From NCBI RefSeq assembly GCF_963675165.1, contig NC_087377.1, forward strand, positions 6,651,122 to 6,715,121: a stretch of 64,000 nucleotides of DNA, written 5' to 3'. The notes beneath the pieces are model-generated. The model had not been told where the DNA came from and searched no databases. It saw only the letters and a program-made list of their open reading frames with translations. Below, piece after piece: positions 1 through 64,000 of this stretch. Every line of letters starts with the position of its first letter. Positions within the stretch are counted from its first letter, which is position 1. A program made the position numbers and the translations under genes. Source of the DNA: Halichondria panicea. Its lineage: Eukaryota; Porifera; Demospongiae; Suberitida; Halichondriidae.

Positions 1-309
1 TGTGGTTCCCCTGGCCAATCCTAGCAATTTTTCACATTGCAAATGTTTTTCTAGTCGGATGTATATAGATTAATTATGATGTTGTACATCGCAAAACAGC
101 AATGTATCTGTGAAGCCATTTAGCTGGAACATTGTAAACTCTACAATTAACCTCTTAGCTCTCTACATAACAGTTAGACACGGTGTCTATGGGATTTAGG
201 CTTGACTATACAATACAACAAGTGTATTTTGCTTGACAATGGGATACCAAGTAAGTTGTAGGACTGAGTTGTCTCTAAAATAACACTAAAATAATGCTAA
301 GTCGCCAAC

Positions 310-452
310 CAGAGGAGGTACGACAGGGGCGGAGCAGCTCAAGCAATTAGCCTTTGATTGAGCAATAATTATCCGCCCAAGTCGTATGTTTTTGCTGAGA
401 GTAATCAGAGGCTAATTACTTTAGCTGCACCTCGCCTGTCGTACCTACTCTG
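310..452. mobile_element. 143-bp MITE with CAGAG termini (copy A)
   Basis: Inverted ends CAGAGGAGGTACGACAGG and CCTGTCGTACCTACTCTG are flanked by the direct repeat GTCGCCAAC (301-309 and 453-461). The CAGAG end resembles the hAT-type terminal consensus, although hAT target duplications are usually 8 bp. It has no coding capacity. It is present at the same place in copy B, so it predates the duplication. Confidence 0.75.
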
Positions 453-460
453 GTCGCCAA

Positions 461-1334
461 CTAGGCCTGCATGCATGGTAGAGATTGTAAATGGGAATGG
501 TTTCAGATTAAACTAATTCCAATGATTTCTCTTGCCGAAATCACAAAAATAGCTCCGTGTTATCTTGAAGCTAGCTAACTATTATAGGTAGCTAGGTATT
601 AGATCTAGGTGGTAGCTATGAATTGCAAGTTGTGTCAAACAAAGTTGTGTAAGAAGGCCTCCTCCAATAAGCATCTTTACCAGGCCTAGTTGGCGATGTA
701 TAGCTAGCGAGACAACAAGGCTAGTTGTAGGTATACTAAGTCCCATAGTATACCTCCTTTGAGCCCATATACATGTATTCCCATGTAGATTCCCATCTAA
801 ATGCACGATAATGAAACCCCTAGCTAACAGCATCATTTTTATTCTTTAATGACATTACTATACCATACAGTGGGAAATTTTCGTGAGGTGCAATTTTTCG
901 AGGGCAGACATGCAGAAGACATGAAAATTCAAACTGAGATAAATTCCCATGGCACCGGTATTTCACATGCAAAGCTATTGGTGGGTGTGGTTTCCAGGTA
1001 TTGAACGCGAATAGTTATTAGAACCCACGAACATTTCTGCTGAGGGCTCTGGAACCAAATAGCGAAAATTTGCACCGGTGAAAAAGTGCCACTATACAAT
1101 GATTACTATATAATTATAATTATGTAATGTTAGGTAACTTACTTGTATGCTTGATACAAGCCTTGTGAAATGCTACCATAATTTCCACTAGTCGACCATA
1201 AGTGGCTGTCGAATTCGATGGATTGTCCAAATCAATTCTTCAATTTCATTAGAGCAGTGTGAAATTTGGCTTGGGTACTGTTGAAGAGTCTCGGATCGTT
1301 ATCGATTTCGTCTAACCTATAGCATGACTTAGGC
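461..1334. other. Gene-free stretch, copy A left flank
   Basis: I see no supportable gene. The segment is part of the duplication but diverged from 37,278-38,129 by many substitutions and small indels. Divergence drops abruptly near 1,290-1,300. Confidence 0.6.
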
Positions 1335-1919
1335 CTAGCCTGTACTTGTATTCGTTGTATCCAGCAATCTCGGGGTAGACAACTGGAGAAGAGCTTCTTC
1401 CGAGCACTCTTGACTCAACTGAGCTGCAGTTGCTGTATTCTGACGAACTGTAAACATAGAAATTCCTTGTTAAAGAAATAAATCACATTATTTCGTACTG
1501 TCATGTGTAGTATAGCTATATACTGTTAAATGTACACCAAACAATATAATGATCGACACCTGACTCAGTGGTTGTGTGGAGGACTTCATGAGCCAGTTCA
1601 GTCGCTGCATTATCTGTGAGAATGATGACATAACAGCATATACATGAGACCCATGCACTTACACAATTGCAGAATCAATGTAGGCTAGCTATGTAAGTTC
1701 TTAATAAGCCAGAACTGATCGAAAAAAGTTTATGGGGGAACTCCATGAAAATACGGCCCACATCATAGGAAAAGTAGCTAGATAACTCACTTATCTCATC
1801 TCTATAGAGAGCTCTGTAGACAATGAGGACCACTTTCCTAGCAGCGGCATTCTTCATCTCACACTGGTAGTGACCAAAGTCCTCCTCACTCACACTCTGG
1901 ACGCTCAGAGTGTTGGATA
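1335..1919 (-). CDS. 3' end of an Ig-domain gene, three exons (copy A, partial)
   Basis: Three minus-strand exons join with matching phase 1 splice sites. Exon 1919-1791 (129 nt) has acceptor CCAG and donor GTGAGT. Exon 1613-1560 (54 nt) follows acceptor CTCACAG and ends at GTGTCG. Exon 1447-1335 follows acceptor TTTACAG and ends in TAG. The first encodes the second half of an I-set-like Ig domain, with the F-strand signature EEDFGHYQCEMKNAA followed by a G strand. The rest encodes a ~55-residue Thr/Ser/Gln-rich tail without an obvious membrane segment. Phase 1-1 exons are typical of extracellular modules. The first half of the Ig domain and the start were not found upstream (above 1,919), so the gene may be partial or broken. 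The Ig call is fairly secure; the tail exons are inference from splice phase. Confidence 0.5.
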
Positions 1920-3036
1920 CTGGATTTCACTTTGCTCCAATCATCGAGGAAAACTGCTCCACAGAATTTCTATAAACTTGAGCACATACATGCTTGCTTT
2001 TTGACCGACACAATCTATAGATGAAAAGACAATCTAGATGAATTAGATCAATTGTGACATACGCATAATTATTTCTGGGCCTAACGCTATACATATACAT
2101 TTGTTGTCTTTTGACCTCTGAGATCAAAGGAATAGAAGTGCCAGTATAATTATGGCGTTTTGCACTGGGGATATTCATGCACTCCTGGCGGCACTCATAG
2201 CCATGTAATAACTATTGTAAAAACTGAGACCCTACACACCTTAAGTGTGGTTGGGAAAGGTGAGTGGAAACTGTCATTCTCGTGATGTGCTCTGACACTA
2301 TAAGGAATATCAATTGAAACTCTCAGGATACTCTAGGGCCCATGTGCCAATAAGGACCATCTCCTAGAACTACTGTAAAAAAAATTGTGGAAAGCACAAA
2401 AATGTGCAGGTGTTAAAGTTGTAAATGTGGTTTGTCAAGTGCAAGCACGCAATACGGTGCACAAAGCACACAATACATACAGTGTTCAGTTGTAAATGGG
2501 TTTGGATAACAGCTTCTAATCCAATAGGTGTTCGCTACCTGTAACATGGATATCTACGGATTTGTTACCCTCGTGCTGTTGTGTGTATTCCCTCGGGTTA
2601 CAAATCCAATACACCCTTGATATCCATGGTACAACTACCGTATAGCGGATATATTTCGAGGGTATAAATGTTTGTGGTTTTCGCTGATCAAGGTTCTACC
2701 GCGAACAATTATACCCACAAATTTAATATCACATGCATGCATGCTGCATAAAAGCTGCTATTCCGTGAAAACATTTCTAACAGTCAATTCCGCAAAAGTT
2801 TATACCCTCGAAATAGAAATATACCTGTATATTTATTACTTGTTTAGTATAGTTAGAAAAGGTAAGTGGAAACTGTCATTCTCGTGTTATTGTGATTTGT
2901 ACTGTTTACTTTTGCTACCATTTAGATTAGCATGCATGGCTATACATCAGACAAACATACAAAAAACAGGCACACTATTATAACAGTTGACAAACTATCA
3001 GTTGGCAGCTACATAAACTAACCAGTACAACAAAGT
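1920..3036. other. Intergenic, copy A: repeats only
   Basis: No gene is supported. A block with the core GGAAACTGTCATTCTCGTG occurs twice (~2,266 and ~2,868). The piece ~2,100-2,180 recurs around 57,790-57,860. The inverted-repeat element at 2,637-2,826 occupies the right part. Upstream exons of the Ig gene would be expected here but none is convincing. Confidence 0.5.
2637..2826. mobile_element. Inverted-repeat element, TATAAATG-ended family (copy A)
   Basis: The left arm contains TTTCGAGGGTATAAATGTTT and the right arm TTTATACCCTCGAAATA, preceded by an ACCGTATAGCGGATAT end. Related copies lie near 24,333-24,490, 26,970-27,095, 58,770-58,945, 60,369-60,545 and 61,641-61,810. It is non-coding; short ORFs in it are fortuitous. 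Confidence 0.6.
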
Positions 3037-4335
3037 TTATTTTGTAGAAAGCAGTGACTCAGATATCGAAAAGAAGATTCCTGAAAGAAGTAATATGACG
3101 TAAAGTGGGTTGCCGAGAGAAATTGGTATGTTTATTCCGGGTATGCGAGGCAAGAAATCGAAGTCCTCTTCCCATTCCACTGCCAGTCGTCGAGCAAGCG
3201 TTGAACGATTTGGGTTATCCTGAAACTTCTTCAGTTGGTTTTCTCTCAACTTGTTAAAGAACTCTTGATGATAGGTGTTCATTTTCCTAGCACAAAGATA
3301 AGGAATAAGCAAGGTGATGAACTGGTTAAGGTTATAAAGTAGATAGAATATTTGTGGAATGTCTGCAATTGGTGTGTCGCCATCACTATCAGCTCTCCAA
3401 GGACGAAGAATATTGTACGTTTTCAGAGAAGTTGCTACAAGATAGATAATCCAAGGAACAATAAACCAAGTTTGAAATAGCTCTTGAATAGCCTCAACTT
3501 TCTTTCCAATCTCTGTGTAGTTTTTGTCATACAATTTCCAGTCCTTGCTTACTAAATTCCAATCAGCAAGAGCTTGCTCCTCGGTGAGCTCAGGGGGAGA
3601 GTCCTGAGTTTGTTCCACGGTGGGCTCGGTATGTTTAGAGGAAGAGTTCTGAGTTTGCTTTACAGTGCGCTCGCAGGGAGAGTCATCAAGAGGCCAGATT
3701 TTACTCAAATAAAGTGTAGCGTAAATCATCAATGCCCGGACGATGTAGGCTGATAAGTAACGGAGAAAGTTGAAAGCACAGTAAGTTATGTAAATTTCAT
3801 GGTAGTGCCGAGAGCACTCCAGTGACCGGCTTTCACTATATTTAATTTCTTGAAAGATTCCAAGTCCAGGAATAGCAAACCCGAGTAAAATGTATGGTGC
3901 CAGTATGAGTAATATCACTGGTAGGTAGTAAAATCTTTTGGAAGTTGCTCTAAAGAACACTCTTGAATCAGTATCTTTCTGCTCGAAAAAGAAATGGTAA
4001 AACTGCTTTCCTAGTAGAATGAATTCCAAAAGTCGTAACACGCTTAGAATTGCATAAACAACAGTAGTGAAGATAAAGTCATGGCGAATATCAGCTTCTG
4101 AATTTGTGCTGTTGCTGCTTTTATCGTTGAAATTGCACTTGTTCCATCCTGTAATTCCGTACCGGGTTATTAACAGTAACCCTCTCAAACTGAAGACTAC
4201 CCACACAGCTCCAAACACAAACCAAAAAATTGCTTTCTTGGTTATTAACAGTAACCAACTGAAGACTACCCACACAGCTCCAAACACAAACCAACAAATT
4301 GCTTTCTTGGCACATGTACTACACTTCTGTGCCAT
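3037..4335 (-). CDS. Eight-pass membrane protein, unrecognised family (copy A)
   Basis: Single-exon 432-residue ORF starting ATG at 4335. Likely membrane segments lie at residues ~12-30, 36-57, 87-109, 137-160, 183-208, 288-305, 328-349 and 411-428. A hydrophilic Ser/Thr/Glu-rich loop (~215-275) carries two similar ErTVKQTQ/EpTVEQTQ blocks. The first two membrane segments are a recent internal duplication: the KKAIxWFVFGAVWVVFS unit occurs twice. Shared motifs (TWFIVPWIIYLVATSLKT, FLPRIPGINI, PLYVILLLSGI) show it is a paralog of the divergently transcribed gene at 4622-6270. Copy B differs at one residue (Thr131 to Asn). I do not recognise the family; a channel, receptor or transporter role would be guesswork. 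Confidence 0.85.
   Translation of the reverse strand: MAQKCSTCAKKAICWFVFGAVWVVFSWLLLITKKAIFWFVFGAVWVVFSLRGLLLITRYGITGWNKCNFNDKSSNSTNSEADIRHDFIFTTVVYAILSVLRLLEFILLGKQFYHFFFEQKDTDSRVFFRATSKRFYYLPVILLILAPYILLGFAIPGLGIFQEIKYSESRSLECSRHYHEIYITYCAFNFLRYLSAYIVRALMIYATLYLSKIWPLDDSPCERTVKQTQNSSSKHTEPTVEQTQDSPPELTEEQALADWNLVSKDWKLYDKNYTEIGKKVEAIQELFQTWFIVPWIIYLVATSLKTYNILRPWRADSDGDTPIADIPQIFYLLYNLNQFITLLIPYLCARKMNTYHQEFFNKLRENQLKKFQDNPNRSTLARRLAVEWEEDFDFLPRIPGINIPISLGNPLYVILLLSGIFFSISESLLSTK
4166..4309 (-). repeat. Internal tandem repeat inside the membrane-protein gene (copy A)
   Basis: Two units (75 nt at 4166-4240, 69 nt at 4241-4309) are nearly identical. They encode the first and second membrane segments. 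The upstream genomic unit carries two extra codons (Arg-Gly). The near identity of both DNA strands implies a recent in-frame duplication that added one membrane span. Confidence 0.9.
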
Positions 4336-4621
4336 ATTCTAAGTTTAACACTGCTTAATTAAAATAACTATAGACTCTATAAAATTGTTATCCTATAATC
4401 GCATCTATCTAGAATTTTAATCTAAGGTTTGTCAGGGACTTTACCAGGGACTTCCCAAAAGGTTTGTCATGCAGGACTTCATCAGGGACTTTACTGGCCT
4501 TAATTACCAGGACTTGACTCCATTCAATGACCACATGCTGATTAAAGTTCTATGCTGTACATCTATGCCTATGGTCTAACTCTAACCCTATTCTTTATAG
4601 ATTGATCTATAGGCTTTTAAG
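4336..4621. promoter_or_regulatory. Divergent intergenic region, likely shared promoter (copy A)
   Basis: About 286 bp separate the start of the minus-strand membrane protein and the proposed first exon of its plus-strand paralog. It holds two related GGACTTTACYRGG-type blocks around 4,437-4,500. A bidirectional promoter is inferred from head-to-head arrangement only; no defined motif was recognised. Confidence 0.35.
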
Positions 4622-6270
4622 ATGGTACTTAGCGGTGATCAAGATAAAGCTCAGGTCAGTAGTACATATACATAGACTAAAGACATTTAATATAAGATGC
4701 ATGTATACGTATCTATAATTATAATATGTGACACAATGGATGTACTGTCACATGCATGCAGTGCTGGTAGAAGGGATCATGAGGCTTATACGGCACCAGA
4801 TGTGCAAACGCTCTAAAATTTATAACTTTTCCTTTGCTAATCCAAACCCCTCCCTTCACACATACATCTGGTGCCGTATATACCACTTGAACTGGTAGAA
4901 GTAGCATTCCTGAACAATTGCCAGAAAGTATACTTTATGGTCATAACATTTCTCCTCAATTATTAAAGTCCACTAATGGATCTACCAGGTTTCTAGTGAT
5001 CTATTAAGAGCTTATAGGCCTCGAATCCAGGCCGATTAAAATACATATTTTAATCGGTAAAGCCTATTGATTTCACAGCATACAATTATTTACTGACACG
5101 TTGTACTTTTACATGCAGGCCGGCAAGAAGTTGCTATTTATACTGCTAGCTGTAGTAGTTGAAGTGACATTGCTGATCAAATTCCCGCTCTTTGTTCTAC
5201 GACAGCTGTCAACAACAGTTTTCCTGAAACAAGCCTGTCCATCAGTTAATGCAAGCCAAGTTGGCCAAGAATACATATTCACAATGGTAGTTTATAGCGG
5301 CTTGTACATTGGTCGCTGGTTTGAAACATTTGTGCTTCACATTCATATCTACAAATTTATCTTTTGTCAAAGCAACATAACTTTTGGGTCATTCTTAAAA
5401 AACTGCAAAAACGGGAGCTGTAAAGCAAACATTACACTGTTTATAACAGCTTTTGTACTTTCCTTATCATCTATAGCTATACCGATTCTTGGGACTATCC
5501 TTGAAGTAAAAAATGGGGAAGATTCTTCTTCAAGTTGTAACAGCTATATTTACGAACATCATTTGATCTATTGGGGTCTGGACATAATACGTTACATACA
5601 TGATGTTGTTATTCGCTTATTGCTACTTGTATCAGTGGTTGGCATAAAAGTGATTTGGTCTGAAGGCAAGGAAAAGGCAGGCAAGAAACTAGAATCTGAA
5701 ACAAGAGAGCCCACCACTTATCTAGAATATTCGCTGCGAGATTGTGATGTCACCAACCAATATAATAAAACGAAATTGGAAGACTACGATCAAAAAGGGA
5801 GATGTGTAAAGCAAGTTGTTGACATTTTTGAAGTGTGGTTTATTATCCCTTGGATACTGTTTTACATTAGTGCATCGCTAGAAACAGATCAACTGCTGCT
5901 GTCGTGGAGGAATGGATCGAGTGGAAGTGATCGTCACTATGATTTCTCCGAGATTACGTTAATGGTGTACAATTTTAACCAAATAATCTTCCTTACATTG
6001 GCATACATCGGCTCACAGTTAATAAATTGTGAACACAAGGAATATCTTAAACATTCACGATATGAACGACGTAACAAGCCCCATACAGCAAGTATTCAGG
6101 CTCACGCTAGGCTTACAAAGTTAGAGAAAGATGACCACTACGATTTTGTGCCACGAATCTGGGGCTCTAGTATCAAGGTCCATTTAGACAGCCCAATATA
6201 TGTATTGTTGTTGCTCCTTGGTATTTTGTTCACATTAATGAATGGCTTGATCTCTGAAGAGAATAACTAA
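4622..6270 (+). CDS. Multi-pass membrane protein, paralog of 3037-4335 (copy A), two exons
   Basis: The long open frame runs 5113-6270 from an in-frame ATG, but the sequence around it reads as a splice acceptor (TTTTACATGCAG before 5119). An exon at 4622-4654 (ATG, eleven codons, then donor CAG/GTCAGT) joins in frame, giving 394 residues that begin MVLSGDQDKAQAGKKLLF. Membrane segments are predicted near the N-terminus (LLFILLAVVVEVTLL), then at YIFTMVVYSGLYIG, LFITAFVLSLSSIAIPIL, the DIIRYIHDVVIRLLLL region, VWFIIPWILFYISASL, IIFLTLAYIGSQL and the C-terminal IYVLLLLLGILFTLMN. The motifs WFIIPWI, DFVPRIWG and PIYVLLLLLGI are shared with the neighbour on the other strand. Family and function are unknown. 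The two-exon model is inference; the alternative start is ATG 5113. Confidence 0.8.
4787..4880. repeat. Hairpin in the first intron (copy A)
   Basis: A perfect 17-nt inverted repeat, TATACGGCACCAGATGT (4787-4803) and its complement (4864-4880), with a ~60-nt loop, lies inside the proposed intron. It is probably a tiny MITE remnant. It is identical in copy B (41,582-41,675). Confidence 0.7.
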
Positions 6271-6320
6271 TCCATTTGCTTTTGTTTAGCTGTTAAGATT
6301 TGCTATAGTATAAGTTTTTG

Positions 6321-6340
6321 CAGGAGCACATGTGCTCCTG
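6321..6340. repeat. Perfect 20-bp palindrome after the membrane-protein gene (copy A)
   Basis: CAGGAGCACATGTGCTCCTG lies ~50 bp after the stop codon and is followed by TTTTTG. It could form a hairpin in the 3' UTR. Function unknown. It is conserved in copy B, which is uninformative because the surrounding block is nearly identical. Confidence 0.7.
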
Positions 6341-9300
6341 GTTTTTGTCATTGAGTAGTATATGATTTATTTTTTGCAGGATCGATAATTCACAATTAAA
6401 TGAAGACAGACTCATAGAGTCTTAAAAGTTTTGATATTGTCAGCATAGTTGGCTATTGCTAGCGTTCTAGCCTGAAAGTGTTCACTATTACATTCAGCAT
6501 TAGCTCTATACTGATGCAACATTTGCTTGTAAATGTAGTTTGACCTGTCGAGCGTGTCTGCTAAAACCCTCACGAATCAATTTTTCATGCAGACATGATT
6601 TAATTCCACTACAAGCAAATGTTCCAAATTGAGAAGTAATGCCTGTTGTTGAACTTCCATCGAGCTCATTTTATCAACCTCGAACTTTTATGGCTATGTC
6701 AGAATTCTGATGTGACCAATTAAATCAAGAATTTACAGAGAGCGACAAAAAGTGGCAATTGGTAGTGCTAGTCAGCCTATAACTATGGCTACTGTTAGAC
6801 TGCAGTACGCCTGTGCAACACTTTTTTTGTTCCTTCCAGAAGCCAAATAAAATTCATAGCTGCATAAACGCTTCTTGCAAACGTTTGCGATTGACCTATG
6901 CATGCGTTGCACAATAATTGGGGTATGACACTGATGTAATGACAATTAACATTCCATTGTCCATTGTGCAAAGACCTTCAGACTAAAGTGCTTGCCCCTA
7001 GAGGGCGGCTGATTCATATGAGATTTAGAGATACTCATGCCAGTTATATTAAATCTCACCAGTTTTAGAAGTGTATCCATGCAGGGTTAAGGTGTTAAGG
7101 GTAGTGTATCTCGTAGTGTCTCAGCACAGAGGGGGAGGAGGGAGGACACTTGGTAACCACACCCACTCACACCACTCAGCTCAGGAAAAGGGCACTGCAT
7201 AGAGGCAAGGTTATCATACTTGACAAATTGATGCTGTCACACAATTCATTTTACCTCACACGGCCAGGGCACATTCATAATTATTATAATCAAATTCTGC
7301 CTAACACTTGTAGCCACTAGGACTGCACACCTTATATAATTACCAAGAGTCCATGATAAAAGAGAGAGATAGAGTATATATCATATTCCTATATAGATTC
7401 ACTGTTTGTTACAACAATTAATTGATATCACATTCTTTATGATGATAAGACGACCATAGATACCATAATTATAGTATCTATGAGACGACCATGACTGATA
7501 GCCTCATTCGCAGCGTCTCCTTTTTCTGTTCTTTGACACACAGGTCAATAAGATAAAATACGGTAAGAATTGGACAGTTCTTTCTTTCTTTCTTTGTTCC
7601 TTCAATTCTTACCTGTGTGCCCAACTGAACAGAAAAAGGAGAGGTTCTGATATACAGTGTGTAACACTGTTTGCTTCACTTAAAACACATCACTTAATTA
7701 ATAAAGGATGCATCCTTGCAGTTTATACCCAATAATTATATAGAGATTATACAGTCAGCACATATCTATGGTATACGGGTCAGAGAGCCGGATTAGCAAG
7801 AGTTTCCTACTGTATTCAGGGCTTGTACATGAAACCGCGGTGTTTACTCCAGGAAACTAGAGCACTGAAGTGTTAACCCTCTGCTGTTGACATGAATAAA
7901 TAGATCTATAAAAAGCAGAGGAGTAATTAAGAAGCAACAACTACAATTCTACCGTTTTAATAGTGACCTATATATATATATTGCTATAGGCAACATGTAA
8001 GTTTAGTTTTTGCTCGTTTTTATACGACAACAAAGCTTTTAACAATCGAAATCTGCCACTTTTATAACTTGTTGTGTGGAGGCTACACTGTTAAAACAGG
8101 GGTGTATATGTACACCCCAAAATGGGTACCACATACGCTTTAAAAACTACCCCCTAGGGTGTAAACTACATACTCAATATTTACACCTTTAAGGTGTATA
8201 TATCTCTGTATAAGGTGTACTATAGGGTGTATAGTATGCATATAACCTGCATTCACATGATCACAGCTGTATCAAGTTAAAACACATCCACAAAACATCA
8301 TAGCAGCACTAAAATGAGATTATAATTATACATGTGCCAAAGGGTTCAATTTTGTTCGTTGAGTCCAAAGAATACACTTAGCTCGCACGTTGGCTCTTGT
8401 TCAACATCACATAGAAAATACAGTCTGCACTGGTATGGCAAACAACAAGGTAGGTGCTCCCATTCGTTTTTCATTCACAAAGATCGTCTGAATTCTGCAC
8501 AGAAAACAAAACACAAAGTCACAAGCATACAGTACATGGAGAATGTTAATTTTCACCGAACAAACTTTTGACGCATTCACATAATTATTATAAGAGCAAC
8601 ACATGCACAACCTTAAGGATCTACCTTATATACATTCGTACATGTACAAAATAGATAAGTCTTCAAAAACTCTTTAAATATTTGGATTGACGGGATACCT
8701 ATGTGCGCATACATAGAAAAGTACAGTCAGCTATTTTATAAAAGCCAAATTGAAGCACGTAATAGCATTGTGCTAACCTTGATATCATCTGAAGAACCCT
8801 CGCTATCAATTTTTTCCCTTGTCGCCATCTCTAACCTGAATATGCAATAATCCATGAGTCCCAGTTCTCCATTAATGATTGATTGGACACTCACATCTTT
8901 TTCAATACTGACGATTGTCTTGAACTCGGTTCAAAACTATTGAATATAGGCCTGCATAGAGGAATCAGATGTGTACAGATCAGATAAACTTGCTAACGAC
9001 AGGTAAGAATAGTCAAAGTCATAGATGGAAAATTAGTTTAGAACTTACCACTTCGTGAAGCTTCAAAGAAGGACAATTTATTCATAAGATCTGAGACCGC
9101 AACATAGATAGTTTGGTATAAGCTTCAATTTTGCTTACACCTCCTCTGCAATGCTCTAGTTTTTAGTACTGTTTCGGTTAGGGAGAGATTTGAAGAAGAT
9201 CTAACGGCTAAAGTCCAAAGTTACAACAGAGTAAGAATTGTTAAGAAAATTTTCTCCAGAAAATTAGTTCCATTGCAATTGATTGTTATTTTTTTACAAT

Positions 9301-9736
9301 CACCCCCATTTTAGTGTACATGTAAATGGATTTCTCACTATAAACATTAATTTTTGGGGAAGTATATTTGAATGAAAGCACCGCGGGTGCTGATGCCGCG
9401 GTGGAGGTGCCAAAGCTACATAACATAAAACTACTAATAGCTAGCTTTTATCATAGAACTGTTCTATCCATGCTTTTATACACACATTTATCATGATCAA
9501 CATTTTTGCATGCAATCACAGGGAAACTCAAATAGTGGGTAATGATCGACCATGATTGTTGTTAAAAACGATCGATGCCAAAAGTTCAAGTCTAAATTAA
9601 TGGCTGCAAGTCAGCAGAGCCTTGTAGCTCTTTTCTCACTCTTGAAGCTACCAATAGCTAGCGTTATAGTGCAGAGCTAACTACTCAGTACAGTAGTAAC
9701 ACTCGGTGAACAAGACTCTTCTGCAATGGCATTATT
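6341..9736. other. Long intergenic region, copy A
   Basis: No gene could be supported in 3.4 kb. It contains an inverted repeat (CTCCTTTTTCTGTTC at 7517-7531 and its complement at 7627-7641). It also has a cluster of GGTGTAYA-type repeats around 8,100-8,235. From ~9,370 it holds an interspersed repeat also seen at 21,712-22,135 and 28,056-28,400. Copy B (43,136-46,531) is almost identical. Confidence 0.6.
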
Positions 9737-10592
9737 ATGCCTCGAGGCGTAGCCGCACGAGGGATACGGTAAAGCTGACTGTGTGTGTGTCTGTCTGTGT
9801 GTGTGTGTGTGTATTCCAGCTATAACTGCTCAACGGTTACAATGCGACGAAAACTAACAGCTTCTATAGGCTTCTAGCCACGTTCTCTTGGATTTTGATT
9901 CGTGGATTAGCAAACTAAAGCTTCTTTCTCGAGTTATGGCTAGTTTGACTCACATTGAAGGCTGTTGCAGTCTCTTCAGAATCTTTCATAGCATCATCTG
10001 TCCGCACAAACTTTCTATTCAACATATGAGTTAGCCTTGCACTAAAGCGCTAGCTTTTTGTTAGCTACAATACTCAGAAAATATCTGTTAAAACAGCTAG
10101 CTAGCAGTACAGTAGCCATTTGTAAAATTGATCTCTTTGGACACACCCTTTAATTATTCCTGTGGATGTAATGCGCATGCGCGCTCATTCCCCATGTGTG
10201 AGAAAATAATATCCAAGATCCAGATCCAGATCCTCCTGGCAGAATCATCTTTGTCTTGAGGGCCTGGTAAGCCACAAAACACTACCATATAACAATATAG
10301 ATAACAATATGCATGTACACAGGTCTTTTCTTCTTAGATATTATATACACTGAACTACAGATCCTGGAAGAATCAATTTTCTTCTTTCTTGATGTCCTGG
10401 TAAGCCACATAATACAAAAAATAATAACTTACAATAGATGCATGTAAATAAGTCTTTTCTTCTCAGTGACTTTATATAGATAAGCTAACTTTAATATAAA
10501 ATTCATTATAGATAACACTCTAATACTTTTGAGCGAAAGCAAAAACATGGCGAGAGGCATTAGCACAGCGCCAGCTTGAACACTAGTTTATT
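9737..10592. mobile_element. 856-bp insertion present only in copy A
   Basis: Copy B reads straight through (GGCATTATTCTAAG at ~46,524). In copy A 856 bp are inserted between flanks that both end in TTATT (9732-9736 and 10588-10592), a likely 5-bp target duplication. The related repeat at ~28,290 also lacks it, so insertion is the derived state. The insert contains, in inverted orientation, a diverged member of the neighbouring repeat family, with the CTCGAG, AGAAGCCTATAGAA and (CA)n blocks. No ORF of note was seen. Confidence 0.8.
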
Positions 10593-10730
10593 CTAAGTAA
10601 GCAAAACTAAGCATAACTCGAGAACAAAGTTTTATTTTGCAAATCCACAAATAGCATGCCAAGAAAACATGACTAGAAGCCTATAGAAACTCTTACTTGC
10701 ACTTCATTGATCCTTGAGCAGCTGAAATAG

Positions 10731-10784
<54 letters not shown>

Positions 10785-10825
10785 ACCGTATACCTCGCTT
10801 GCGCATGCACACCGAGGCATAATAA
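10593..10825 (+). repeat. Interspersed repeat arm carrying a CA microsatellite (copy A)
   Basis: Blocks CATAACTCGAGAAC, CTAGAAGCCTATAGAAAC and GAGCAGCTGAAATAG precede a (CA)n tract at ~10,734-10,777. It ends with GCATGCRCACCGAGGCATAAT. Members also occur at 9,737-9,945 (inverted), 28,290-28,400, 31,650-31,800 and 31,990-32,120. The microsatellite sits at the same place in several members, so it belongs to the element. Confidence 0.7.
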
Positions 10826-10979
10826 TGTTAAACCTTATTCATTCACCTATATAATGGTATCAGCACAACAATTGATGTTCCTATCTTAAGGTACGTACAA
10901 CTACTCAAACATTTGTGGTATCAGTTTACTTGCTATAGACTGGATGCACTATACACAGATGTGCTTTTAGTAAAGTGTT

Positions 10980-11620
10980 CAGACAGATTCTTGTAAGCGA
11001 TAGTTATTGAGATAATCGCATGTTGTCCTATTATTCACTGTGATTCGTACAGCGATTAATCGCGTATATCAATAATTACACGTCGTTAAGGCAGTAATTG
11101 CATGTCGTCATTAACGACGTGCAATTACTGCCTTGACGACCGCACGTTCGAATAACAGCCGCGGCTAATTTTTTCACTGAAACTGCAGCTAAAAATGTCC
11201 TTAAAACTCCATCACGAACGATTAACAATCAATAGTATGGCTACTCGTGCAATAAGGGATTAATAGCATGAGTAACAAGCAATGGCAAGGATACTAATTG
11301 CACGAGGCGTACTAATCGTATGATGTGCTATTAGTGACAGGAGAGTGTACAGCAATTAATCCCGTATCACATCCGATCCAGTAATTGCACGTTGTCATTG
11401 ACAGCGTGCAATTACCTATCAAGTAATTGCACGCTGTCAATGACAATGTATAGTTTTCGAATAACGGCCACGGCCGAAAATATTAATAAAAACTGCAGAG
11501 AACTTCATGATGCACTCATTAACAAGCACTGGCAAGGTTAATAGAACTCGGCTATGTCTCGTGCAATTAGTATCCTTGCCATTGCTTGTTACTCGTGCTA
11601 TAATAATACCATAAATTATT
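10980..11620. repeat. Palindromic repeat cluster with GTGCAATTACTG motifs (copy A)
   Basis: Repeated and inverted copies of TGCAATTACTGCC, GTAACAAGCAATGGCAAGG and TAATAGCACGAGT are arranged as overlapping hairpins. Related blocks lie at 46,920-47,560 (copy B), 56,660-57,010 and 59,140-59,490. The block at 59,140 interrupts one member of a tandem array, so the family is or was mobile. Non-coding. Confidence 0.7.
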
Positions 11621-12065
11621 GCACTCTTAGCGCATACTAGTGATTATCCTTATATGCACCTACCATGTATGGTAAAATTTTGGTCACATGAACGTCTCAG
11701 TGACTCAGGCAAATTTCTTCTTTGTTCCCATTTGACCAGATGTACGTGGCAGTGTTGGCAAGACATGGCAAAATTTTCTATCTTTCCTTCTCGTCCATGA
11801 CAACCGACAACCTGCACCTACATGGGTAGATCTAAGTAAAGGTGGTAAATCTTGATACCAAAATGCCTGACCTCTTTTGCCACAAAGCTCAAAGCTAGAT
11901 TTGGGATAAATGAGCCCCACCCTAGCCCTTCCTCTATCCATCCATTCCAGGTCTAGATGCAAATATTCATTTGTAAAATTGTTGACCATTACCTTTGTTG
12001 CAGTATTTTATGCAATGAAGACTGATGTTGCTATTCTGTTTGTGATTGTTTTTTTCTTAAAACAG

Positions 12066-15000
12066 GGTCTTGTTAGACCAGAAATAATTGGTGCAGTTGT
12101 CCTACCACATGGTGAGTAGAATATCTAATATCAGTTATGAAAACATTTTATAATCATGACTTTTTTATAAAGCACCGTACCGGTACTGTAAAAACTCGAT
12201 TTGAATAGAGGGCACCTTAAATCGAGGTTTTACGGTATACCGCGTACCGTAGTACCTCAAGGCTCGATTTAAGGCGACACTTTTTAATCACAATTCCAGA
12301 GGTCGCTTCTTATAGAAGTTAAAAAATTATTTTGAAGTCCTGGTGTCGCATATTTAGAGAGTTGCGTCTAATTAGAGGTAACTCCACCTAGTCTATTTGC
12401 CTCGATTTCAGGCCACATAAAGGGTCGTCTTGAATCAAACTCTTACGGTAGATCTACTTGATACAGCGCTAAAACAAAATTCCACTTTCTGGTGCATTTT
12501 TAGAAATCCAAAAATCGCGTTCAATCTGAGCTGGCACTTAATCATGTAGGCACTGCAATCTCTTAGTACGTGTCAAAACACCATGACTGTGTACATTCCG
12601 TCACGCTTTATCAGTCTCACAAACGGTGCCATGTACTGCACGGCCATCATAACATAAATGTCACAGACAGCACACAAAATTTACTAAATCAGGACACACC
12701 GATGTAGTAAAGTGTGAAATCGCTTTAATTAGCGTGAGCCCAATTTTTTTCAGATTTCAACAGCTATAATTATTCAGTCTATATGTAGACTTTCACCAAG
12801 GTTAGCATTAGATGGGCGTGGCCTGTCTATATATACAATGTAGGCTATTGTCAGCTTTCACTTTGTTCAAACGATTGTCATCTACACTGTTGCAAATCTT
12901 TTGTTAATATAGCAGGCTACGGGTAGCTATCAGAATGCTATTAGATGGCTAGAAACCTTCTATATCTACTTTCTTTAATCCACTTCCGTTTGTTGTGACG
13001 TTATTGTTTTACTGAGCATATATGATGTTATCTAAAGCCCCCAGATACCGGGTGAGATTAGCGCATGCGCAAGATCTGCCTTGGCATGCTTTTTTATGAG
13101 CGTCATAATAATTAGCAAACATAGCGCTTTTTAGAAATTGCGTTCAGTCTGAGTTGGCGCTTAAATTATGGTACCGCTGTAATTAGTATCAGGCGGCAAA
13201 ATTATACTGCATGCTAAAGGTTTGATGTTGCTGCAAGACTATAGATCTTGATCATGCATGGTAGTCTAGCAGTCTTATACTGTAGTTAGTGTAAACACAG
13301 CACCACTATAATTTTAATGTGAGATTCTAAAAGAAAAAGAAGAGCCAACTGTTCACAGATGCAAATTTTGTGTGGTTCTTATATAAAAAGGTGTGTTTGT
13401 GATGCCAAGGCAATCGCTTTGGAATTTTTATGAGGACGCATTCAATGCTATAGCTGCAATACTGTACATGTATTACTGTCTAGATGTAACTGTAAAAACG
13501 ATCGACCTAGCTGCGAGAGAGATTGCACTTTACTCTAGACTAGCCATAGCTATCATAATTTAAGCGCCAACTAGGAATGACAATTTTTGGGGCTAGAAAA
13601 AGCTCTTACGCCACTTGAGAATTTTTGGAGCGCTGCAATTATATCAGTCAACTATGATGATCTAGTTAATAAAAGACTGAAAGTCGATCGGCTTCTCGTT
13701 CACATGCAGGTGGAATAGCACTTGACCCCTCTCATTTCAAAACCACCAACAAGACTTCTCTGGCTCAAGCATGGGAGATTCACAATGCTTGTATGAAAGT
13801 AAGTTTAGAAATTACTGATATAGACTATAAATTATAGATATTCATCGGTAGTTATATAGGGCTCTTAATGTTCGTCAAAGGACACTACATAATATTAAAT
13901 AATGTTATAACGATGATAATTATTATAATCGTCAACATAACTAGATCTCACCCTGCTGACGTATAATATTTAGGCTGGCAAGCTGATAGAGGGGCTAAAG
14001 CCAGACCTCATCCTACTGAGCACCCCTCATGGAGTGGCTGACCAGACTAACTTCCAGTTCTATCTTAACTCAAAGGTACTCACTAATATAGTTTTTTTCA
14101 TCTATTTCATGTACGTAACGAGAGCTTGATGATTCAGTATAGTGTATAGGGATACCAAGACAGTGTCAAATTCTCAAATGAAAATCATGAACGATTGGGA
14201 TTTGTAATCAAACTTTTACTGTGTTGTATATAATCAGCTTGTGCACAATATATTATTGTTAGGCTGTGCATTTATGGTGTTACAGTAGGTAGCGATACGT
14301 AATTATGTCACAAGTTGTTTTGCCTTCTCTATTGATTGCCACGTATGTGTGTGTAGGGTTTTGGGAGCACCGATACTGACAACTGTGCTTGTCCCCCTTG
14401 CTGTTACAACGTCTCTGTTGACTTGGATCAAAATGTCTCCAAGGACCTCGTTATTGAATTGAAGGTACTTATTTACGACTATCTATAACATCTCCTATCA
14501 ACAAGGTATTGTTATAAGGAGTTTTTATACGCTCAGAATATCAGTATCTTTGATCGTTTAAACCCTAAACCTATAATCCATGAATTCAGATTTATTTCTT
14601 GGTGCTATAGGCTATGAGTCGTAATGTGAGTGGTCTGGTAGGGTTTGGAGATGCTGTCCCCTTTCCTCTTGCCTGGGGGGAGGTCATTCCCCTGCACTTC
14701 CTGTTGGGTGGAGCCAGAGTGGTGGTGCTCTCTCAGCCCAACAGGAGGTACACGGACAGTGTACAAATGATTCCTGAGCTGCTAGAGATGGGTGAGTACG
14801 TGACAATGCCTCGATGAGATTCTTAAACATGTTTTCACACTCTATATCCCTACATGATTGTATATATAGGGACGTCACTGTTCAGTGTACTTGAGTCGTC
14901 AAACCTGAAAGTGGTGGTAGCCATCAGTGCTGACCTGGCACATACTCATGACCACAATGGACCCTATGGCTATTCAAATGCCTCCCAGCCATTCGATGAT

Positions 15001-15286
15001 GTGAGTATTCTATCATACACTAGCTTTACCAGGTAACTATGCATACTGGTACACCTAAGCACACACAGAATTTCATTGGATACTTTTTGTGTTTCGCTGC
15101 TAACATAACTAGTTATTGCTATGGTACGGCGTAGTCTATTTATTATTTGTTTATTCAGGCCCTAGGAAAGTGGGCGGAATCGCTTGATTCCCAGGCTCTT
15201 TTGCACACTGCTGCTAGTCTGGTGGATCGCGCCTTGTCCTGTGGATTCACTGGTTTGGTTATGCTACACGGACTCATGGAAAGCAT
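12066..15286 (+). CDS. LigB-type extradiol dioxygenase-like gene, seven exons seen (copy A, ends missing)
   Basis: Exons at 12066-12111, 13710-13798, 13974-14075, 14357-14464, 14611-14791, 14870-15000 and 15159-15286 join with consistent GT-AG sites and phases. The joined protein (~260 residues seen) has the class III ring-cleavage dioxygenase (LigB superfamily) pattern. It shows an N-terminal VVLPHGGIALDP, then ILLSTPHGVADQTNF, a CPPCCYNV insertion, then VVAISADLAHTHD, and later GFTGLVMLHGLME. In the family the PHG, PHG and SADLAHTH histidines are the metal and catalytic region and catalysis opens aromatic diols using Fe(II), but this copy's substrate is unknown. The first coding exon upstream of 12066 and the terminal exon after 15286 (usually ending around an HPxYYG-like segment) were not found. 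The ATG at 12015 lies in a pyrimidine-rich intron end, so it is not taken as start. Confidence 0.8.
12112..13709 (+). other. First visible intron of the LigB-type gene (copy A)
   Basis: A ~1.6 kb intron holds a small inverted-repeat element around 12,175-12,260 (GTACCGTAAAAACTCGATTT against AAATCGAGGTTTTACGGTA). It also carries repeat blocks that recur in the third locus at 62,970-63,980. No exon was recognised inside it. Confidence 0.6.
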
Positions 15287-15891
15287 GTGAGTGTGTACAG
15301 TACCAAGGGCGTATAAAGGAGAAAAGGGCATGCAACAGTTTGCGAGCCAAAACCAAAGTGGGCGATGGAAAAGAACAGTAATATCTATTTAGTATATATC
15401 CTGTCTATATATAATTATGGCTTTAAAATTGGTTCTTCTTCTTTATACGCCCTTGACAGTACATAATTATTTGCTCATTTAATTTGCATCACTATATAAG
15501 GTCAGGGTGTCATACAAGGGGGTGGGGGGATTTGCATTTAGGTACTAGTTGTGACAAGAACGCAAAGGCAACCCAAAACTCACCAGAATACACCCAAGAC
15601 CATCACCGACTCAACATTTCCGCATGTCCCCCTGGGTCGGCGATGTTGCACACACTAACAGGGTATCAAAATACACCTTTTTTTAGCAAAATGTTCTGGT
15701 GATCGACTTTTAGACACCCCTTTCAGAATTCCTGGATCCACCCCTGCAGGTGTCTTTATTTCCCCCTTTACTTCAAAATCCTGTATTTTTGGTATGTAAC
15801 ATTGGCTTATGCACCAATCCCACAAACATTATTCCAACATTGAATAAAGTATTTGGAGAAAACCAATGCAGTTATAATTATACCATCTATA

Positions 15892-16100
15892 CCGTATAGC
15901 GTGTAATTTTCGTGGGGAAAAATATTCGTGTTTTCGTGGTTGGAGGTCTGACCACGAATATTTTACCCATGAATGAAGCGACCTTGCCTACCTTTACCTG
16001 CAGTGCAAGCTCCAACCACGAAAATATTACCCACGAAATGTCTCGATCAATATTGCTGAACCACGAATATTTTGTCCCCCGAAAATTACCCGCTATACGG
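15892..16100. mobile_element. 209-bp TA-target MITE, copy A only
   Basis: The ends CCGTATAGCGTGTAATTTTC and GAAAATTACCCGCTATACGG are inverted repeats flanked by TA on both sides (15890-15891 and 16101-16102). Copy B has the uninterrupted site CTATACATTG at ~52,020, so insertion followed the duplication. The TA duplication points to Tc1/mariner-type mobilisation. Related elements: 31,018-31,152 and 62,609-62,804. Confidence 0.9.
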
Positions 16101-16721
16101 TACATTGTAGACTAGTTATCGATAAACGTCTTTTACACTTGTACATGCACACACGCTAAAACACAGAGGTTTAAAGTTCTGGACTTCTGAACTATTAGTC
16201 AATCACCATCCAAGTTATTATGGTATGATAGTAGCAACATTTCTAAAGACAGTACTAAATAATTAGTTGTTGTTGTGATTGACTATGTGCATGTGTTAAG
16301 TGCACGTTGCCATTTAGTGCAAGTTGTATGTGCAGATACCACCACAATTCACCGTTATATAATAACACATTTCTATTTTTCTATTGTAGAATGTAATGTG
16401 AGAATCTAAGTATAACTGTGACACCAGAATAATTGGCAGTCAATAGATTATCAATACAACAACCGTCTTAGAGTAACAGTCATGTATTCGCCACAGTTAA
16501 TTGTGCATGGTTATAATCCATGTCAGTTAGACCACCTCAGCAGTTCTGTACTACATTGTACCTTGCAAGGGTTTGTACGCCCTTGATTGTACATTTAGAT
16601 CATTCGTGCGTGATGCCACTCTCACACTCACTCCCACACTTCAAGGCAATTTGGGTATGTGTAATTAAATCACACCCCATAATTCTTGAACTAGCATTAC
16701 AGTATGGTACGTCTATAATTA

Positions 16722-17980
16722 CAGTAAACTCTCGCTGTACGGTCACCTCGATATACAAGTCGTTTCGTTTGGTAGCTTGATCTTTACTGCACAAAACTCA
16801 CCCTTAAAAAGCGGTGCTATTCTGTATACCAGCCAGTTTTGGCTGCCCCATAGCCTCGTTCCCAGTACAAGAGCCGATTTGTCTTTAAAATAACGCTAGG
16901 GCGACAACTAGGCCTGGTATTAATTGTATGTGGGCGTGGTTGGAAGTTGATGGGTGTAGCCGAAAACTGTATTGTAAAAACATGAGATAAAACCGAAATT
17001 TATGATACTGTATACTCCTATAGTCCATGCACGTATGCTAGTATTAAATAGTCTGGGTTCATGTGCATGGTCTATCAATATTTTTTAGTGTGCTGCTTTC
17101 AGTGAGCTCGTGCTCATCAGCTAAGAGTAGTACGATGGATGATCATGGGGGCTGGAGGGAAAATAGAGCTTCCTATAAAATTTAAGTGTACCATAAATAT
17201 TTACTGAAACTCATATGCAGTCATGGTCCACACAACACCAGCCAGCATGAGCAAATGCCGTAACGTCAATACTATTAAACAAGGATTGTACTGTGTCTAT
17301 AGCTTAGTAAAATTTCCAATGGTGAGAAGGGAGTTTATATTGGCTCACCTTGACTTGCAACACTCTAAGATACCAGAGATCTATGCCTAGAGTCTTATGG
17401 TGTATCTAAATTTCCCAGAACTGGTCCTATCAACCTTGTAGTCAATTCATATTAGTTATAGGTCATAAATACGTCTATAATTACAGTAAACTCTATTGTA
17501 ATCATGTCATTCAAAGGGTAGCGACTGGCCTATTCTTTTGTGAGAGTGATGCTTCGCACAAGATAGCGCATACGTAACTCGACTCCCAAACATTTGCACA
17601 CGGACATGGGTAATTACGGTAGCTTTTACGGAGTAAGTGTTTTTACGTACACCTTTAGTGTTGTTCACTCAGGAATTCGCTCGTTTGAGTGAATACCTAA
17701 GCGAATTCTAGATACAATCATACTAGGCGTTGTTGACCTAGCGTATTTTAGAGACAAATTGGCCTGGGAACGAGGCTATAGCTGCCCCACAAACTTAATA
17801 CGTTGCGTTTTGGGAGAGCATTAATTCATTATCCTCGAGACAGAACTGTAAATTAGTTTAGATTCGAGGTAGGGACCGCTATTTAGCTGCGGCTACTTTC
17901 TAAAATACAACCACCTCGCTATATATTTCGGCCAAGCTGTACTATCCTAAGGGTAACCGGATTATAATTTGAGTCTACTG
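16722..17980. mobile_element. Pogo/Tigger-like element with a nested insertion (copy A)
   Basis: The ends CAGTAAACTCTCGCTGTACG and the inverse of GGATTATAATTTGAGTCTACTG are flanked by TA (16720-16721, 17981-17982). A 930-bp second element lies inside it (16,851-17,780). CAGTARACTC...CGGT ends resemble non-autonomous pogo/Tigger relatives elsewhere in this window (32,690-32,987). The host element is shared with copy B (52,606-53,896). Confidence 0.6.
16851..17780. mobile_element. Nested 930-bp terminal-inverted-repeat element (copy A)
   Basis: The ends TAGCCTCGTTCCCAGTAC and CTGGGAACGAGGCTATA, with further inverted matches inward, are flanked by the 9-bp direct repeat GCTGCCCCA (16842-16850, 17781-17789). 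A 9-bp duplication suggests a Mutator-like origin. No transposase ORF was seen, so it is non-autonomous. Confidence 0.7.
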
Positions 17981-18331
17981 TATATGCAGTATAGTTATAA
18001 CCAGGAGTGCATGAATATAACATAACAACTCAGTTGGATGAATGGGCCTGTAGCCGCCTGTTTAATATTGTTGCTTCCCACTTTATACATAAAATTGCCA
18101 AACCCTGTAAATCTACATGCATGCATTTAATAACTACAGGTAAATACTGTATTATAGCTGATCATAGTAGTTACACAGCATAATTATACCGTGATGTAAT
18201 TGTATTCATTGCATAGAGTCTATAGGTCTACTAGGTGTCTACACTATTGATAGCTAGTAAAATTTCGCAATCCTTTCCTAGCACCAACTTTTGTATCCGA
18301 CACTGCAAATAGAGCAACAACACTATACAAA

Positions 18332-20315
18332 ATGGCTATGCCCCTGGTCACCCTGCCTGATGCTGAGGAGGGTCCTATCACTGTAACAACACCCATTGCC
18401 GACATCATTCCAAAGATCGCAGCAAGCAGTAAATGGAGAATCCTTGTGTATGGTATTAATGAGTCTGGTCAACAAGAGGCAAATGAGCCCCATATGCATC
18501 TCCTGAGTGGTATTCTTGGGAAAAAAATCACTCCTGAGGAGCTAACCTTTCCGAATTTTCACTTTCCAAGCAATGGTGTTACGGTGACAGTCCATATAGG
18601 ATCTCATTCTGATTGCAAAATATCTCATGACAAAGTTAATTTGATGGTGTACTTCATCTCTGTGAATAGAAAAATCGTCAACCACTCCCATGTAGTTAAA
18701 ATAGGAGAGATCACGACTGCACGCGGAGCTATGGTCTGGAAGCACTCTGTTATTGTGTTTACTGGTGTTGATGTCATTGCTGACGCGTATGCACTAAAGA
18801 CTGGAGATGTAGCTACACGATTGGAGGGAATACTGGACTCTTGGACCACTACAGTTCAACAAGCTCTTGACTCAGCAATTGCAAACGAAGAAGTAGGTAT
18901 CAAACCAGAAGAAGTGTTGTTACGACCAGCAGGACGACAAAATCAGCTCGATCTACCAATTCCACATACACAATGGTTTTCACTTCTTTGGTTAGGATGC
19001 TTTCTGTCATCTAAAGTCAACTCAACACCTGCCATTCTAAAGGTGGCTCAAGGCAGGATAGCAAACATCGTGACGGATAGTGACATAGACCAGTTACAGC
19101 TGTTCGAGCAACATATTCAAGTCAAAGAAAATAGTATACAGCTCCCCCAGAATAAGAGAATCGATCTCGGTTCAGCTATTGCCGGTGCTGCTGTTGTTGG
19201 AGCCACAATCGGTGCTGTTATCGGTACATTGGCAATTGGTGTTCCTTTGTTTGGAGTAGCTGCTGGTACTGGGCTTGTACTGGGAGCAGTTATTGGAGGA
19301 GGATTTGAAGTTAGCATTGCAGGTGCTGCTCTGGGTGGGAACTACAAGGTAGCAAAGGATAAGCAGATGGAAAAAATTGATGCTTCTGAGCTGAAGCTCT
19401 ATTACGCTGAGCTTCTATCTCGAATTCCAAAAATGAGTGCGTATCTGACAACATGGGCTGAAAAACAACTCAATTACAAGATCGTTGTTACTGGTGTGAA
19501 AGGTGAAGGTGTTTCCACAGTAGCAGCTGCACTTATAGGTAAACCACCCAGAGAAAGTGGCTCAGGTCTTCTTTATCTGCAGCAAATTATCCGTATGAAA
19601 GCAAATCTGCTCGTTTATGATTTCCAGGGGTTTTCCAAAAGTGGGAGGCAAGCAACTTAAGGCAAAAGAGTTTCAAAACAACAAAAATACTCACCTGCTA
19701 GTATTTTGTATACCAATGACATCACCAAAAGAGGATTTTGTGTATTCTCCACATGTCAAGTACTTGGAGCGGCTGTGTGAAGTCAATGACAAGATTCTAT
19801 GCAACACAGTTATTGCTCTCACTCATGCAAACGAGATGAGGGCTGAAATGAACAAGCGAAACGATTTGTCACAAACAAGCCTCCACCAGTTTTTCCATGA
19901 TGAGCTCAGAAGATGGAAGCTGCAAATATCCATGGTACTTGAAAAATACATTCATATCGACAGTGAAATCCCAAAAAAAAATCCCAGTAGTTCCAGTTGG
20001 AAATTCGAAGCAAGTGATCGATCTATCCGATGACGAAACTCCTTCCCCAGCCACCCAGTACCATTGGCTTTCTGAGATGCTTCTCCTCGCAATGCCAGCA
20101 ACAAAAGCAGAAGGATTGCCTGCTCTTATTGAAGCTAATCAACAACGAATTAGTAGCAGACTATGTCATTATCCAGATATAATGCTCCCGAACTAATCAT
20201 CAAAGCCAAATGCTCAATGTTTTCAAAGGCTGGGGTACAAGATAAGAAACAGCCAGGAGAGGCGATCGGTATCATCCTAGGAGTTAAAGAATTAGAACCG
20301 GATCAAACAGAGTAA
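18332..20315 (+). pseudogene. Frameshifted AIG1/Toc34-like GTPase-related gene (copy A)
   Basis: It matches the intact copy B gene (54230-56203) from ATG to stop. The first ~430 codons are open. An extra G in the GGGG run at ~19,628 then shifts the frame. A +1 change in an A-run near 19,975-19,981 and a +2 change near 20,176 follow, and a 9-bp in-frame deletion lies at ~19,671. The encoded features are as for copy B: N-terminal GTPase-like domain, glycine-rich hydrophobic centre, and a second GTPase-like domain with a degenerate P-loop (GVKGEGVS). As it stands only a truncated product is possible. Sequencing error in homopolymers is an alternative for two of the three shifts. Confidence 0.85.
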
Positions 20316-20812
20316 ATTGACTCAGTTTTTAGCCTAGTATTCCATGCATGCGTGATAATAATTATAATGAGTGCAGTTTTAAAATCCATTTGTGCCTATA
20401 ATGAATTAATAAAATTCTAGCATCAAACTTAATTATTTTGATGATGCTATTCACCATCCTGTTTACCTGTGCATATAATATACCCATAGACAAAGCACAT
20501 TGTAGTCAAAGTGTACACCTGTGCATATGTACCTACTGTACACAAAGCAAGAAAACCTCTTCACTATCACGTTTAGAATTCATTACCTGTTACACCTACA
20601 GTACATCCAGTCTAGAGAGTTTAATACCAAAATAGATGAGTAATTGTACTTACAACTAAGATCTAAGAAATTGTGCTGATACCGAATAAGCTACAACATT
20701 ATTCAAAAATAATTATTTTCCAAAGTTGCTGTAGTGGAAAATCATTTTAGGTGAAAATGAGGGTGATTGTAAAAAAAATGTGTGTAACATCAATAATTAT
20801 CTCCAGAAATAC

Positions 20813-21448
20813 CGTATAATGTGGTTAGTAAGTGCATGCGCCTATAGGGAAAAAAGCAAGCCTCTATGCACCTATTAACCAGATGCACTTATAGAGGTTA
20901 ACCACGCCCATGACGTTTCAATAAAGCAAATCTCCATTAGCTGGCTCGATCGTTGTCTAGTCATATCAGCAGTAACACAACTAGTGAAAGAGACTAATTA
21001 ACATGTCTATTAGTTATGTGTTTTAGAACACTTATATAGACTTGGTTGTTTAGTTACCATGGTTTGTGTTATGGATAGTTAATGATCTCTGTACAGTTTC
21101 CTGGAGCAGAGCCTCCCTTAGTCTTTTGTTCTGTACAATAGTTCTTTGTTGTAAAGAGGCCCTGCGCGTCTCTCTGTACTACACCCTGCATGCATGTTCA
21201 GTTCTGTCAGTTGTTCTCGTTGTTCTCATTGTTCTCTAATTGTTGTGTGAAGCTAAACTAAACTCGAAGATATGCGCTGCACCGCTGCTTGTTAAATACT
21301 CTTGCCAACAATATCTATAAAGAAGTTTGGAGACCAGTTGTTGGGCAGAGAACTGTGCGGAAAACTATGCGCCTTCTATCGATCAACTCTTGGTCTGCTG
21401 ACCAGTATGCGCCTATTAGTTGATGTGCGCTTATTAACCAGATTATAC
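20813..21448. mobile_element. ~636-bp inverted-repeat element
   Basis: The left end CCGTATAATGTGGTTAGTAAG matches the complement of the right end CTTATTAACCAGATTATAC, with further inward similarity (GCGCCTAT). No substantial ORF lies between them. A related fragment, GCACATGCGCCTATTA, occurs near 29,045. Confidence 0.5.
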
Positions 21449-21711
21449 AATAAAGTGCTTCTGGACAAAATTTCCTTAGTTTTATTCAAGCTTAATTTTT
21501 GGACCTTAGCCGTAAGATCTTCTTCAAATCTCTTTCTAACCGAAACGGCACTAAAAACTAGCAATTTTTAGCACTGTGGAGGATGTGTAGATATTTAAGC
21601 AACATTGAACTTTTCATAAGATAGCCAAACTATCTATAGATGTTGTGATAAAGTTCCAAACCTTAGCCGGAAACCGTTGGCCTTTTCTCTCCCTAACCGA
21701 TTACTATAACA

Positions 21712-22135
21712 ATGAAAGCACGGCGGGTGCTGATGCCTCGGTGGAGGTGCCAAAGCTACATAACATAAAGCTACTAATAGCTAGCTTTTATACACACATT
21801 TATTATAATTTTTATCATGATGAACATTTTTAATTTTGCATGCAGAATCCAGAATCCAGAATCACAGGGAAACTCAAAGAGTGGGTAATGATCGACCATG
21901 ATTGTTGTTAAAACGATCAATGCCAAAAGTTCAATGGCTGCACGTCAGCAGAGCTTTGCAGCTCTCTTCTCACTCTTGCAGCTAGCGTTCTAGTGCAGAG
22001 CTAACTAGTAAGTAGAGTAGCAACACTCGGTGAACAAGTTTTGCTACGGACTCTTCTAATTAATCACGAATGTTTGATGCTTGCAAAACATTCTAGTAAT
22101 ATGGTAAGCAAAACTAGGCATAACTCGAGAACGAA
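21712..22135 (+). repeat. Interspersed repeat, same family as 9,370-9,740
   Basis: Contains GGGTGCTGATGCC, GGTGGAGGTGCCAAAGCTAC, GTGGGTAATGATCGACCATG and CACTCGGTGAACAAG blocks shared with 9,370-9,740, 28,056-28,290 and copy B 46,165-46,530. Non-coding. Confidence 0.7.
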
Positions 22136-22143
22136 GCATTACT

Positions 22144-22222
22144 GCCTGCAGTTGGAAATGATCAACAATTTTGAAACAAACTAACCATAAATGTCAATTG
22201 TTGATCATTTTCAACTGCAGGC
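22144..22222. repeat. Long hairpin
   Basis: GCCTGCAGTTGGAAATGATC pairs with GATCATTTTCAACTGCAGGC with one mismatch and continues inward (AACAATT/AATTGTT), leaving a ~27-nt loop. It is a small foldback element; whether it is transcribed is unknown. Confidence 0.75.
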
Positions 22223-22740
22223 GGTATTTTACCGAGCGACGTATTGCAATTATCAAGCAATGTATTAAAATGATCGAGCGATGTAACTCTATATTTATCC
22301 AGCGATGTACATATTAAATATTTTATCTAAGAATGCAACTCTATACATCCAGCGATGATAAGTCATTCATTGAGCAATGAATATGAGTTTAGAGTTAGTT
22401 CATAGGGTTCGAAGGTTATTTTATTCCGCAGCCTTTAATCAGAGTACATATGCGCATGCATAGACAGAGACTAGACATTCGTGACTGAAATAATAATTAT
22501 GTTCCTCTATACAGAAGATGAGGATTTAACAATGGTTAGGGGTTTAGGAGCAAGCAGGTTCTGAGAGCCCTGCCCTAACACTTTTTTTGCATTGCATGGC
22601 ATGTCCACCCTCGTCATTCTATCTTGCTGCTGAATGCATGCATAGGGTGTGTAGAACAGTATATATATCTATAGATATGTATAATTAAGATATAACATAT
22701 GTATGTAAGATGTAAGATATGTATATCTAATGTAGATTTG

Positions 22741-22826
22741 TGGGAAAAACAAGAATGACAGCTTGAGTAACTTCTGGGTGCCAGGCCAAGTGGAACCAGC
22801 CACCCCTGCCACAGTGCCCCCACCAG
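22741..22826 (+). other. Possible orphan exon (NOSIP-like piece)
   Basis: An open frame reading NDSLSNFWVPGQVEPATPAT ends at a good donor (CCACCAG/GTAGGG). The NFWVPxxxxPAT pattern recalls the FWIPSLTPxA segment of NOSIP-type U-box proteins. No acceptor or neighbouring exon was found. It could equally be a chance open frame or a retained gene fragment. Confidence 0.2.
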
Positions 22827-23211
22827 GTAGGGAGCAATCCTTTCGCCTTCTTCATGCTTATTTCAGTCACAAGTGTCTCTAAAATTACTGCCCATGCATG
22901 TGCATGCGTACTTTGATTAAAGACGGTGGCATAAAATAACCTTTGAACCCAACTCATATTCATTGCTGGATGTATAGAGTGTATCCCTGGATAAATATGT
23001 TTTTGAAACAGAGAAAACTATGACAAGGTTATGACAACATTATGAGCTCAACACAAAATTGACATAACATGCATGGTTGCCCTCATAACAGGAAAACAGT
23101 CAGGACAAAAACATGCATGACCTCTAGTTGATACAGCCCACATTTAGAACATGCATGCAGCATAACAGCAACAAACAGTAGCAAAGTCAACAGTCACTGA
23201 AAACGTGCAAA

Positions 23212-23458
23212 ATGGCACAGAGAGACTCTTAGGATACCAGATCGTCAGCTGCAGCTGTATCTATATGAGTACACAATCTTCGTATTGTTTTTAATTCCAT
23301 TGATTATGGGGGGAGGGATATACGGCAGTCAGCTATTCGACTCCATTGATATCGAAGCATATATCAACCCGCCCAAGGCTCAGAGAAATACTGGTGAGCA
23401 GTCTCAGAACGATCAAACAGTGGAAAACCAAAACGAAATTAAGGCTACAAGATGTTAA
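23212..23458 (+). pseudogene. Internally deleted copy of the five-pass membrane-protein gene
   Basis: The 5' context AACGTGCAAAATGGCA matches the start of the gene at 24,869. The sequence then jumps to the last ~240 bp of the coding region (ACACCAGATCGTCAGCTGCA-like block onward). The junction shifts the frame and puts TAG a few codons after the ATG. Its tail repeat has a single unit and a TGTTAA end, against nearly three units in the intact gene. Confidence 0.85.
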
Positions 23459-23771
23459 TGACTTAAATCGTGTTACTGATGAAAAAATATCTCTTTGGAA
23501 TTTTTAGTTTTACTTCAGCTGTAGTTTTCACATACTCTATAATAATTATATGTATATCAATATGGGTTAATTTGTTAGCCAGTGCCATCCACTTCAGGCA
23601 TAGTACAAGGAGGTTAGGGTGGGTACAGGCAAATATTAAATTATCCAACTATATACACGGTATAGCTAAATAGCTCGAGAGCCCTCAGAAGAAATGTTCG
23701 CAGTTCAATGCCAAGAAACCACATCCACCAATTATAACTTTGCCAGGGTTTCATCTAGTGGGGGGACGGGC

Positions 23772-23789
23772 GGGGGGAAGCTTCCCCCC
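23772..23789. repeat. G-run/C-run palindrome in a G-rich repeat
   Basis: GGGGGGAAGCTTCCCCCC is a perfect 18-bp palindrome within a G-rich repeat that recurs in unit 2 at ~26,404-26,470. It is followed by a GGGAGAGAGAG purine tract. Confidence 0.8.
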
Positions 23790-24868
23790 CAGAATGCTCA
23801 GCTTCCCCCCAAAAGAGAGGGGAAAATAGGGGGAGAGAGAGAGGGAGAGAAAGAGAGAAAGGGGTACTATACCCAACATTATCTAGACACGGTCTTTTGC
23901 TACTAATACATGTAGATGATTGGTCATCACCTAGTCTTACCACAAATCTATCCATTGCTTTTGTATATAATAATTAGTATAATCACATGTGGTTTCTAAA
24001 GTGTTCTATAGATACGGTCCAATTTCAAACCAGCATACCAAGTTACATGTAAAATACAGGTTCTACTAGCTTGATCCTCTATAATTATAATCACAAGAGA
24101 AATCGATTCCATGAGTTTTAAATCGCATTCTATAATTATAATGACTAATGTTCTGCAACAAACATATGTAAATGTTATTTGTTCAAACATGTATTATAAT
24201 TGTAAGTGCACTAACTGTCACATATAATTATTAAGTTCAGCAATAATTAGTATGGTATACAACTGCACTGTCAATCCTATATGTCCTACTGGTTGAACTA
24301 GTCCACATAAACATAATTAAAAACTTTCAAGCGTATAAATGTTTGCGGTTTTCGCTGATTAAGCATGTAGAAAATTTCTATTCACAAATTTAAATCGCAT
24401 GTATGCTATTGCATGAAAATTAATCTGCAAAAACCTTAGGCTACGGTCATTCCGCGAAAGTTTATACCTCGAAATACCCACTATACGGTATCTGATTCCT
24501 GCAGCATTATAATTATACTATGATACTATTCATCTGTGTACACCTGTGCATACCTACGACAAAGCAAGAAAAACAAACATTGTCAAATTCATTATCTGTT
24601 ATACCTCCAACATAGTATGTAAATATCGTTATATTTTTGCCAGCGGTATACATGCATGGCATCACTATTATAGTGTAAATCATATAGCTGTGCCAAATGC
24701 TCCAAAGTTGACATCACATGAATGGTTGCCCTAGGTAACAGGAAAACAGTAAGGACAAAAACATACATGACCTCTAGTTAATATATACAGCCCACATTTA
24801 GAACAGTTACATGCATGCAGCACTCTTGATAACATCTGCAAAGTCAACAGTCACTGAAAACGTGCAAA

Positions 24869-26005
24869 ATGGCAGAAACCATACAGAAAGACTATTCCTA
24901 CTACAGAAGGTGGACGTATGAGTTTCCAATTGGTATCCTAACAGCAATTCTCATTGTTGGATTGATTTCTATTATCTTGACATCTATTTGCAGAAAAGTA
25001 CTGCCAAAATGGACAAAGAAGTCGTATGTCTATCCATGGCAGATTCGTTTCTTTCTCGATGGTTTTCGAGACGCAATGCTCCGTACAACCAACTTCCTAC
25101 TCTTTGAGTTTGAACACGAGAAAGCAGTTGAGAAACACGAGTACCGACTGTATGGAATCCAAGTTCACCTCTATGTACTACAGTATCTCTTCATTGTTCT
25201 CCTGACTATCTTGTCTTTTTGCGTACTTACATTCTGGAACAACTTCCTGGCTGAATCTACTGTGGACAGCTGTGATTCGCTATATGACTGCTTTCCAATA
25301 CACCGAGCAAACCAGACACCTATTTCAATACCTGCAATTACAAACTGTGATGACTTCTCGATCAACGAAAACACTACAGTACTCTGCTACCGATTGGTGT
25401 ACAGGTACTCTGAAGGACTTGGAGAGGCTGGTGGGTTTCTGTTCTCCATGCAAGTGATAACAAACCTACTCATCTATTGCGTTGTCAGAATGGTTAGAGC
25501 AATGCTCAAGATAACGAAAATAGCACTCCGTCGAAAAATTTCTCAGTCAAACGATCAAAAGCTGGACAAAAAAAGGGTTTTCTGTATCTCTATTATTTCT
25601 AAAGTTTTAGTTGTATCGATTGTAGTGGTATTGTATTCATTGATCTTTGTACTGTGTCCGTTATGGCTACTTTTAGACAGGCAAGACTTCGAGGAAACTC
25701 TTAGGACACCAGATCGTCAGCTGCAGCTGTATCTGTACGAGTACACAATCTTCGTATTGTTTTTAATCCCATGTATTGTGGGGGTAGGGATATACAGCAG
25801 TCAGCTATTCGACTCCATTGATGTCGAAGCATATATCAACCCGCCCGAGGTTCAGAGAAATACTGGTGAGCAGCCTCAGAACGATCAAACAGCGGAAAGC
25901 CAAAACAAGATTAAGGCTCAGAGAAATACTCAGTCTCAGAACGATCAAACAGTGGAAAACCAAAACAAGATTAAGGCTCAGGGAAATACTGGTGAGCAGT
26001 CTTAG
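24869..26005 (+). CDS. Five-pass membrane protein with Gln/Asn-rich repeat tail
   Basis: Single exon of 378 residues from ATG 24869. Membrane segments at about 20-40, 100-124, 186-207, 245-268 and 288-310. The loop 125-185 has four cysteines (135, 141, 160, 173) and an NxT glycosylation site near 168, so it is probably extracellular. The tail (from ~328) repeats a QRNTxxQ(S/P)QNDQTxExQNKIKA unit. The TAG at 26003-26005 falls inside the third unit where the other units have CAG. Beyond it the same frame stays open for 16 more codons to a TAA at 26054, so the stop looks like a recent C-to-T nonsense change that trims the tail. I do not recognise the family. It is not demonstrably related to the two membrane proteins of the big duplication. 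Confidence 0.8.
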   Translation: MAETIQKDYSYYRRWTYEFPIGILTAILIVGLISIILTSICRKVLPKWTKKSYVYPWQIRFFLDGFRDAMLRTTNFLLFEFEHEKAVEKHEYRLYGIQVHLYVLQYLFIVLLTILSFCVLTFWNNFLAESTVDSCDSLYDCFPIHRANQTPISIPAITNCDDFSINENTTVLCYRLVYRYSEGLGEAGGFLFSMQVITNLLIYCVVRMVRAMLKITKIALRRKISQSNDQKLDKKRVFCISIISKVLVVSIVVVLYSLIFVLCPLWLLLDRQDFEETLRTPDRQLQLYLYEYTIFVLFLIPCIVGVGIYSSQLFDSIDVEAYINPPEVQRNTGEQPQNDQTAESQNKIKAQRNTQSQNDQTVENQNKIKAQGNTGEQS

Positions 26006-26040
26006 AACGATCAAACAGTGAAAAACCAAAACAAGATTAA
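25852..26040 (+). repeat. C-terminal coding minisatellite
   Basis: Three head-to-tail units of 60-69 nt (CAGAGAAATACT...AAGATTAAGGCT). Unit 2 lacks nine bases (three codons). Unit 3 contains the TAG stop. The pseudogene at 23,212 has only one unit, so the array length is unstable. Confidence 0.85.
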
Positions 26041-27563
26041 GACTACAAGATGTTAATGACTTAAATCGTTTACTGATGAAAAAATATCTTTAGAATTTTT
26101 AGTTTTACTTCAGCTGTAGTTTTCACATGCATGCATGCTGTCTGGCCATCATACATGCATACTCTATAATAATTACATGTATATCAATATAGGTTAATTT
26201 GTTAGCCAGTGCCATCCACTTCAGGCATAGTACAAGGAGGGAAATTTTTTAGGGTGGGTACAGGCAAATATTAAATTATCGCGAATATTCAACTATATAC
26301 ACGGTATAGCTAAATAGCTCGAGAGCCCTCAGAAGAAATGTTTGCAGTTCAATTTCAAGAAACCATATCCACCAATTATAACTTTGCCAGGGTTTCATCT
26401 AGTGGGGGACGGGCGGGGGGGAAGCTTCCCCCCCAGAATGCTCAGCTTCCCCCCAAAAGAGAGGGGAAAATAGGGGGAGAGAGAGAGGGAGAGGAAGAAA
26501 GAAAGGGGTACTGTACCCAACATTATCTAGACACGGTCTTTTGCTACTAATACATGTAGATGATTGGTCATCACCTAGTCTTACCACAAATCTATCCATT
26601 GCTAATTATAATAATTAGTATAATCACATGTGGTTTCTAAAGTGTTCTATAGATACGGTCCAATTTCAAACCAGCATACCAAGTTACATGTAAAATACAG
26701 GTTCTACTAGCTTGATCCTCTATAATTATAATCACAAGAGAAATCGATTCCATGAGTTTTAAATCGCATTCTATAATTATAATGACTAATGTTCTGCAAC
26801 AAACGTATGTAAATGTTATTTGTTCAAACATGTATTATAATTGTAAGTGCACTAACTGTCACATATAATTATTAAGTTCAGCAATAATTAGTATGGTATA
26901 CAACTGCACTGTCAATCCTATTTCCTACTGGTTGAACTAGTCCACATAAACATAATTAAAAACTTTCAAGCGTATAAATGTTCTACTCACAAATTTAAAT
27001 CGCATGTATGCTATTGCATGAAAATTAATCTGCAAAAACCTTAGGCTACGGTCATTCCACGAAAGTTTATACCCTCGGAAATACCCACTATACGGTATCC
27101 TGATTCCATTATAATTATACTATGATGCTATTCATTTGTGTACACCTGCATGTGCATACCTATGACAAAGCAAGAAAAACAAACATTGTCAAATTCATTA
27201 CCTGTTATACCTCCAACATAGTATGTAAATATCGTTATACTTTGCCAGCGGTATACATGCATGGCATCACTAAAATCAAACTATTGGTTATTATTAGCTG
27301 TGCCAAATGCTCCAATAATGTGGGAGTGTGTCAACATTAAGATGCCCTGCCCATTTTTCTCAGCAAGCTTCCTGGGGGGGGGGAGGTTTCTGGGCAACCA
27401 GGACCTCAGGAAACCCGAAAATTGATTCTACCAAGAATCTGTACGTACGTGGTTCAACATGGATCGTCTCACACATGTGGGATGAGCGCGCATGCGCATT
27501 AGATCCACTGGAATAAGGGGCGTGTCTACAAGAAGTTAAGTCACAAAAATTATTAATTTTTTA

Positions 27564-27832
27564 GGACCTCGTTATTGAATTGAAGGTACTATTTACGACT
27601 GTCTATAACATCACCTATCAACAAGGTATTGTTTTCAGAAAGAGTCAGAATGTCCGAACGTTAAATTTGAATATATCCTTGATTATTGAAACCCTAAACC
27701 TTAGTAGACTATAATTATGATGCATGAAGTCAGATTCATTCTTGGTGCTAGGCTATGAATCGTAATGTGAGTGGTCTGGTTGGGTTTGGAGATGCTGTCC
27801 CCTTTCCTCTTGCCTGAGGGGAGGTTATTCCC
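27564..27832 (+). pseudogene. LigB-type gene relic (parts of exons 4 and 5)
   Basis: Positions 27,564-27,584 match the end of exon 4 (GGACCTCGTTATTGAATTGAAG) and 27,752-27,832 match the start of exon 5, with the intron between them. The Trp codon of PFPLAWGE is TGA here. The match stops exactly where a MITE begins at 27,833, and the sequence after the MITE is unrelated to the gene. Confidence 0.85.
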
Positions 27833-28054
27833 TAGTTGGGCGTGGCCAAACCGTCCCTGATTGGTTACACTTCCGTTTGCATCTAGTTGCAAAACCGCAT
27901 GCAGTGTATGCTGTGGTTTACACGTCATTAAGTCGGTTAACACCCACTTGAGAATAACAATATTCATAGCAGTGTTACATAATGCAGCAGGACAAATCCC
28001 AGATAAGTTTGCAATCCGACCTCCCGTCAGGGACGGTCGAGCCACGCCCAACTA
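27833..28054. mobile_element. 222-bp MITE at a rearrangement junction
   Basis: The ends TAGTTGGGCGTGGCC and GGTCGAGCCACGCCCAACTA are the family seen at 62,067-62,356. No target duplication is visible (GTTATTCCC on the left, GTCATAGGA on the right). The left flank is LigB exon 5 and the right flank is the interspersed repeat of 9,530, so the element marks a recombination or deletion point. Confidence 0.8.
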
Positions 28055-28400
28055 GTCATAGGAAACTCGAAGAGTGGGTTATGATAGCCCATGATTGTTG
28101 TTAAAAATGATTGATGCCAAAATTTCAAGTTTAAATTTAATAGCTGCATCAGCAGAGCTGCCTTGCAGCTCTTTTCTCACTCTTGCTTCTACCAATAGCT
28201 AGCGTTCTAGTGCAGAGCTAGCTACTAAGTAGAGTAGCAACACTTGGTGGACAAGTTTTGCTACGCACTCTTCTAAAAGGGCTGCAATGACATTCTAAGT
28301 AGGCATACCTCGAGAACGAAGCGAATTAAAATCTAAGAAAATGACCAGAAGGCTATAGAAACTCTTACCTCGCTTGCGCATGCGCACCGAGGCATAATTA
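28055..28400 (+). repeat. Interspersed repeat, near-complete member
   Basis: Reads from GGAAACTCGAAGAGTGGG through CTCGAGAACGAAG to CGCATGCGCACCGAGGCATAAT without the 856-bp insert. It serves as an outgroup for the insertion in copy A. Confidence 0.7.
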
Positions 28401-29381
28401 TAGTGTCTCTATATACAGCTTGCAAAACAGAGCATCAAGCTAGGTGCCCAATGGTGCCTTTTGGGTCTATTTAATTGGATTCTTATGAGCGCACATGATA
28501 AAACCTGACAGTGGATGACACACATCCATCAGCCTCCTCTACACATTGGCTATAAAGCTTGCTAGATAGTACGTGGCTTTAATTCGGGCCATTTTATTAC
28601 ACATGCATGTGCACTGGATCAACCCTATTTGTTTTCATAGGAAGAGACGTCGGTCTTCTTTGCTGGCTCTACTGTGAGCTTTACTCCAATCTCACTGCAT
28701 ATCAGCCTGGTGTTCTACTTAATTTTAACACTCCATGCAGGCTTCTTTGCTGGCTGAACCTGATTTCCCTCTGTATAATTTATGTATAGTTGCTGCTAAG
28801 TTTTCATGTTCATATACATGCAATTTGTAAAACAATCTGGTTGTGAGACGTCAAACCGCCAAGGGTTTAGCTAGTACTTCAGTGCTCTAGTTACAACCAG
28901 TTGCATGCTTGTGAGTAAAGAGGTTCAGTACTAGTTTCTGCAGTATTTTAACGTTATCTTTTAGCTAGTATAAGAGATTTCCATTTTTAGATTAAGTGCT
29001 TTTTAACAAGGACTCCATTGGCACCGTACTGGATGTTATTAAGCACATGCGCCTATTACTATTTCCACAGTAATTCACATTGTGCTTAGAAGCGGATAAG
29101 CGCCGTAATAAAGGAACTATAGTGTTCTGTAATTACAATAGTACGTATACATTGGGAGTGCACTTAACCCAGTTAGTTGGAGTTTTAAACCATTCATGTA
29201 TAGCCAGCACCTAACCACTTATATGCGATATAATACGGTATGTTAATTTTGGAATTGAGCAAACAAAGACAAAGTTATAGTAGCATTAAGAGGGCGATTC
29301 TTTAATTATTAATTTAGCAGACTGTACTGATGCTAGGCTTTACATTCTCTGACCCCTCTCCCTCCACACACGCACACACAG
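28401..29381. other. Gene-free stretch upstream of the FN3/death-like gene
   Basis: Upstream exons of the following gene may lie here, but I could not identify a start or signal-peptide exon. The acceptor of the first recognised exon is preceded by a (CA)-rich tract (29,363-29,380). Confidence 0.4.
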
Positions 29382-30238
29382 TCGGACCAGTGATTTCTAA
29401 GTGTGACTCAGTGGTCCACTTCAAGGATGGCCAAAAAGTCACTATAAGCTGGAAAATTCGTCCAAGTCCCTATCATCACTTCATCATCCACGTCTACAAG
29501 GAAGGCACTGACGATCCAGTTCACTCAAAGGAGATCAATTTCGATTCAACGAAACACTGCTATGAAGAATCTTTCAATGTGCCTGGTCATACTAGGGGTA
29601 CTTATTCGGTTGTTGTGGAGGCCGTGCGAGAGAGCGGTCAGAGTGTTTATAGCGAACGAACCCCTTTGGAAACCTCTAAAAGTGTGTGGCATTTCTGCTT
29701 CGATTTTGCTAGTATGGTATTTTGTATCGTATAAATAGTATCCCCCCTCTTATGTACGTACAGTTTGTATTTTGTGTTTGCTTCATTTGTACACGTCGTA
29801 TTTGCAAACAAAAATGCAGTGCATTTTGTCTTCATTGTGGTACTATTGTTCTCTTAACACATAGGTACCACAGCAACACATGATAAAGAGGATTCAAAAT
29901 TAAATACTGTCAATGACCTGAAACGAATCTTGAGCATTAATGACATGCTGAACAGTGATATAGACGATCAAGACCCATCTTTCTTAGCTCACTACTTCGA
30001 CGCCTTTGGTCTTAACCCTGGGCAACAGTATGATGTGAATTTCAATAAAGAAGAAGAAGAAGAAATGATGAACTGTTTACATATGAAGCAGCAAAATCAT
30101 ATTTTAAAGGCACTTGTCAAAGTTTTACTGGAAGTAGGGGAAGCATCTATTACCATTGGATCAGTTAGTTGTATTCCAGCTTTCTTGGCTAATTTTTTGA
30201 CTCCCACAGTGGAAGTACTGCTTCCAGTACCTGCATAA
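29382..30238 (+). CDS. FN3-like extracellular/adaptor gene, two joined exons (partial)
   Basis: Exon 29382-29681 (acceptor CACACACAG, donor AAA/GTGTGT) encodes a ~100-residue beta-sandwich-like module with VTISWKIRPS, FIIHVYKEG and GTYSVVVEAVRESGQSVYSE, typical of fibronectin III-like domains. It joins in phase to exon 29865 onward (acceptor CACATAG). That exon encodes an acidic stretch (NKEEEEEMMN) and a hydrophobic segment (GEASITIGSVSCIPAFLANF) that could be a membrane or helical region, ending at TAA 30236-30238 unless a donor upstream is used (GAA/GTACTG at ~30,213). The downstream death-like ORF is probably part of the same gene, but the junction phase could not be resolved. The start is not visible. 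Confidence 0.5.
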
Positions 30239-30261
30239 TTAAAAGAGCAACATTTGAAAGA

Positions 30262-30698
30262 ATGAGTAATAAATACAGTAGGGGGGTAATCCTACCAGTA
30301 GATGATTTTTTGACGTGGTATTTGCCAACACCAATTGCAATAGATCCAATGCAAAAAAAAGTATCCGATGAATTCATCAATCGAATCGGCAGAATCCCAA
30401 ACTTTGAGTGGATCCCTCTGGCCTGGCAACTTAAACTTCAAAAGCAAGACATTCGGGAAATTTCAAAGAACATTGTATCTCAACCAGACAAGGTTCGAGC
30501 AATGCTAATGAAGTGGAGAGATAACAGCAAGGCCCAGAAAACGACCTACAACTACTTTATTAATGTATTGCTCCAGAACTTCTGTGCTGACCTTGCTTGG
30601 AATGCTTGCAATCTGATAAAAGGTATGTTGCCGTTGAGGCTATAACACGTGCTCCTTCATGTTTTATAGGCTCCTTCCTTGTCGGCAAGAGTCCATAA
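30262..30698 (+). CDS. Death-like domain ORF with a short last exon
   Basis: Exon 30262-30622 (or from acceptor CTACCAG at ~30,300) and 30670-30698 are separated by a 47-bp GT-AG intron. Splicing replaces the read-through frame by KGSFLVGKSP and a stop. The ~95-residue domain DEFINRIGRI...EWIPLAWQLKL...DIREISKN...QPDKVRAMLMKWRD...TYNYFINVL...LAWNACNLI has the spacing of death-superfamily domains (W-x-LA, DI, QPDxxRxMLxxW). Such domains form homotypic assemblies in apoptosis or innate signalling. With the FN3-like exons just upstream it may form one receptor-adaptor gene. Death-fold assignment is by pattern only. Confidence 0.55.
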
Positions 30699-31017
30699 TA
30701 AAAGAGAGAGATTATTAAACAAAGCGTTACCTTGCATTCGAAAAGTAACGTGACTTCCTGCCTCAAAGCAGCAATAATGTTATTGCCAAATTATCATTAT
30801 TGATCAGTGATCACGCGTTTCAGACAGGAAGTCACGTTAGTTTTCGAATACATTCGATGCACAGTATGCATGTATTTGATAATTATACCCTCGATCTCTC
30901 TTTTATTATTATGGACTCTTGTAAGTCTTGTTGTTGGTTGGTGCTCTTTTCGAGAGTGTTTACATGCGCTCATTGTGGTCAGACACCAAAAGAGTGTAGT
31001 AAATACAATACGCCTTA

Positions 31018-31152
31018 CCGTATAGCGGGTAATTTTTGCGAGTAAAAATTCCTTTGACTTCATTGCCTGCACGGCATGCGTTCTGGTAAACTACGCCTAC
31101 ATTTCGTTGATCGTGGAGGTCAGCTTTCCCATGAAAATTTCCCGCTATACGG
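31018..31152. mobile_element. 135-bp TA-target MITE
   Basis: The ends CCGTATAGCGGGTAATTTTT and AAATTTCCCGCTATACGG are flanked by TA (31016-31017 and 31153-31154). A shorter member of the 15,892-16,100 family. Confidence 0.85.
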
Positions 31153-32689
31153 TACGATAATTATGGTATACCCAGGATGTACCACCCACAACCCTTGTTT
31201 ACAAGAAAAATATTTGCATATTTGTGGGATGTATTTGTGGCAAATTATTGTGCTGTCAGGTAGAATCCTGCAACCTGATAGGTCCATTAGGTGAAATTAT
31301 TTTCATAATGAATCTCCCCATAACCGCTGCTGCATCAAGTTATGACGCATAGATGCTCAAATGTCATTGGCTGCTACAGTAGACTCTCGTTACCGATCAC
31401 CCTTAGGATAGTGCTGGCCGGAATAGCGAGGCGGCTGCATGCATTTTAAAAAATAGCTGCGGCTAAAAAGCGACCCTACCTCGAATCTAATGACTAATTT
31501 TGCGGTTATGTCTCGAGGATAATGACTCCAATTTAGATGTAATCCTGCCAAACCACACCCAAAATGTAATATCCGGCCGTAATAAAATCCTAATTCACGA
31601 CAGTATAGTCACCGTAGGTATGCAGCCTTGCAGCTATTTCCTGACTCTTGCCATAACTCGAGAAAAAGCTATTTCACGAATCAAGAATGTGGCTAGAAGC
31701 CTATAGAAGCTGTTAGTTTTTATCGCATTGCAACCGTTGAGAAGTTACAGCTGAAACAGACCCACACACACACACACACACACACAAGCAGTCAGCTTTT
31801 AAATTACCGTTAGTGCCATCCTTTCACTACATACATGATAGTGAGAAAATGACTGTGGGATCGCTGCTGTTTTGGCTCCTTGAAGAAGGCACTTTTCATG
31901 CACAAATCCTAGGTTTATTTGCAGTTGAAAACGTATTGCTATAATGTGTGTCGGAGGTTAGCCACATAAATATAGTATTTTATGGAGGAATGTGCGTGCA
32001 CGGAGAAAGCACGAATTAAAATCTAACACGACTATAATTATATAGAAGCGTATAGAAACACACTTCTTTGAGCAGCTTTAGCAGTCTACACAGACACATG
32101 CACACGCACCGAGGCATAATTACAATAATACAAAACTTTTTTGCATTTTTGACATTAAAATTTAAAGTATTATTTGCTTTCTATACTTACAGACCTCCAG
32201 CGTGAAGCATAAATTGAAGTTCATCAAATCGAACATCAACTATTATGTTATTGTTATACATGAATTGAAGTAGTGTAATCATTTACATAAACGCAGATTT
32301 GTTGTTGTTAAAGCCAGTATTATATCATCACTCCCAAGATGCTATCGACACTTAAGAGGAGAGGATCTCGGCTGATCTGTGGCCACGATTGTTTTTGTTC
32401 TATGTATGCACCACTGGAAAATCATTTTGTGGTGCTGTAATTAAAGACGGTTGTCTGAAAAGAGTAGGGCCAAGCTAATTATTTAATCTATTAATTCTCA
32501 CTATTATTCTTACCTATTATTTAATTTTTTCAAGCCTTTGTTTTTGTCTGATGTAATATGAACATGAACAGTTAAAATTTTTCCTCTAGATCTCTTCCTA
32601 CAGGTGGATTGCAACCTTTCTCTTTGTGAGCTTTGATGCTTTAAGGACTTCAAAACACTTTTTTGATATTTTATAGAGCATACGCAATA

Positions 32690-32987
32690 CAGTAGAACCT
32701 TGATTATCCGGACACCTTGGCCGGATAGGTGTCCGGATAAGTGAATATGCCGGATGATCGAATAGATAAACCACGCCTTGATCCACCCACTTTATTAATA
32801 AACAGCAGTGCCACATGGTTGTCTGCGCATGCGTAGAAGATAAGCAGGCATGTCTCCATGGTAACAGCTGCAACGCGCATGCGCATTTTAGGGACACGCC
32901 CATTTTCGGAATTATTAAAAAGAAAACTGCCAAGCCGGATAATCGAGGTTCCGGATAATGGAGGGCGGGATAATCGAGGTTCTACTG
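32690..32987. mobile_element. 298-bp pogo/Tigger-like MITE
   Basis: The ends CAGTAGAACCTTGATTATCC and GGATAATCGAGGTTCTACTG-type inverted repeats are flanked by TA (32688-32689, 32988-32989). CAGTAGAACCTCGATTATCCG is close to the terminal repeats of pogo/Tigger-group elements. No transposase, so non-autonomous. Confidence 0.85.
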
Positions 32988-34077
32988 TAGTGCCTTGCAT
33001 ATAAAATTTGCCTATTACTGTATAGATAAGCTGGTTCAAATTGGACCTATATAATAATACGCAGTCTGATGAATAATCAAGACTATAATTATATACATGC
33101 CTATAATTATATACATTTAATAAGAAGCATTGCTTGCTCGAAATAATTTGGTCTTGCCCTTGCTTGAAAGTCTAGGTATAAGCATAAATAATTGAGTTTT
33201 CAATCTTATGGTATAAGGAAGAGTATCAATGACTTTCGTCAGGAGTGAGGACTAGAAAAGACCTACTTACTCTCACATATCATCTTGAGATCTCAGCAAC
33301 ATCTTGCCTTTTTCTAAGCATATATATATACATGCGTTACGTCCATAAACACCAATCACAAATTACCATGCATAGGACCAACTCAACTTATTCACTTATG
33401 CAGTCGTTGGTCTGCTTGGTTCTATGGGCTGGGCCTGATCATGAGACTGCCTAAAAAAAATGTATGCCTGTGGGTTGAACCCTAAAGTACCTGGCTCGTT
33501 ATTGTAGAGTAGCTCAGCCCTCATCATGCTTGGATTGACTTCCAAAATGAAACTGGTATTGTAAGAAATCCTTGCATGAGTGCAACATCTGTAGAGTACC
33601 ACATGTCCACATCACAATCTAGCCTGTATTATATATACTGGTGAGAGTATAGTAAGTTTATACAACTCACATTGGCAACAAAGACATCAGCTGAAGATTC
33701 ATTCGAAAGGTTCTTTTTTTTCTGTTGTTTGGATAACAGATAGCATGCACGAATATTGTTTTGTAGCTATTGAGCCACTGTACACATGTACCTTTGGTAG
33801 GCTGAGAACATGACGGAGGAGCATCATCCTCAGAGTACTGACTAATCTAGATAAACGTTCGTTCTATCGTGCAGAAAAGGATAGCAGAAGAGGGGGGCCT
33901 AGAATGTTAAAATTCTAGGCCCAGGGGGGCCCAAAATTTTATGACACCGGTAACGTTTCACAGGAAGCTATGGTCCAGTCTTTGTTATCAGCGTAATGGC
34001 CAGTGCCTGAGAGTAAACTTTCAAGTGTGTGATATACCTAACACACTTAAAATTCACCGAGACAATCGAACTGCAAT

Positions 34078-34408
34078 CAAACCTGAGCTGATTGTTGTAT
34101 GAACATGGTCTATTTCAATGACAACATAGCCAACTGTCTTCCATTTCTTTTTAATCTCGCACTCGGCGCCTTGAATCAACGTAACTGTTTGTTGGCCCTG
34201 GTCCCATTTTCTTCCACCACTGACTATTACGTATAGAGCCCTTGTAATCACTATCTTCAGAACTACCACGCACAATTTTCATTGTCGCTAGAATGGTGCA
34301 TCAAGTCTGGTGTGTTTTGTGTTCCTCCTTGCAAAAGAATTTCCATTTATAACAACGATCAATCAGCCACCATATATTTAGGGGAATCTGTCTCAGTAAT
34401 TTGTGGAC
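34078..34408 (-). pseudogene. Possible degraded FN3-like exons
   Basis: A good acceptor (TCTACTTGCAG) before 34,408 opens a frame starting GPQITETDSPKYMVAD, similar in position and style to the GPVISKCDS start of the FN3-like exon at 29,382. The frame then breaks, and DRCYKWKFFCKEEHKTH continues in another frame. A second open piece (34,087-34,260) contains QGQQTVTLIQGAECEIKKKW. The resemblance is weak and it may be chance. Confidence 0.25.
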
Positions 34409-34829
34409 CTGCAAGTAGACAAAAAAGACAGTGTTAGGTATTTTACAATAAATACAAATACATGTCACACAAGCCTAGCGTATAGCTAGATATCAAATAA
34501 ATCGATGCTCTGAAAGCTTACACAACTATCTTGTTGATGTACTTCTGATGCCATGTCCTCATTCAGGCAGTCCAACAGCTCTAAGGCCTGATATAATAGG
34601 ATAAGGATCCATCTTACCGTATAGCGGGTAATTTTTGTGGGGTAAAATATTCGCGGGTAAGTTTCGTGGGTTGTCTACTCTACATCTAGACTGTACTAGC
34701 TGCTTCATGCTTGAAACCTAAAAGCTCTTTTTTAGAGACCATTCAAAGGTCGAAGTCTATATGGGTCAAAGGCATTAAATCTGCCCAAAGAGACTGGATG
34801 ATCTATCTCTAGCTATATGATAGATCTAT

Positions 34830-36215
34830 ATGGAAAGATTAGTTGTGTTGAGTTTCAAATCCAAGAGAAAACAGCTGTTGATGTTAGCAGCTTCGATTTG
34901 CTGCCTATTACCAATACTTTGGTTTATCAGAAATGTATTTCTACCACCCAATGCAGTGAAACTCCCTGTGAACATAGATATGGATCCGCCAGCTCGCCAT
35001 AAAGATAATACTCGACGACCCATCAACATTCCCAACCGTATCTCATATACGGATCACCCCTACCAATTAGCGCACCAAGCTGACACTGACAACGAGGGGT
35101 CAAGCAACCAGACTACACTGAGTACAGTGCTGATACCGATTATTAACTTTGTTGTTTGCTCTGCGTTTATTGACTTGCGGCCAAGAGATGGATATAGTAA
35201 CTCCACAGTGATTCTTGCTGAGGCTTCAAAGGAAATACTAAAGTTTGGTTTAATTGTAAGCTGTGGTGTTGATGAGATTGGTGCTAAAATACACAAAACT
35301 AAAACTCTATACTTTGGTTGGATTGAAAGCCACTTTCCGAATCTTACTCATGAGGAAATAATGATTACATGCTATGATCTTGAAGCCCATGACAATAGTA
35401 CAGCTTTTGTCACGTATCGTCCAGCACCAAACTCAAATAAAGTAATAACAAGCACTGTTCGAGTTTCATACTTATTAACAGGTGAACGAAAACAAAGCAA
35501 AAAGAAAGTTGTAGTTTGTACAATGTGTTTCGGATCTACTCCACATTGGTTCAACGAGTGGTTGAGATATCAGAAGACTCTAGGAGTTGATCTGGTTCAA
35601 ATAAATGTTGACGACCAGTGTATGAATGAAATCAGGAACTTGAGAACATTTCAGCAATATAGTGAGAATGGTTTCTTGAAAATACAGTACTACAAAACTA
35701 TTTTCTCTTCTACGCAAGTCTTTTACCACTCTCAGGTTCTTAAATATCACGACTGCTTGTACCGACATCAAAATTCATATGAGTACGCACTATTTTTGGA
35801 TATGGATGATTTCTTCATTCCACGAATATCGAACGAAAGTACAATGAAGTACTATTTGAATACATATTTACCAGAAGACAATCAAGCAGCTGTTAAATTC
35901 CACTGGCATAATTTTTTCCCAGATTGCGGCTTGACACAACCACCAGAAAACGTTAAAGATGGTAACGTTACCAGAATCCTTCGAATAAAAGAATATTCGG
36001 ATTCTGGCAACTGGAAGTTTGGGGGTAGATTATCACTGATGACATCGGTTCGTGTTCACACACCAATTGAATTCATCAAAGGTTCGAAACAAGTATATGA
36101 GTTTGACAGCAGTATTGCTTACGTAGCACATATTAAACACAATCGATTAAAAAAAAGATTAAAAAAATTGCCTAGTAGTTTTGACTGTTTACAAAAGAGT
36201 TTAGATATCTTATAG
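34830..36215 (+). CDS. GT92-type glycosyltransferase, Golgi type II membrane protein
   Basis: Single exon, 461 residues from ATG 34830. A short basic cytosolic end and one membrane anchor (~16-37) give the type II topology of Golgi enzymes. A Pro/Asn-rich stem follows. The catalytic region begins near 226 with VVVCTMCFGS and NEWLRYQKTLGVD, and has the metal-binding LDMDD motif at ~323-327 and FHWHNFFPDCG later. This arrangement matches glycosyltransferase family 92 (DUF23), whose known invertebrate members add beta-1,4-galactose to core fucose of N-glycans. The donor and acceptor here are not determined. Several NxT/S sites in the stem fit a lumenal domain. Intronless, in a gene-poor stretch just left of copy B. 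Confidence 0.85.
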   Translation: MERLVVLSFKSKRKQLLMLAASICCLLPILWFIRNVFLPPNAVKLPVNIDMDPPARHKDNTRRPINIPNRISYTDHPYQLAHQADTDNEGSSNQTTLSTVLIPIINFVVCSAFIDLRPRDGYSNSTVILAEASKEILKFGLIVSCGVDEIGAKIHKTKTLYFGWIESHFPNLTHEEIMITCYDLEAHDNSTAFVTYRPAPNSNKVITSTVRVSYLLTGERKQSKKKVVVCTMCFGSTPHWFNEWLRYQKTLGVDLVQINVDDQCMNEIRNLRTFQQYSENGFLKIQYYKTIFSSTQVFYHSQVLKYHDCLYRHQNSYEYALFLDMDDFFIPRISNESTMKYYLNTYLPEDNQAAVKFHWHNFFPDCGLTQPPENVKDGNVTRILRIKEYSDSGNWKFGGRLSLMTSVRVHTPIEFIKGSKQVYEFDSSIAYVAHIKHNRLKKRLKKLPSSFDCLQKSLDIL

Positions 36216-36845
36216 TTTGCTATTCATAATTATTATACCACCATGGCAATTATTTATACCTGATATGTTCACAAATACGAGAAATTATTATGCAGCCAAC
36301 GAGCATCCTGAGGTTTTCAATTATAAAGCAGCCCCTTAATAATTATAGTACATGTACTTGTAAAAAAAGTCTTTGTTGACCATAATAATAATTTTTGCAC
36401 ATAGACATGATCATGAGCGAGCAGTCGACTTAGCACAGCCACCCACGCTTCTGCACTCCGGTGTATAGTTCAAAATGCAGCTATAGCTAATCTCCAATTA
36501 AATGCAATGAAGGCTGTTGGTATAAATATTCATAAATAATCATATACAGGACTGGTGCATGCGCAGTCAGTTCGAAAATATCTTATCCTCACCCACACCA
36601 AACCCTTTATTTTACTATAATTGTAGTCTCAGTCTGCGAACTGTTTTTACAAGTTTTGTCTTTGTATGGAATTGTGCACATGTACAAACTGTATAAAATA
36701 CACGATATTTGTTATGATTAAATAGTGCAATACATAAACTGAGTTTGGCTAACCCTGAGTTCACATGTTCGAACTGAAAAGATGTGTGTCTGCATGTACA
36801 TATCCTTGCAATTTCTCTACTTTTCAATTGCCTGTATAATTATAG
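36216..36845. other. Spacer between the GT92-type gene and copy B
   Basis: AT-rich sequence without recognisable gene or element. The copy B breakpoint lies at ~36,846, where GTATATAGATTAATTATG begins to match position ~62. Confidence 0.6.
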
Positions 36846-37122
36846 GTGTATATAGATTAATTATGATGTTGTACATCGCAAAACAGCAACGCATCTGTGA
36901 AGCCATTTAGTTTGAACATTGTAAACTCTGGACAATTAACCTCTTAGCTCTCTAGCTACATAACAGTTAGACACGGTGTCTACAGGAATTAGGCTTGACT
37001 ATATATACAATACAACAAGTGTATTTTGCTTGACAATGGGATACTAAGTAAGTTGTAGGTTAGCCTCGTCCCCTGACCAAGTTGCCTCTAAAATAACACT
37101 AAAATAATGCTAAGTCGCCAAC

Positions 37123-37269
37123 CAGAGGAGGTACGACAGGCGCGATGCAGCTCAAGCAATTAGCCTTTGATTGAGCAATAATTATCCGTCCAAGTCGTAT
37201 GTTTTTGCTGAGAGTAATCAGAGGCTAATTACTTTAGCTGCACCACGCCTGCATGTCGTACCTCCTCTG
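37123..37269. mobile_element. MITE with CAGAG termini (copy B)
   Basis: Counterpart of 310-452, flanked by GTCGCCAAC on both sides (37114-37122, 37270-37278). It is 147 bp, with small indels relative to copy A. Confidence 0.75.
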
Positions 37270-37278
37270 GTCGCCAAC

Positions 37279-38129
37279 TAGGCCTGCATGCATGGTATAG
37301 AGATTGTAAATGGGGGTGGTTTCAGATTCAACTAATTCCAATGATTTCTCTTGCCGAAATCACAAAAATAGCTCCGTGTTATCTTGAAGCTAGCTAACTA
37401 TTATAGGTAGCTAGGTATTAGATCTATAGGTGGTAGCTATCAATTGCAAGTTGTGTCAAACAAAAAGTTGTGTAAGAAGGCCTCCTCCAATAAGCATCTT
37501 TACCAGGCCTAGTTGGCGATGTATAGCTAGCGACAACAAGGCTAGTTGTAGGTATACTAAGTCCTATAGTATACCTCCTTTGAGCCCATATACATGTATT
37601 CCCACGATAATGAAAGCTAACAGCATAATTTTTATTCTTTAATGACATTACTATACCGCACAGTGGGAAATGTTCGTGAGGTGCAATTTTTCAAGGGTAG
37701 ACATGCAGAAGACATGAAAATTAAAACTGAGATAAATTCCCATGGCACTGGTATTTCACATGCAAAGCTATTGGTGGGTGTGGTTTCCAGGTATTGAACG
37801 CGAATAGTTATTAGAACCCACGAACATTTCTGCTGAGGGCTCTGGAACCAAATGGCGAAAATTTTGCACCGATGAAAAAGTGCCGCTATACGATGATTAT
37901 TATATAATTATAATTATGTAATGTGTTAGGTAACTTACTTGTATGCTTGATACAAGCCTTGTGAATGCTACCATCATTTCCACTAGTCGACCATAAGTGG
38001 CTGTCAAATTCGATGGATTGTTCAAATCAATTCTTCAATTTCAGTAGAGCTGTGTGAAATTTGGCTTGGGTACTGTTGAAGTTTCTCGGATCGTTATCGA
38101 TTTCGTCTAACCTATAGCATGACTTAGGC
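37279..38129. other. Gene-free stretch, copy B left flank
   Basis: Counterpart of 461-1334, diverged by scattered substitutions and indels until ~38,085, after which the copies become nearly identical. Confidence 0.6.
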
Positions 38130-38714
38130 CTAGCCTGTACTTGTATTCGTTGTATCCAGCAATCTCGGGGTAGACAACTGGAGAAGAGCTTCTTCCGAGC
38201 ACTCTTGACTCAACTGAGCTGCAGTTGCTGTATTCTGACGAACTGTAAACATAGAAATTCCTTGTTAAAGAAATAAATCACATTATTTCGTACTGTCATG
38301 TGTAGTATAGCTATATACTGTTAAATGTACACCAAACAATATAATGATCGACACCTGACTCAGTGGTTGTGTGGAGGACTTCATGAGCCAGTTCAGTCGC
38401 TGCATTATCTGTGAGAATGATGACATAACAGCATATACATGAGACCCATGCACTTACACAATTGCAGAATCAATGTAGGCTAGCTATGTAAGTTCTTAAT
38501 AAGCCAGAACTGATCGAAAAAAGTTTATGGGGGAACTCCATGAAAATACGGCCCACATCATAGGAAAAGTAGCTAGATAACTCACTTATCTCATCTCTAT
38601 AGAGAGCTCTGTAGACAATGAGGACCACTTTCCTAGCAGCGGCATTCTTCATCTCACACTGGTAGTGACCAAAGTCCTCCTCACTCACACTCTGGACGCT
38701 CAGAGTGTTGGATA
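38130..38714 (-). CDS. 3' end of an Ig-domain gene, three exons (copy B, partial)
   Basis: Exons 38714-38586, 38408-38355 and 38242-38130 correspond base for base to the copy A exons, with the same phase 1 splice sites and stop. The identity lies within the homogenised core, so it does not by itself prove selection. The N-terminal exons are again not found. Confidence 0.5.
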
Positions 38715-39831
38715 CTGGATTTCACTTTGCTCCAATCATCGAGGAAAACTGCTCCACAGAATTTCTATAAACTTGAGCACATACATGCTTGCTTTTTGAC
38801 CGACACAATCTATAGATGAAAAGACAATCTAGATGAATTAGATCAATTGTGACATACGCATAATTATTTCTGGGCCTAACGCTATACATATACATTTGTT
38901 GTCTTTTGACCTCTGAGATCAAAGGAATAGAAGTGCCAGTATAATTATGGCGTTTTGCACTGGGGATATTCATGCACTCCTGGCGGCACTCATAGCCATG
39001 TAATAACTATTGTAAAAACTGAGACCCTACACACCTTAAGTGTGGTTGGGAAAGGTGAGTGGAAACTGTCATTCTCGTGATGTGCTCTGACACTATAAGG
39101 AATATCAATTGAAACTCTCAGGATACTCTAGGGCCCATGTGCCAATAAGGACCATCTCCTAGAACTACTGTAAAAAAAATTGTGGAAAGCACAAAAATGT
39201 GCAGGTGTTAAAGTTGTAAATGTGGTTTGTCAAGTGCAAGCACGCAATACGGTGCACAAAGCACACAATACATACAGTGTTCAGTTGTAAATGGGTTTGG
39301 ATAACAGCTTCTAATCCAATAGGTGTTCGCTACCTGTAACATGGATATCTACGGATTTGTTACCCTCGTGCTGTTGTGTGTATTCCCTCGGGTTACAAAT
39401 CCAATACACCCTTGATATCCATGGTACAACTACCGTATAGCGGATATATTTCGAGGGTATAAATGTTTGTGGTTTTCGCTGATCAAGGTTCTACCGCGAA
39501 CAATTATACCCACAAATTTAATATCACATGCATGCATGCTGCATAAAAGCTGCTATTCCGTGAAAACATTTCTAACAGTCAATTCCGCAAAAGTTTATAC
39601 CCTCGAAATAGAAATATACCTGTATATTTATTACTTGTTTAGTATAGTTAGAAAAGGTAAGTGGAAACTGTCATTCTCGTGTTATTGTGATTTGTACTGT
39701 TTACTTTTGCTACCATTTAGATTAGCATGCATGGCTATACATCAGACAAACATACAAAAAACAGGCACACTATTATAACAGTTGACAAACTATCAGTTGG
39801 CAGCTACATAAACTAACCAGTACAACAAAGT
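38715..39831. other. Intergenic, copy B
   Basis: Nearly identical to 1920-3036, including the inverted-repeat element (39,432-39,621). No gene seen. Confidence 0.5.
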
Positions 39832-41130
39832 TTATTTTGTAGAAAGCAGTGACTCAGATATCGAAAAGAAGATTCCTGAAAGAAGTAATATGACGTAAAG
39901 TGGGTTGCCGAGAGAAATTGGTATGTTTATTCCGGGTATGCGAGGCAAGAAATCGAAGTCCTCTTCCCATTCCACTGCCAGTCGTCGAGCAAGCGTTGAA
40001 CGATTTGGGTTATCCTGAAACTTCTTCAGTTGGTTTTCTCTCAACTTGTTAAAGAACTCTTGATGATAGGTGTTCATTTTCCTAGCACAAAGATAAGGAA
40101 TAAGCAAGGTGATGAACTGGTTAAGGTTATAAAGTAGATAGAATATTTGTGGAATGTCTGCAATTGGTGTGTCGCCATCACTATCAGCTCTCCAAGGACG
40201 AAGAATATTGTACGTTTTCAGAGAAGTTGCTACAAGATAGATAATCCAAGGAACAATAAACCAAGTTTGAAATAGCTCTTGAATAGCCTCAACTTTCTTT
40301 CCAATCTCTGTGTAGTTTTTGTCATACAATTTCCAGTCCTTGCTTACTAAATTCCAATCAGCAAGAGCTTGCTCCTCGGTGAGCTCAGGGGGAGAGTCCT
40401 GAGTTTGTTCCACGGTGGGCTCGGTATGTTTAGAGGAAGAGTTCTGAGTTTGCTTTACAGTGCGCTCGCAGGGAGAGTCATCAAGAGGCCAGATTTTACT
40501 CAAATAAAGTGTAGCGTAAATCATCAATGCCCGGACGATGTAGGCTGATAAGTAACGGAGAAAGTTGAAAGCACAGTAAGTTATGTAAATTTCATGGTAG
40601 TGCCGAGAGCACTCCAGTGACCGGCTTTCACTATATTTAATTTCTTGAAAGATTCCAAGTCCAGGAATAGCAAACCCGAGTAAAATGTATGGTGCCAGTA
40701 TGAGTAATATCACTGGTAGGTAGTAAAATCTTTTGGAATTTGCTCTAAAGAACACTCTTGAATCAGTATCTTTCTGCTCGAAAAAGAAATGGTAAAACTG
40801 CTTTCCTAGTAGAATGAATTCCAAAAGTCGTAACACGCTTAGAATTGCATAAACAACAGTAGTGAAGATAAAGTCATGGCGAATATCAGCTTCTGAATTT
40901 GTGCTGTTGCTGCTTTTATCGTTGAAATTGCACTTGTTCCATCCTGTAATTCCGTACCGGGTTATTAACAGTAACCCTCTCAAACTGAAGACTACCCACA
41001 CAGCTCCAAACACAAACCAAAAAATTGCTTTCTTGGTTATTAACAGTAACCAACTGAAGACTACCCACACAGCTCCAAACACAAACCAACAAATTGCTTT
41101 CTTGGCACATGTACTACACTTCTGTGCCAT
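39832..41130 (-). CDS. Eight-pass membrane protein, unrecognised family (copy B)
   Basis: 432-residue single-exon ORF, ATG at 41130. The only protein difference I see from copy A is Asn instead of Thr at residue 131, just before the fourth membrane segment. It shares the duplicated first membrane segment (KKAIxWFVFGAVWVVFS twice), so that internal duplication predates the separation or was copied by conversion. Confidence 0.85.
   Translation of the reverse strand: MAQKCSTCAKKAICWFVFGAVWVVFSWLLLITKKAIFWFVFGAVWVVFSLRGLLLITRYGITGWNKCNFNDKSSNSTNSEADIRHDFIFTTVVYAILSVLRLLEFILLGKQFYHFFFEQKDTDSRVFFRANSKRFYYLPVILLILAPYILLGFAIPGLGIFQEIKYSESRSLECSRHYHEIYITYCAFNFLRYLSAYIVRALMIYATLYLSKIWPLDDSPCERTVKQTQNSSSKHTEPTVEQTQDSPPELTEEQALADWNLVSKDWKLYDKNYTEIGKKVEAIQELFQTWFIVPWIIYLVATSLKTYNILRPWRADSDGDTPIADIPQIFYLLYNLNQFITLLIPYLCARKMNTYHQEFFNKLRENQLKKFQDNPNRSTLARRLAVEWEEDFDFLPRIPGINIPISLGNPLYVILLLSGIFFSISESLLSTK
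40961..41104 (-). repeat. Internal tandem repeat inside the membrane-protein gene (copy B)
   Basis: Same two-unit repeat as 4166-4309, encoding the first two membrane segments. Confidence 0.9.
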
Positions 41131-41416
41131 ATTCTAAGTTTAACACTGCTTAATTAAAATAACTATAGACTCTATAAAATTGTTATCCTATAATCGCATC
41201 TATCTAGAATTTTAATCTAAGGTTTGTCAGGGACTTTACCAGGGACTTCCCAAAAGGTTTGTCATGCAGGACTTCATCAGGGACTTTACTGGCCTTAATT
41301 ACCAGGACTTGACTCCATTCAATGACCACATGCTGATTAAAGTTCTATGCTGTACATCTATGCCTATGGTCTAACTCTAACCCTATTCTTTATAGATTGA
41401 TCTATAGGCTTTTAAG
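41131..41416. promoter_or_regulatory. Divergent intergenic region, likely shared promoter (copy B)
   Basis: Counterpart of 4336-4621, identical as far as read. Inferred only from head-to-head genes. Confidence 0.35.
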
Positions 41417-43065
41417 ATGGTACTTAGCGGTGATCAAGATAAAGCTCAGGTCAGTAGTACATATACATAGACTAAAGACATTTAATATAAGATGCATGTA
41501 TACGTATCTATAATTATAATATGTGACACAATGGATGTACTGTCACATGCATGCAGTGCTGGTAGAAGGGATCATGAGGCTTATACGGCACCAGATGTGC
41601 AAACGCTCTAAAATTTATAACTTTTCCTTTGCTAATCCAAACCCCTCCCTTCACACATACATCTGGTGCCGTATATACCACTTGAACTGGTAGAAGTAGC
41701 ATTCCTGAACAATTGCCAGAAAGTATACTTTATGGTCATAACATTTCTCCTCAATTATTAAAGTCCACTAATGGATCTACCAGGTTTCTAGTGATCTATT
41801 AAGAGCTTATAGGCCTCGAATCCAGGCCGATTAAAATACATATTTTAATCGGTAAAGCCTATTGATTTCACAGCATACAATTATTTACTGACACGTTGTA
41901 CTTTTACATGCAGGCCGGCAAGAAGTTGCTATTTATACTGCTAGCTGTAGTAGTTGAAGTGACATTGCTGATCAAATTCCCGCTCTTTGTTCTACGACAG
42001 CTGTCAACAACAGTTTTCCTGAAACAAGCCTGTCCATCAGTTAATGCAAGCCAAGTTGGCCAAGAATACATATTCACAATGGTAGTTTATAGCGGCTTGT
42101 ACATTGGTCGCTGGTTTGAAACATTTGTGCTTCACATTCATATCTATAAATTTATCTTTTGTCAAAGCAACATAACTTTTGGGTCATTCTTAAAAAACTG
42201 CAAAAACGGGAGCTGTAAAGCAAACATTACACTGTTTATAACAGCTTTTGTACTTTCCTTATCATCTATAGCTATACCGATTCTTGGGACTATCCTTGAA
42301 GTAAAAAATGGGGAAGATTCTTCTTCAAGTTGTAACAGCTATATTTACGAACATCATTTGATCTATTGGGGTCTGGACATAATACGTTACATACATGATG
42401 TTGTTATTCGCTTATTGCTACTTGTATCAGTGGTTGGCATAAAAGTGATTTGGTCTGAAGGCAAGGAAAAGGCAGGCAAGAAACTAGAATCTGAAACAAG
42501 AGAGCCCACCACTTATCTAGAATATTCGCTGCGAGATTGTGATGTCACCAACCAATATAATAAAACGAAATTGGAAGACTACGATCAAAAAGGGAGATGT
42601 GTAAAGCAAGTTGTTGACATTTTTGAAGTGTGGTTTATTATCCCTTGGATACTGTTTTACATTAGTGCATCGCTAGAAACAGATCAACTGCTGCTGTCGT
42701 GGAGGAATGGATCGAGTGGAAGTGATCGTCACTATGATTTCTCCGAGATTACGTTAATGGTGTACAATTTTAACCAAATAATCTTCCTTACATTGGCATA
42801 CATCGGCTCACAGTTAATAAATTGTGAACACAAGGAATACCTTAAACATTCACGATATGAACGACGTAACAAGCCCCATACAGCAAGTATTCAGGCTCAC
42901 GCTAGGCTTACAAAGTTAGAGAAAGATGACCACTACGATTTTGTGCCACGAATCTGGGGCTCTAGTATCAAGGTCCATTTAGACAGCCCAATATATGTAT
43001 TGTTGTTGCTCCTTGGTATTTTGTTCACATTAATGAATGGCTTGATCTCTGAAGAGAATAACTAA
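41417..43065 (+). CDS. Multi-pass membrane protein, paralog of the minus-strand neighbour (copy B), two exons
   Basis: Exon 41417-41449 (ATG, donor CAG/GTCAGT) and exon 41914-43065 give 394 residues, with the same alternative ATG at 41908. The copy A protein is identical; the two base differences noticed (ATCTAT/ATCTAC, TACCTT/TATCTT) are synonymous. See copy A for topology and shared motifs. A hairpin lies in the intron at 41,582-41,675. Confidence 0.8.
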
Positions 43066-46000
43066 TCCATTTGCTTTTGTTTAGCTGTTAAGATTTGCTA
43101 TAGTATAAGTTTTTGCAGGAGCACATGTGCTCCTGGTTTTTGTCATTGAGTAGTATATGATTTATTTTTTGCAGGATCGATAATTCACAATTAAATGAAG
43201 ACAGACTCATAGAGTCTTAAAAGTTTTGATATTGTCAGCATAGTTGGCTATTGCTAGCGTTCTAGCCTGAAAGTGTTCACTATTACATTCAGCATTAGCT
43301 CTATACTGATGCAACATTTGCTTGTAAATGTAGTTTGACCTGTCGAGCGTGTCTGCTAAAACCCTCACGAATCAATTTTTCATGCAGACATGATTTAATT
43401 CCACTACAAGCAAATGTTCCAAATTGAGAAGTAATGCCTGTTGTTGAACTTCCATCGAGCTCATTTTATCAACCTCGAACTTTTATGGCTATGTCAGAAT
43501 TCTGATGTGACCAATTAAATCAAGAATTTACAGAGAGCGACAAAAAGTGGCAATTGGTAGTGCTAGTCAGCCTATAACTATGGCTACTGTTAGACTGCAG
43601 TACGCCTGTGCAACACTTTTTTTGTTCCTTCCAGAAGCCAAATAAAATTCATAGCTGCATAAACGCTTCTTGCAAATGTTTGCGATTGACCTATGCATGC
43701 GTTGCACAATAATTGGGGTATGACACTGATGTAATGACAATTAACATTCCATTGTCCATTGTGCAAAGACCTTCAGACTAAAGTGCTTGCCCCTAGAGGG
43801 CGGCTGATTCATATGAGATTTAGAGATACTCATGCCAGTTATATTAAATCTCACCAGTTTTAGAAGTGTATCCATGCAGGGTTAAGGTGTTAAGGGTAGT
43901 GTATCTCGTAGTGTCTCAGCACAGAGGGGGAGGAGGGAGGACACTTGGTAACCACACCCACTCACACCACTCAGCTCAGGAAAAGGGCACTGCATAGAGG
44001 CAAGGTTATCATACTTGACAAATTGATGCTGTCACACAATTCATTTTACCTCACACGGCCAGGGCACATTCATAATTATTATAATCAAATTCTGCCTAAC
44101 ACTTGTAGCCACTAGGACTGCACACCTTATATAATTACCAAGAGTCCATGATAAAAGAGAGAGATAGAGTATATATCATATTCCTATATAGATTCACTGT
44201 TTGTTACAACAATTAATTGATATCACATTCTTTATGATGATAAGACGACCATAGATACCATAATTATAGTATCTATGAGACGACCATGACTGATAGCCTC
44301 ATTCGCAGCGTCTCCTTTTTCTGTTCTTTGACACACAGGTCAATAAGATAAAATACGGTAAGAATTGGACAGTTCTTTCTTTCTTTCTTTGTTCCTTCAA
44401 TTCTTACCTGTGTGCCCAACTGAACAGAAAAAGGAGAGGTTCTGATATACAGTGTGTAACACTGTTTGCTTCACTTAAAACACATCACTTAATTAATAAA
44501 GGATGCATCCTTGCAGTTTATACCCAATAATTATATAGAGATTATACAGTCAGCACATATCTATGGTATACGGGTCAGAGAGCCGGATTAGCAAGAGTTT
44601 CCTACTGTATTCAGGGCTTGTACATGAAACCGCGGTGTTTACTCCAGGAAACTAGAGCACTGAAGTGTTAACCCTCTGCTGTTGACATGAATAAATAGAT
44701 CTATAAAAAGCAGAGGAGTAATTAAGAAGCAACAACTACAATTCTACCGTTTTAATAGTGACCTATATATATATATTGCTATAGGCAACATGTAAGTTTA
44801 GTTTTTGCTCGTTTTTATACGACAACAAAGCTTTTAACAATCGAAATCTGCCACTTTTATAACTTGTTGTGTGGAGGCTACACTGTTAAAACAGGGGTGT
44901 ATATGTACACCCCAAAATGGGTACCACATACGCTTTAAAAACTACCCCCTAGGGTGTAAACTACATACTCAATATTTACACCTTTAAGGTGTATATATCT
45001 CTGTATAAGGTGTACTATAGGGTGTATAGTATGCATATAACCTGCATTCACATGATCACAGCTGTATCAAGTTAAAACACATCCACAAAACATCATAGCA
45101 GCACTAAAATGAGATTATAATTATACATGTGCCAAAGGGTTCAATTTTGTTCGTTGAGTCCAAAGAATACACTTAGCTCGCACGTTGGCTCTTGTTCAAC
45201 ATCACATAGAAAATACAGTCTGCACTGGTATGGCAAACAACAAGGTAGGTGCTCCCATTCGTTTTTCATTCACAAAGATCGTCTGAATTCTGCACAGAAA
45301 ACAAAACACAAAGTCACAAGCATACAGTACATGGAGAATGTTAATTTTCACCGAACAAACTTTTGACGCATTCACATAATTATTATAAGAGCAACACATG
45401 CACAACCTTAAGGATCTACCTTATATACATTCGTACATGTACAAAATAGATAAGTCTTCAAAAACTCTTTAAATATTTGGATTGACGGGATACCTATGTG
45501 CGCATACATAGAAAAGTACAGTCAGCTATTTTATAAAAGCCAAATTGAAGCACGTAATAGCATTGTGCTAACCTTGATATCATCTGAAGAACCCTCGCTA
45601 TCAATTTTTTCCCTTGTCGCCATCTCTAACCTGAATATGCAATAATCCATGAGTCCCAGTTCTCCATTAATGATTGATTGGACACTCACATCTTTTTCAA
45701 TACTGACGATTGTCTTGAACTCGGTTCAAAACTATTGAATATAGGCCTGCATAGAGGAATCAGATGTGTACAGATCAGATAAACTTGCTAACGACAGGTA
45801 AGAATAGTCAAAGTCATAGATGGAAAATTAGTTTAGAACTTACCACTTCGTGAAGCTTCAAAGAAGGACAATTTATTCATAAGATCTGAGACCGCAACAT
45901 AGATAGTTTGGTATAAGCTTCAATTTTGCTTACACCTCCTCTGCAATGCTCTAGTTTTTAGTACTGTTTCGGTTAGGGAGAGATTTGAAGAAGATCTAAC

Positions 46001-46669
46001 GGCTAAAGTCCAAAGTTACAACAGAGTAAGAATTGTTAAGAAAATTTTCTCCAGAAAATTAGTTCCATTGCAATTGATTGTTATTTTTTTACAATCACCC
46101 CCATTTTAGTGTACATGTAAATGGATTTCTCACTATAAACATTAATTTTTGGGGAAGTATATTTGAATGAAAGCACCGCGGGTGCTGATGCCGCGGTGGA
46201 GGTGCCAAAGCTACATAACATAAAACTACTAATAGCTAGCTTTTATCATAGAACTGTTCTATCCATGCTTTTATACACACATTTATCATGATCAACATTT
46301 TTGCATGCAATCACAGGGAAACTCAAATAGTGGGTAATGATCGACCATGATTGTTGTTAAAAACGATCGATGCCAAAAGTTCAAGTCTAAATTAATGGCT
46401 GCAAGTCAGCAGAGCCTTGTAGCTCTTTTCTCACTCTTGAAGCTACCAATAGCTAGCGTTATAGTGCAGAGCTAACTACTCAGTACAGTAGTAACACTCG
46501 GTGAACAAGACTCTTCTGCAATGGCATTATTCTAAGTAAGCAAAACTAAGCATAACTCGAGAACAAAGTTTTATTTTGCAAATCCACAAATAGCATGCCA
46601 AGAAAACATGACTAGAAGCCTATAGAAACTCTTACTTGCACTTCATTGATCCTTGAGCAGCTGAAATAG

Positions 46670-46723
<54 letters not shown>

Positions 46724-48075
46724 ACCGTATACCTCGCTTGCGCATGCACACCGAGGCATAATAATGTTAAACCTTATTCATTCACCTATATAATGGTATC
46801 AGCACAACAATTGATGTTCCTATCTTAAGGTACGTACAACTACTCAAACATTTGTGGTATCAGTTTACTTGCTATAGACTGGATGCACTATACACAGATG
46901 TGCTTTTAGTAAAGTGTTCAGACAGATTCTTGTAAGCGATAGTTATTGAGATAATCGCATGTTGTCCTATTATTCACTGTGATTCGTACAGCGATTAATC
47001 GCGTATATCAATAATTACACGTCGTTAAGGCAGTAATTGCATGTCGTCATTAACGACGTGCAATTACTGCCTTGACGACCGCACGTTCGAATAACAGCCG
47101 CGGCTAATTTTTTCACTGAAACTGCAGCTAAAAATGTCCTTAAAACTCCATCACGAACGATTAACAATCAATAGTATGGCTACTCGTGCAATAAGGGATT
47201 AATAGCACGAGTAACAAGCAATGGCAAGGATACTAATTGCACGAGGCGTACTAATCGTATGATGTGCTATTAGTGACTGGAGAGTGTACAGCAATTAATC
47301 CCGTATTACATCCGGTCCAGTAATTTCACGTCATCATTGACAGCGTGCAATTACCTATCAAGTAATTGCACGCTGTCAATGACAATGTATAGTTTTCGAA
47401 TAACGGCCACGGCCGAAAATATTAATAAAAACTGCAGAGAACTTCATGATGCACTCATTAATAAGCACTGGCAAGGATAATAGCACTCGGCTATGTCTCG
47501 TGCAATTAGTATCCTTGCCATTGCTTGTTACTCGTGCTATAATAATACCATAAATTATTGCACTCTTAGCGCATACTAGTAATTATCCTTATATGCACCT
47601 ACCATGTATGGTAAAATTTTGGTCACATGAACGTCTCGGTGACTCAGGCAAATTTCTTCTTTGTTCCCATTTGACCAGATGTACGTGGCAGTGTTGGCAA
47701 GACATGGCAAAATTTTCTATCTTTCCTTCTCGTCCATGACAACCGACAACCTGCACCTACTTGGGTAGATCTAAGTAAATGTGGTAAATCTTGATACCAA
47801 AATGCCTGACCTCTTTTGCCACAAAGCTCAAAGCTAGATTTGGGATAAATGAGCCCCACCCTAGGCCTAGTCTCGCGAGCAGACTTGTCCTAGAGGTTCC
47901 CCCCCTCCCACGTCTGCTCGCGAGACTAGGCCTAGCCCTTCCTCTATCCATCCATTCCAGGTCTAGATGCAAATATTCATTTGTAAAATTGTTGACCATT
48001 ACCTTTGTTGCAGTATTTTATGCAATGAAGACTGATGTTGCTATTCTGTTTGTGATTGTTTTTTTCTTAAAACAG
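43066..48075. other. Long intergenic region, copy B
   Basis: Counterpart of 6271-12065 without the 856-bp insertion (empty site at ~46,531). It includes the 20-bp palindrome at 43,116-43,135, the repeat at 46,165-46,760 with its CA tract (~46,673-46,716), the palindromic cluster at 46,920-47,560 and the 69-bp MITE at 47,864. No gene is supported. Confidence 0.6.
47864..47932. mobile_element. 69-bp TA-target mini-MITE, copy B only
   Basis: The perfect 21-bp inverted ends begin GGCCTAGTCTCGCGAGCAGA and surround a ~27-bp centre. They are flanked by TA (47862-47863, 47933-47934). Copy A has CCCTAGCCC uninterrupted at ~11,920. Removal of 71 bp (element plus one TA) restores the copy A sequence exactly. 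One of the smallest mobile units that can be shown by direct comparison here. Confidence 0.95.
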
Positions 48076-51000
48076 GGTCTTGTTAGACCAGAAATAATTG
48101 GTGCAGTTGTCCTACCACATGGTGAGTAGAATATCTAATATCAGTTGTGACAACATTTTATAATCATGACTTTTTTATAAAGCACCGTACCGGTACCGTA
48201 AAAACTCGATTTGAATAGAGGGCACCTTAAATCGAGGTTTTACGGTATACCGCGTACCGTAGTACCTCAAGACTCGATTTAAGGCGACACTTTTTAATCA
48301 CAATTCCAGAGGTCGCTTCTTATAGAAGTTAAAAAATTATTTTGAAGTCCTGGTGTCGCATATTTAGAGAGTTGCGTCTAATTAGAGGTAACTCCACCTA
48401 GTCTATTTGCCTCGATTTCAGGCCGCATAAAGGGTCGTCTTGAATCAAACTCTTACGGTAGATCTACTTGATACAGCGCTAGAACAAAATTCCACTTTCT
48501 GGTGCATTTTTAGAAATCCAAAAATCGCGTTCAATCTGAGCTGGCACTTAATCATGTAGGCACTGCAATCTCTTAGTACGTGTCAAAACACCATGACTGT
48601 GTACATTCCGTCACGCTTTATCAGTCTCACAAACGGTGCCATGTACTGCACGGCCATCATAACATAAATGTCACAGACAGCACACAAAATTTACTAAATC
48701 AGGACACATCGATGTAGTAAAGTGTGAAATCGCTTTAATTAGCGTGAGCCCAATTTTTTTCAGATTTCAACAGCTATAATTATTCAGTCTATATGTAGAC
48801 TTTCACCAAGGTTAGCATTAGATGGGCGTAGCCTGTCCATATACAATGTAGGCTATTGTCAGCTTTCACTTTGTTCAAACGATTGTCATCTACACTGTTG
48901 CAAATCTTTTGTTAATATAGCAGGCTACGGGTAGCTATCAGAATGCTATTAGATGGGCTAGAAACCTTCTATATCTACTTTCTTTAATCCACTTCCGTTT
49001 GTTGTGACGTTATTGTTTTACTGAGCATATACGATGTTATCTAAAGCCCCCAGATATCGGGTGAGATTAGCGCATGCGCAAGATCTGCCTTGTCATGCTT
49101 TTTTATAAGCATCATAATAATTAGCAAACATAGCGCTTTTTAGAAATTGCGTTCAGTCTGAGTTGGCGCTTAAATTATGGTACCGCTGTAATTAGTATCA
49201 GGCGGCAAAATTATACTGCATGCTAAAGGTTTGATGTTGCTGCAAGACTATAGATCTAGATCATGCATGGTAGTCTAGCAGTCTTATACCGTAGTTAGTG
49301 TAAACACAGCACCACTATAATTTTAATGTGAGGTTCTAAAAGAAAAAGAAGAGCCAACTGTTCACAGATACAAATTTTGTGTGGTTCTTATATAAAAAGG
49401 TGTGTTTGTGATGCCAAGGCAATCGCTTTGGAGTTTTTATGAGGATGCATTCAATGCTATAGCTGCAATACTGTACATGTATTACTGTCTAGATGCAACT
49501 GTAAAAACGATCGACCTAGCTGCGAGAGAGATTGTACTTTACTCTAGACTAGCCATAGCTATTATAATTTAAGCGCCAGCTAGGAATGACAATTTTGCGG
49601 GCTAGAAAAAGCTCTTACGCCACTTGAAAGTGTAATGAATTTTTGGAGCGCTGCAATTATAGAAGTCGATTGGCTTCTCGTTCACATGCAGGTGGAATAG
49701 CAGTTGACCCCTCTCATTTTAAAACCACCAACAAGACTTCTCTGGCTCAAGCATGGGAGATTCACAATGCTTGTGTGAAAGTAAGTTTAGAAATTACTAG
49801 ATATTCATCGGTAATTATATAGGGCTCTTAATGTTCGTCAAAGGAAACTATAACCGTATTACTAGAATGTTTTGTGAGCATCAAACATTTACGAATTTTG
49901 CGAGGGTTGATCAATTCGCATCAATAAAATCCGCAAAACCTAAATTATTACTAGTAAATACACACGATCCTTGCCAGAACGCAATAGTTAGATCGCAAAG
50001 GGTCAAATTTTCTGCTAATTTGGCTCATTCACAAAAGTTTTTCACCCGCAAAATATTCTGGTAATACGGTACATAGTATTTAAATGCTGTAATGCTGTAA
50101 TGATGATAACAATAACAATAATTATAATCGTCAACATAACTAAATCTCACCCTGCTGACGTATAATATTTAGGCTGGCAAGCTGACACAGGGGCTAAAGC
50201 CAGACCTCATCCTACTGAGCACCCCTCATGGAGTGGCTGACCAGACTAACTTCCAGTTCTATCTTAACTCAAAGGTACTTCACTAATACAGTTTTTTTCA
50301 TGTACGTAACGAGAGCTTGATGATTCAGTATACAGTGTCAAATTAACTATTTCTCAAATGAAAATCATGAACGATTGGGATTTGTAATCAAACTTTTACT
50401 GTGTTGTATATCAGCTTGTGCACAATTGTTAGGCTGTGCATTTATGGTGTTACACAATGCATTTACAAGTTGTTTTGCCACGTATGTGTGTGTAGGGTTT
50501 TGGGAGTGCCGATACTGACAACTGTGCTTGTCCCCCTTGCTGTTACAACGTCTCTGTTGACTTGGATCAAAATGTCTCCAAGGACCTCGTTATTGAATTG
50601 AAGGTACTTATTTACGACTATCTATAACATCTCCTATCAACAAGGTATCGTTAAGGAGTTTTTATACGCTCAGAATATCAGTATCTTTGATCGTTTAAAC
50701 CCTAAACCTATAATCCATGAAGTCATATTCATTTCTTGGTGCTATAGGCTATGAGTCGTAATGTGAGTGGTCTGGTAGGGTTTGGAGATGCTGTCCCCTT
50801 TCCTCTTGCCTGGGGGGAGGTTATTCCCCTGCACTTCCTGTTGGGTGGAGCCAGAGTGGTGGTGCTCTCTCAGCCCAACAGGAGGTACACGGACAGTGTA
50901 CAAATGATTCCTGAGCTGCTAGAGATGGGTGAGTACGTGACAATGCCTCGATGAGATTCTTAAACATGTTTTCACACTCTATATCCCTACATGATTGTAT

Positions 51001-51411
51001 ATATAGGGACGTCACTGTTCAGTGTACTTGAGTCGTCAAACCTGAAAGTGGTGGTAGCCATCAGTGCTGACCTGGCACATACTCATGACCCCAATGGACC
51101 CTATGGCTATTCAAATGCCTCCCAGCCATTCGATGATGTGAGTATTCTATCATACACTAGCTTTACCTGGTAACTATGCATACTGGTACACCTAAGCACA
51201 CAGAATTTCATTGGATACTTTTTGTGTTTCGCTGCTAACATAACTATGGTACGGCGTAGTCTATTTATTATTTGTTTATTCAGGCCCTCGGAAAGTGGGC
51301 GGAATCGCTTGATTCCCAGGCTCTTTTGCACACTGCTGCTAGTCTGGTGGACAGCGCCTTGTCGTGTGGATTCACTGGTTTGGTTATGCTACACGGACTC
51401 ATGGAAAGCAT
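48076..51411 (+). CDS. LigB-type extradiol dioxygenase-like gene, seven exons seen (copy B, ends missing)
   Basis: Exons 48076-48121, 49692-49780, 50173-50274, 50496-50603, 50748-50928, 51007-51137 and 51284-51411 have the same lengths and phases as copy A. All splice sites are kept and the reading frame is open, while introns differ by indels and a MITE. That pattern is expected if both copies were under coding constraint. Differences include LTQGL for LIEGL and VDSALS for VDRALS. The PHG, PHG and SADLAHTHD histidine motifs are retained. The terminal exons are again not found, so either they are unusual or both copies are truncated. Confidence 0.8.
49854..50069. mobile_element. ~216-bp TA-associated MITE in a LigB intron, copy B only
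   Basis: The ends CCGTATTACTAGAATGTTTTG and CAAAATATTCTGGTAATACGG-type inverted repeats are flanked by TA. Copy A lacks it (site CACTACATAAT at ~13,888). A distinct sub-family from the CCGTATAGCG elements. Confidence 0.8.
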
Positions 51412-52605
51412 GTGAGTATAACAGTACCAAGGGTGTATAAAGGAGAAAAGGGCATGTAACAGATGTGAGCAAAAACCAAAGTGGGCGGTGGAAAACGACA
51501 GTAATATCTATTTAGTATATCCTGTCTATATATAATTATGGCTTTTGTTCTTCTTCTTTATACACCCTTGACAGTACATAATTATTTGCTCATTTAATTT
51601 GCATCACTATATACGTGTATAAGGTCAGGGTGTCATACAAGGGGGTGGAGGGATTTGCATTTAGGTACTAGTTGTATGACAAGAACGCGCAAAGGCAACC
51701 CAAAACTCACCAGAATACACCTAAGACTAGCATCACCGACTCAACATTTCCGCATGTCCCCCTGGGTCGGTGATGTTGCACACACTAACAGAGTATCAAA
51801 AATACACCTTAAAATGTTCTGGTGATCGACTTTTAGACACCCCTTTCAAAATTCTTGGATCCACCCCTGCACGTGTCTTTATTTCCCCCTTTACTTCAAA
51901 ATCCTGTATTTTTGGTATGTAACATTGGCTTATGCACCAATCCCACAAACATTATTCCAACTTCGGACAACGTTGAATAAAGTATTTGGAGAAAACCAAT
52001 GCAGTTATAATTATACTATCTATACATTGTAGACTAATTATCGATCTATGTGCATAAACGTTTTTTACACTTAACTTGTACATGCACACACGCTAAAACA
52101 GAGGTTTAAAGTTCTGGACTTCTGAACTATTAGTCAATCACCATCCAAGTTATTATGGTATGATGGTAGCAACATTTCTAAAGTCAGTACTAAATAATTA
52201 GTTATTGTTGTACGTGATTGACTATGTGACTTTTGTGTTAAGTGTACGTTGCCATTTAGTGCAAGTTGTATGTGCAGATACCACAATTCACAATAATTAC
52301 CGCACATTTCTATACACCTATACACATTATTGTAGAATGTAATATGAGAATCTAAGTAACTGTGACACCAGAGTAATGGGCAGGCAATTTTCCACATGCA
52401 GCTGTGGTTATCATCATTTATTATACCTCCTCAGCAGTTCTGTACTAGACATGTACATTAATAGATCATTCGTGATACCACGTCTCACACTCACTCCCAC
52501 ACTTTAAGGCAATTTGGGTATGTATATAATTACCCAAATTACACACCCATAATTCTCAAGCTATAAATTATACTTAACATGCATTATTTGGTACGTCTGT
52601 CTATA

Positions 52606-53896
52606 CAGTAGACTCTCACTAATCCAGCTCTCTGAAGTGCGGTCACCTTGATATACAAGTCGTTTCATTTGGTACGGATTTGTGTAGTGCACAAAACTCG
52701 CCCTGAAATGCGGCCACTCGCTATCCCGTTCCCAGTACAGGCCAATTTGTCTCTAAAATAGGCCTGGTATTGATTGTATGTGGGCGTGGTTGGAATTTGA
52801 TGGGTGTAGCTAGATGGGCGTGCCCGTCCCCAACCATAAAAGGGGGGACGGGTTTCAGCCCTATCTAGCATTCGTTCTGCTGTTCCTGTACTAATGAATA
52901 TAGTTAATATTAGCCGCGCCTCTAACCACAGAGCTCAGTTTGCTGCAGAAAAGGGGAGGAGCTGGGAAGCCAAGGAATGCATTACGTAAGAACTACATGT
53001 ATATAATCTGATTGGTGCTGAAATGTATTACGTAAGCAGTCTGCGATCTGAATGTGCTGCGTGATTTTCTGCAGCAGAACAAATGCTAGATAGAGCTGAA
53101 ACCCGTCCCCCCCTTTTATGGCTGGGGACGGGCACGCCCATCTAGGGTGTAGCCGGAAACTGTTTTGTAAAAACATACTAATTATACAGAATGACCGAAT
53201 AGTTATGATATTGTATATTCCTTGCTTTCAGTGAGCTCGTGCATGCCCATCAGCTAAGAGTAACGATGGATCATGGGGGCTAATGGAAAAATGGAGCTTC
53301 CTGTAAAATTTAAGTGTACCATAAATATTCACAGAAACTCACATGCAGTCATGCATGGTCTACACAACACCAGCGAGCATGAGCCAATGCCGTAACGTCA
53401 CACTATATACTAGGATTGTGTCTACAGTTAGTAAATTTCCAATGGTGAAAGGGGGTTTATCAAAGGTACGTAGTGACTGGGCCTGTTCTTTCATGAGAGT
53501 GAAGCCTCCTTGCTTCGCACAAGCAGTGCATACTCCACTCAAGAACACTTGCACACGTACTTACTCTGGCACGGAATTAATGATTACGGTAGCTTTTACG
53601 GAGTAAGTATTTTTACGTACACCTATTATATAGTGTTTGCTCACTCAGTGAATACTTAGTGAATTCCAGATACTCAATACTAGGCGTTGTCGACCTAGCG
53701 TTATTTTAGAGACAAATCGGCCTGGGAATTAGGCTAGCTGCCCCACAAACTAGATTTTTTGCATTTTGAATGTGGTTCGAGGTACAGGGACTGCTATCTA
53801 GCCACGGCTATTTTCTGAAATACAGCCACCTCACTATAATTCTTTCCGGCCAAGCTATACTATCCTAAGGGTGACCGGATTAACAAGACTATACTG
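52606..53896. mobile_element. Pogo/Tigger-like element with nested insertions (copy B)
   Basis: The ends CAGTAGACTCTCACTAATCC and the inverse of CGGATTAACAAGACTATACTG are flanked by TA. It contains the remains of the 930-bp element seen in copy A, which in turn contains the 334-bp MITE at 52,811-53,144: three layers of insertion. Confidence 0.6.
52811..53144. mobile_element. 334-bp MITE with 9-bp target duplication, copy B only
   Basis: The ends TAGATGGGCGTGCCCGTCCC and GGGACGGGCACGCCCATCTA are flanked by GGGTGTAGC (52802-52810, 53145-53153). Copy A has a single GATGGGTGTAGCC at ~16,951. The 9-bp duplication and TAGWTGGGCGTG end match the element at 62,067 and suggest a Mutator-like source. 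Confidence 0.95.
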
Positions 53897-54229
53897 TATA
53901 TCCAAATACTAACAACTCGTTGCATGAATGGGCCTGTATAGCCGCCTGTTCAATATTGTTGCACTTTATACATAAAAATACCAAACCCTGTAGATCTACA
54001 TGTGCATGCATGCAGGTAAGCATAATAGCATATAATTATGATTATAGCAACAGTGTCTGCATACCCATGGTTACACAGCATATAATTGTATTCATTGCAT
54101 AGTAGAGTCTATATAGGTGTCCACATAACAGATAAACACTAGTCTTGATAGCTAGTAAATTTTACAATCCTTTCCTAGCACCAACTTTTGTACCGTGACA
54201 CTGCAAATAGAGCAACAACCCTATACAAA

Positions 54230-56203
54230 ATGTCTACCCCTGATGCTGAGGAGGGTCCTACTACTGCAACAACACCCATTGCTGACATCATTTCAAACAT
54301 GAAAGCAAGCAGCGAATGGAGAATCCTTGTGTATGGTGTTAATGAGCCAGATCAACAAGAGGCAAACGAGCACCATATGCATATCCTGAGTGGTATTCTT
54401 GGAAAAGAAATATCTCCTGACGAGCGAACAATTCCAAATTTTGACTTTTCAAGCAATGGTGTTACGGTGACAGTCCATATAGGATCTCACCCTGAATGCA
54501 ACGTATCTCATGACGAAGTTGATTTGATGGTGTACTTCATCCCTGTGAATGGAGATATCGTCGACCATTCCCATGTAGTTAAAATAGGAAAGATCACGAC
54601 TGCACACGGAGCTATGGTTTGGAAGCACTCTGTTATTGTGTTTACTGGTGTTGATGCCACTGCAGACGCGTATGCACTGAAGACTGGAGATGTAGCTACA
54701 CGATTGGAGGGAGTACTTGACTCTTGGAACACTACAGTTCAACAAGCTCTCGACTCAGCAATCGCCAACGAAGTAGGTATCAACTCAAAAGAAGTGTTGA
54801 TACGACCAGCAGGAAGACGAAATCAACTCAATCTACCAAAACCACATACACGATGGTTTTCACTTCTTTGGTTAGGATGCTTTCTGTCATCTAAAGTCAA
54901 CTCGATACCTGCCATTCTAAAGGTGGCTCAAGGCAGGATAGCAAACATCGTGAAGGATAGTGACATCGACCAGTTACAGCTGTTCGAGCAACATATTCAA
55001 GTCAAAGAGAATAGTATACAGCTCCCCCAGAATATGAGAATCGGTCTCGGTTTAGGTGGAAGTTCAGCTATTGCCGGTGCTGCTGCTGTTGGAGCCACAA
55101 TCGGTGCTGTTATTGGTGCATTGGCAATTGGTGTTCCTTCGTTTGGAGTAGCTGCTGGTACTGGGCTTGCACTGGGAGCAGTTATTGGAGGAGGATTAGG
55201 AGCTAGCATTGCAGGAGCTGCTGTGGGTGGGAGATACAAGGCGGCAAAGGATAAGCAGATGGAAGAAATCGATGCTTCTGAGCTGAAGCTCTATTACGCT
55301 GAGCTTTTATCTCGAATTCCAAAAATGAGTGCTTATCTGACAACATGGGCTGAAAAGCAAATCAATTGCAAGATCGTTGTTACTGGTGGGAAAGGTGAAG
55401 GTATTTCCACAGTAACAGCTGCACTGATAGGTAAACCACCCCGAGAAAGTGGCTCAGGTCTTTATCTGCAGCAAGTTATCCGTATGAAAGCAAATCTGCT
55501 CGCTTATGATTTCCAGGGTTTTCCAAAAGTGGGAGACAAGCAACTTAAGGCAAAAGAGCTAGTTGAGTTTCAAAAGAGCAAAAATACTCACCTGCTAGTA
55601 TTTTGTATACCGATAACATCGCCAAAGGAGGATTTTGTGTATTCTCCACACGTCAAGTACTTGGAGCGGCTGTGTGAAGTCAATGACAAGATTCCATGCA
55701 ACACAGTTATTGCTCTCACTCATGCGAATGAGATGAGGGCTGAAATGAACAAGCGAAACGATCTGTCACAAACAAGCCTCCACCAGTTTTTCCATGATGA
55801 GCTCGAAAGCTGGAAGCTGCAAATATCCACGGTATTTGAAAAATACATTCATATCGACAGTGAAATCACAGAGAAAATCCCAGTAATTCCAGTTGGAAAT
55901 TTGGAGCCAGTAATCGATCTTTCCGATGACGAAAATCCCACCCCAGCTACCCAGTACCATTGGCTTTCTGAGATGCTTCTCCACGCAATGCCGGCAACAA
56001 AAGCAGAAGGATTGTCTGCTCTTATCGAAGCTAATCAACAACGAATTAGTAGCAGACTATGTCCTTATCCAGACAATGCTCCCGAACTAATCGTCGAAGC
56101 CAAGTGCTCAATGTTTTCAAAGGCTGGACTACAAGATAAGAAACAGCCAGGAGAGGCGATTGGTATGATCCTAGGAGTTAAAGAACCGGATCAAAACGAG
56201 TAA
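54230..56203 (+). CDS. Tandem AIG1/Toc34-like GTPase-related protein with glycine-rich centre (copy B, intact)
   Basis: Single exon, 657 residues from ATG 54230 (context CAAAATG, shared with copy A). Residues ~30-215 form a first GTPase-like domain: WRILVYGVNE replaces the P-loop, and VDLMVYFIPVNG and MWKH-like VWKHSVIVFTGVD match AIG1-type strands. A WFSLLWLGCF segment follows. Residues ~271-335 are Gly/Ala-rich (GAVIGALAIGVP, GLALGAVIGGGLG), a probable membrane-inserting or glycine-zipper region. The second domain starts at ~378 with IVVTGGKGEGIST, in which the P-loop Lys is replaced by Ile, then YDFQG (DxxG-like) and IALTHANEM, resembling the LTHA guanine-specificity motif of Toc34/AIG1 GTPases. 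The normal catalytic role is therefore doubtful; a pseudo-GTPase scaffold or membrane-remodelling role is inference. Confidence 0.8.
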   Translation: MSTPDAEEGPTTATTPIADIISNMKASSEWRILVYGVNEPDQQEANEHHMHILSGILGKEISPDERTIPNFDFSSNGVTVTVHIGSHPECNVSHDEVDLMVYFIPVNGDIVDHSHVVKIGKITTAHGAMVWKHSVIVFTGVDATADAYALKTGDVATRLEGVLDSWNTTVQQALDSAIANEVGINSKEVLIRPAGRRNQLNLPKPHTRWFSLLWLGCFLSSKVNSIPAILKVAQGRIANIVKDSDIDQLQLFEQHIQVKENSIQLPQNMRIGLGLGGSSAIAGAAAVGATIGAVIGALAIGVPSFGVAAGTGLALGAVIGGGLGASIAGAAVGGRYKAAKDKQMEEIDASELKLYYAELLSRIPKMSAYLTTWAEKQINCKIVVTGGKGEGISTVTAALIGKPPRESGSGLYLQQVIRMKANLLAYDFQGFPKVGDKQLKAKELVEFQKSKNTHLLVFCIPITSPKEDFVYSPHVKYLERLCEVNDKIPCNTVIALTHANEMRAEMNKRNDLSQTSLHQFFHDELESWKLQISTVFEKYIHIDSEITEKIPVIPVGNLEPVIDLSDDENPTPATQYHWLSEMLLHAMPATKAEGLSALIEANQQRISSRLCPYPDNAPELIVEAKCSMFSKAGLQDKKQPGEAIGMILGVKEPDQNE

Positions 56204-56659
56204 ACTGACTGCAGTTTTAGCACAGTTTTAAATAGCACACTATAGTAACTATAACACTATTCCATGCATGCATGAAAACAAACAAACGTATGTATATATG
56301 CGAGTGTAGCTTTAAGTTTATTTGTGCCAACAATCTATAATACAAATCACTATCACAGTTATGTGTGGTTGCTCCTTGACAACCATTAGAGCGTAAAACT
56401 CATAATTATTTATTATGATCATGCTATTCACCCTCTTGCATGTATACCTGTGCATATACCCTATAGACAGACTGAGCACATTGTTATCAAATTGTACAAC
56501 TGTGTATACCTACACAAGCAAGAAACTAAATTATCTTCACATCACGTTTAATCGAATTCATTTACTTGTTTACATCCATTGGTATCGTAACATGATCACC
56601 TCAAAGTATAAATTCTAACTGTATGGGTGCATGGGAGTGTACTACACTGACTTCAATTA

Positions 56660-57010
56660 GTATAATTAATAGTATGGCTAAGAGTGCAATATGGGATTAA
56701 TAGCATGAGTAACAAGCAATGGCAAGGATACTAATTATTGCATGAGGCATAGCCGAGTGCTATTAACCTTGCCGGTGCTTGTTATGAGTGCTATTAATCC
56801 CTTATTGCACGAGTAGCCATACAATTGATTGTTAATCGTTTGTGATGCACTTTTAAGGACATTTTTAGCTGCAGTTTCAGTAAAAAAAAAAGCCGTGGCC
56901 GTTATTCGAGCGTGCGGTCGTCAAGGCAGTAATTGCACGTCGTTAATGATGACGTACAATTACTGCCTTGACGACGTGCAATTACTGATATGACAGCATG
57001 CAATTATTTT
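56660..57010. repeat. Palindromic repeat with GTGCAATTACTG motifs
   Basis: Related to 10,980-11,620 and 59,140-59,490. GTAACAAGCAATGGCAAGG and its inverse, and TAATTGCACGTCGTTAATGA with its inverse, form overlapping hairpins. Confidence 0.65.
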
Positions 57011-58049
57011 TTGCTGTAATTATACTGGCTGTTTGACAAATAAATTATACTTGAATCTAATCCACATTGTTTGTTAATATAATTATGGTAAACTCTACAC
57101 CATAATAATAATTATACTGACTTGCAATTGTAAGGTGTTATTTCTACCCAAATTTCTGATTTGCAACAAACACATGATTATATGTTTGACATGCATAATA
57201 ATAGTTTGTACATGTGTGGTAAACTCTATTTGGTCAGTGCCTGGCCAACATGCATAATTCCCATGAAAGCAGCTCAAATAGATGCTCACTTGTTTGTAAT
57301 TATGAGCTAGTACACACACCAATGTTTTGTTTTTTTTTAGTTTTACAACTAATCAAGCAACTAGCATTTATATATAGCCGACAAACGATGTCGATTTGGG
57401 GGATGACTATTATATAAAGAGTTCAAGTTAGCTCATGTTATAATTACTGAACGACATGCACTATTATAGCTGAATAATACTTTTCAAGCCGATGAAATGT
57501 GTGATATAGCTAGTAGTGTATACAACCGGGCCATAACATTTATTATAGATAATTTTTGAGGGTCTATTTCGCAAAATTGGCTGTTTTAATTTAGCTGATG
57601 TACTATATTATTACCTATGTATACTATAGCTATCATAGCCCTTGTGGCATTAGCCTCGATTCCAGGCATCACTTCACTCAGGGAAGGCCAGTGAAGGAGG
57701 CTACTGTGGCATGGGCTGGGTAATAACAATTATAGGTTTTCTAAACTAACCAAGCATCACTGCATGTATTGTATTTGTAATAAGTTGTTGCCTTTTGACC
57801 TCTGAGATCAAAGGAATAGCAATGCCAATAATTTTTATATCAGTGGCATATTGCATGCACTGTGGTCAGTCTGTATAATATGGCATACAGAAATGAAATT
57901 TACCTTTCGGTGAGGTGGCCCACACCCGGCACCAAAACAGAACAAAACCACCAAATTACCATTTTTTCCCCGTATATCTACGCATTCTATATGCAGGTTT
58001 CTATATGCAAAAATAGTTTTTTTCAAGGCAACAAATTAGTTAGGTAGTT

Positions 58050-58150
58050 GTGCCACAAGCTGTTTATTGGCCCTTGTAGTAGATAATGATCTCGGGCCTA
58101 AAGGCCCTTGACCACAATCTACTACCAGACCAATAAACAGCTTGTGGCAC
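58050..58150. repeat. 101-bp foldback element
   Basis: GTGCCACAAGCTGTTTATTGG (58050-58070) pairs with CCAATAAACAGCTTGTGGCAC (58130-58150) perfectly, and GTAGTAGAT pairs with ATCTACTAC further in. A strong cruciform or hairpin, directly followed by a tandem repeat. Confidence 0.9.
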
Positions 58151-58272
58151 TCATACCGCATGCATATGTGGTAACTTACAACGCTTATACCGTGATCCTT
58201 GCGGACAATGCTCATACCACATGCATATGTGGTAACTTACAACGCTTATACCGTGATCCTTGCGGACAATGC
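58151..58272. repeat. Two 61-bp tandem units
   Basis: TCATACCRCATGCATATGTG...CCTTGCGGACAATGC is repeated twice with one or two mismatches (58151-58211, 58212-58272). It abuts the foldback element, suggesting replication slippage at the hairpin. Confidence 0.95.
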
Positions 58273-59139
58273 TCTGGACCGTTGGTACAGATGACATGTT
58301 ATAGATAGCAGGGTTTTGAGGTTATACTTTAGAAAACCTATATATCTGATTTTTAGGCTCTCACCTTTGCAGTTAATTATCAAGACCCATTATTATTGCA
58401 TACCACGGGCTATATGGTATAGCTATAGCATACACGTAACACTAATTAACAGCTAATATTCGTCTCGCTGTATTTTTTACCCATTTATTAGTAAAGAAAA
58501 AAGAGAGGCTATAAGCATCTATAAAGGCCAGGCACCATGCAGTTGAGGTAAATTATTGCTACAAAAAAAAATCAGCTGTACACACACCAAGACACGAATT
58601 ACACAACATGCGCAAGCAATATGGCATACAGCTTCCATTAGCTTGATCCTCTATAATCACAAGAGAAATCGGTTCCTTAAATCGCATCCTATAATTATTA
58701 TGACTAATGTTTCCCAACAAACCTATGTAATTGTACTCAATCATGTATTATAATAATTTATTTGTAAACTTAATTTCGAGGGTATAAATGTTCGCGGTTT
58801 TTGCTGATTAAGCGTGTAGAATATTTACTCACAAATTGAAATTGTATGTATGCTATTTCACGAAAATTAATCTACAAAAACCTTAGGCTACCAGACCCGG
58901 TACCGTCATTCCGCGAAAGTTTATACCCTCGAAATACCCACTATAATTATACGGTATCTGATTCCAGCATTATAATTATACTATGATGCTATTCACCTGT
59001 GTACACCTGTGCATACCTACGACAAAGTAAGAAAAACAAAGCAAGAAAAACAAATTCATTACCTGTTATACCTCCAACAAAGTATGTAAATATCGTTATA
59101 CTTTGCCAGCGGTATACATGCATGGCATCATATAATAAT

Positions 59140-59490
59140 TAATAGAATGGCTAAGAGTGCAATATGAGATTAATAGCACGAGTAACAAGCAATGGCAAGG
59201 AACTAATTGCACGAGGCTAAGCCGAGTGCTATAAACCTTGCCAGTGCTTGCTAGGAGTGCTAGTAATCCCTTATTGCACGAGTAGCCATACTATTGATTG
59301 TTAATCGTTTGTGATGCAGTTTTAAGGACATTTTTAGCTGCAGTTTCAGTAAAAAAAATTAGCCACGGCCGTTATACGAACGTGCGGTCGTCAAGGCAGT
59401 AATTGCACGTGGTTAATGACGACGTGCAATTACTGATACGTGATTAATCACTGTACGAATCACAGTGAATAATAGGACAACATGGTTGAT
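59140..59490. mobile_element. Palindromic ~340-bp insertion in tandem unit 1
   Basis: Unit 2 and unit 3 lack it, reading from CATGGCATCA directly to TATAGTGTGAAATC. It contains the GTGCAATTACTG and GTAACAAGCAATGGCAAGG hairpin arms of the 10,980-11,620 family, showing that this family moves or is copied. Confidence 0.65.
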
Positions 59491-62066
59491 ATTAGCTGTG
59501 CCAAACGCTCCAATAATGTGGAAGTGTATCAACATTAAGAGATGCCCTGCCCATTTTTCTCAGTAAGCTCCCTGGGGAGGGGGGGGGGTTTCTGGGCAAC
59601 CAGGAAACAACGGTAGCAATGGTATAATTATGGTATCATTGTAGTGTTTTGTGGCGTACTAGAAAGATGAAAATTGATTCTACCAAGGATCTGTGGTTCA
59701 AAATGGATCGTCTCACACGTGGGGGATGAGCGCGCATGCGCATTAGATACACTGGAATAAGGGGCGTGTCTACAAGAAATTAAGTCACACAAATTAATGG
59801 CTACTGAATAGATATACTGGCTTCGCAATTATTTAAAGTGTTGCCTTAAATCGAATAAGTACACAGTATAATATATTATGCCTCATTTTGCTATTTTAGG
59901 AAGACATGTGTGGAACCTCCCATAATGGACCCTCTCACTAGTCTCTAGAGGACAACCTTTCTATAAAGGACACTAGCTATGGCCATGGCATGGATTTAAA
60001 ACACAATCTAAGTACACAGCAACAACCTAGCTCCCACAAGCAGACCATTCCTGACACCATGCAGTTGAGATAAATTATGGCTACAATAATTATTGTACAA
60101 ACACCAAGACACGAATCACACAACATGCGCAGGCAATATGGCATACAGCTTCCATTAGCTTGATCCTCTATAATCACAAGAGAAATCGGTTCCTTAAATC
60201 GCATCCTATAATTATTATGACTACCAACAAACCTATGTATCAATCATGTATTAATTTGTAAGCTAGTGCACTAACTGTCACATAATTATATTAAGTTCAG
60301 CAATAATCATTATGATTATAATTATAGAATTAGTCCACATATTAAACATAATAACACATAAAACTTAATTTCGAGGGTATAAATGTTCGCGGTTTTTGCT
60401 GATTAAGCATGTAGAATATTTACTCACAAATTGAAATTGTATGTATGCTATTTCACGAAAATTAATCTACAAAAACCTTAGGCTACCAAACCCGGTACCG
60501 TCATTCCACGAAAGTTTATACCCTCGAAATACCCACTATATACGGTATCTGATTCCAGCATTATATAATTATACTATGATGCTATTCACCTGTGTACACC
60601 TGTGCATACCTACGACAAAGCAAGAAAAACAAACATTATCAAATTCATTACCTGTTATACCTCCAACAAAGTATGTAAATATCGTTATACTTTGCCAGCG
60701 GTATACATGCATGGCATCATATAATAATAATAATTATTATAGTGTGAAATCAAACTATTGGTTATTAGCTGTGCCAAACGCTCCAATAATGTGGGAGTGT
60801 ATCAACATTAAGAGATGCCCTGCCCATTTTCTCAGTAAGCTCCCTGGTGAGGGGGGGGGGTTTCTGGGCAACCAGGAAACAACGGTAGCAATGGCATAAT
60901 TATGGTATCATTTTAGTGTTTTGTGGCGTATCAGAAATATGAAAATTGATTCTACCAAGGATCTGTGGTTCAAAATGGATCGTCTCACACGTGGGGGATG
61001 AGCGCGCATGCACATTAGATACACTGGAATAAGGGGCGTGTCTACAAGAAGTTAAGTCACAAAAATTAATGGCTACTAAATAGATATACTGGCTTCGCAA
61101 TTATTTAAAGTGTTGCCTTAAATCGAATAAGTACACAGTATAATATGCCTCATTTTGCTATTTTAGGAAGACATGTGTGGAACCTCCCATAATGGACCCT
61201 CTCACTAGTCTCTAGAGGACAACCTTTCTATAAAGGACACTAGCTATGGCCATGGCATGGATTTAAAACACTATCTAGGTACACAGCAACAACCTAGCTC
61301 CCACAAGCGGACCATTCCTGACACCATGCAGTTGAGATAAATTATGGCTACAATAATTATTGTACAAACACCAAGACACGAATCACACAACACGCATGCG
61401 CAGGCAATATGGCATACAGCTTCCACTAGCTTGATCCTCTATAATCACAAGAGAAATCGGTTCCTTAAATCGCATCCTATAATTATTATGACTAATGTTT
61501 CCCAACAAACCTATGTATCAATCATGTATTAATTTGTAAGCTAGTGCACTAACTGTCACATAATTATATAATAAGTTCAGCAATAATCATTATGATTATA
61601 TAGAATTAGTCCACATATTAAACATAATAACACATAAAACTTAATTTCGAGGGTATAAATGTTCGCGGTTTTTGCTGATTAAGCGTGTAGAATATTTACT
61701 CACAAATTGAAATTGTATGTATGCTATTTCACGAAAATTAATCTACAAAAACCTTAGGCTACCAGACCCGGTACCGTCATTCCGCGAAAGTTTATACCCT
61801 CGAAATACGGTATCTGATTCCAGCATTATAATTATACTATGATGTTATTCACCTGTGTACACCTGTGCATACCTACGACAAAGCAAGAAAAACAAACATT
61901 GTCAAATTCATTACCTGTTATACCTCCAACAAAGTATGTAAATATCGTTATACTTTGCCAGCGGTATACATGCATGCATGGCATCACATAAATAATAATA
62001 TTATAGTGTGAAATCAAACTATTGGTTATTAGCTGTGCCAAACGCTCCAATAATGTGGGAGTGTAT

Positions 62067-62356
62067 TAGTTGGGCGTGGCCCGACCGTCTCCCTGACGGG
62101 AGGTCGGGTTGCAAGCCTATCTGGGATTTGTTCTGCAGCATTATGTAACACTGCCATAAATATTCTTCTTCTCAAGTGGGTGTTAACCGACATGATGACG
62201 TGGATAAACCACAGATACTGCATGCGGTTTCGCAACTAGATGCAAACGGAACTAAGCACGTGAAAAATGCTGCAATCTGATAGGGCGCCAGAACAAATCC
62301 CAGATAGGCTTGCAACCCGACCTCCCGTCAGCAGATGGTCGAGCCACGCCCAACTA
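62067..62356. mobile_element. 290-bp MITE with 9-bp target duplication in tandem unit 3
   Basis: The ends TAGTTGGGCGTGGCCCGACC and GGTCGAGCCACGCCCAACTA are flanked by GGAGTGTAT (62058-62066, 62357-62365). Unit 2 has a single GTGGGAGTGTATCAAC at ~60,791. Same family as 27,833-28,054. Confidence 0.95.
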
Positions 62357-62608
62357 GGAGTGTATCAACATTAAGATATGTCCTGCCCATTTTTCTCAGT
62401 AAGCTTCCTGGTGAGGGGGGGGGGGATTTCTGGGCAACCAGGAAACAATGGTAACTCATGGTATTATGGTATCATTGTAGTGTTTTGTGGCTTACCAGTA
62501 TGAGGCCTCAAGAAGGATCTGTGTTTCAAAATGGCCTGGATCGTCTCACAAGTAGGGGATGAGCGCGCATGTGCGCATTTAGCCTAAGGGGCGTGTCTAT
62601 AGATGCTA

Positions 62609-62804
62609 CCGTATAGCTGGTAATTTTCGTGGGGCAAAATATTCGTGGTTTTTGTGGTTGGAGGTCTGACCACGAATATTTTACCCACGAATGAAGCGAC
62701 CTTGCCTACCTTTACCTACAATCCAAGCAGCAACCACGAAAATATTATCCATGAAATGTCTGAACCACAAATATTTTGTCCCCCGAAAATTACCCGCTAT
62801 ACGG
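62609..62804. mobile_element. 196-bp TA-target MITE
   Basis: The ends CCGTATAGCTGGTAATTTTC and GAAAATTACCCGCTATACGG are flanked by TA (62607-62608, 62805-62806). The interior (GGTTGGAGGTCTGACCACGA) is closely similar to the copy A element at 15,892-16,100. Confidence 0.9.
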
Positions 62805-62887
62805 TATATAAATGCCACTTCTAAAATTGTTGACCATTAATGCTGATGTTGCTATTCTCTTTGTGATTGTTTTTTTTCTTACGACAG

Positions 62888-62933
62888 GGTCTTGTTAGAC
62901 CAGAAATAATTGGTGCAGTTGTCCTACCACATG
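62888..62933 (+). CDS. First visible exon of a third LigB-type locus (runs off the window)
   Basis: The 46-nt exon (acceptor ACGACAG, donor ATG/GTGAGT) is identical to exon 1 of copies A and B and encodes GLVRPEIIGAVVLPHG. In the upstream intron end an extra T breaks the frame that would otherwise run through from an ATG, so this part is not coding. The following intron aligns with 12,112-13,330 in pieces, so a fuller gene copy may continue to the right of position 64,000. Confidence 0.75.
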
Positions 62934-64000
62934 GTGAGTAATATTGTGAGAACACTTTTATTACTATGTCGATCTTTTTAGTACCGTATCGTAGTACCTC
63001 AAGGCTCGATTTAAGGCGACACTTACAATTCCAGAGGTCGCTTCTTAATTGAAGCCCTGGTGTTGCATATTTAGAGAATCGCATCTGGTAACTAGACTGG
63101 CGGCGATAGCCGCCCGAGTGCGTAGCGCGAGCGACTGGCAAACTGCTTATCAGTCACTCGTCTCAGCAGAAGTGTAATAGATCGTATGACACTACTAAAC
63201 ATGAATATCGTTATAGATAATGTGGTTAAATTTTGCTACGAGATTCAGCTACTATGGAATGCACTGAATCCCCTGAAGTGTAAGTGCGGTTACAATTACA
63301 GGGCTAATATGACGTTGAGCAATCTGATAGGCTGCAATGCTCGTTGCAGCTGAGATGAGTGACTGATAGGCAGTTTGCCAGTCCCTCGCACTACGCACGC
63401 GAGGGGCTGTCGCCGCCAGTCTATCTGGTAACTACACCTAGTCTATTTGCAGGGTTTCATACAGAGGGGGGGCGCCCTGGGATTTCCCACCCCCAGCCAA
63501 AATTTACCCCCCCTAGAAATCTTAAAATTAATTAATAATGTCATAATAAAAATGTATGACTTTTCTCCTTAAAAATGTCTACATTAAAACTATAGACTAG
63601 TAAAATGTATGGTTTGAATGAAGCACACCAAATTAAAGCTAAGGGTAGCTATCAGAATGCTATCCGATGGGCTAGAAACCTTCTATCCAATCCACTTCCG
63701 TTTATTGTGACGTCATTGTTTTACTGAGCATAATTATACGATGTTATCTAGCTCCCAGATACCGGGTGAGATTAGCGCATGCGCAAGAGCTGCCTTGGCA
63801 TGTTTTTTTATAAGCGTCATAATAATTAGCAACCATGGCGCTTTTTAGAAATTCGTTCAATCTGAGTTGGTGCTTAAATTATGGTTCCGCTGTAATTGGC
63901 AAAATTATACTGCTGCTGCAATTTAAGACTATAGATCTAGACCATGCATGGTAGTCTAGCAGTCTTGTACCTAAACACAGCACCACTATAATTTTAATGT
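62934..64000 (+). other. First intron of the third LigB-type locus, cut by the window edge
   Basis: Aligns with the copy A intron in blocks (62,985-63,080; 63,435-63,450; 63,640-63,990), interrupted by the MITE at 63,094-63,422 and by a G-rich piece near 63,460. The next exon would lie beyond the window. Confidence 0.7.
63094..63422. mobile_element. 329-bp MITE with ~11-bp target duplication
   Basis: The ends AGACTGGCGGCGATAGCCGC and GGGCTGTCGCCGCCAGTCT are flanked by ATCTGGTAACT (63083-63093, 63423-63433). The copy A and B introns lack it. Subterminal arms (GGCAAACTGC and its inverse) extend the inverted repeat. Confidence 0.85.

Follow-up and report, generated by a model that had tools for sequence, protein, structure and literature searches.

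A near-identical core within a diverged tandem duplication of Halichondria panicea: a probable case of long-tract interlocus gene conversion

Introduction

Among described systems, the locus considered here most closely resembles the interlocus gene conversion that takes place within segmental duplications. Putative human conversion events from long-read assemblies have been reported to have a mean length of 6.26 kbp, with the top 10% exceeding 14.4 kbp and the largest extending over 504 kbp (PMC10172114), and tract means based on experiments are given as mostly 50 to several hundred bp (PMC3924818). The likeness to the human events lies in a near-identical tract within a more diverged duplication, in the whole genes contained in it and in its kilobase scale; the human events, however, were called across many haplotypes against a reference (PMC10172114), whereas the present case comes from one assembly.

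In this study, we analysed a stretch of 64,000 nucleotides of Halichondria panicea DNA (referred to as the window; contig C1, positions 6651122-6715121, of a genome of 131 Mb in 39 contigs) together with 50 kb on each side. Window coordinates are used throughout, and negative numbers denote positions before the start of the window. The region holds a tandem cluster on one chromosome, in which a block of about 21-25 kb occurs twice, as copies A and B, accompanied by an incomplete third copy, C. For much of their length these copies are several per cent apart. Unequal crossing-over in tandem gene arrays is a second known process with which this cluster can be compared. The likeness in this case is that copy A is chimeric, with a B-like left part and a C-like right part; however, unequal crossing-over alone cannot yield the two-sided core described below.

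Results

The core shared by copies A and B

In a first-pass annotation of this DNA, the locus was described as one 20-kb repeat in two copies between 60 and 56590. The duplication is real, but this extent proved incomplete, as the block reaches about 4.3 kb further to the left and the third copy C begins at 63638. The base-level alignment of A with B gave the following parts.

60..1288, no strand assigned: diverged left flank of copy A; partner in B at 36847-38083; 42 substitutions and 14 gap events in 1,198 sites (3.5%)
1289..11268, no strand assigned: putatively homogenised core of copy A, with an insertion of about 856 bp; 9,124 aligned sites, 4 substitutions, 1 gap event
38084..47207, no strand assigned: the same core in copy B, from the base-level alignment with A
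11269..13643, no strand assigned: moderately diverged right flank of copy A; partner in B at 47208-49661; 40 substitutions and 4 gap events in 2,373 sites (1.7%)

The four core substitutions, at A3944, 5352, 6045 and 6882, amount to 0.044%, and the sole gap event is the insertion in A. The last difference of the left flank is found at A1288/B38083 and the first of the right flank at A11269/B47208, and the offset between the copies is constant at 36,795 from 1,288 to the insertion. This is in agreement with the core of about 10 kb, with few differences and an offset constant over 8.4 kb, that had been placed at about 1,300-11,250. The flanks had been described as rich in both substitutions and indels, which is correct for the left flank and for the substitutions of the right flank; gaps are, however, few in the latter as far as 13,643. 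The divergence profile, 3.5% in the left flank, 0.044% in the core and 1.7% in the right flank, refutes a uniform identity along A and B and bears out the earlier statement that one age cannot explain both core and flanks. When all 86 A-B substitutions were shuffled over the 12,695 aligned sites in 20,000 trials, the longest span with at most 4 substitutions never exceeded 2,994 sites, compared with the 9,124 observed. The core is a block with two boundaries and with much higher identity than its paralogous flanks, beyond what is expected by chance. It also contains three perfect microsatellites, counting those above the thresholds of our script and found in both core copies, and these are of equal length in A and B (TTCT, 16 bp; TA, 12 bp; AC, 42 bp).

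Among the best 40 of 6,183 candidate matches in the assembly, A and B are the only full-length copies of the core, and the others are short pieces, the longest two being about 1 kb at 83% identity. The region shared with copy C does not include the core. A mobile element as the cause of the whole core was rejected on the grounds that full-length matches among these best 40 are restricted to A and B and that homologous flanks are present on both sides. On the right, at 11268, the core ends inside a dispersed repeat at 11066-11296, of which inverted copies that are 90-92% alike are located at 56761-56991 and 59236-59435. A search of the whole window against Rfam at the gathering score gave 0 matches.

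The insertion that separates the two core copies is itself a mobile element.

9732..10587: young, high-copy mobile element in the core of A, absent from B, as indicated by an empty site in B

At least 40 near-full-length copies of this family, the present one included, occur genome-wide at 97-100% identity (best 40 of 3,266 candidates), and a second, nearly identical copy of the approximately 858-bp element is found in inverted orientation at -2216..-1359, about 11 kb away. Since the family is near-identical and the site in B is empty, we regard the element at 9732-10587 as young. Most simply, its insertion postdates the homogenisation of the core, the alternative being a loss from B. A comparison of the element ends in 8 copies left the target-site duplication ambiguous.

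Genes within the core

Two large open frames are found within the core.

3037..4338, minus strand: 433-aa open frame in the core of A, encoding an orphan protein; B counterpart at 39832-41133; 99.8% amino acid identity between copies
5071..6270, plus strand: 399-aa open frame in the core of A; B counterpart at 41866-43065; 100% amino acid identity between copies

The frames form a divergent pair that is open in both A and B, and their products are 27% (BLASTP) to 30% (MAFFT) identical to each other. Based on their hydrophobic stretches, we read both as putative membrane proteins. A Pfam search at E 0.1 assigned neither protein to a family, and a PDB search with the 399-aa protein returned one match at E 0.63, which is not meaningful. 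An AlphaFold model built from a two-sequence alignment had a mean pLDDT of 50.8 and was too poor for a fold search. Besides the four copies present here, six-frame protein searches revealed two or three relatives on contig C15.

The presence of two open genes might suggest that selective constraint, or else a mutation cold spot, has preserved the identity of the core. However, the approximately 6.6 kb of core outside the two frames carry a single difference (6882) and are as identical as the frames themselves, and the flanks, at 1.7-3.5% divergence, begin at sharp edges. We have therefore rejected this explanation, which is hardly credible. Two of the three differences within the frames are silent, since the 399-aa proteins of A and B are identical.

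A further reading gives the gene pair a larger role. The ends of the putative conversion tract lie outside the whole orphan pair, and repeated, selected conversion over long tracts would keep the pair identical, so that a two-gene module of lineage-specific proteins would evolve in concert. This reading rests on the position of the ends and on both genes being open in A and B, in contrast to the next large frame, which is divided in A as well as in C.

54179..56203, plus strand: open frame of 674 aa in copy B; its counterpart forms two frames in A (18254-19660 and 19599-20033) and is split in C too, a reading at the level of frames only

We consider such selected, repeated conversion of the pair rather unlikely.

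The left end and the outer flanks

Position 60 marks the end of an element located at about -495..60 in copy A and not the limit of the duplication. The element has inverted ends of 128 bp that are 97.7% alike, and its right end creates the apparent left limit; to its left, the homology between A and B resumes and extends to -4253/34843. Roughly the first 65-78 bases of the window have matches at many genomic sites. A recognisable gene is present at the left end of copy B.

34824..36215, plus strand: GT92 glycosyltransferase gene of copy B (PF01697, E 1.8e-23)

Its partner in A lies at -4287..-2893, left of the window, is open too and shows 95.7% amino acid identity over 460 aa. The GT92 pair has diverged unevenly, with 2 of 600 sites differing at -3453..-2854, compared with 25 of 797 before and 34 of 472 after this stretch. 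As the low-difference stretch is mostly coding, constraint may have contributed to it.

These outer regions bear on whether the duplication could be an assembly artefact, in which A and B are two haplotypes set in tandem, or the product of a haplotype switch within the repeat, and in which the core is a stretch with a recent common haplotype ancestor. Allelic divergence can be patchy, which would fit such an origin. In addition, a study of the assemblies of three vertebrates identified divergent haplotypes as the chief origin of falsely duplicated sequence (PMC9516828). However, the 10 kb to the left of the GT92 gene of A and the 10 kb to the left of that of B share 0 of 10,000 bases. On the other side, the sequence to the right of A matches that between B and C at 1,616 of 14,054 bases, in 22 pieces of which the longest span 629 and 515 columns at 80-83% identity, and these represent scattered repeats. 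The right side of A pairs instead with C, as 2,902 of the 14,054 bases match the sequence to the right of C, the longest piece having 1,195 columns at 92%. There are also 0 N in the 164 kb formed by the window and both sides, so that neither allele-like outer flanks nor gaps at the join were found. The sites that distinguish the core copies (1288, 3944, 5352, 6045, 6882, 9732 and 11269) are spaced at most about 2.85 kb apart, within reach of ordinary long reads, and the best 40 of the 6,183 candidates include no third core copy. Taken with the arguments in its favour, an artefact of this kind appears unlikely.

Copy C and the right-hand part of the cluster

To the right of the core, the relationship between the copies changes.

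63638..64000, no strand assigned: start of the third, partial copy C, which runs past the window to about 71540
12916..20788, no strand assigned: part of A common to C (63638-71540); 95.5% identity over 7,993 columns; past a mixed zone at 13.28-13.68 kb, A resembles C more closely than B
15981..18138, no strand assigned: second near-identical tract, A with C; 6 substitutions in 2,158 sites, reached in 0 of 5,000 permutations
50098..56221, no strand assigned: right-hand portion of copy B; identity of the BLAST pieces with A and with C is 88-92%, and divergence is far higher at 52.35-53.95 kb

Sites at which two copies agree against the third mostly group A with B up to 13277, are mixed from 13281 to 13596, with several grouping B with C, and from 13680 mostly group A with C, with a minority of others. 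Within 13.28-13.68 kb, A passes from B-like to C-like sequence. Windows of 300 bp between 13500 and 20399 show 96.3-100% identity of A with C; the identity of B with A is 92-99.7% in 13500-16199 and 88-95% in 18300-20399, and B is far more diverged in between. At 14400-14999 all three copies are within 0-2.4% of one another, and the pattern is therefore more than a simple two-part one. The test of the second A-C tract gave the same outcome without the diverged end at 20391-20600, with 0 of 5,000 permutations at both k=6 and k=3; its longest difference-free run (536) was matched in 143 of 5,000 permutations and is hence weak.

At the equivalent position of the repeat, 52350-53950 of B and 16300-18200 of A yield only pieces that are 64-84% alike, far beyond the divergence of their neighbours, and both contain pieces of dispersed repeats. 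A dispersed element of about 335 bp with inverted ends of about 73 bp, similar to many places in the genome, is located at 52811-53145 and has no match at this position in A or C.

The switch of A from B-like to C-like sequence, together with a C-like piece further downstream (24703-25870 with 76057-77240, downstream of C, at 92%), is what a crossover between a B-type and a C-type copy would leave. This might suggest that A and B were put together from pieces differing in age, without any gene conversion, by unequal crossovers or by a large re-duplication with subsequent deletion. The support is only partial, because a second piece (22473-22972 with 81188-81683) is out of order. Moreover, the core has two boundaries, each adjoining older A-B homology, and crossovers alone would require two close events and intermediate arrays. 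An origin of the core by crossovers alone therefore seems quite improbable, although a crossover-type exchange may lie behind the distinct change of partner at 13.28-13.68 kb.

Discussion

The identity profile of this locus is, in our view, probably explained by a recent interlocus gene conversion of the core over a long tract, within a cluster subject to recurrent exchange and followed by the insertion of an element. A non-reciprocal transfer is favoured by the sharpness of both edges in combination with the older A-B homology that adjoins them and with the differing outer flanks. Both paralogues have kept their own flanks, which are unrelated on the outer left and share only scattered repeats on the outer right. 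Gene conversion had been put forward as the first option in the first-pass annotation and gives the best fit to the drop in divergence between the two sides. The ectopic exchange and the assembly join proposed there as alternatives are weaker for the core, since two boundaries are needed and the outer flanks differ, though exchange may fit the switch of partner in A. The conversion is deduced from the identity profile of A and B, no third core copy being among the best 40 of the 6,183 candidates.

According to the mechanism we propose, copies A and B of the tandem block had diverged when sequence was copied non-reciprocally between them, in either direction, possibly during the repair of a break that used the other copy as template and was resolved without crossover. 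About 9.1 kb would have been overwritten, with the flanks of both copies left in place, and the mobile element of about 856 bp would have entered A in a later step. One long event is the simplest form of this explanation; the same picture would result from a double exchange or from a number of events that overlap.

The partner switch of A and the second A-C tract at 15981-18138 add at least two mosaic features to the cluster, and non-allelic exchange therefore seems to be recurrent. Homogenisation is nevertheless not general in the neighbourhood, since two other local duplications of 2-4 kb lack a comparable near-identical tract, their 200-bp windows differing by about 1-12%. One pairs -20123..-16101 with -12190..-8163 (140 substitutions in 3,911 sites) and the other 72480-74892 with 81994-84470 (146 substitutions in 2,328 sites).

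A single 9-kb event would be long by the experimental measure, given tract means of mostly 50 to several hundred bp (PMC3924818). Compared with the putative human events, the tract of 9.1 kb is above the mean but not exceptional, and falls inside the published range (PMC10172114).

The core offers a clean, sharp-edged illustration of tandem copies being overwritten and turned into mosaics, here overlain by a later insertion, and a single divergence value cannot date duplications of this kind. If reads confirm the arrangement, it would add one more long conversion tract in eukaryotes and leave the picture of the process unchanged; the process is well known, and the core exemplifies it well.
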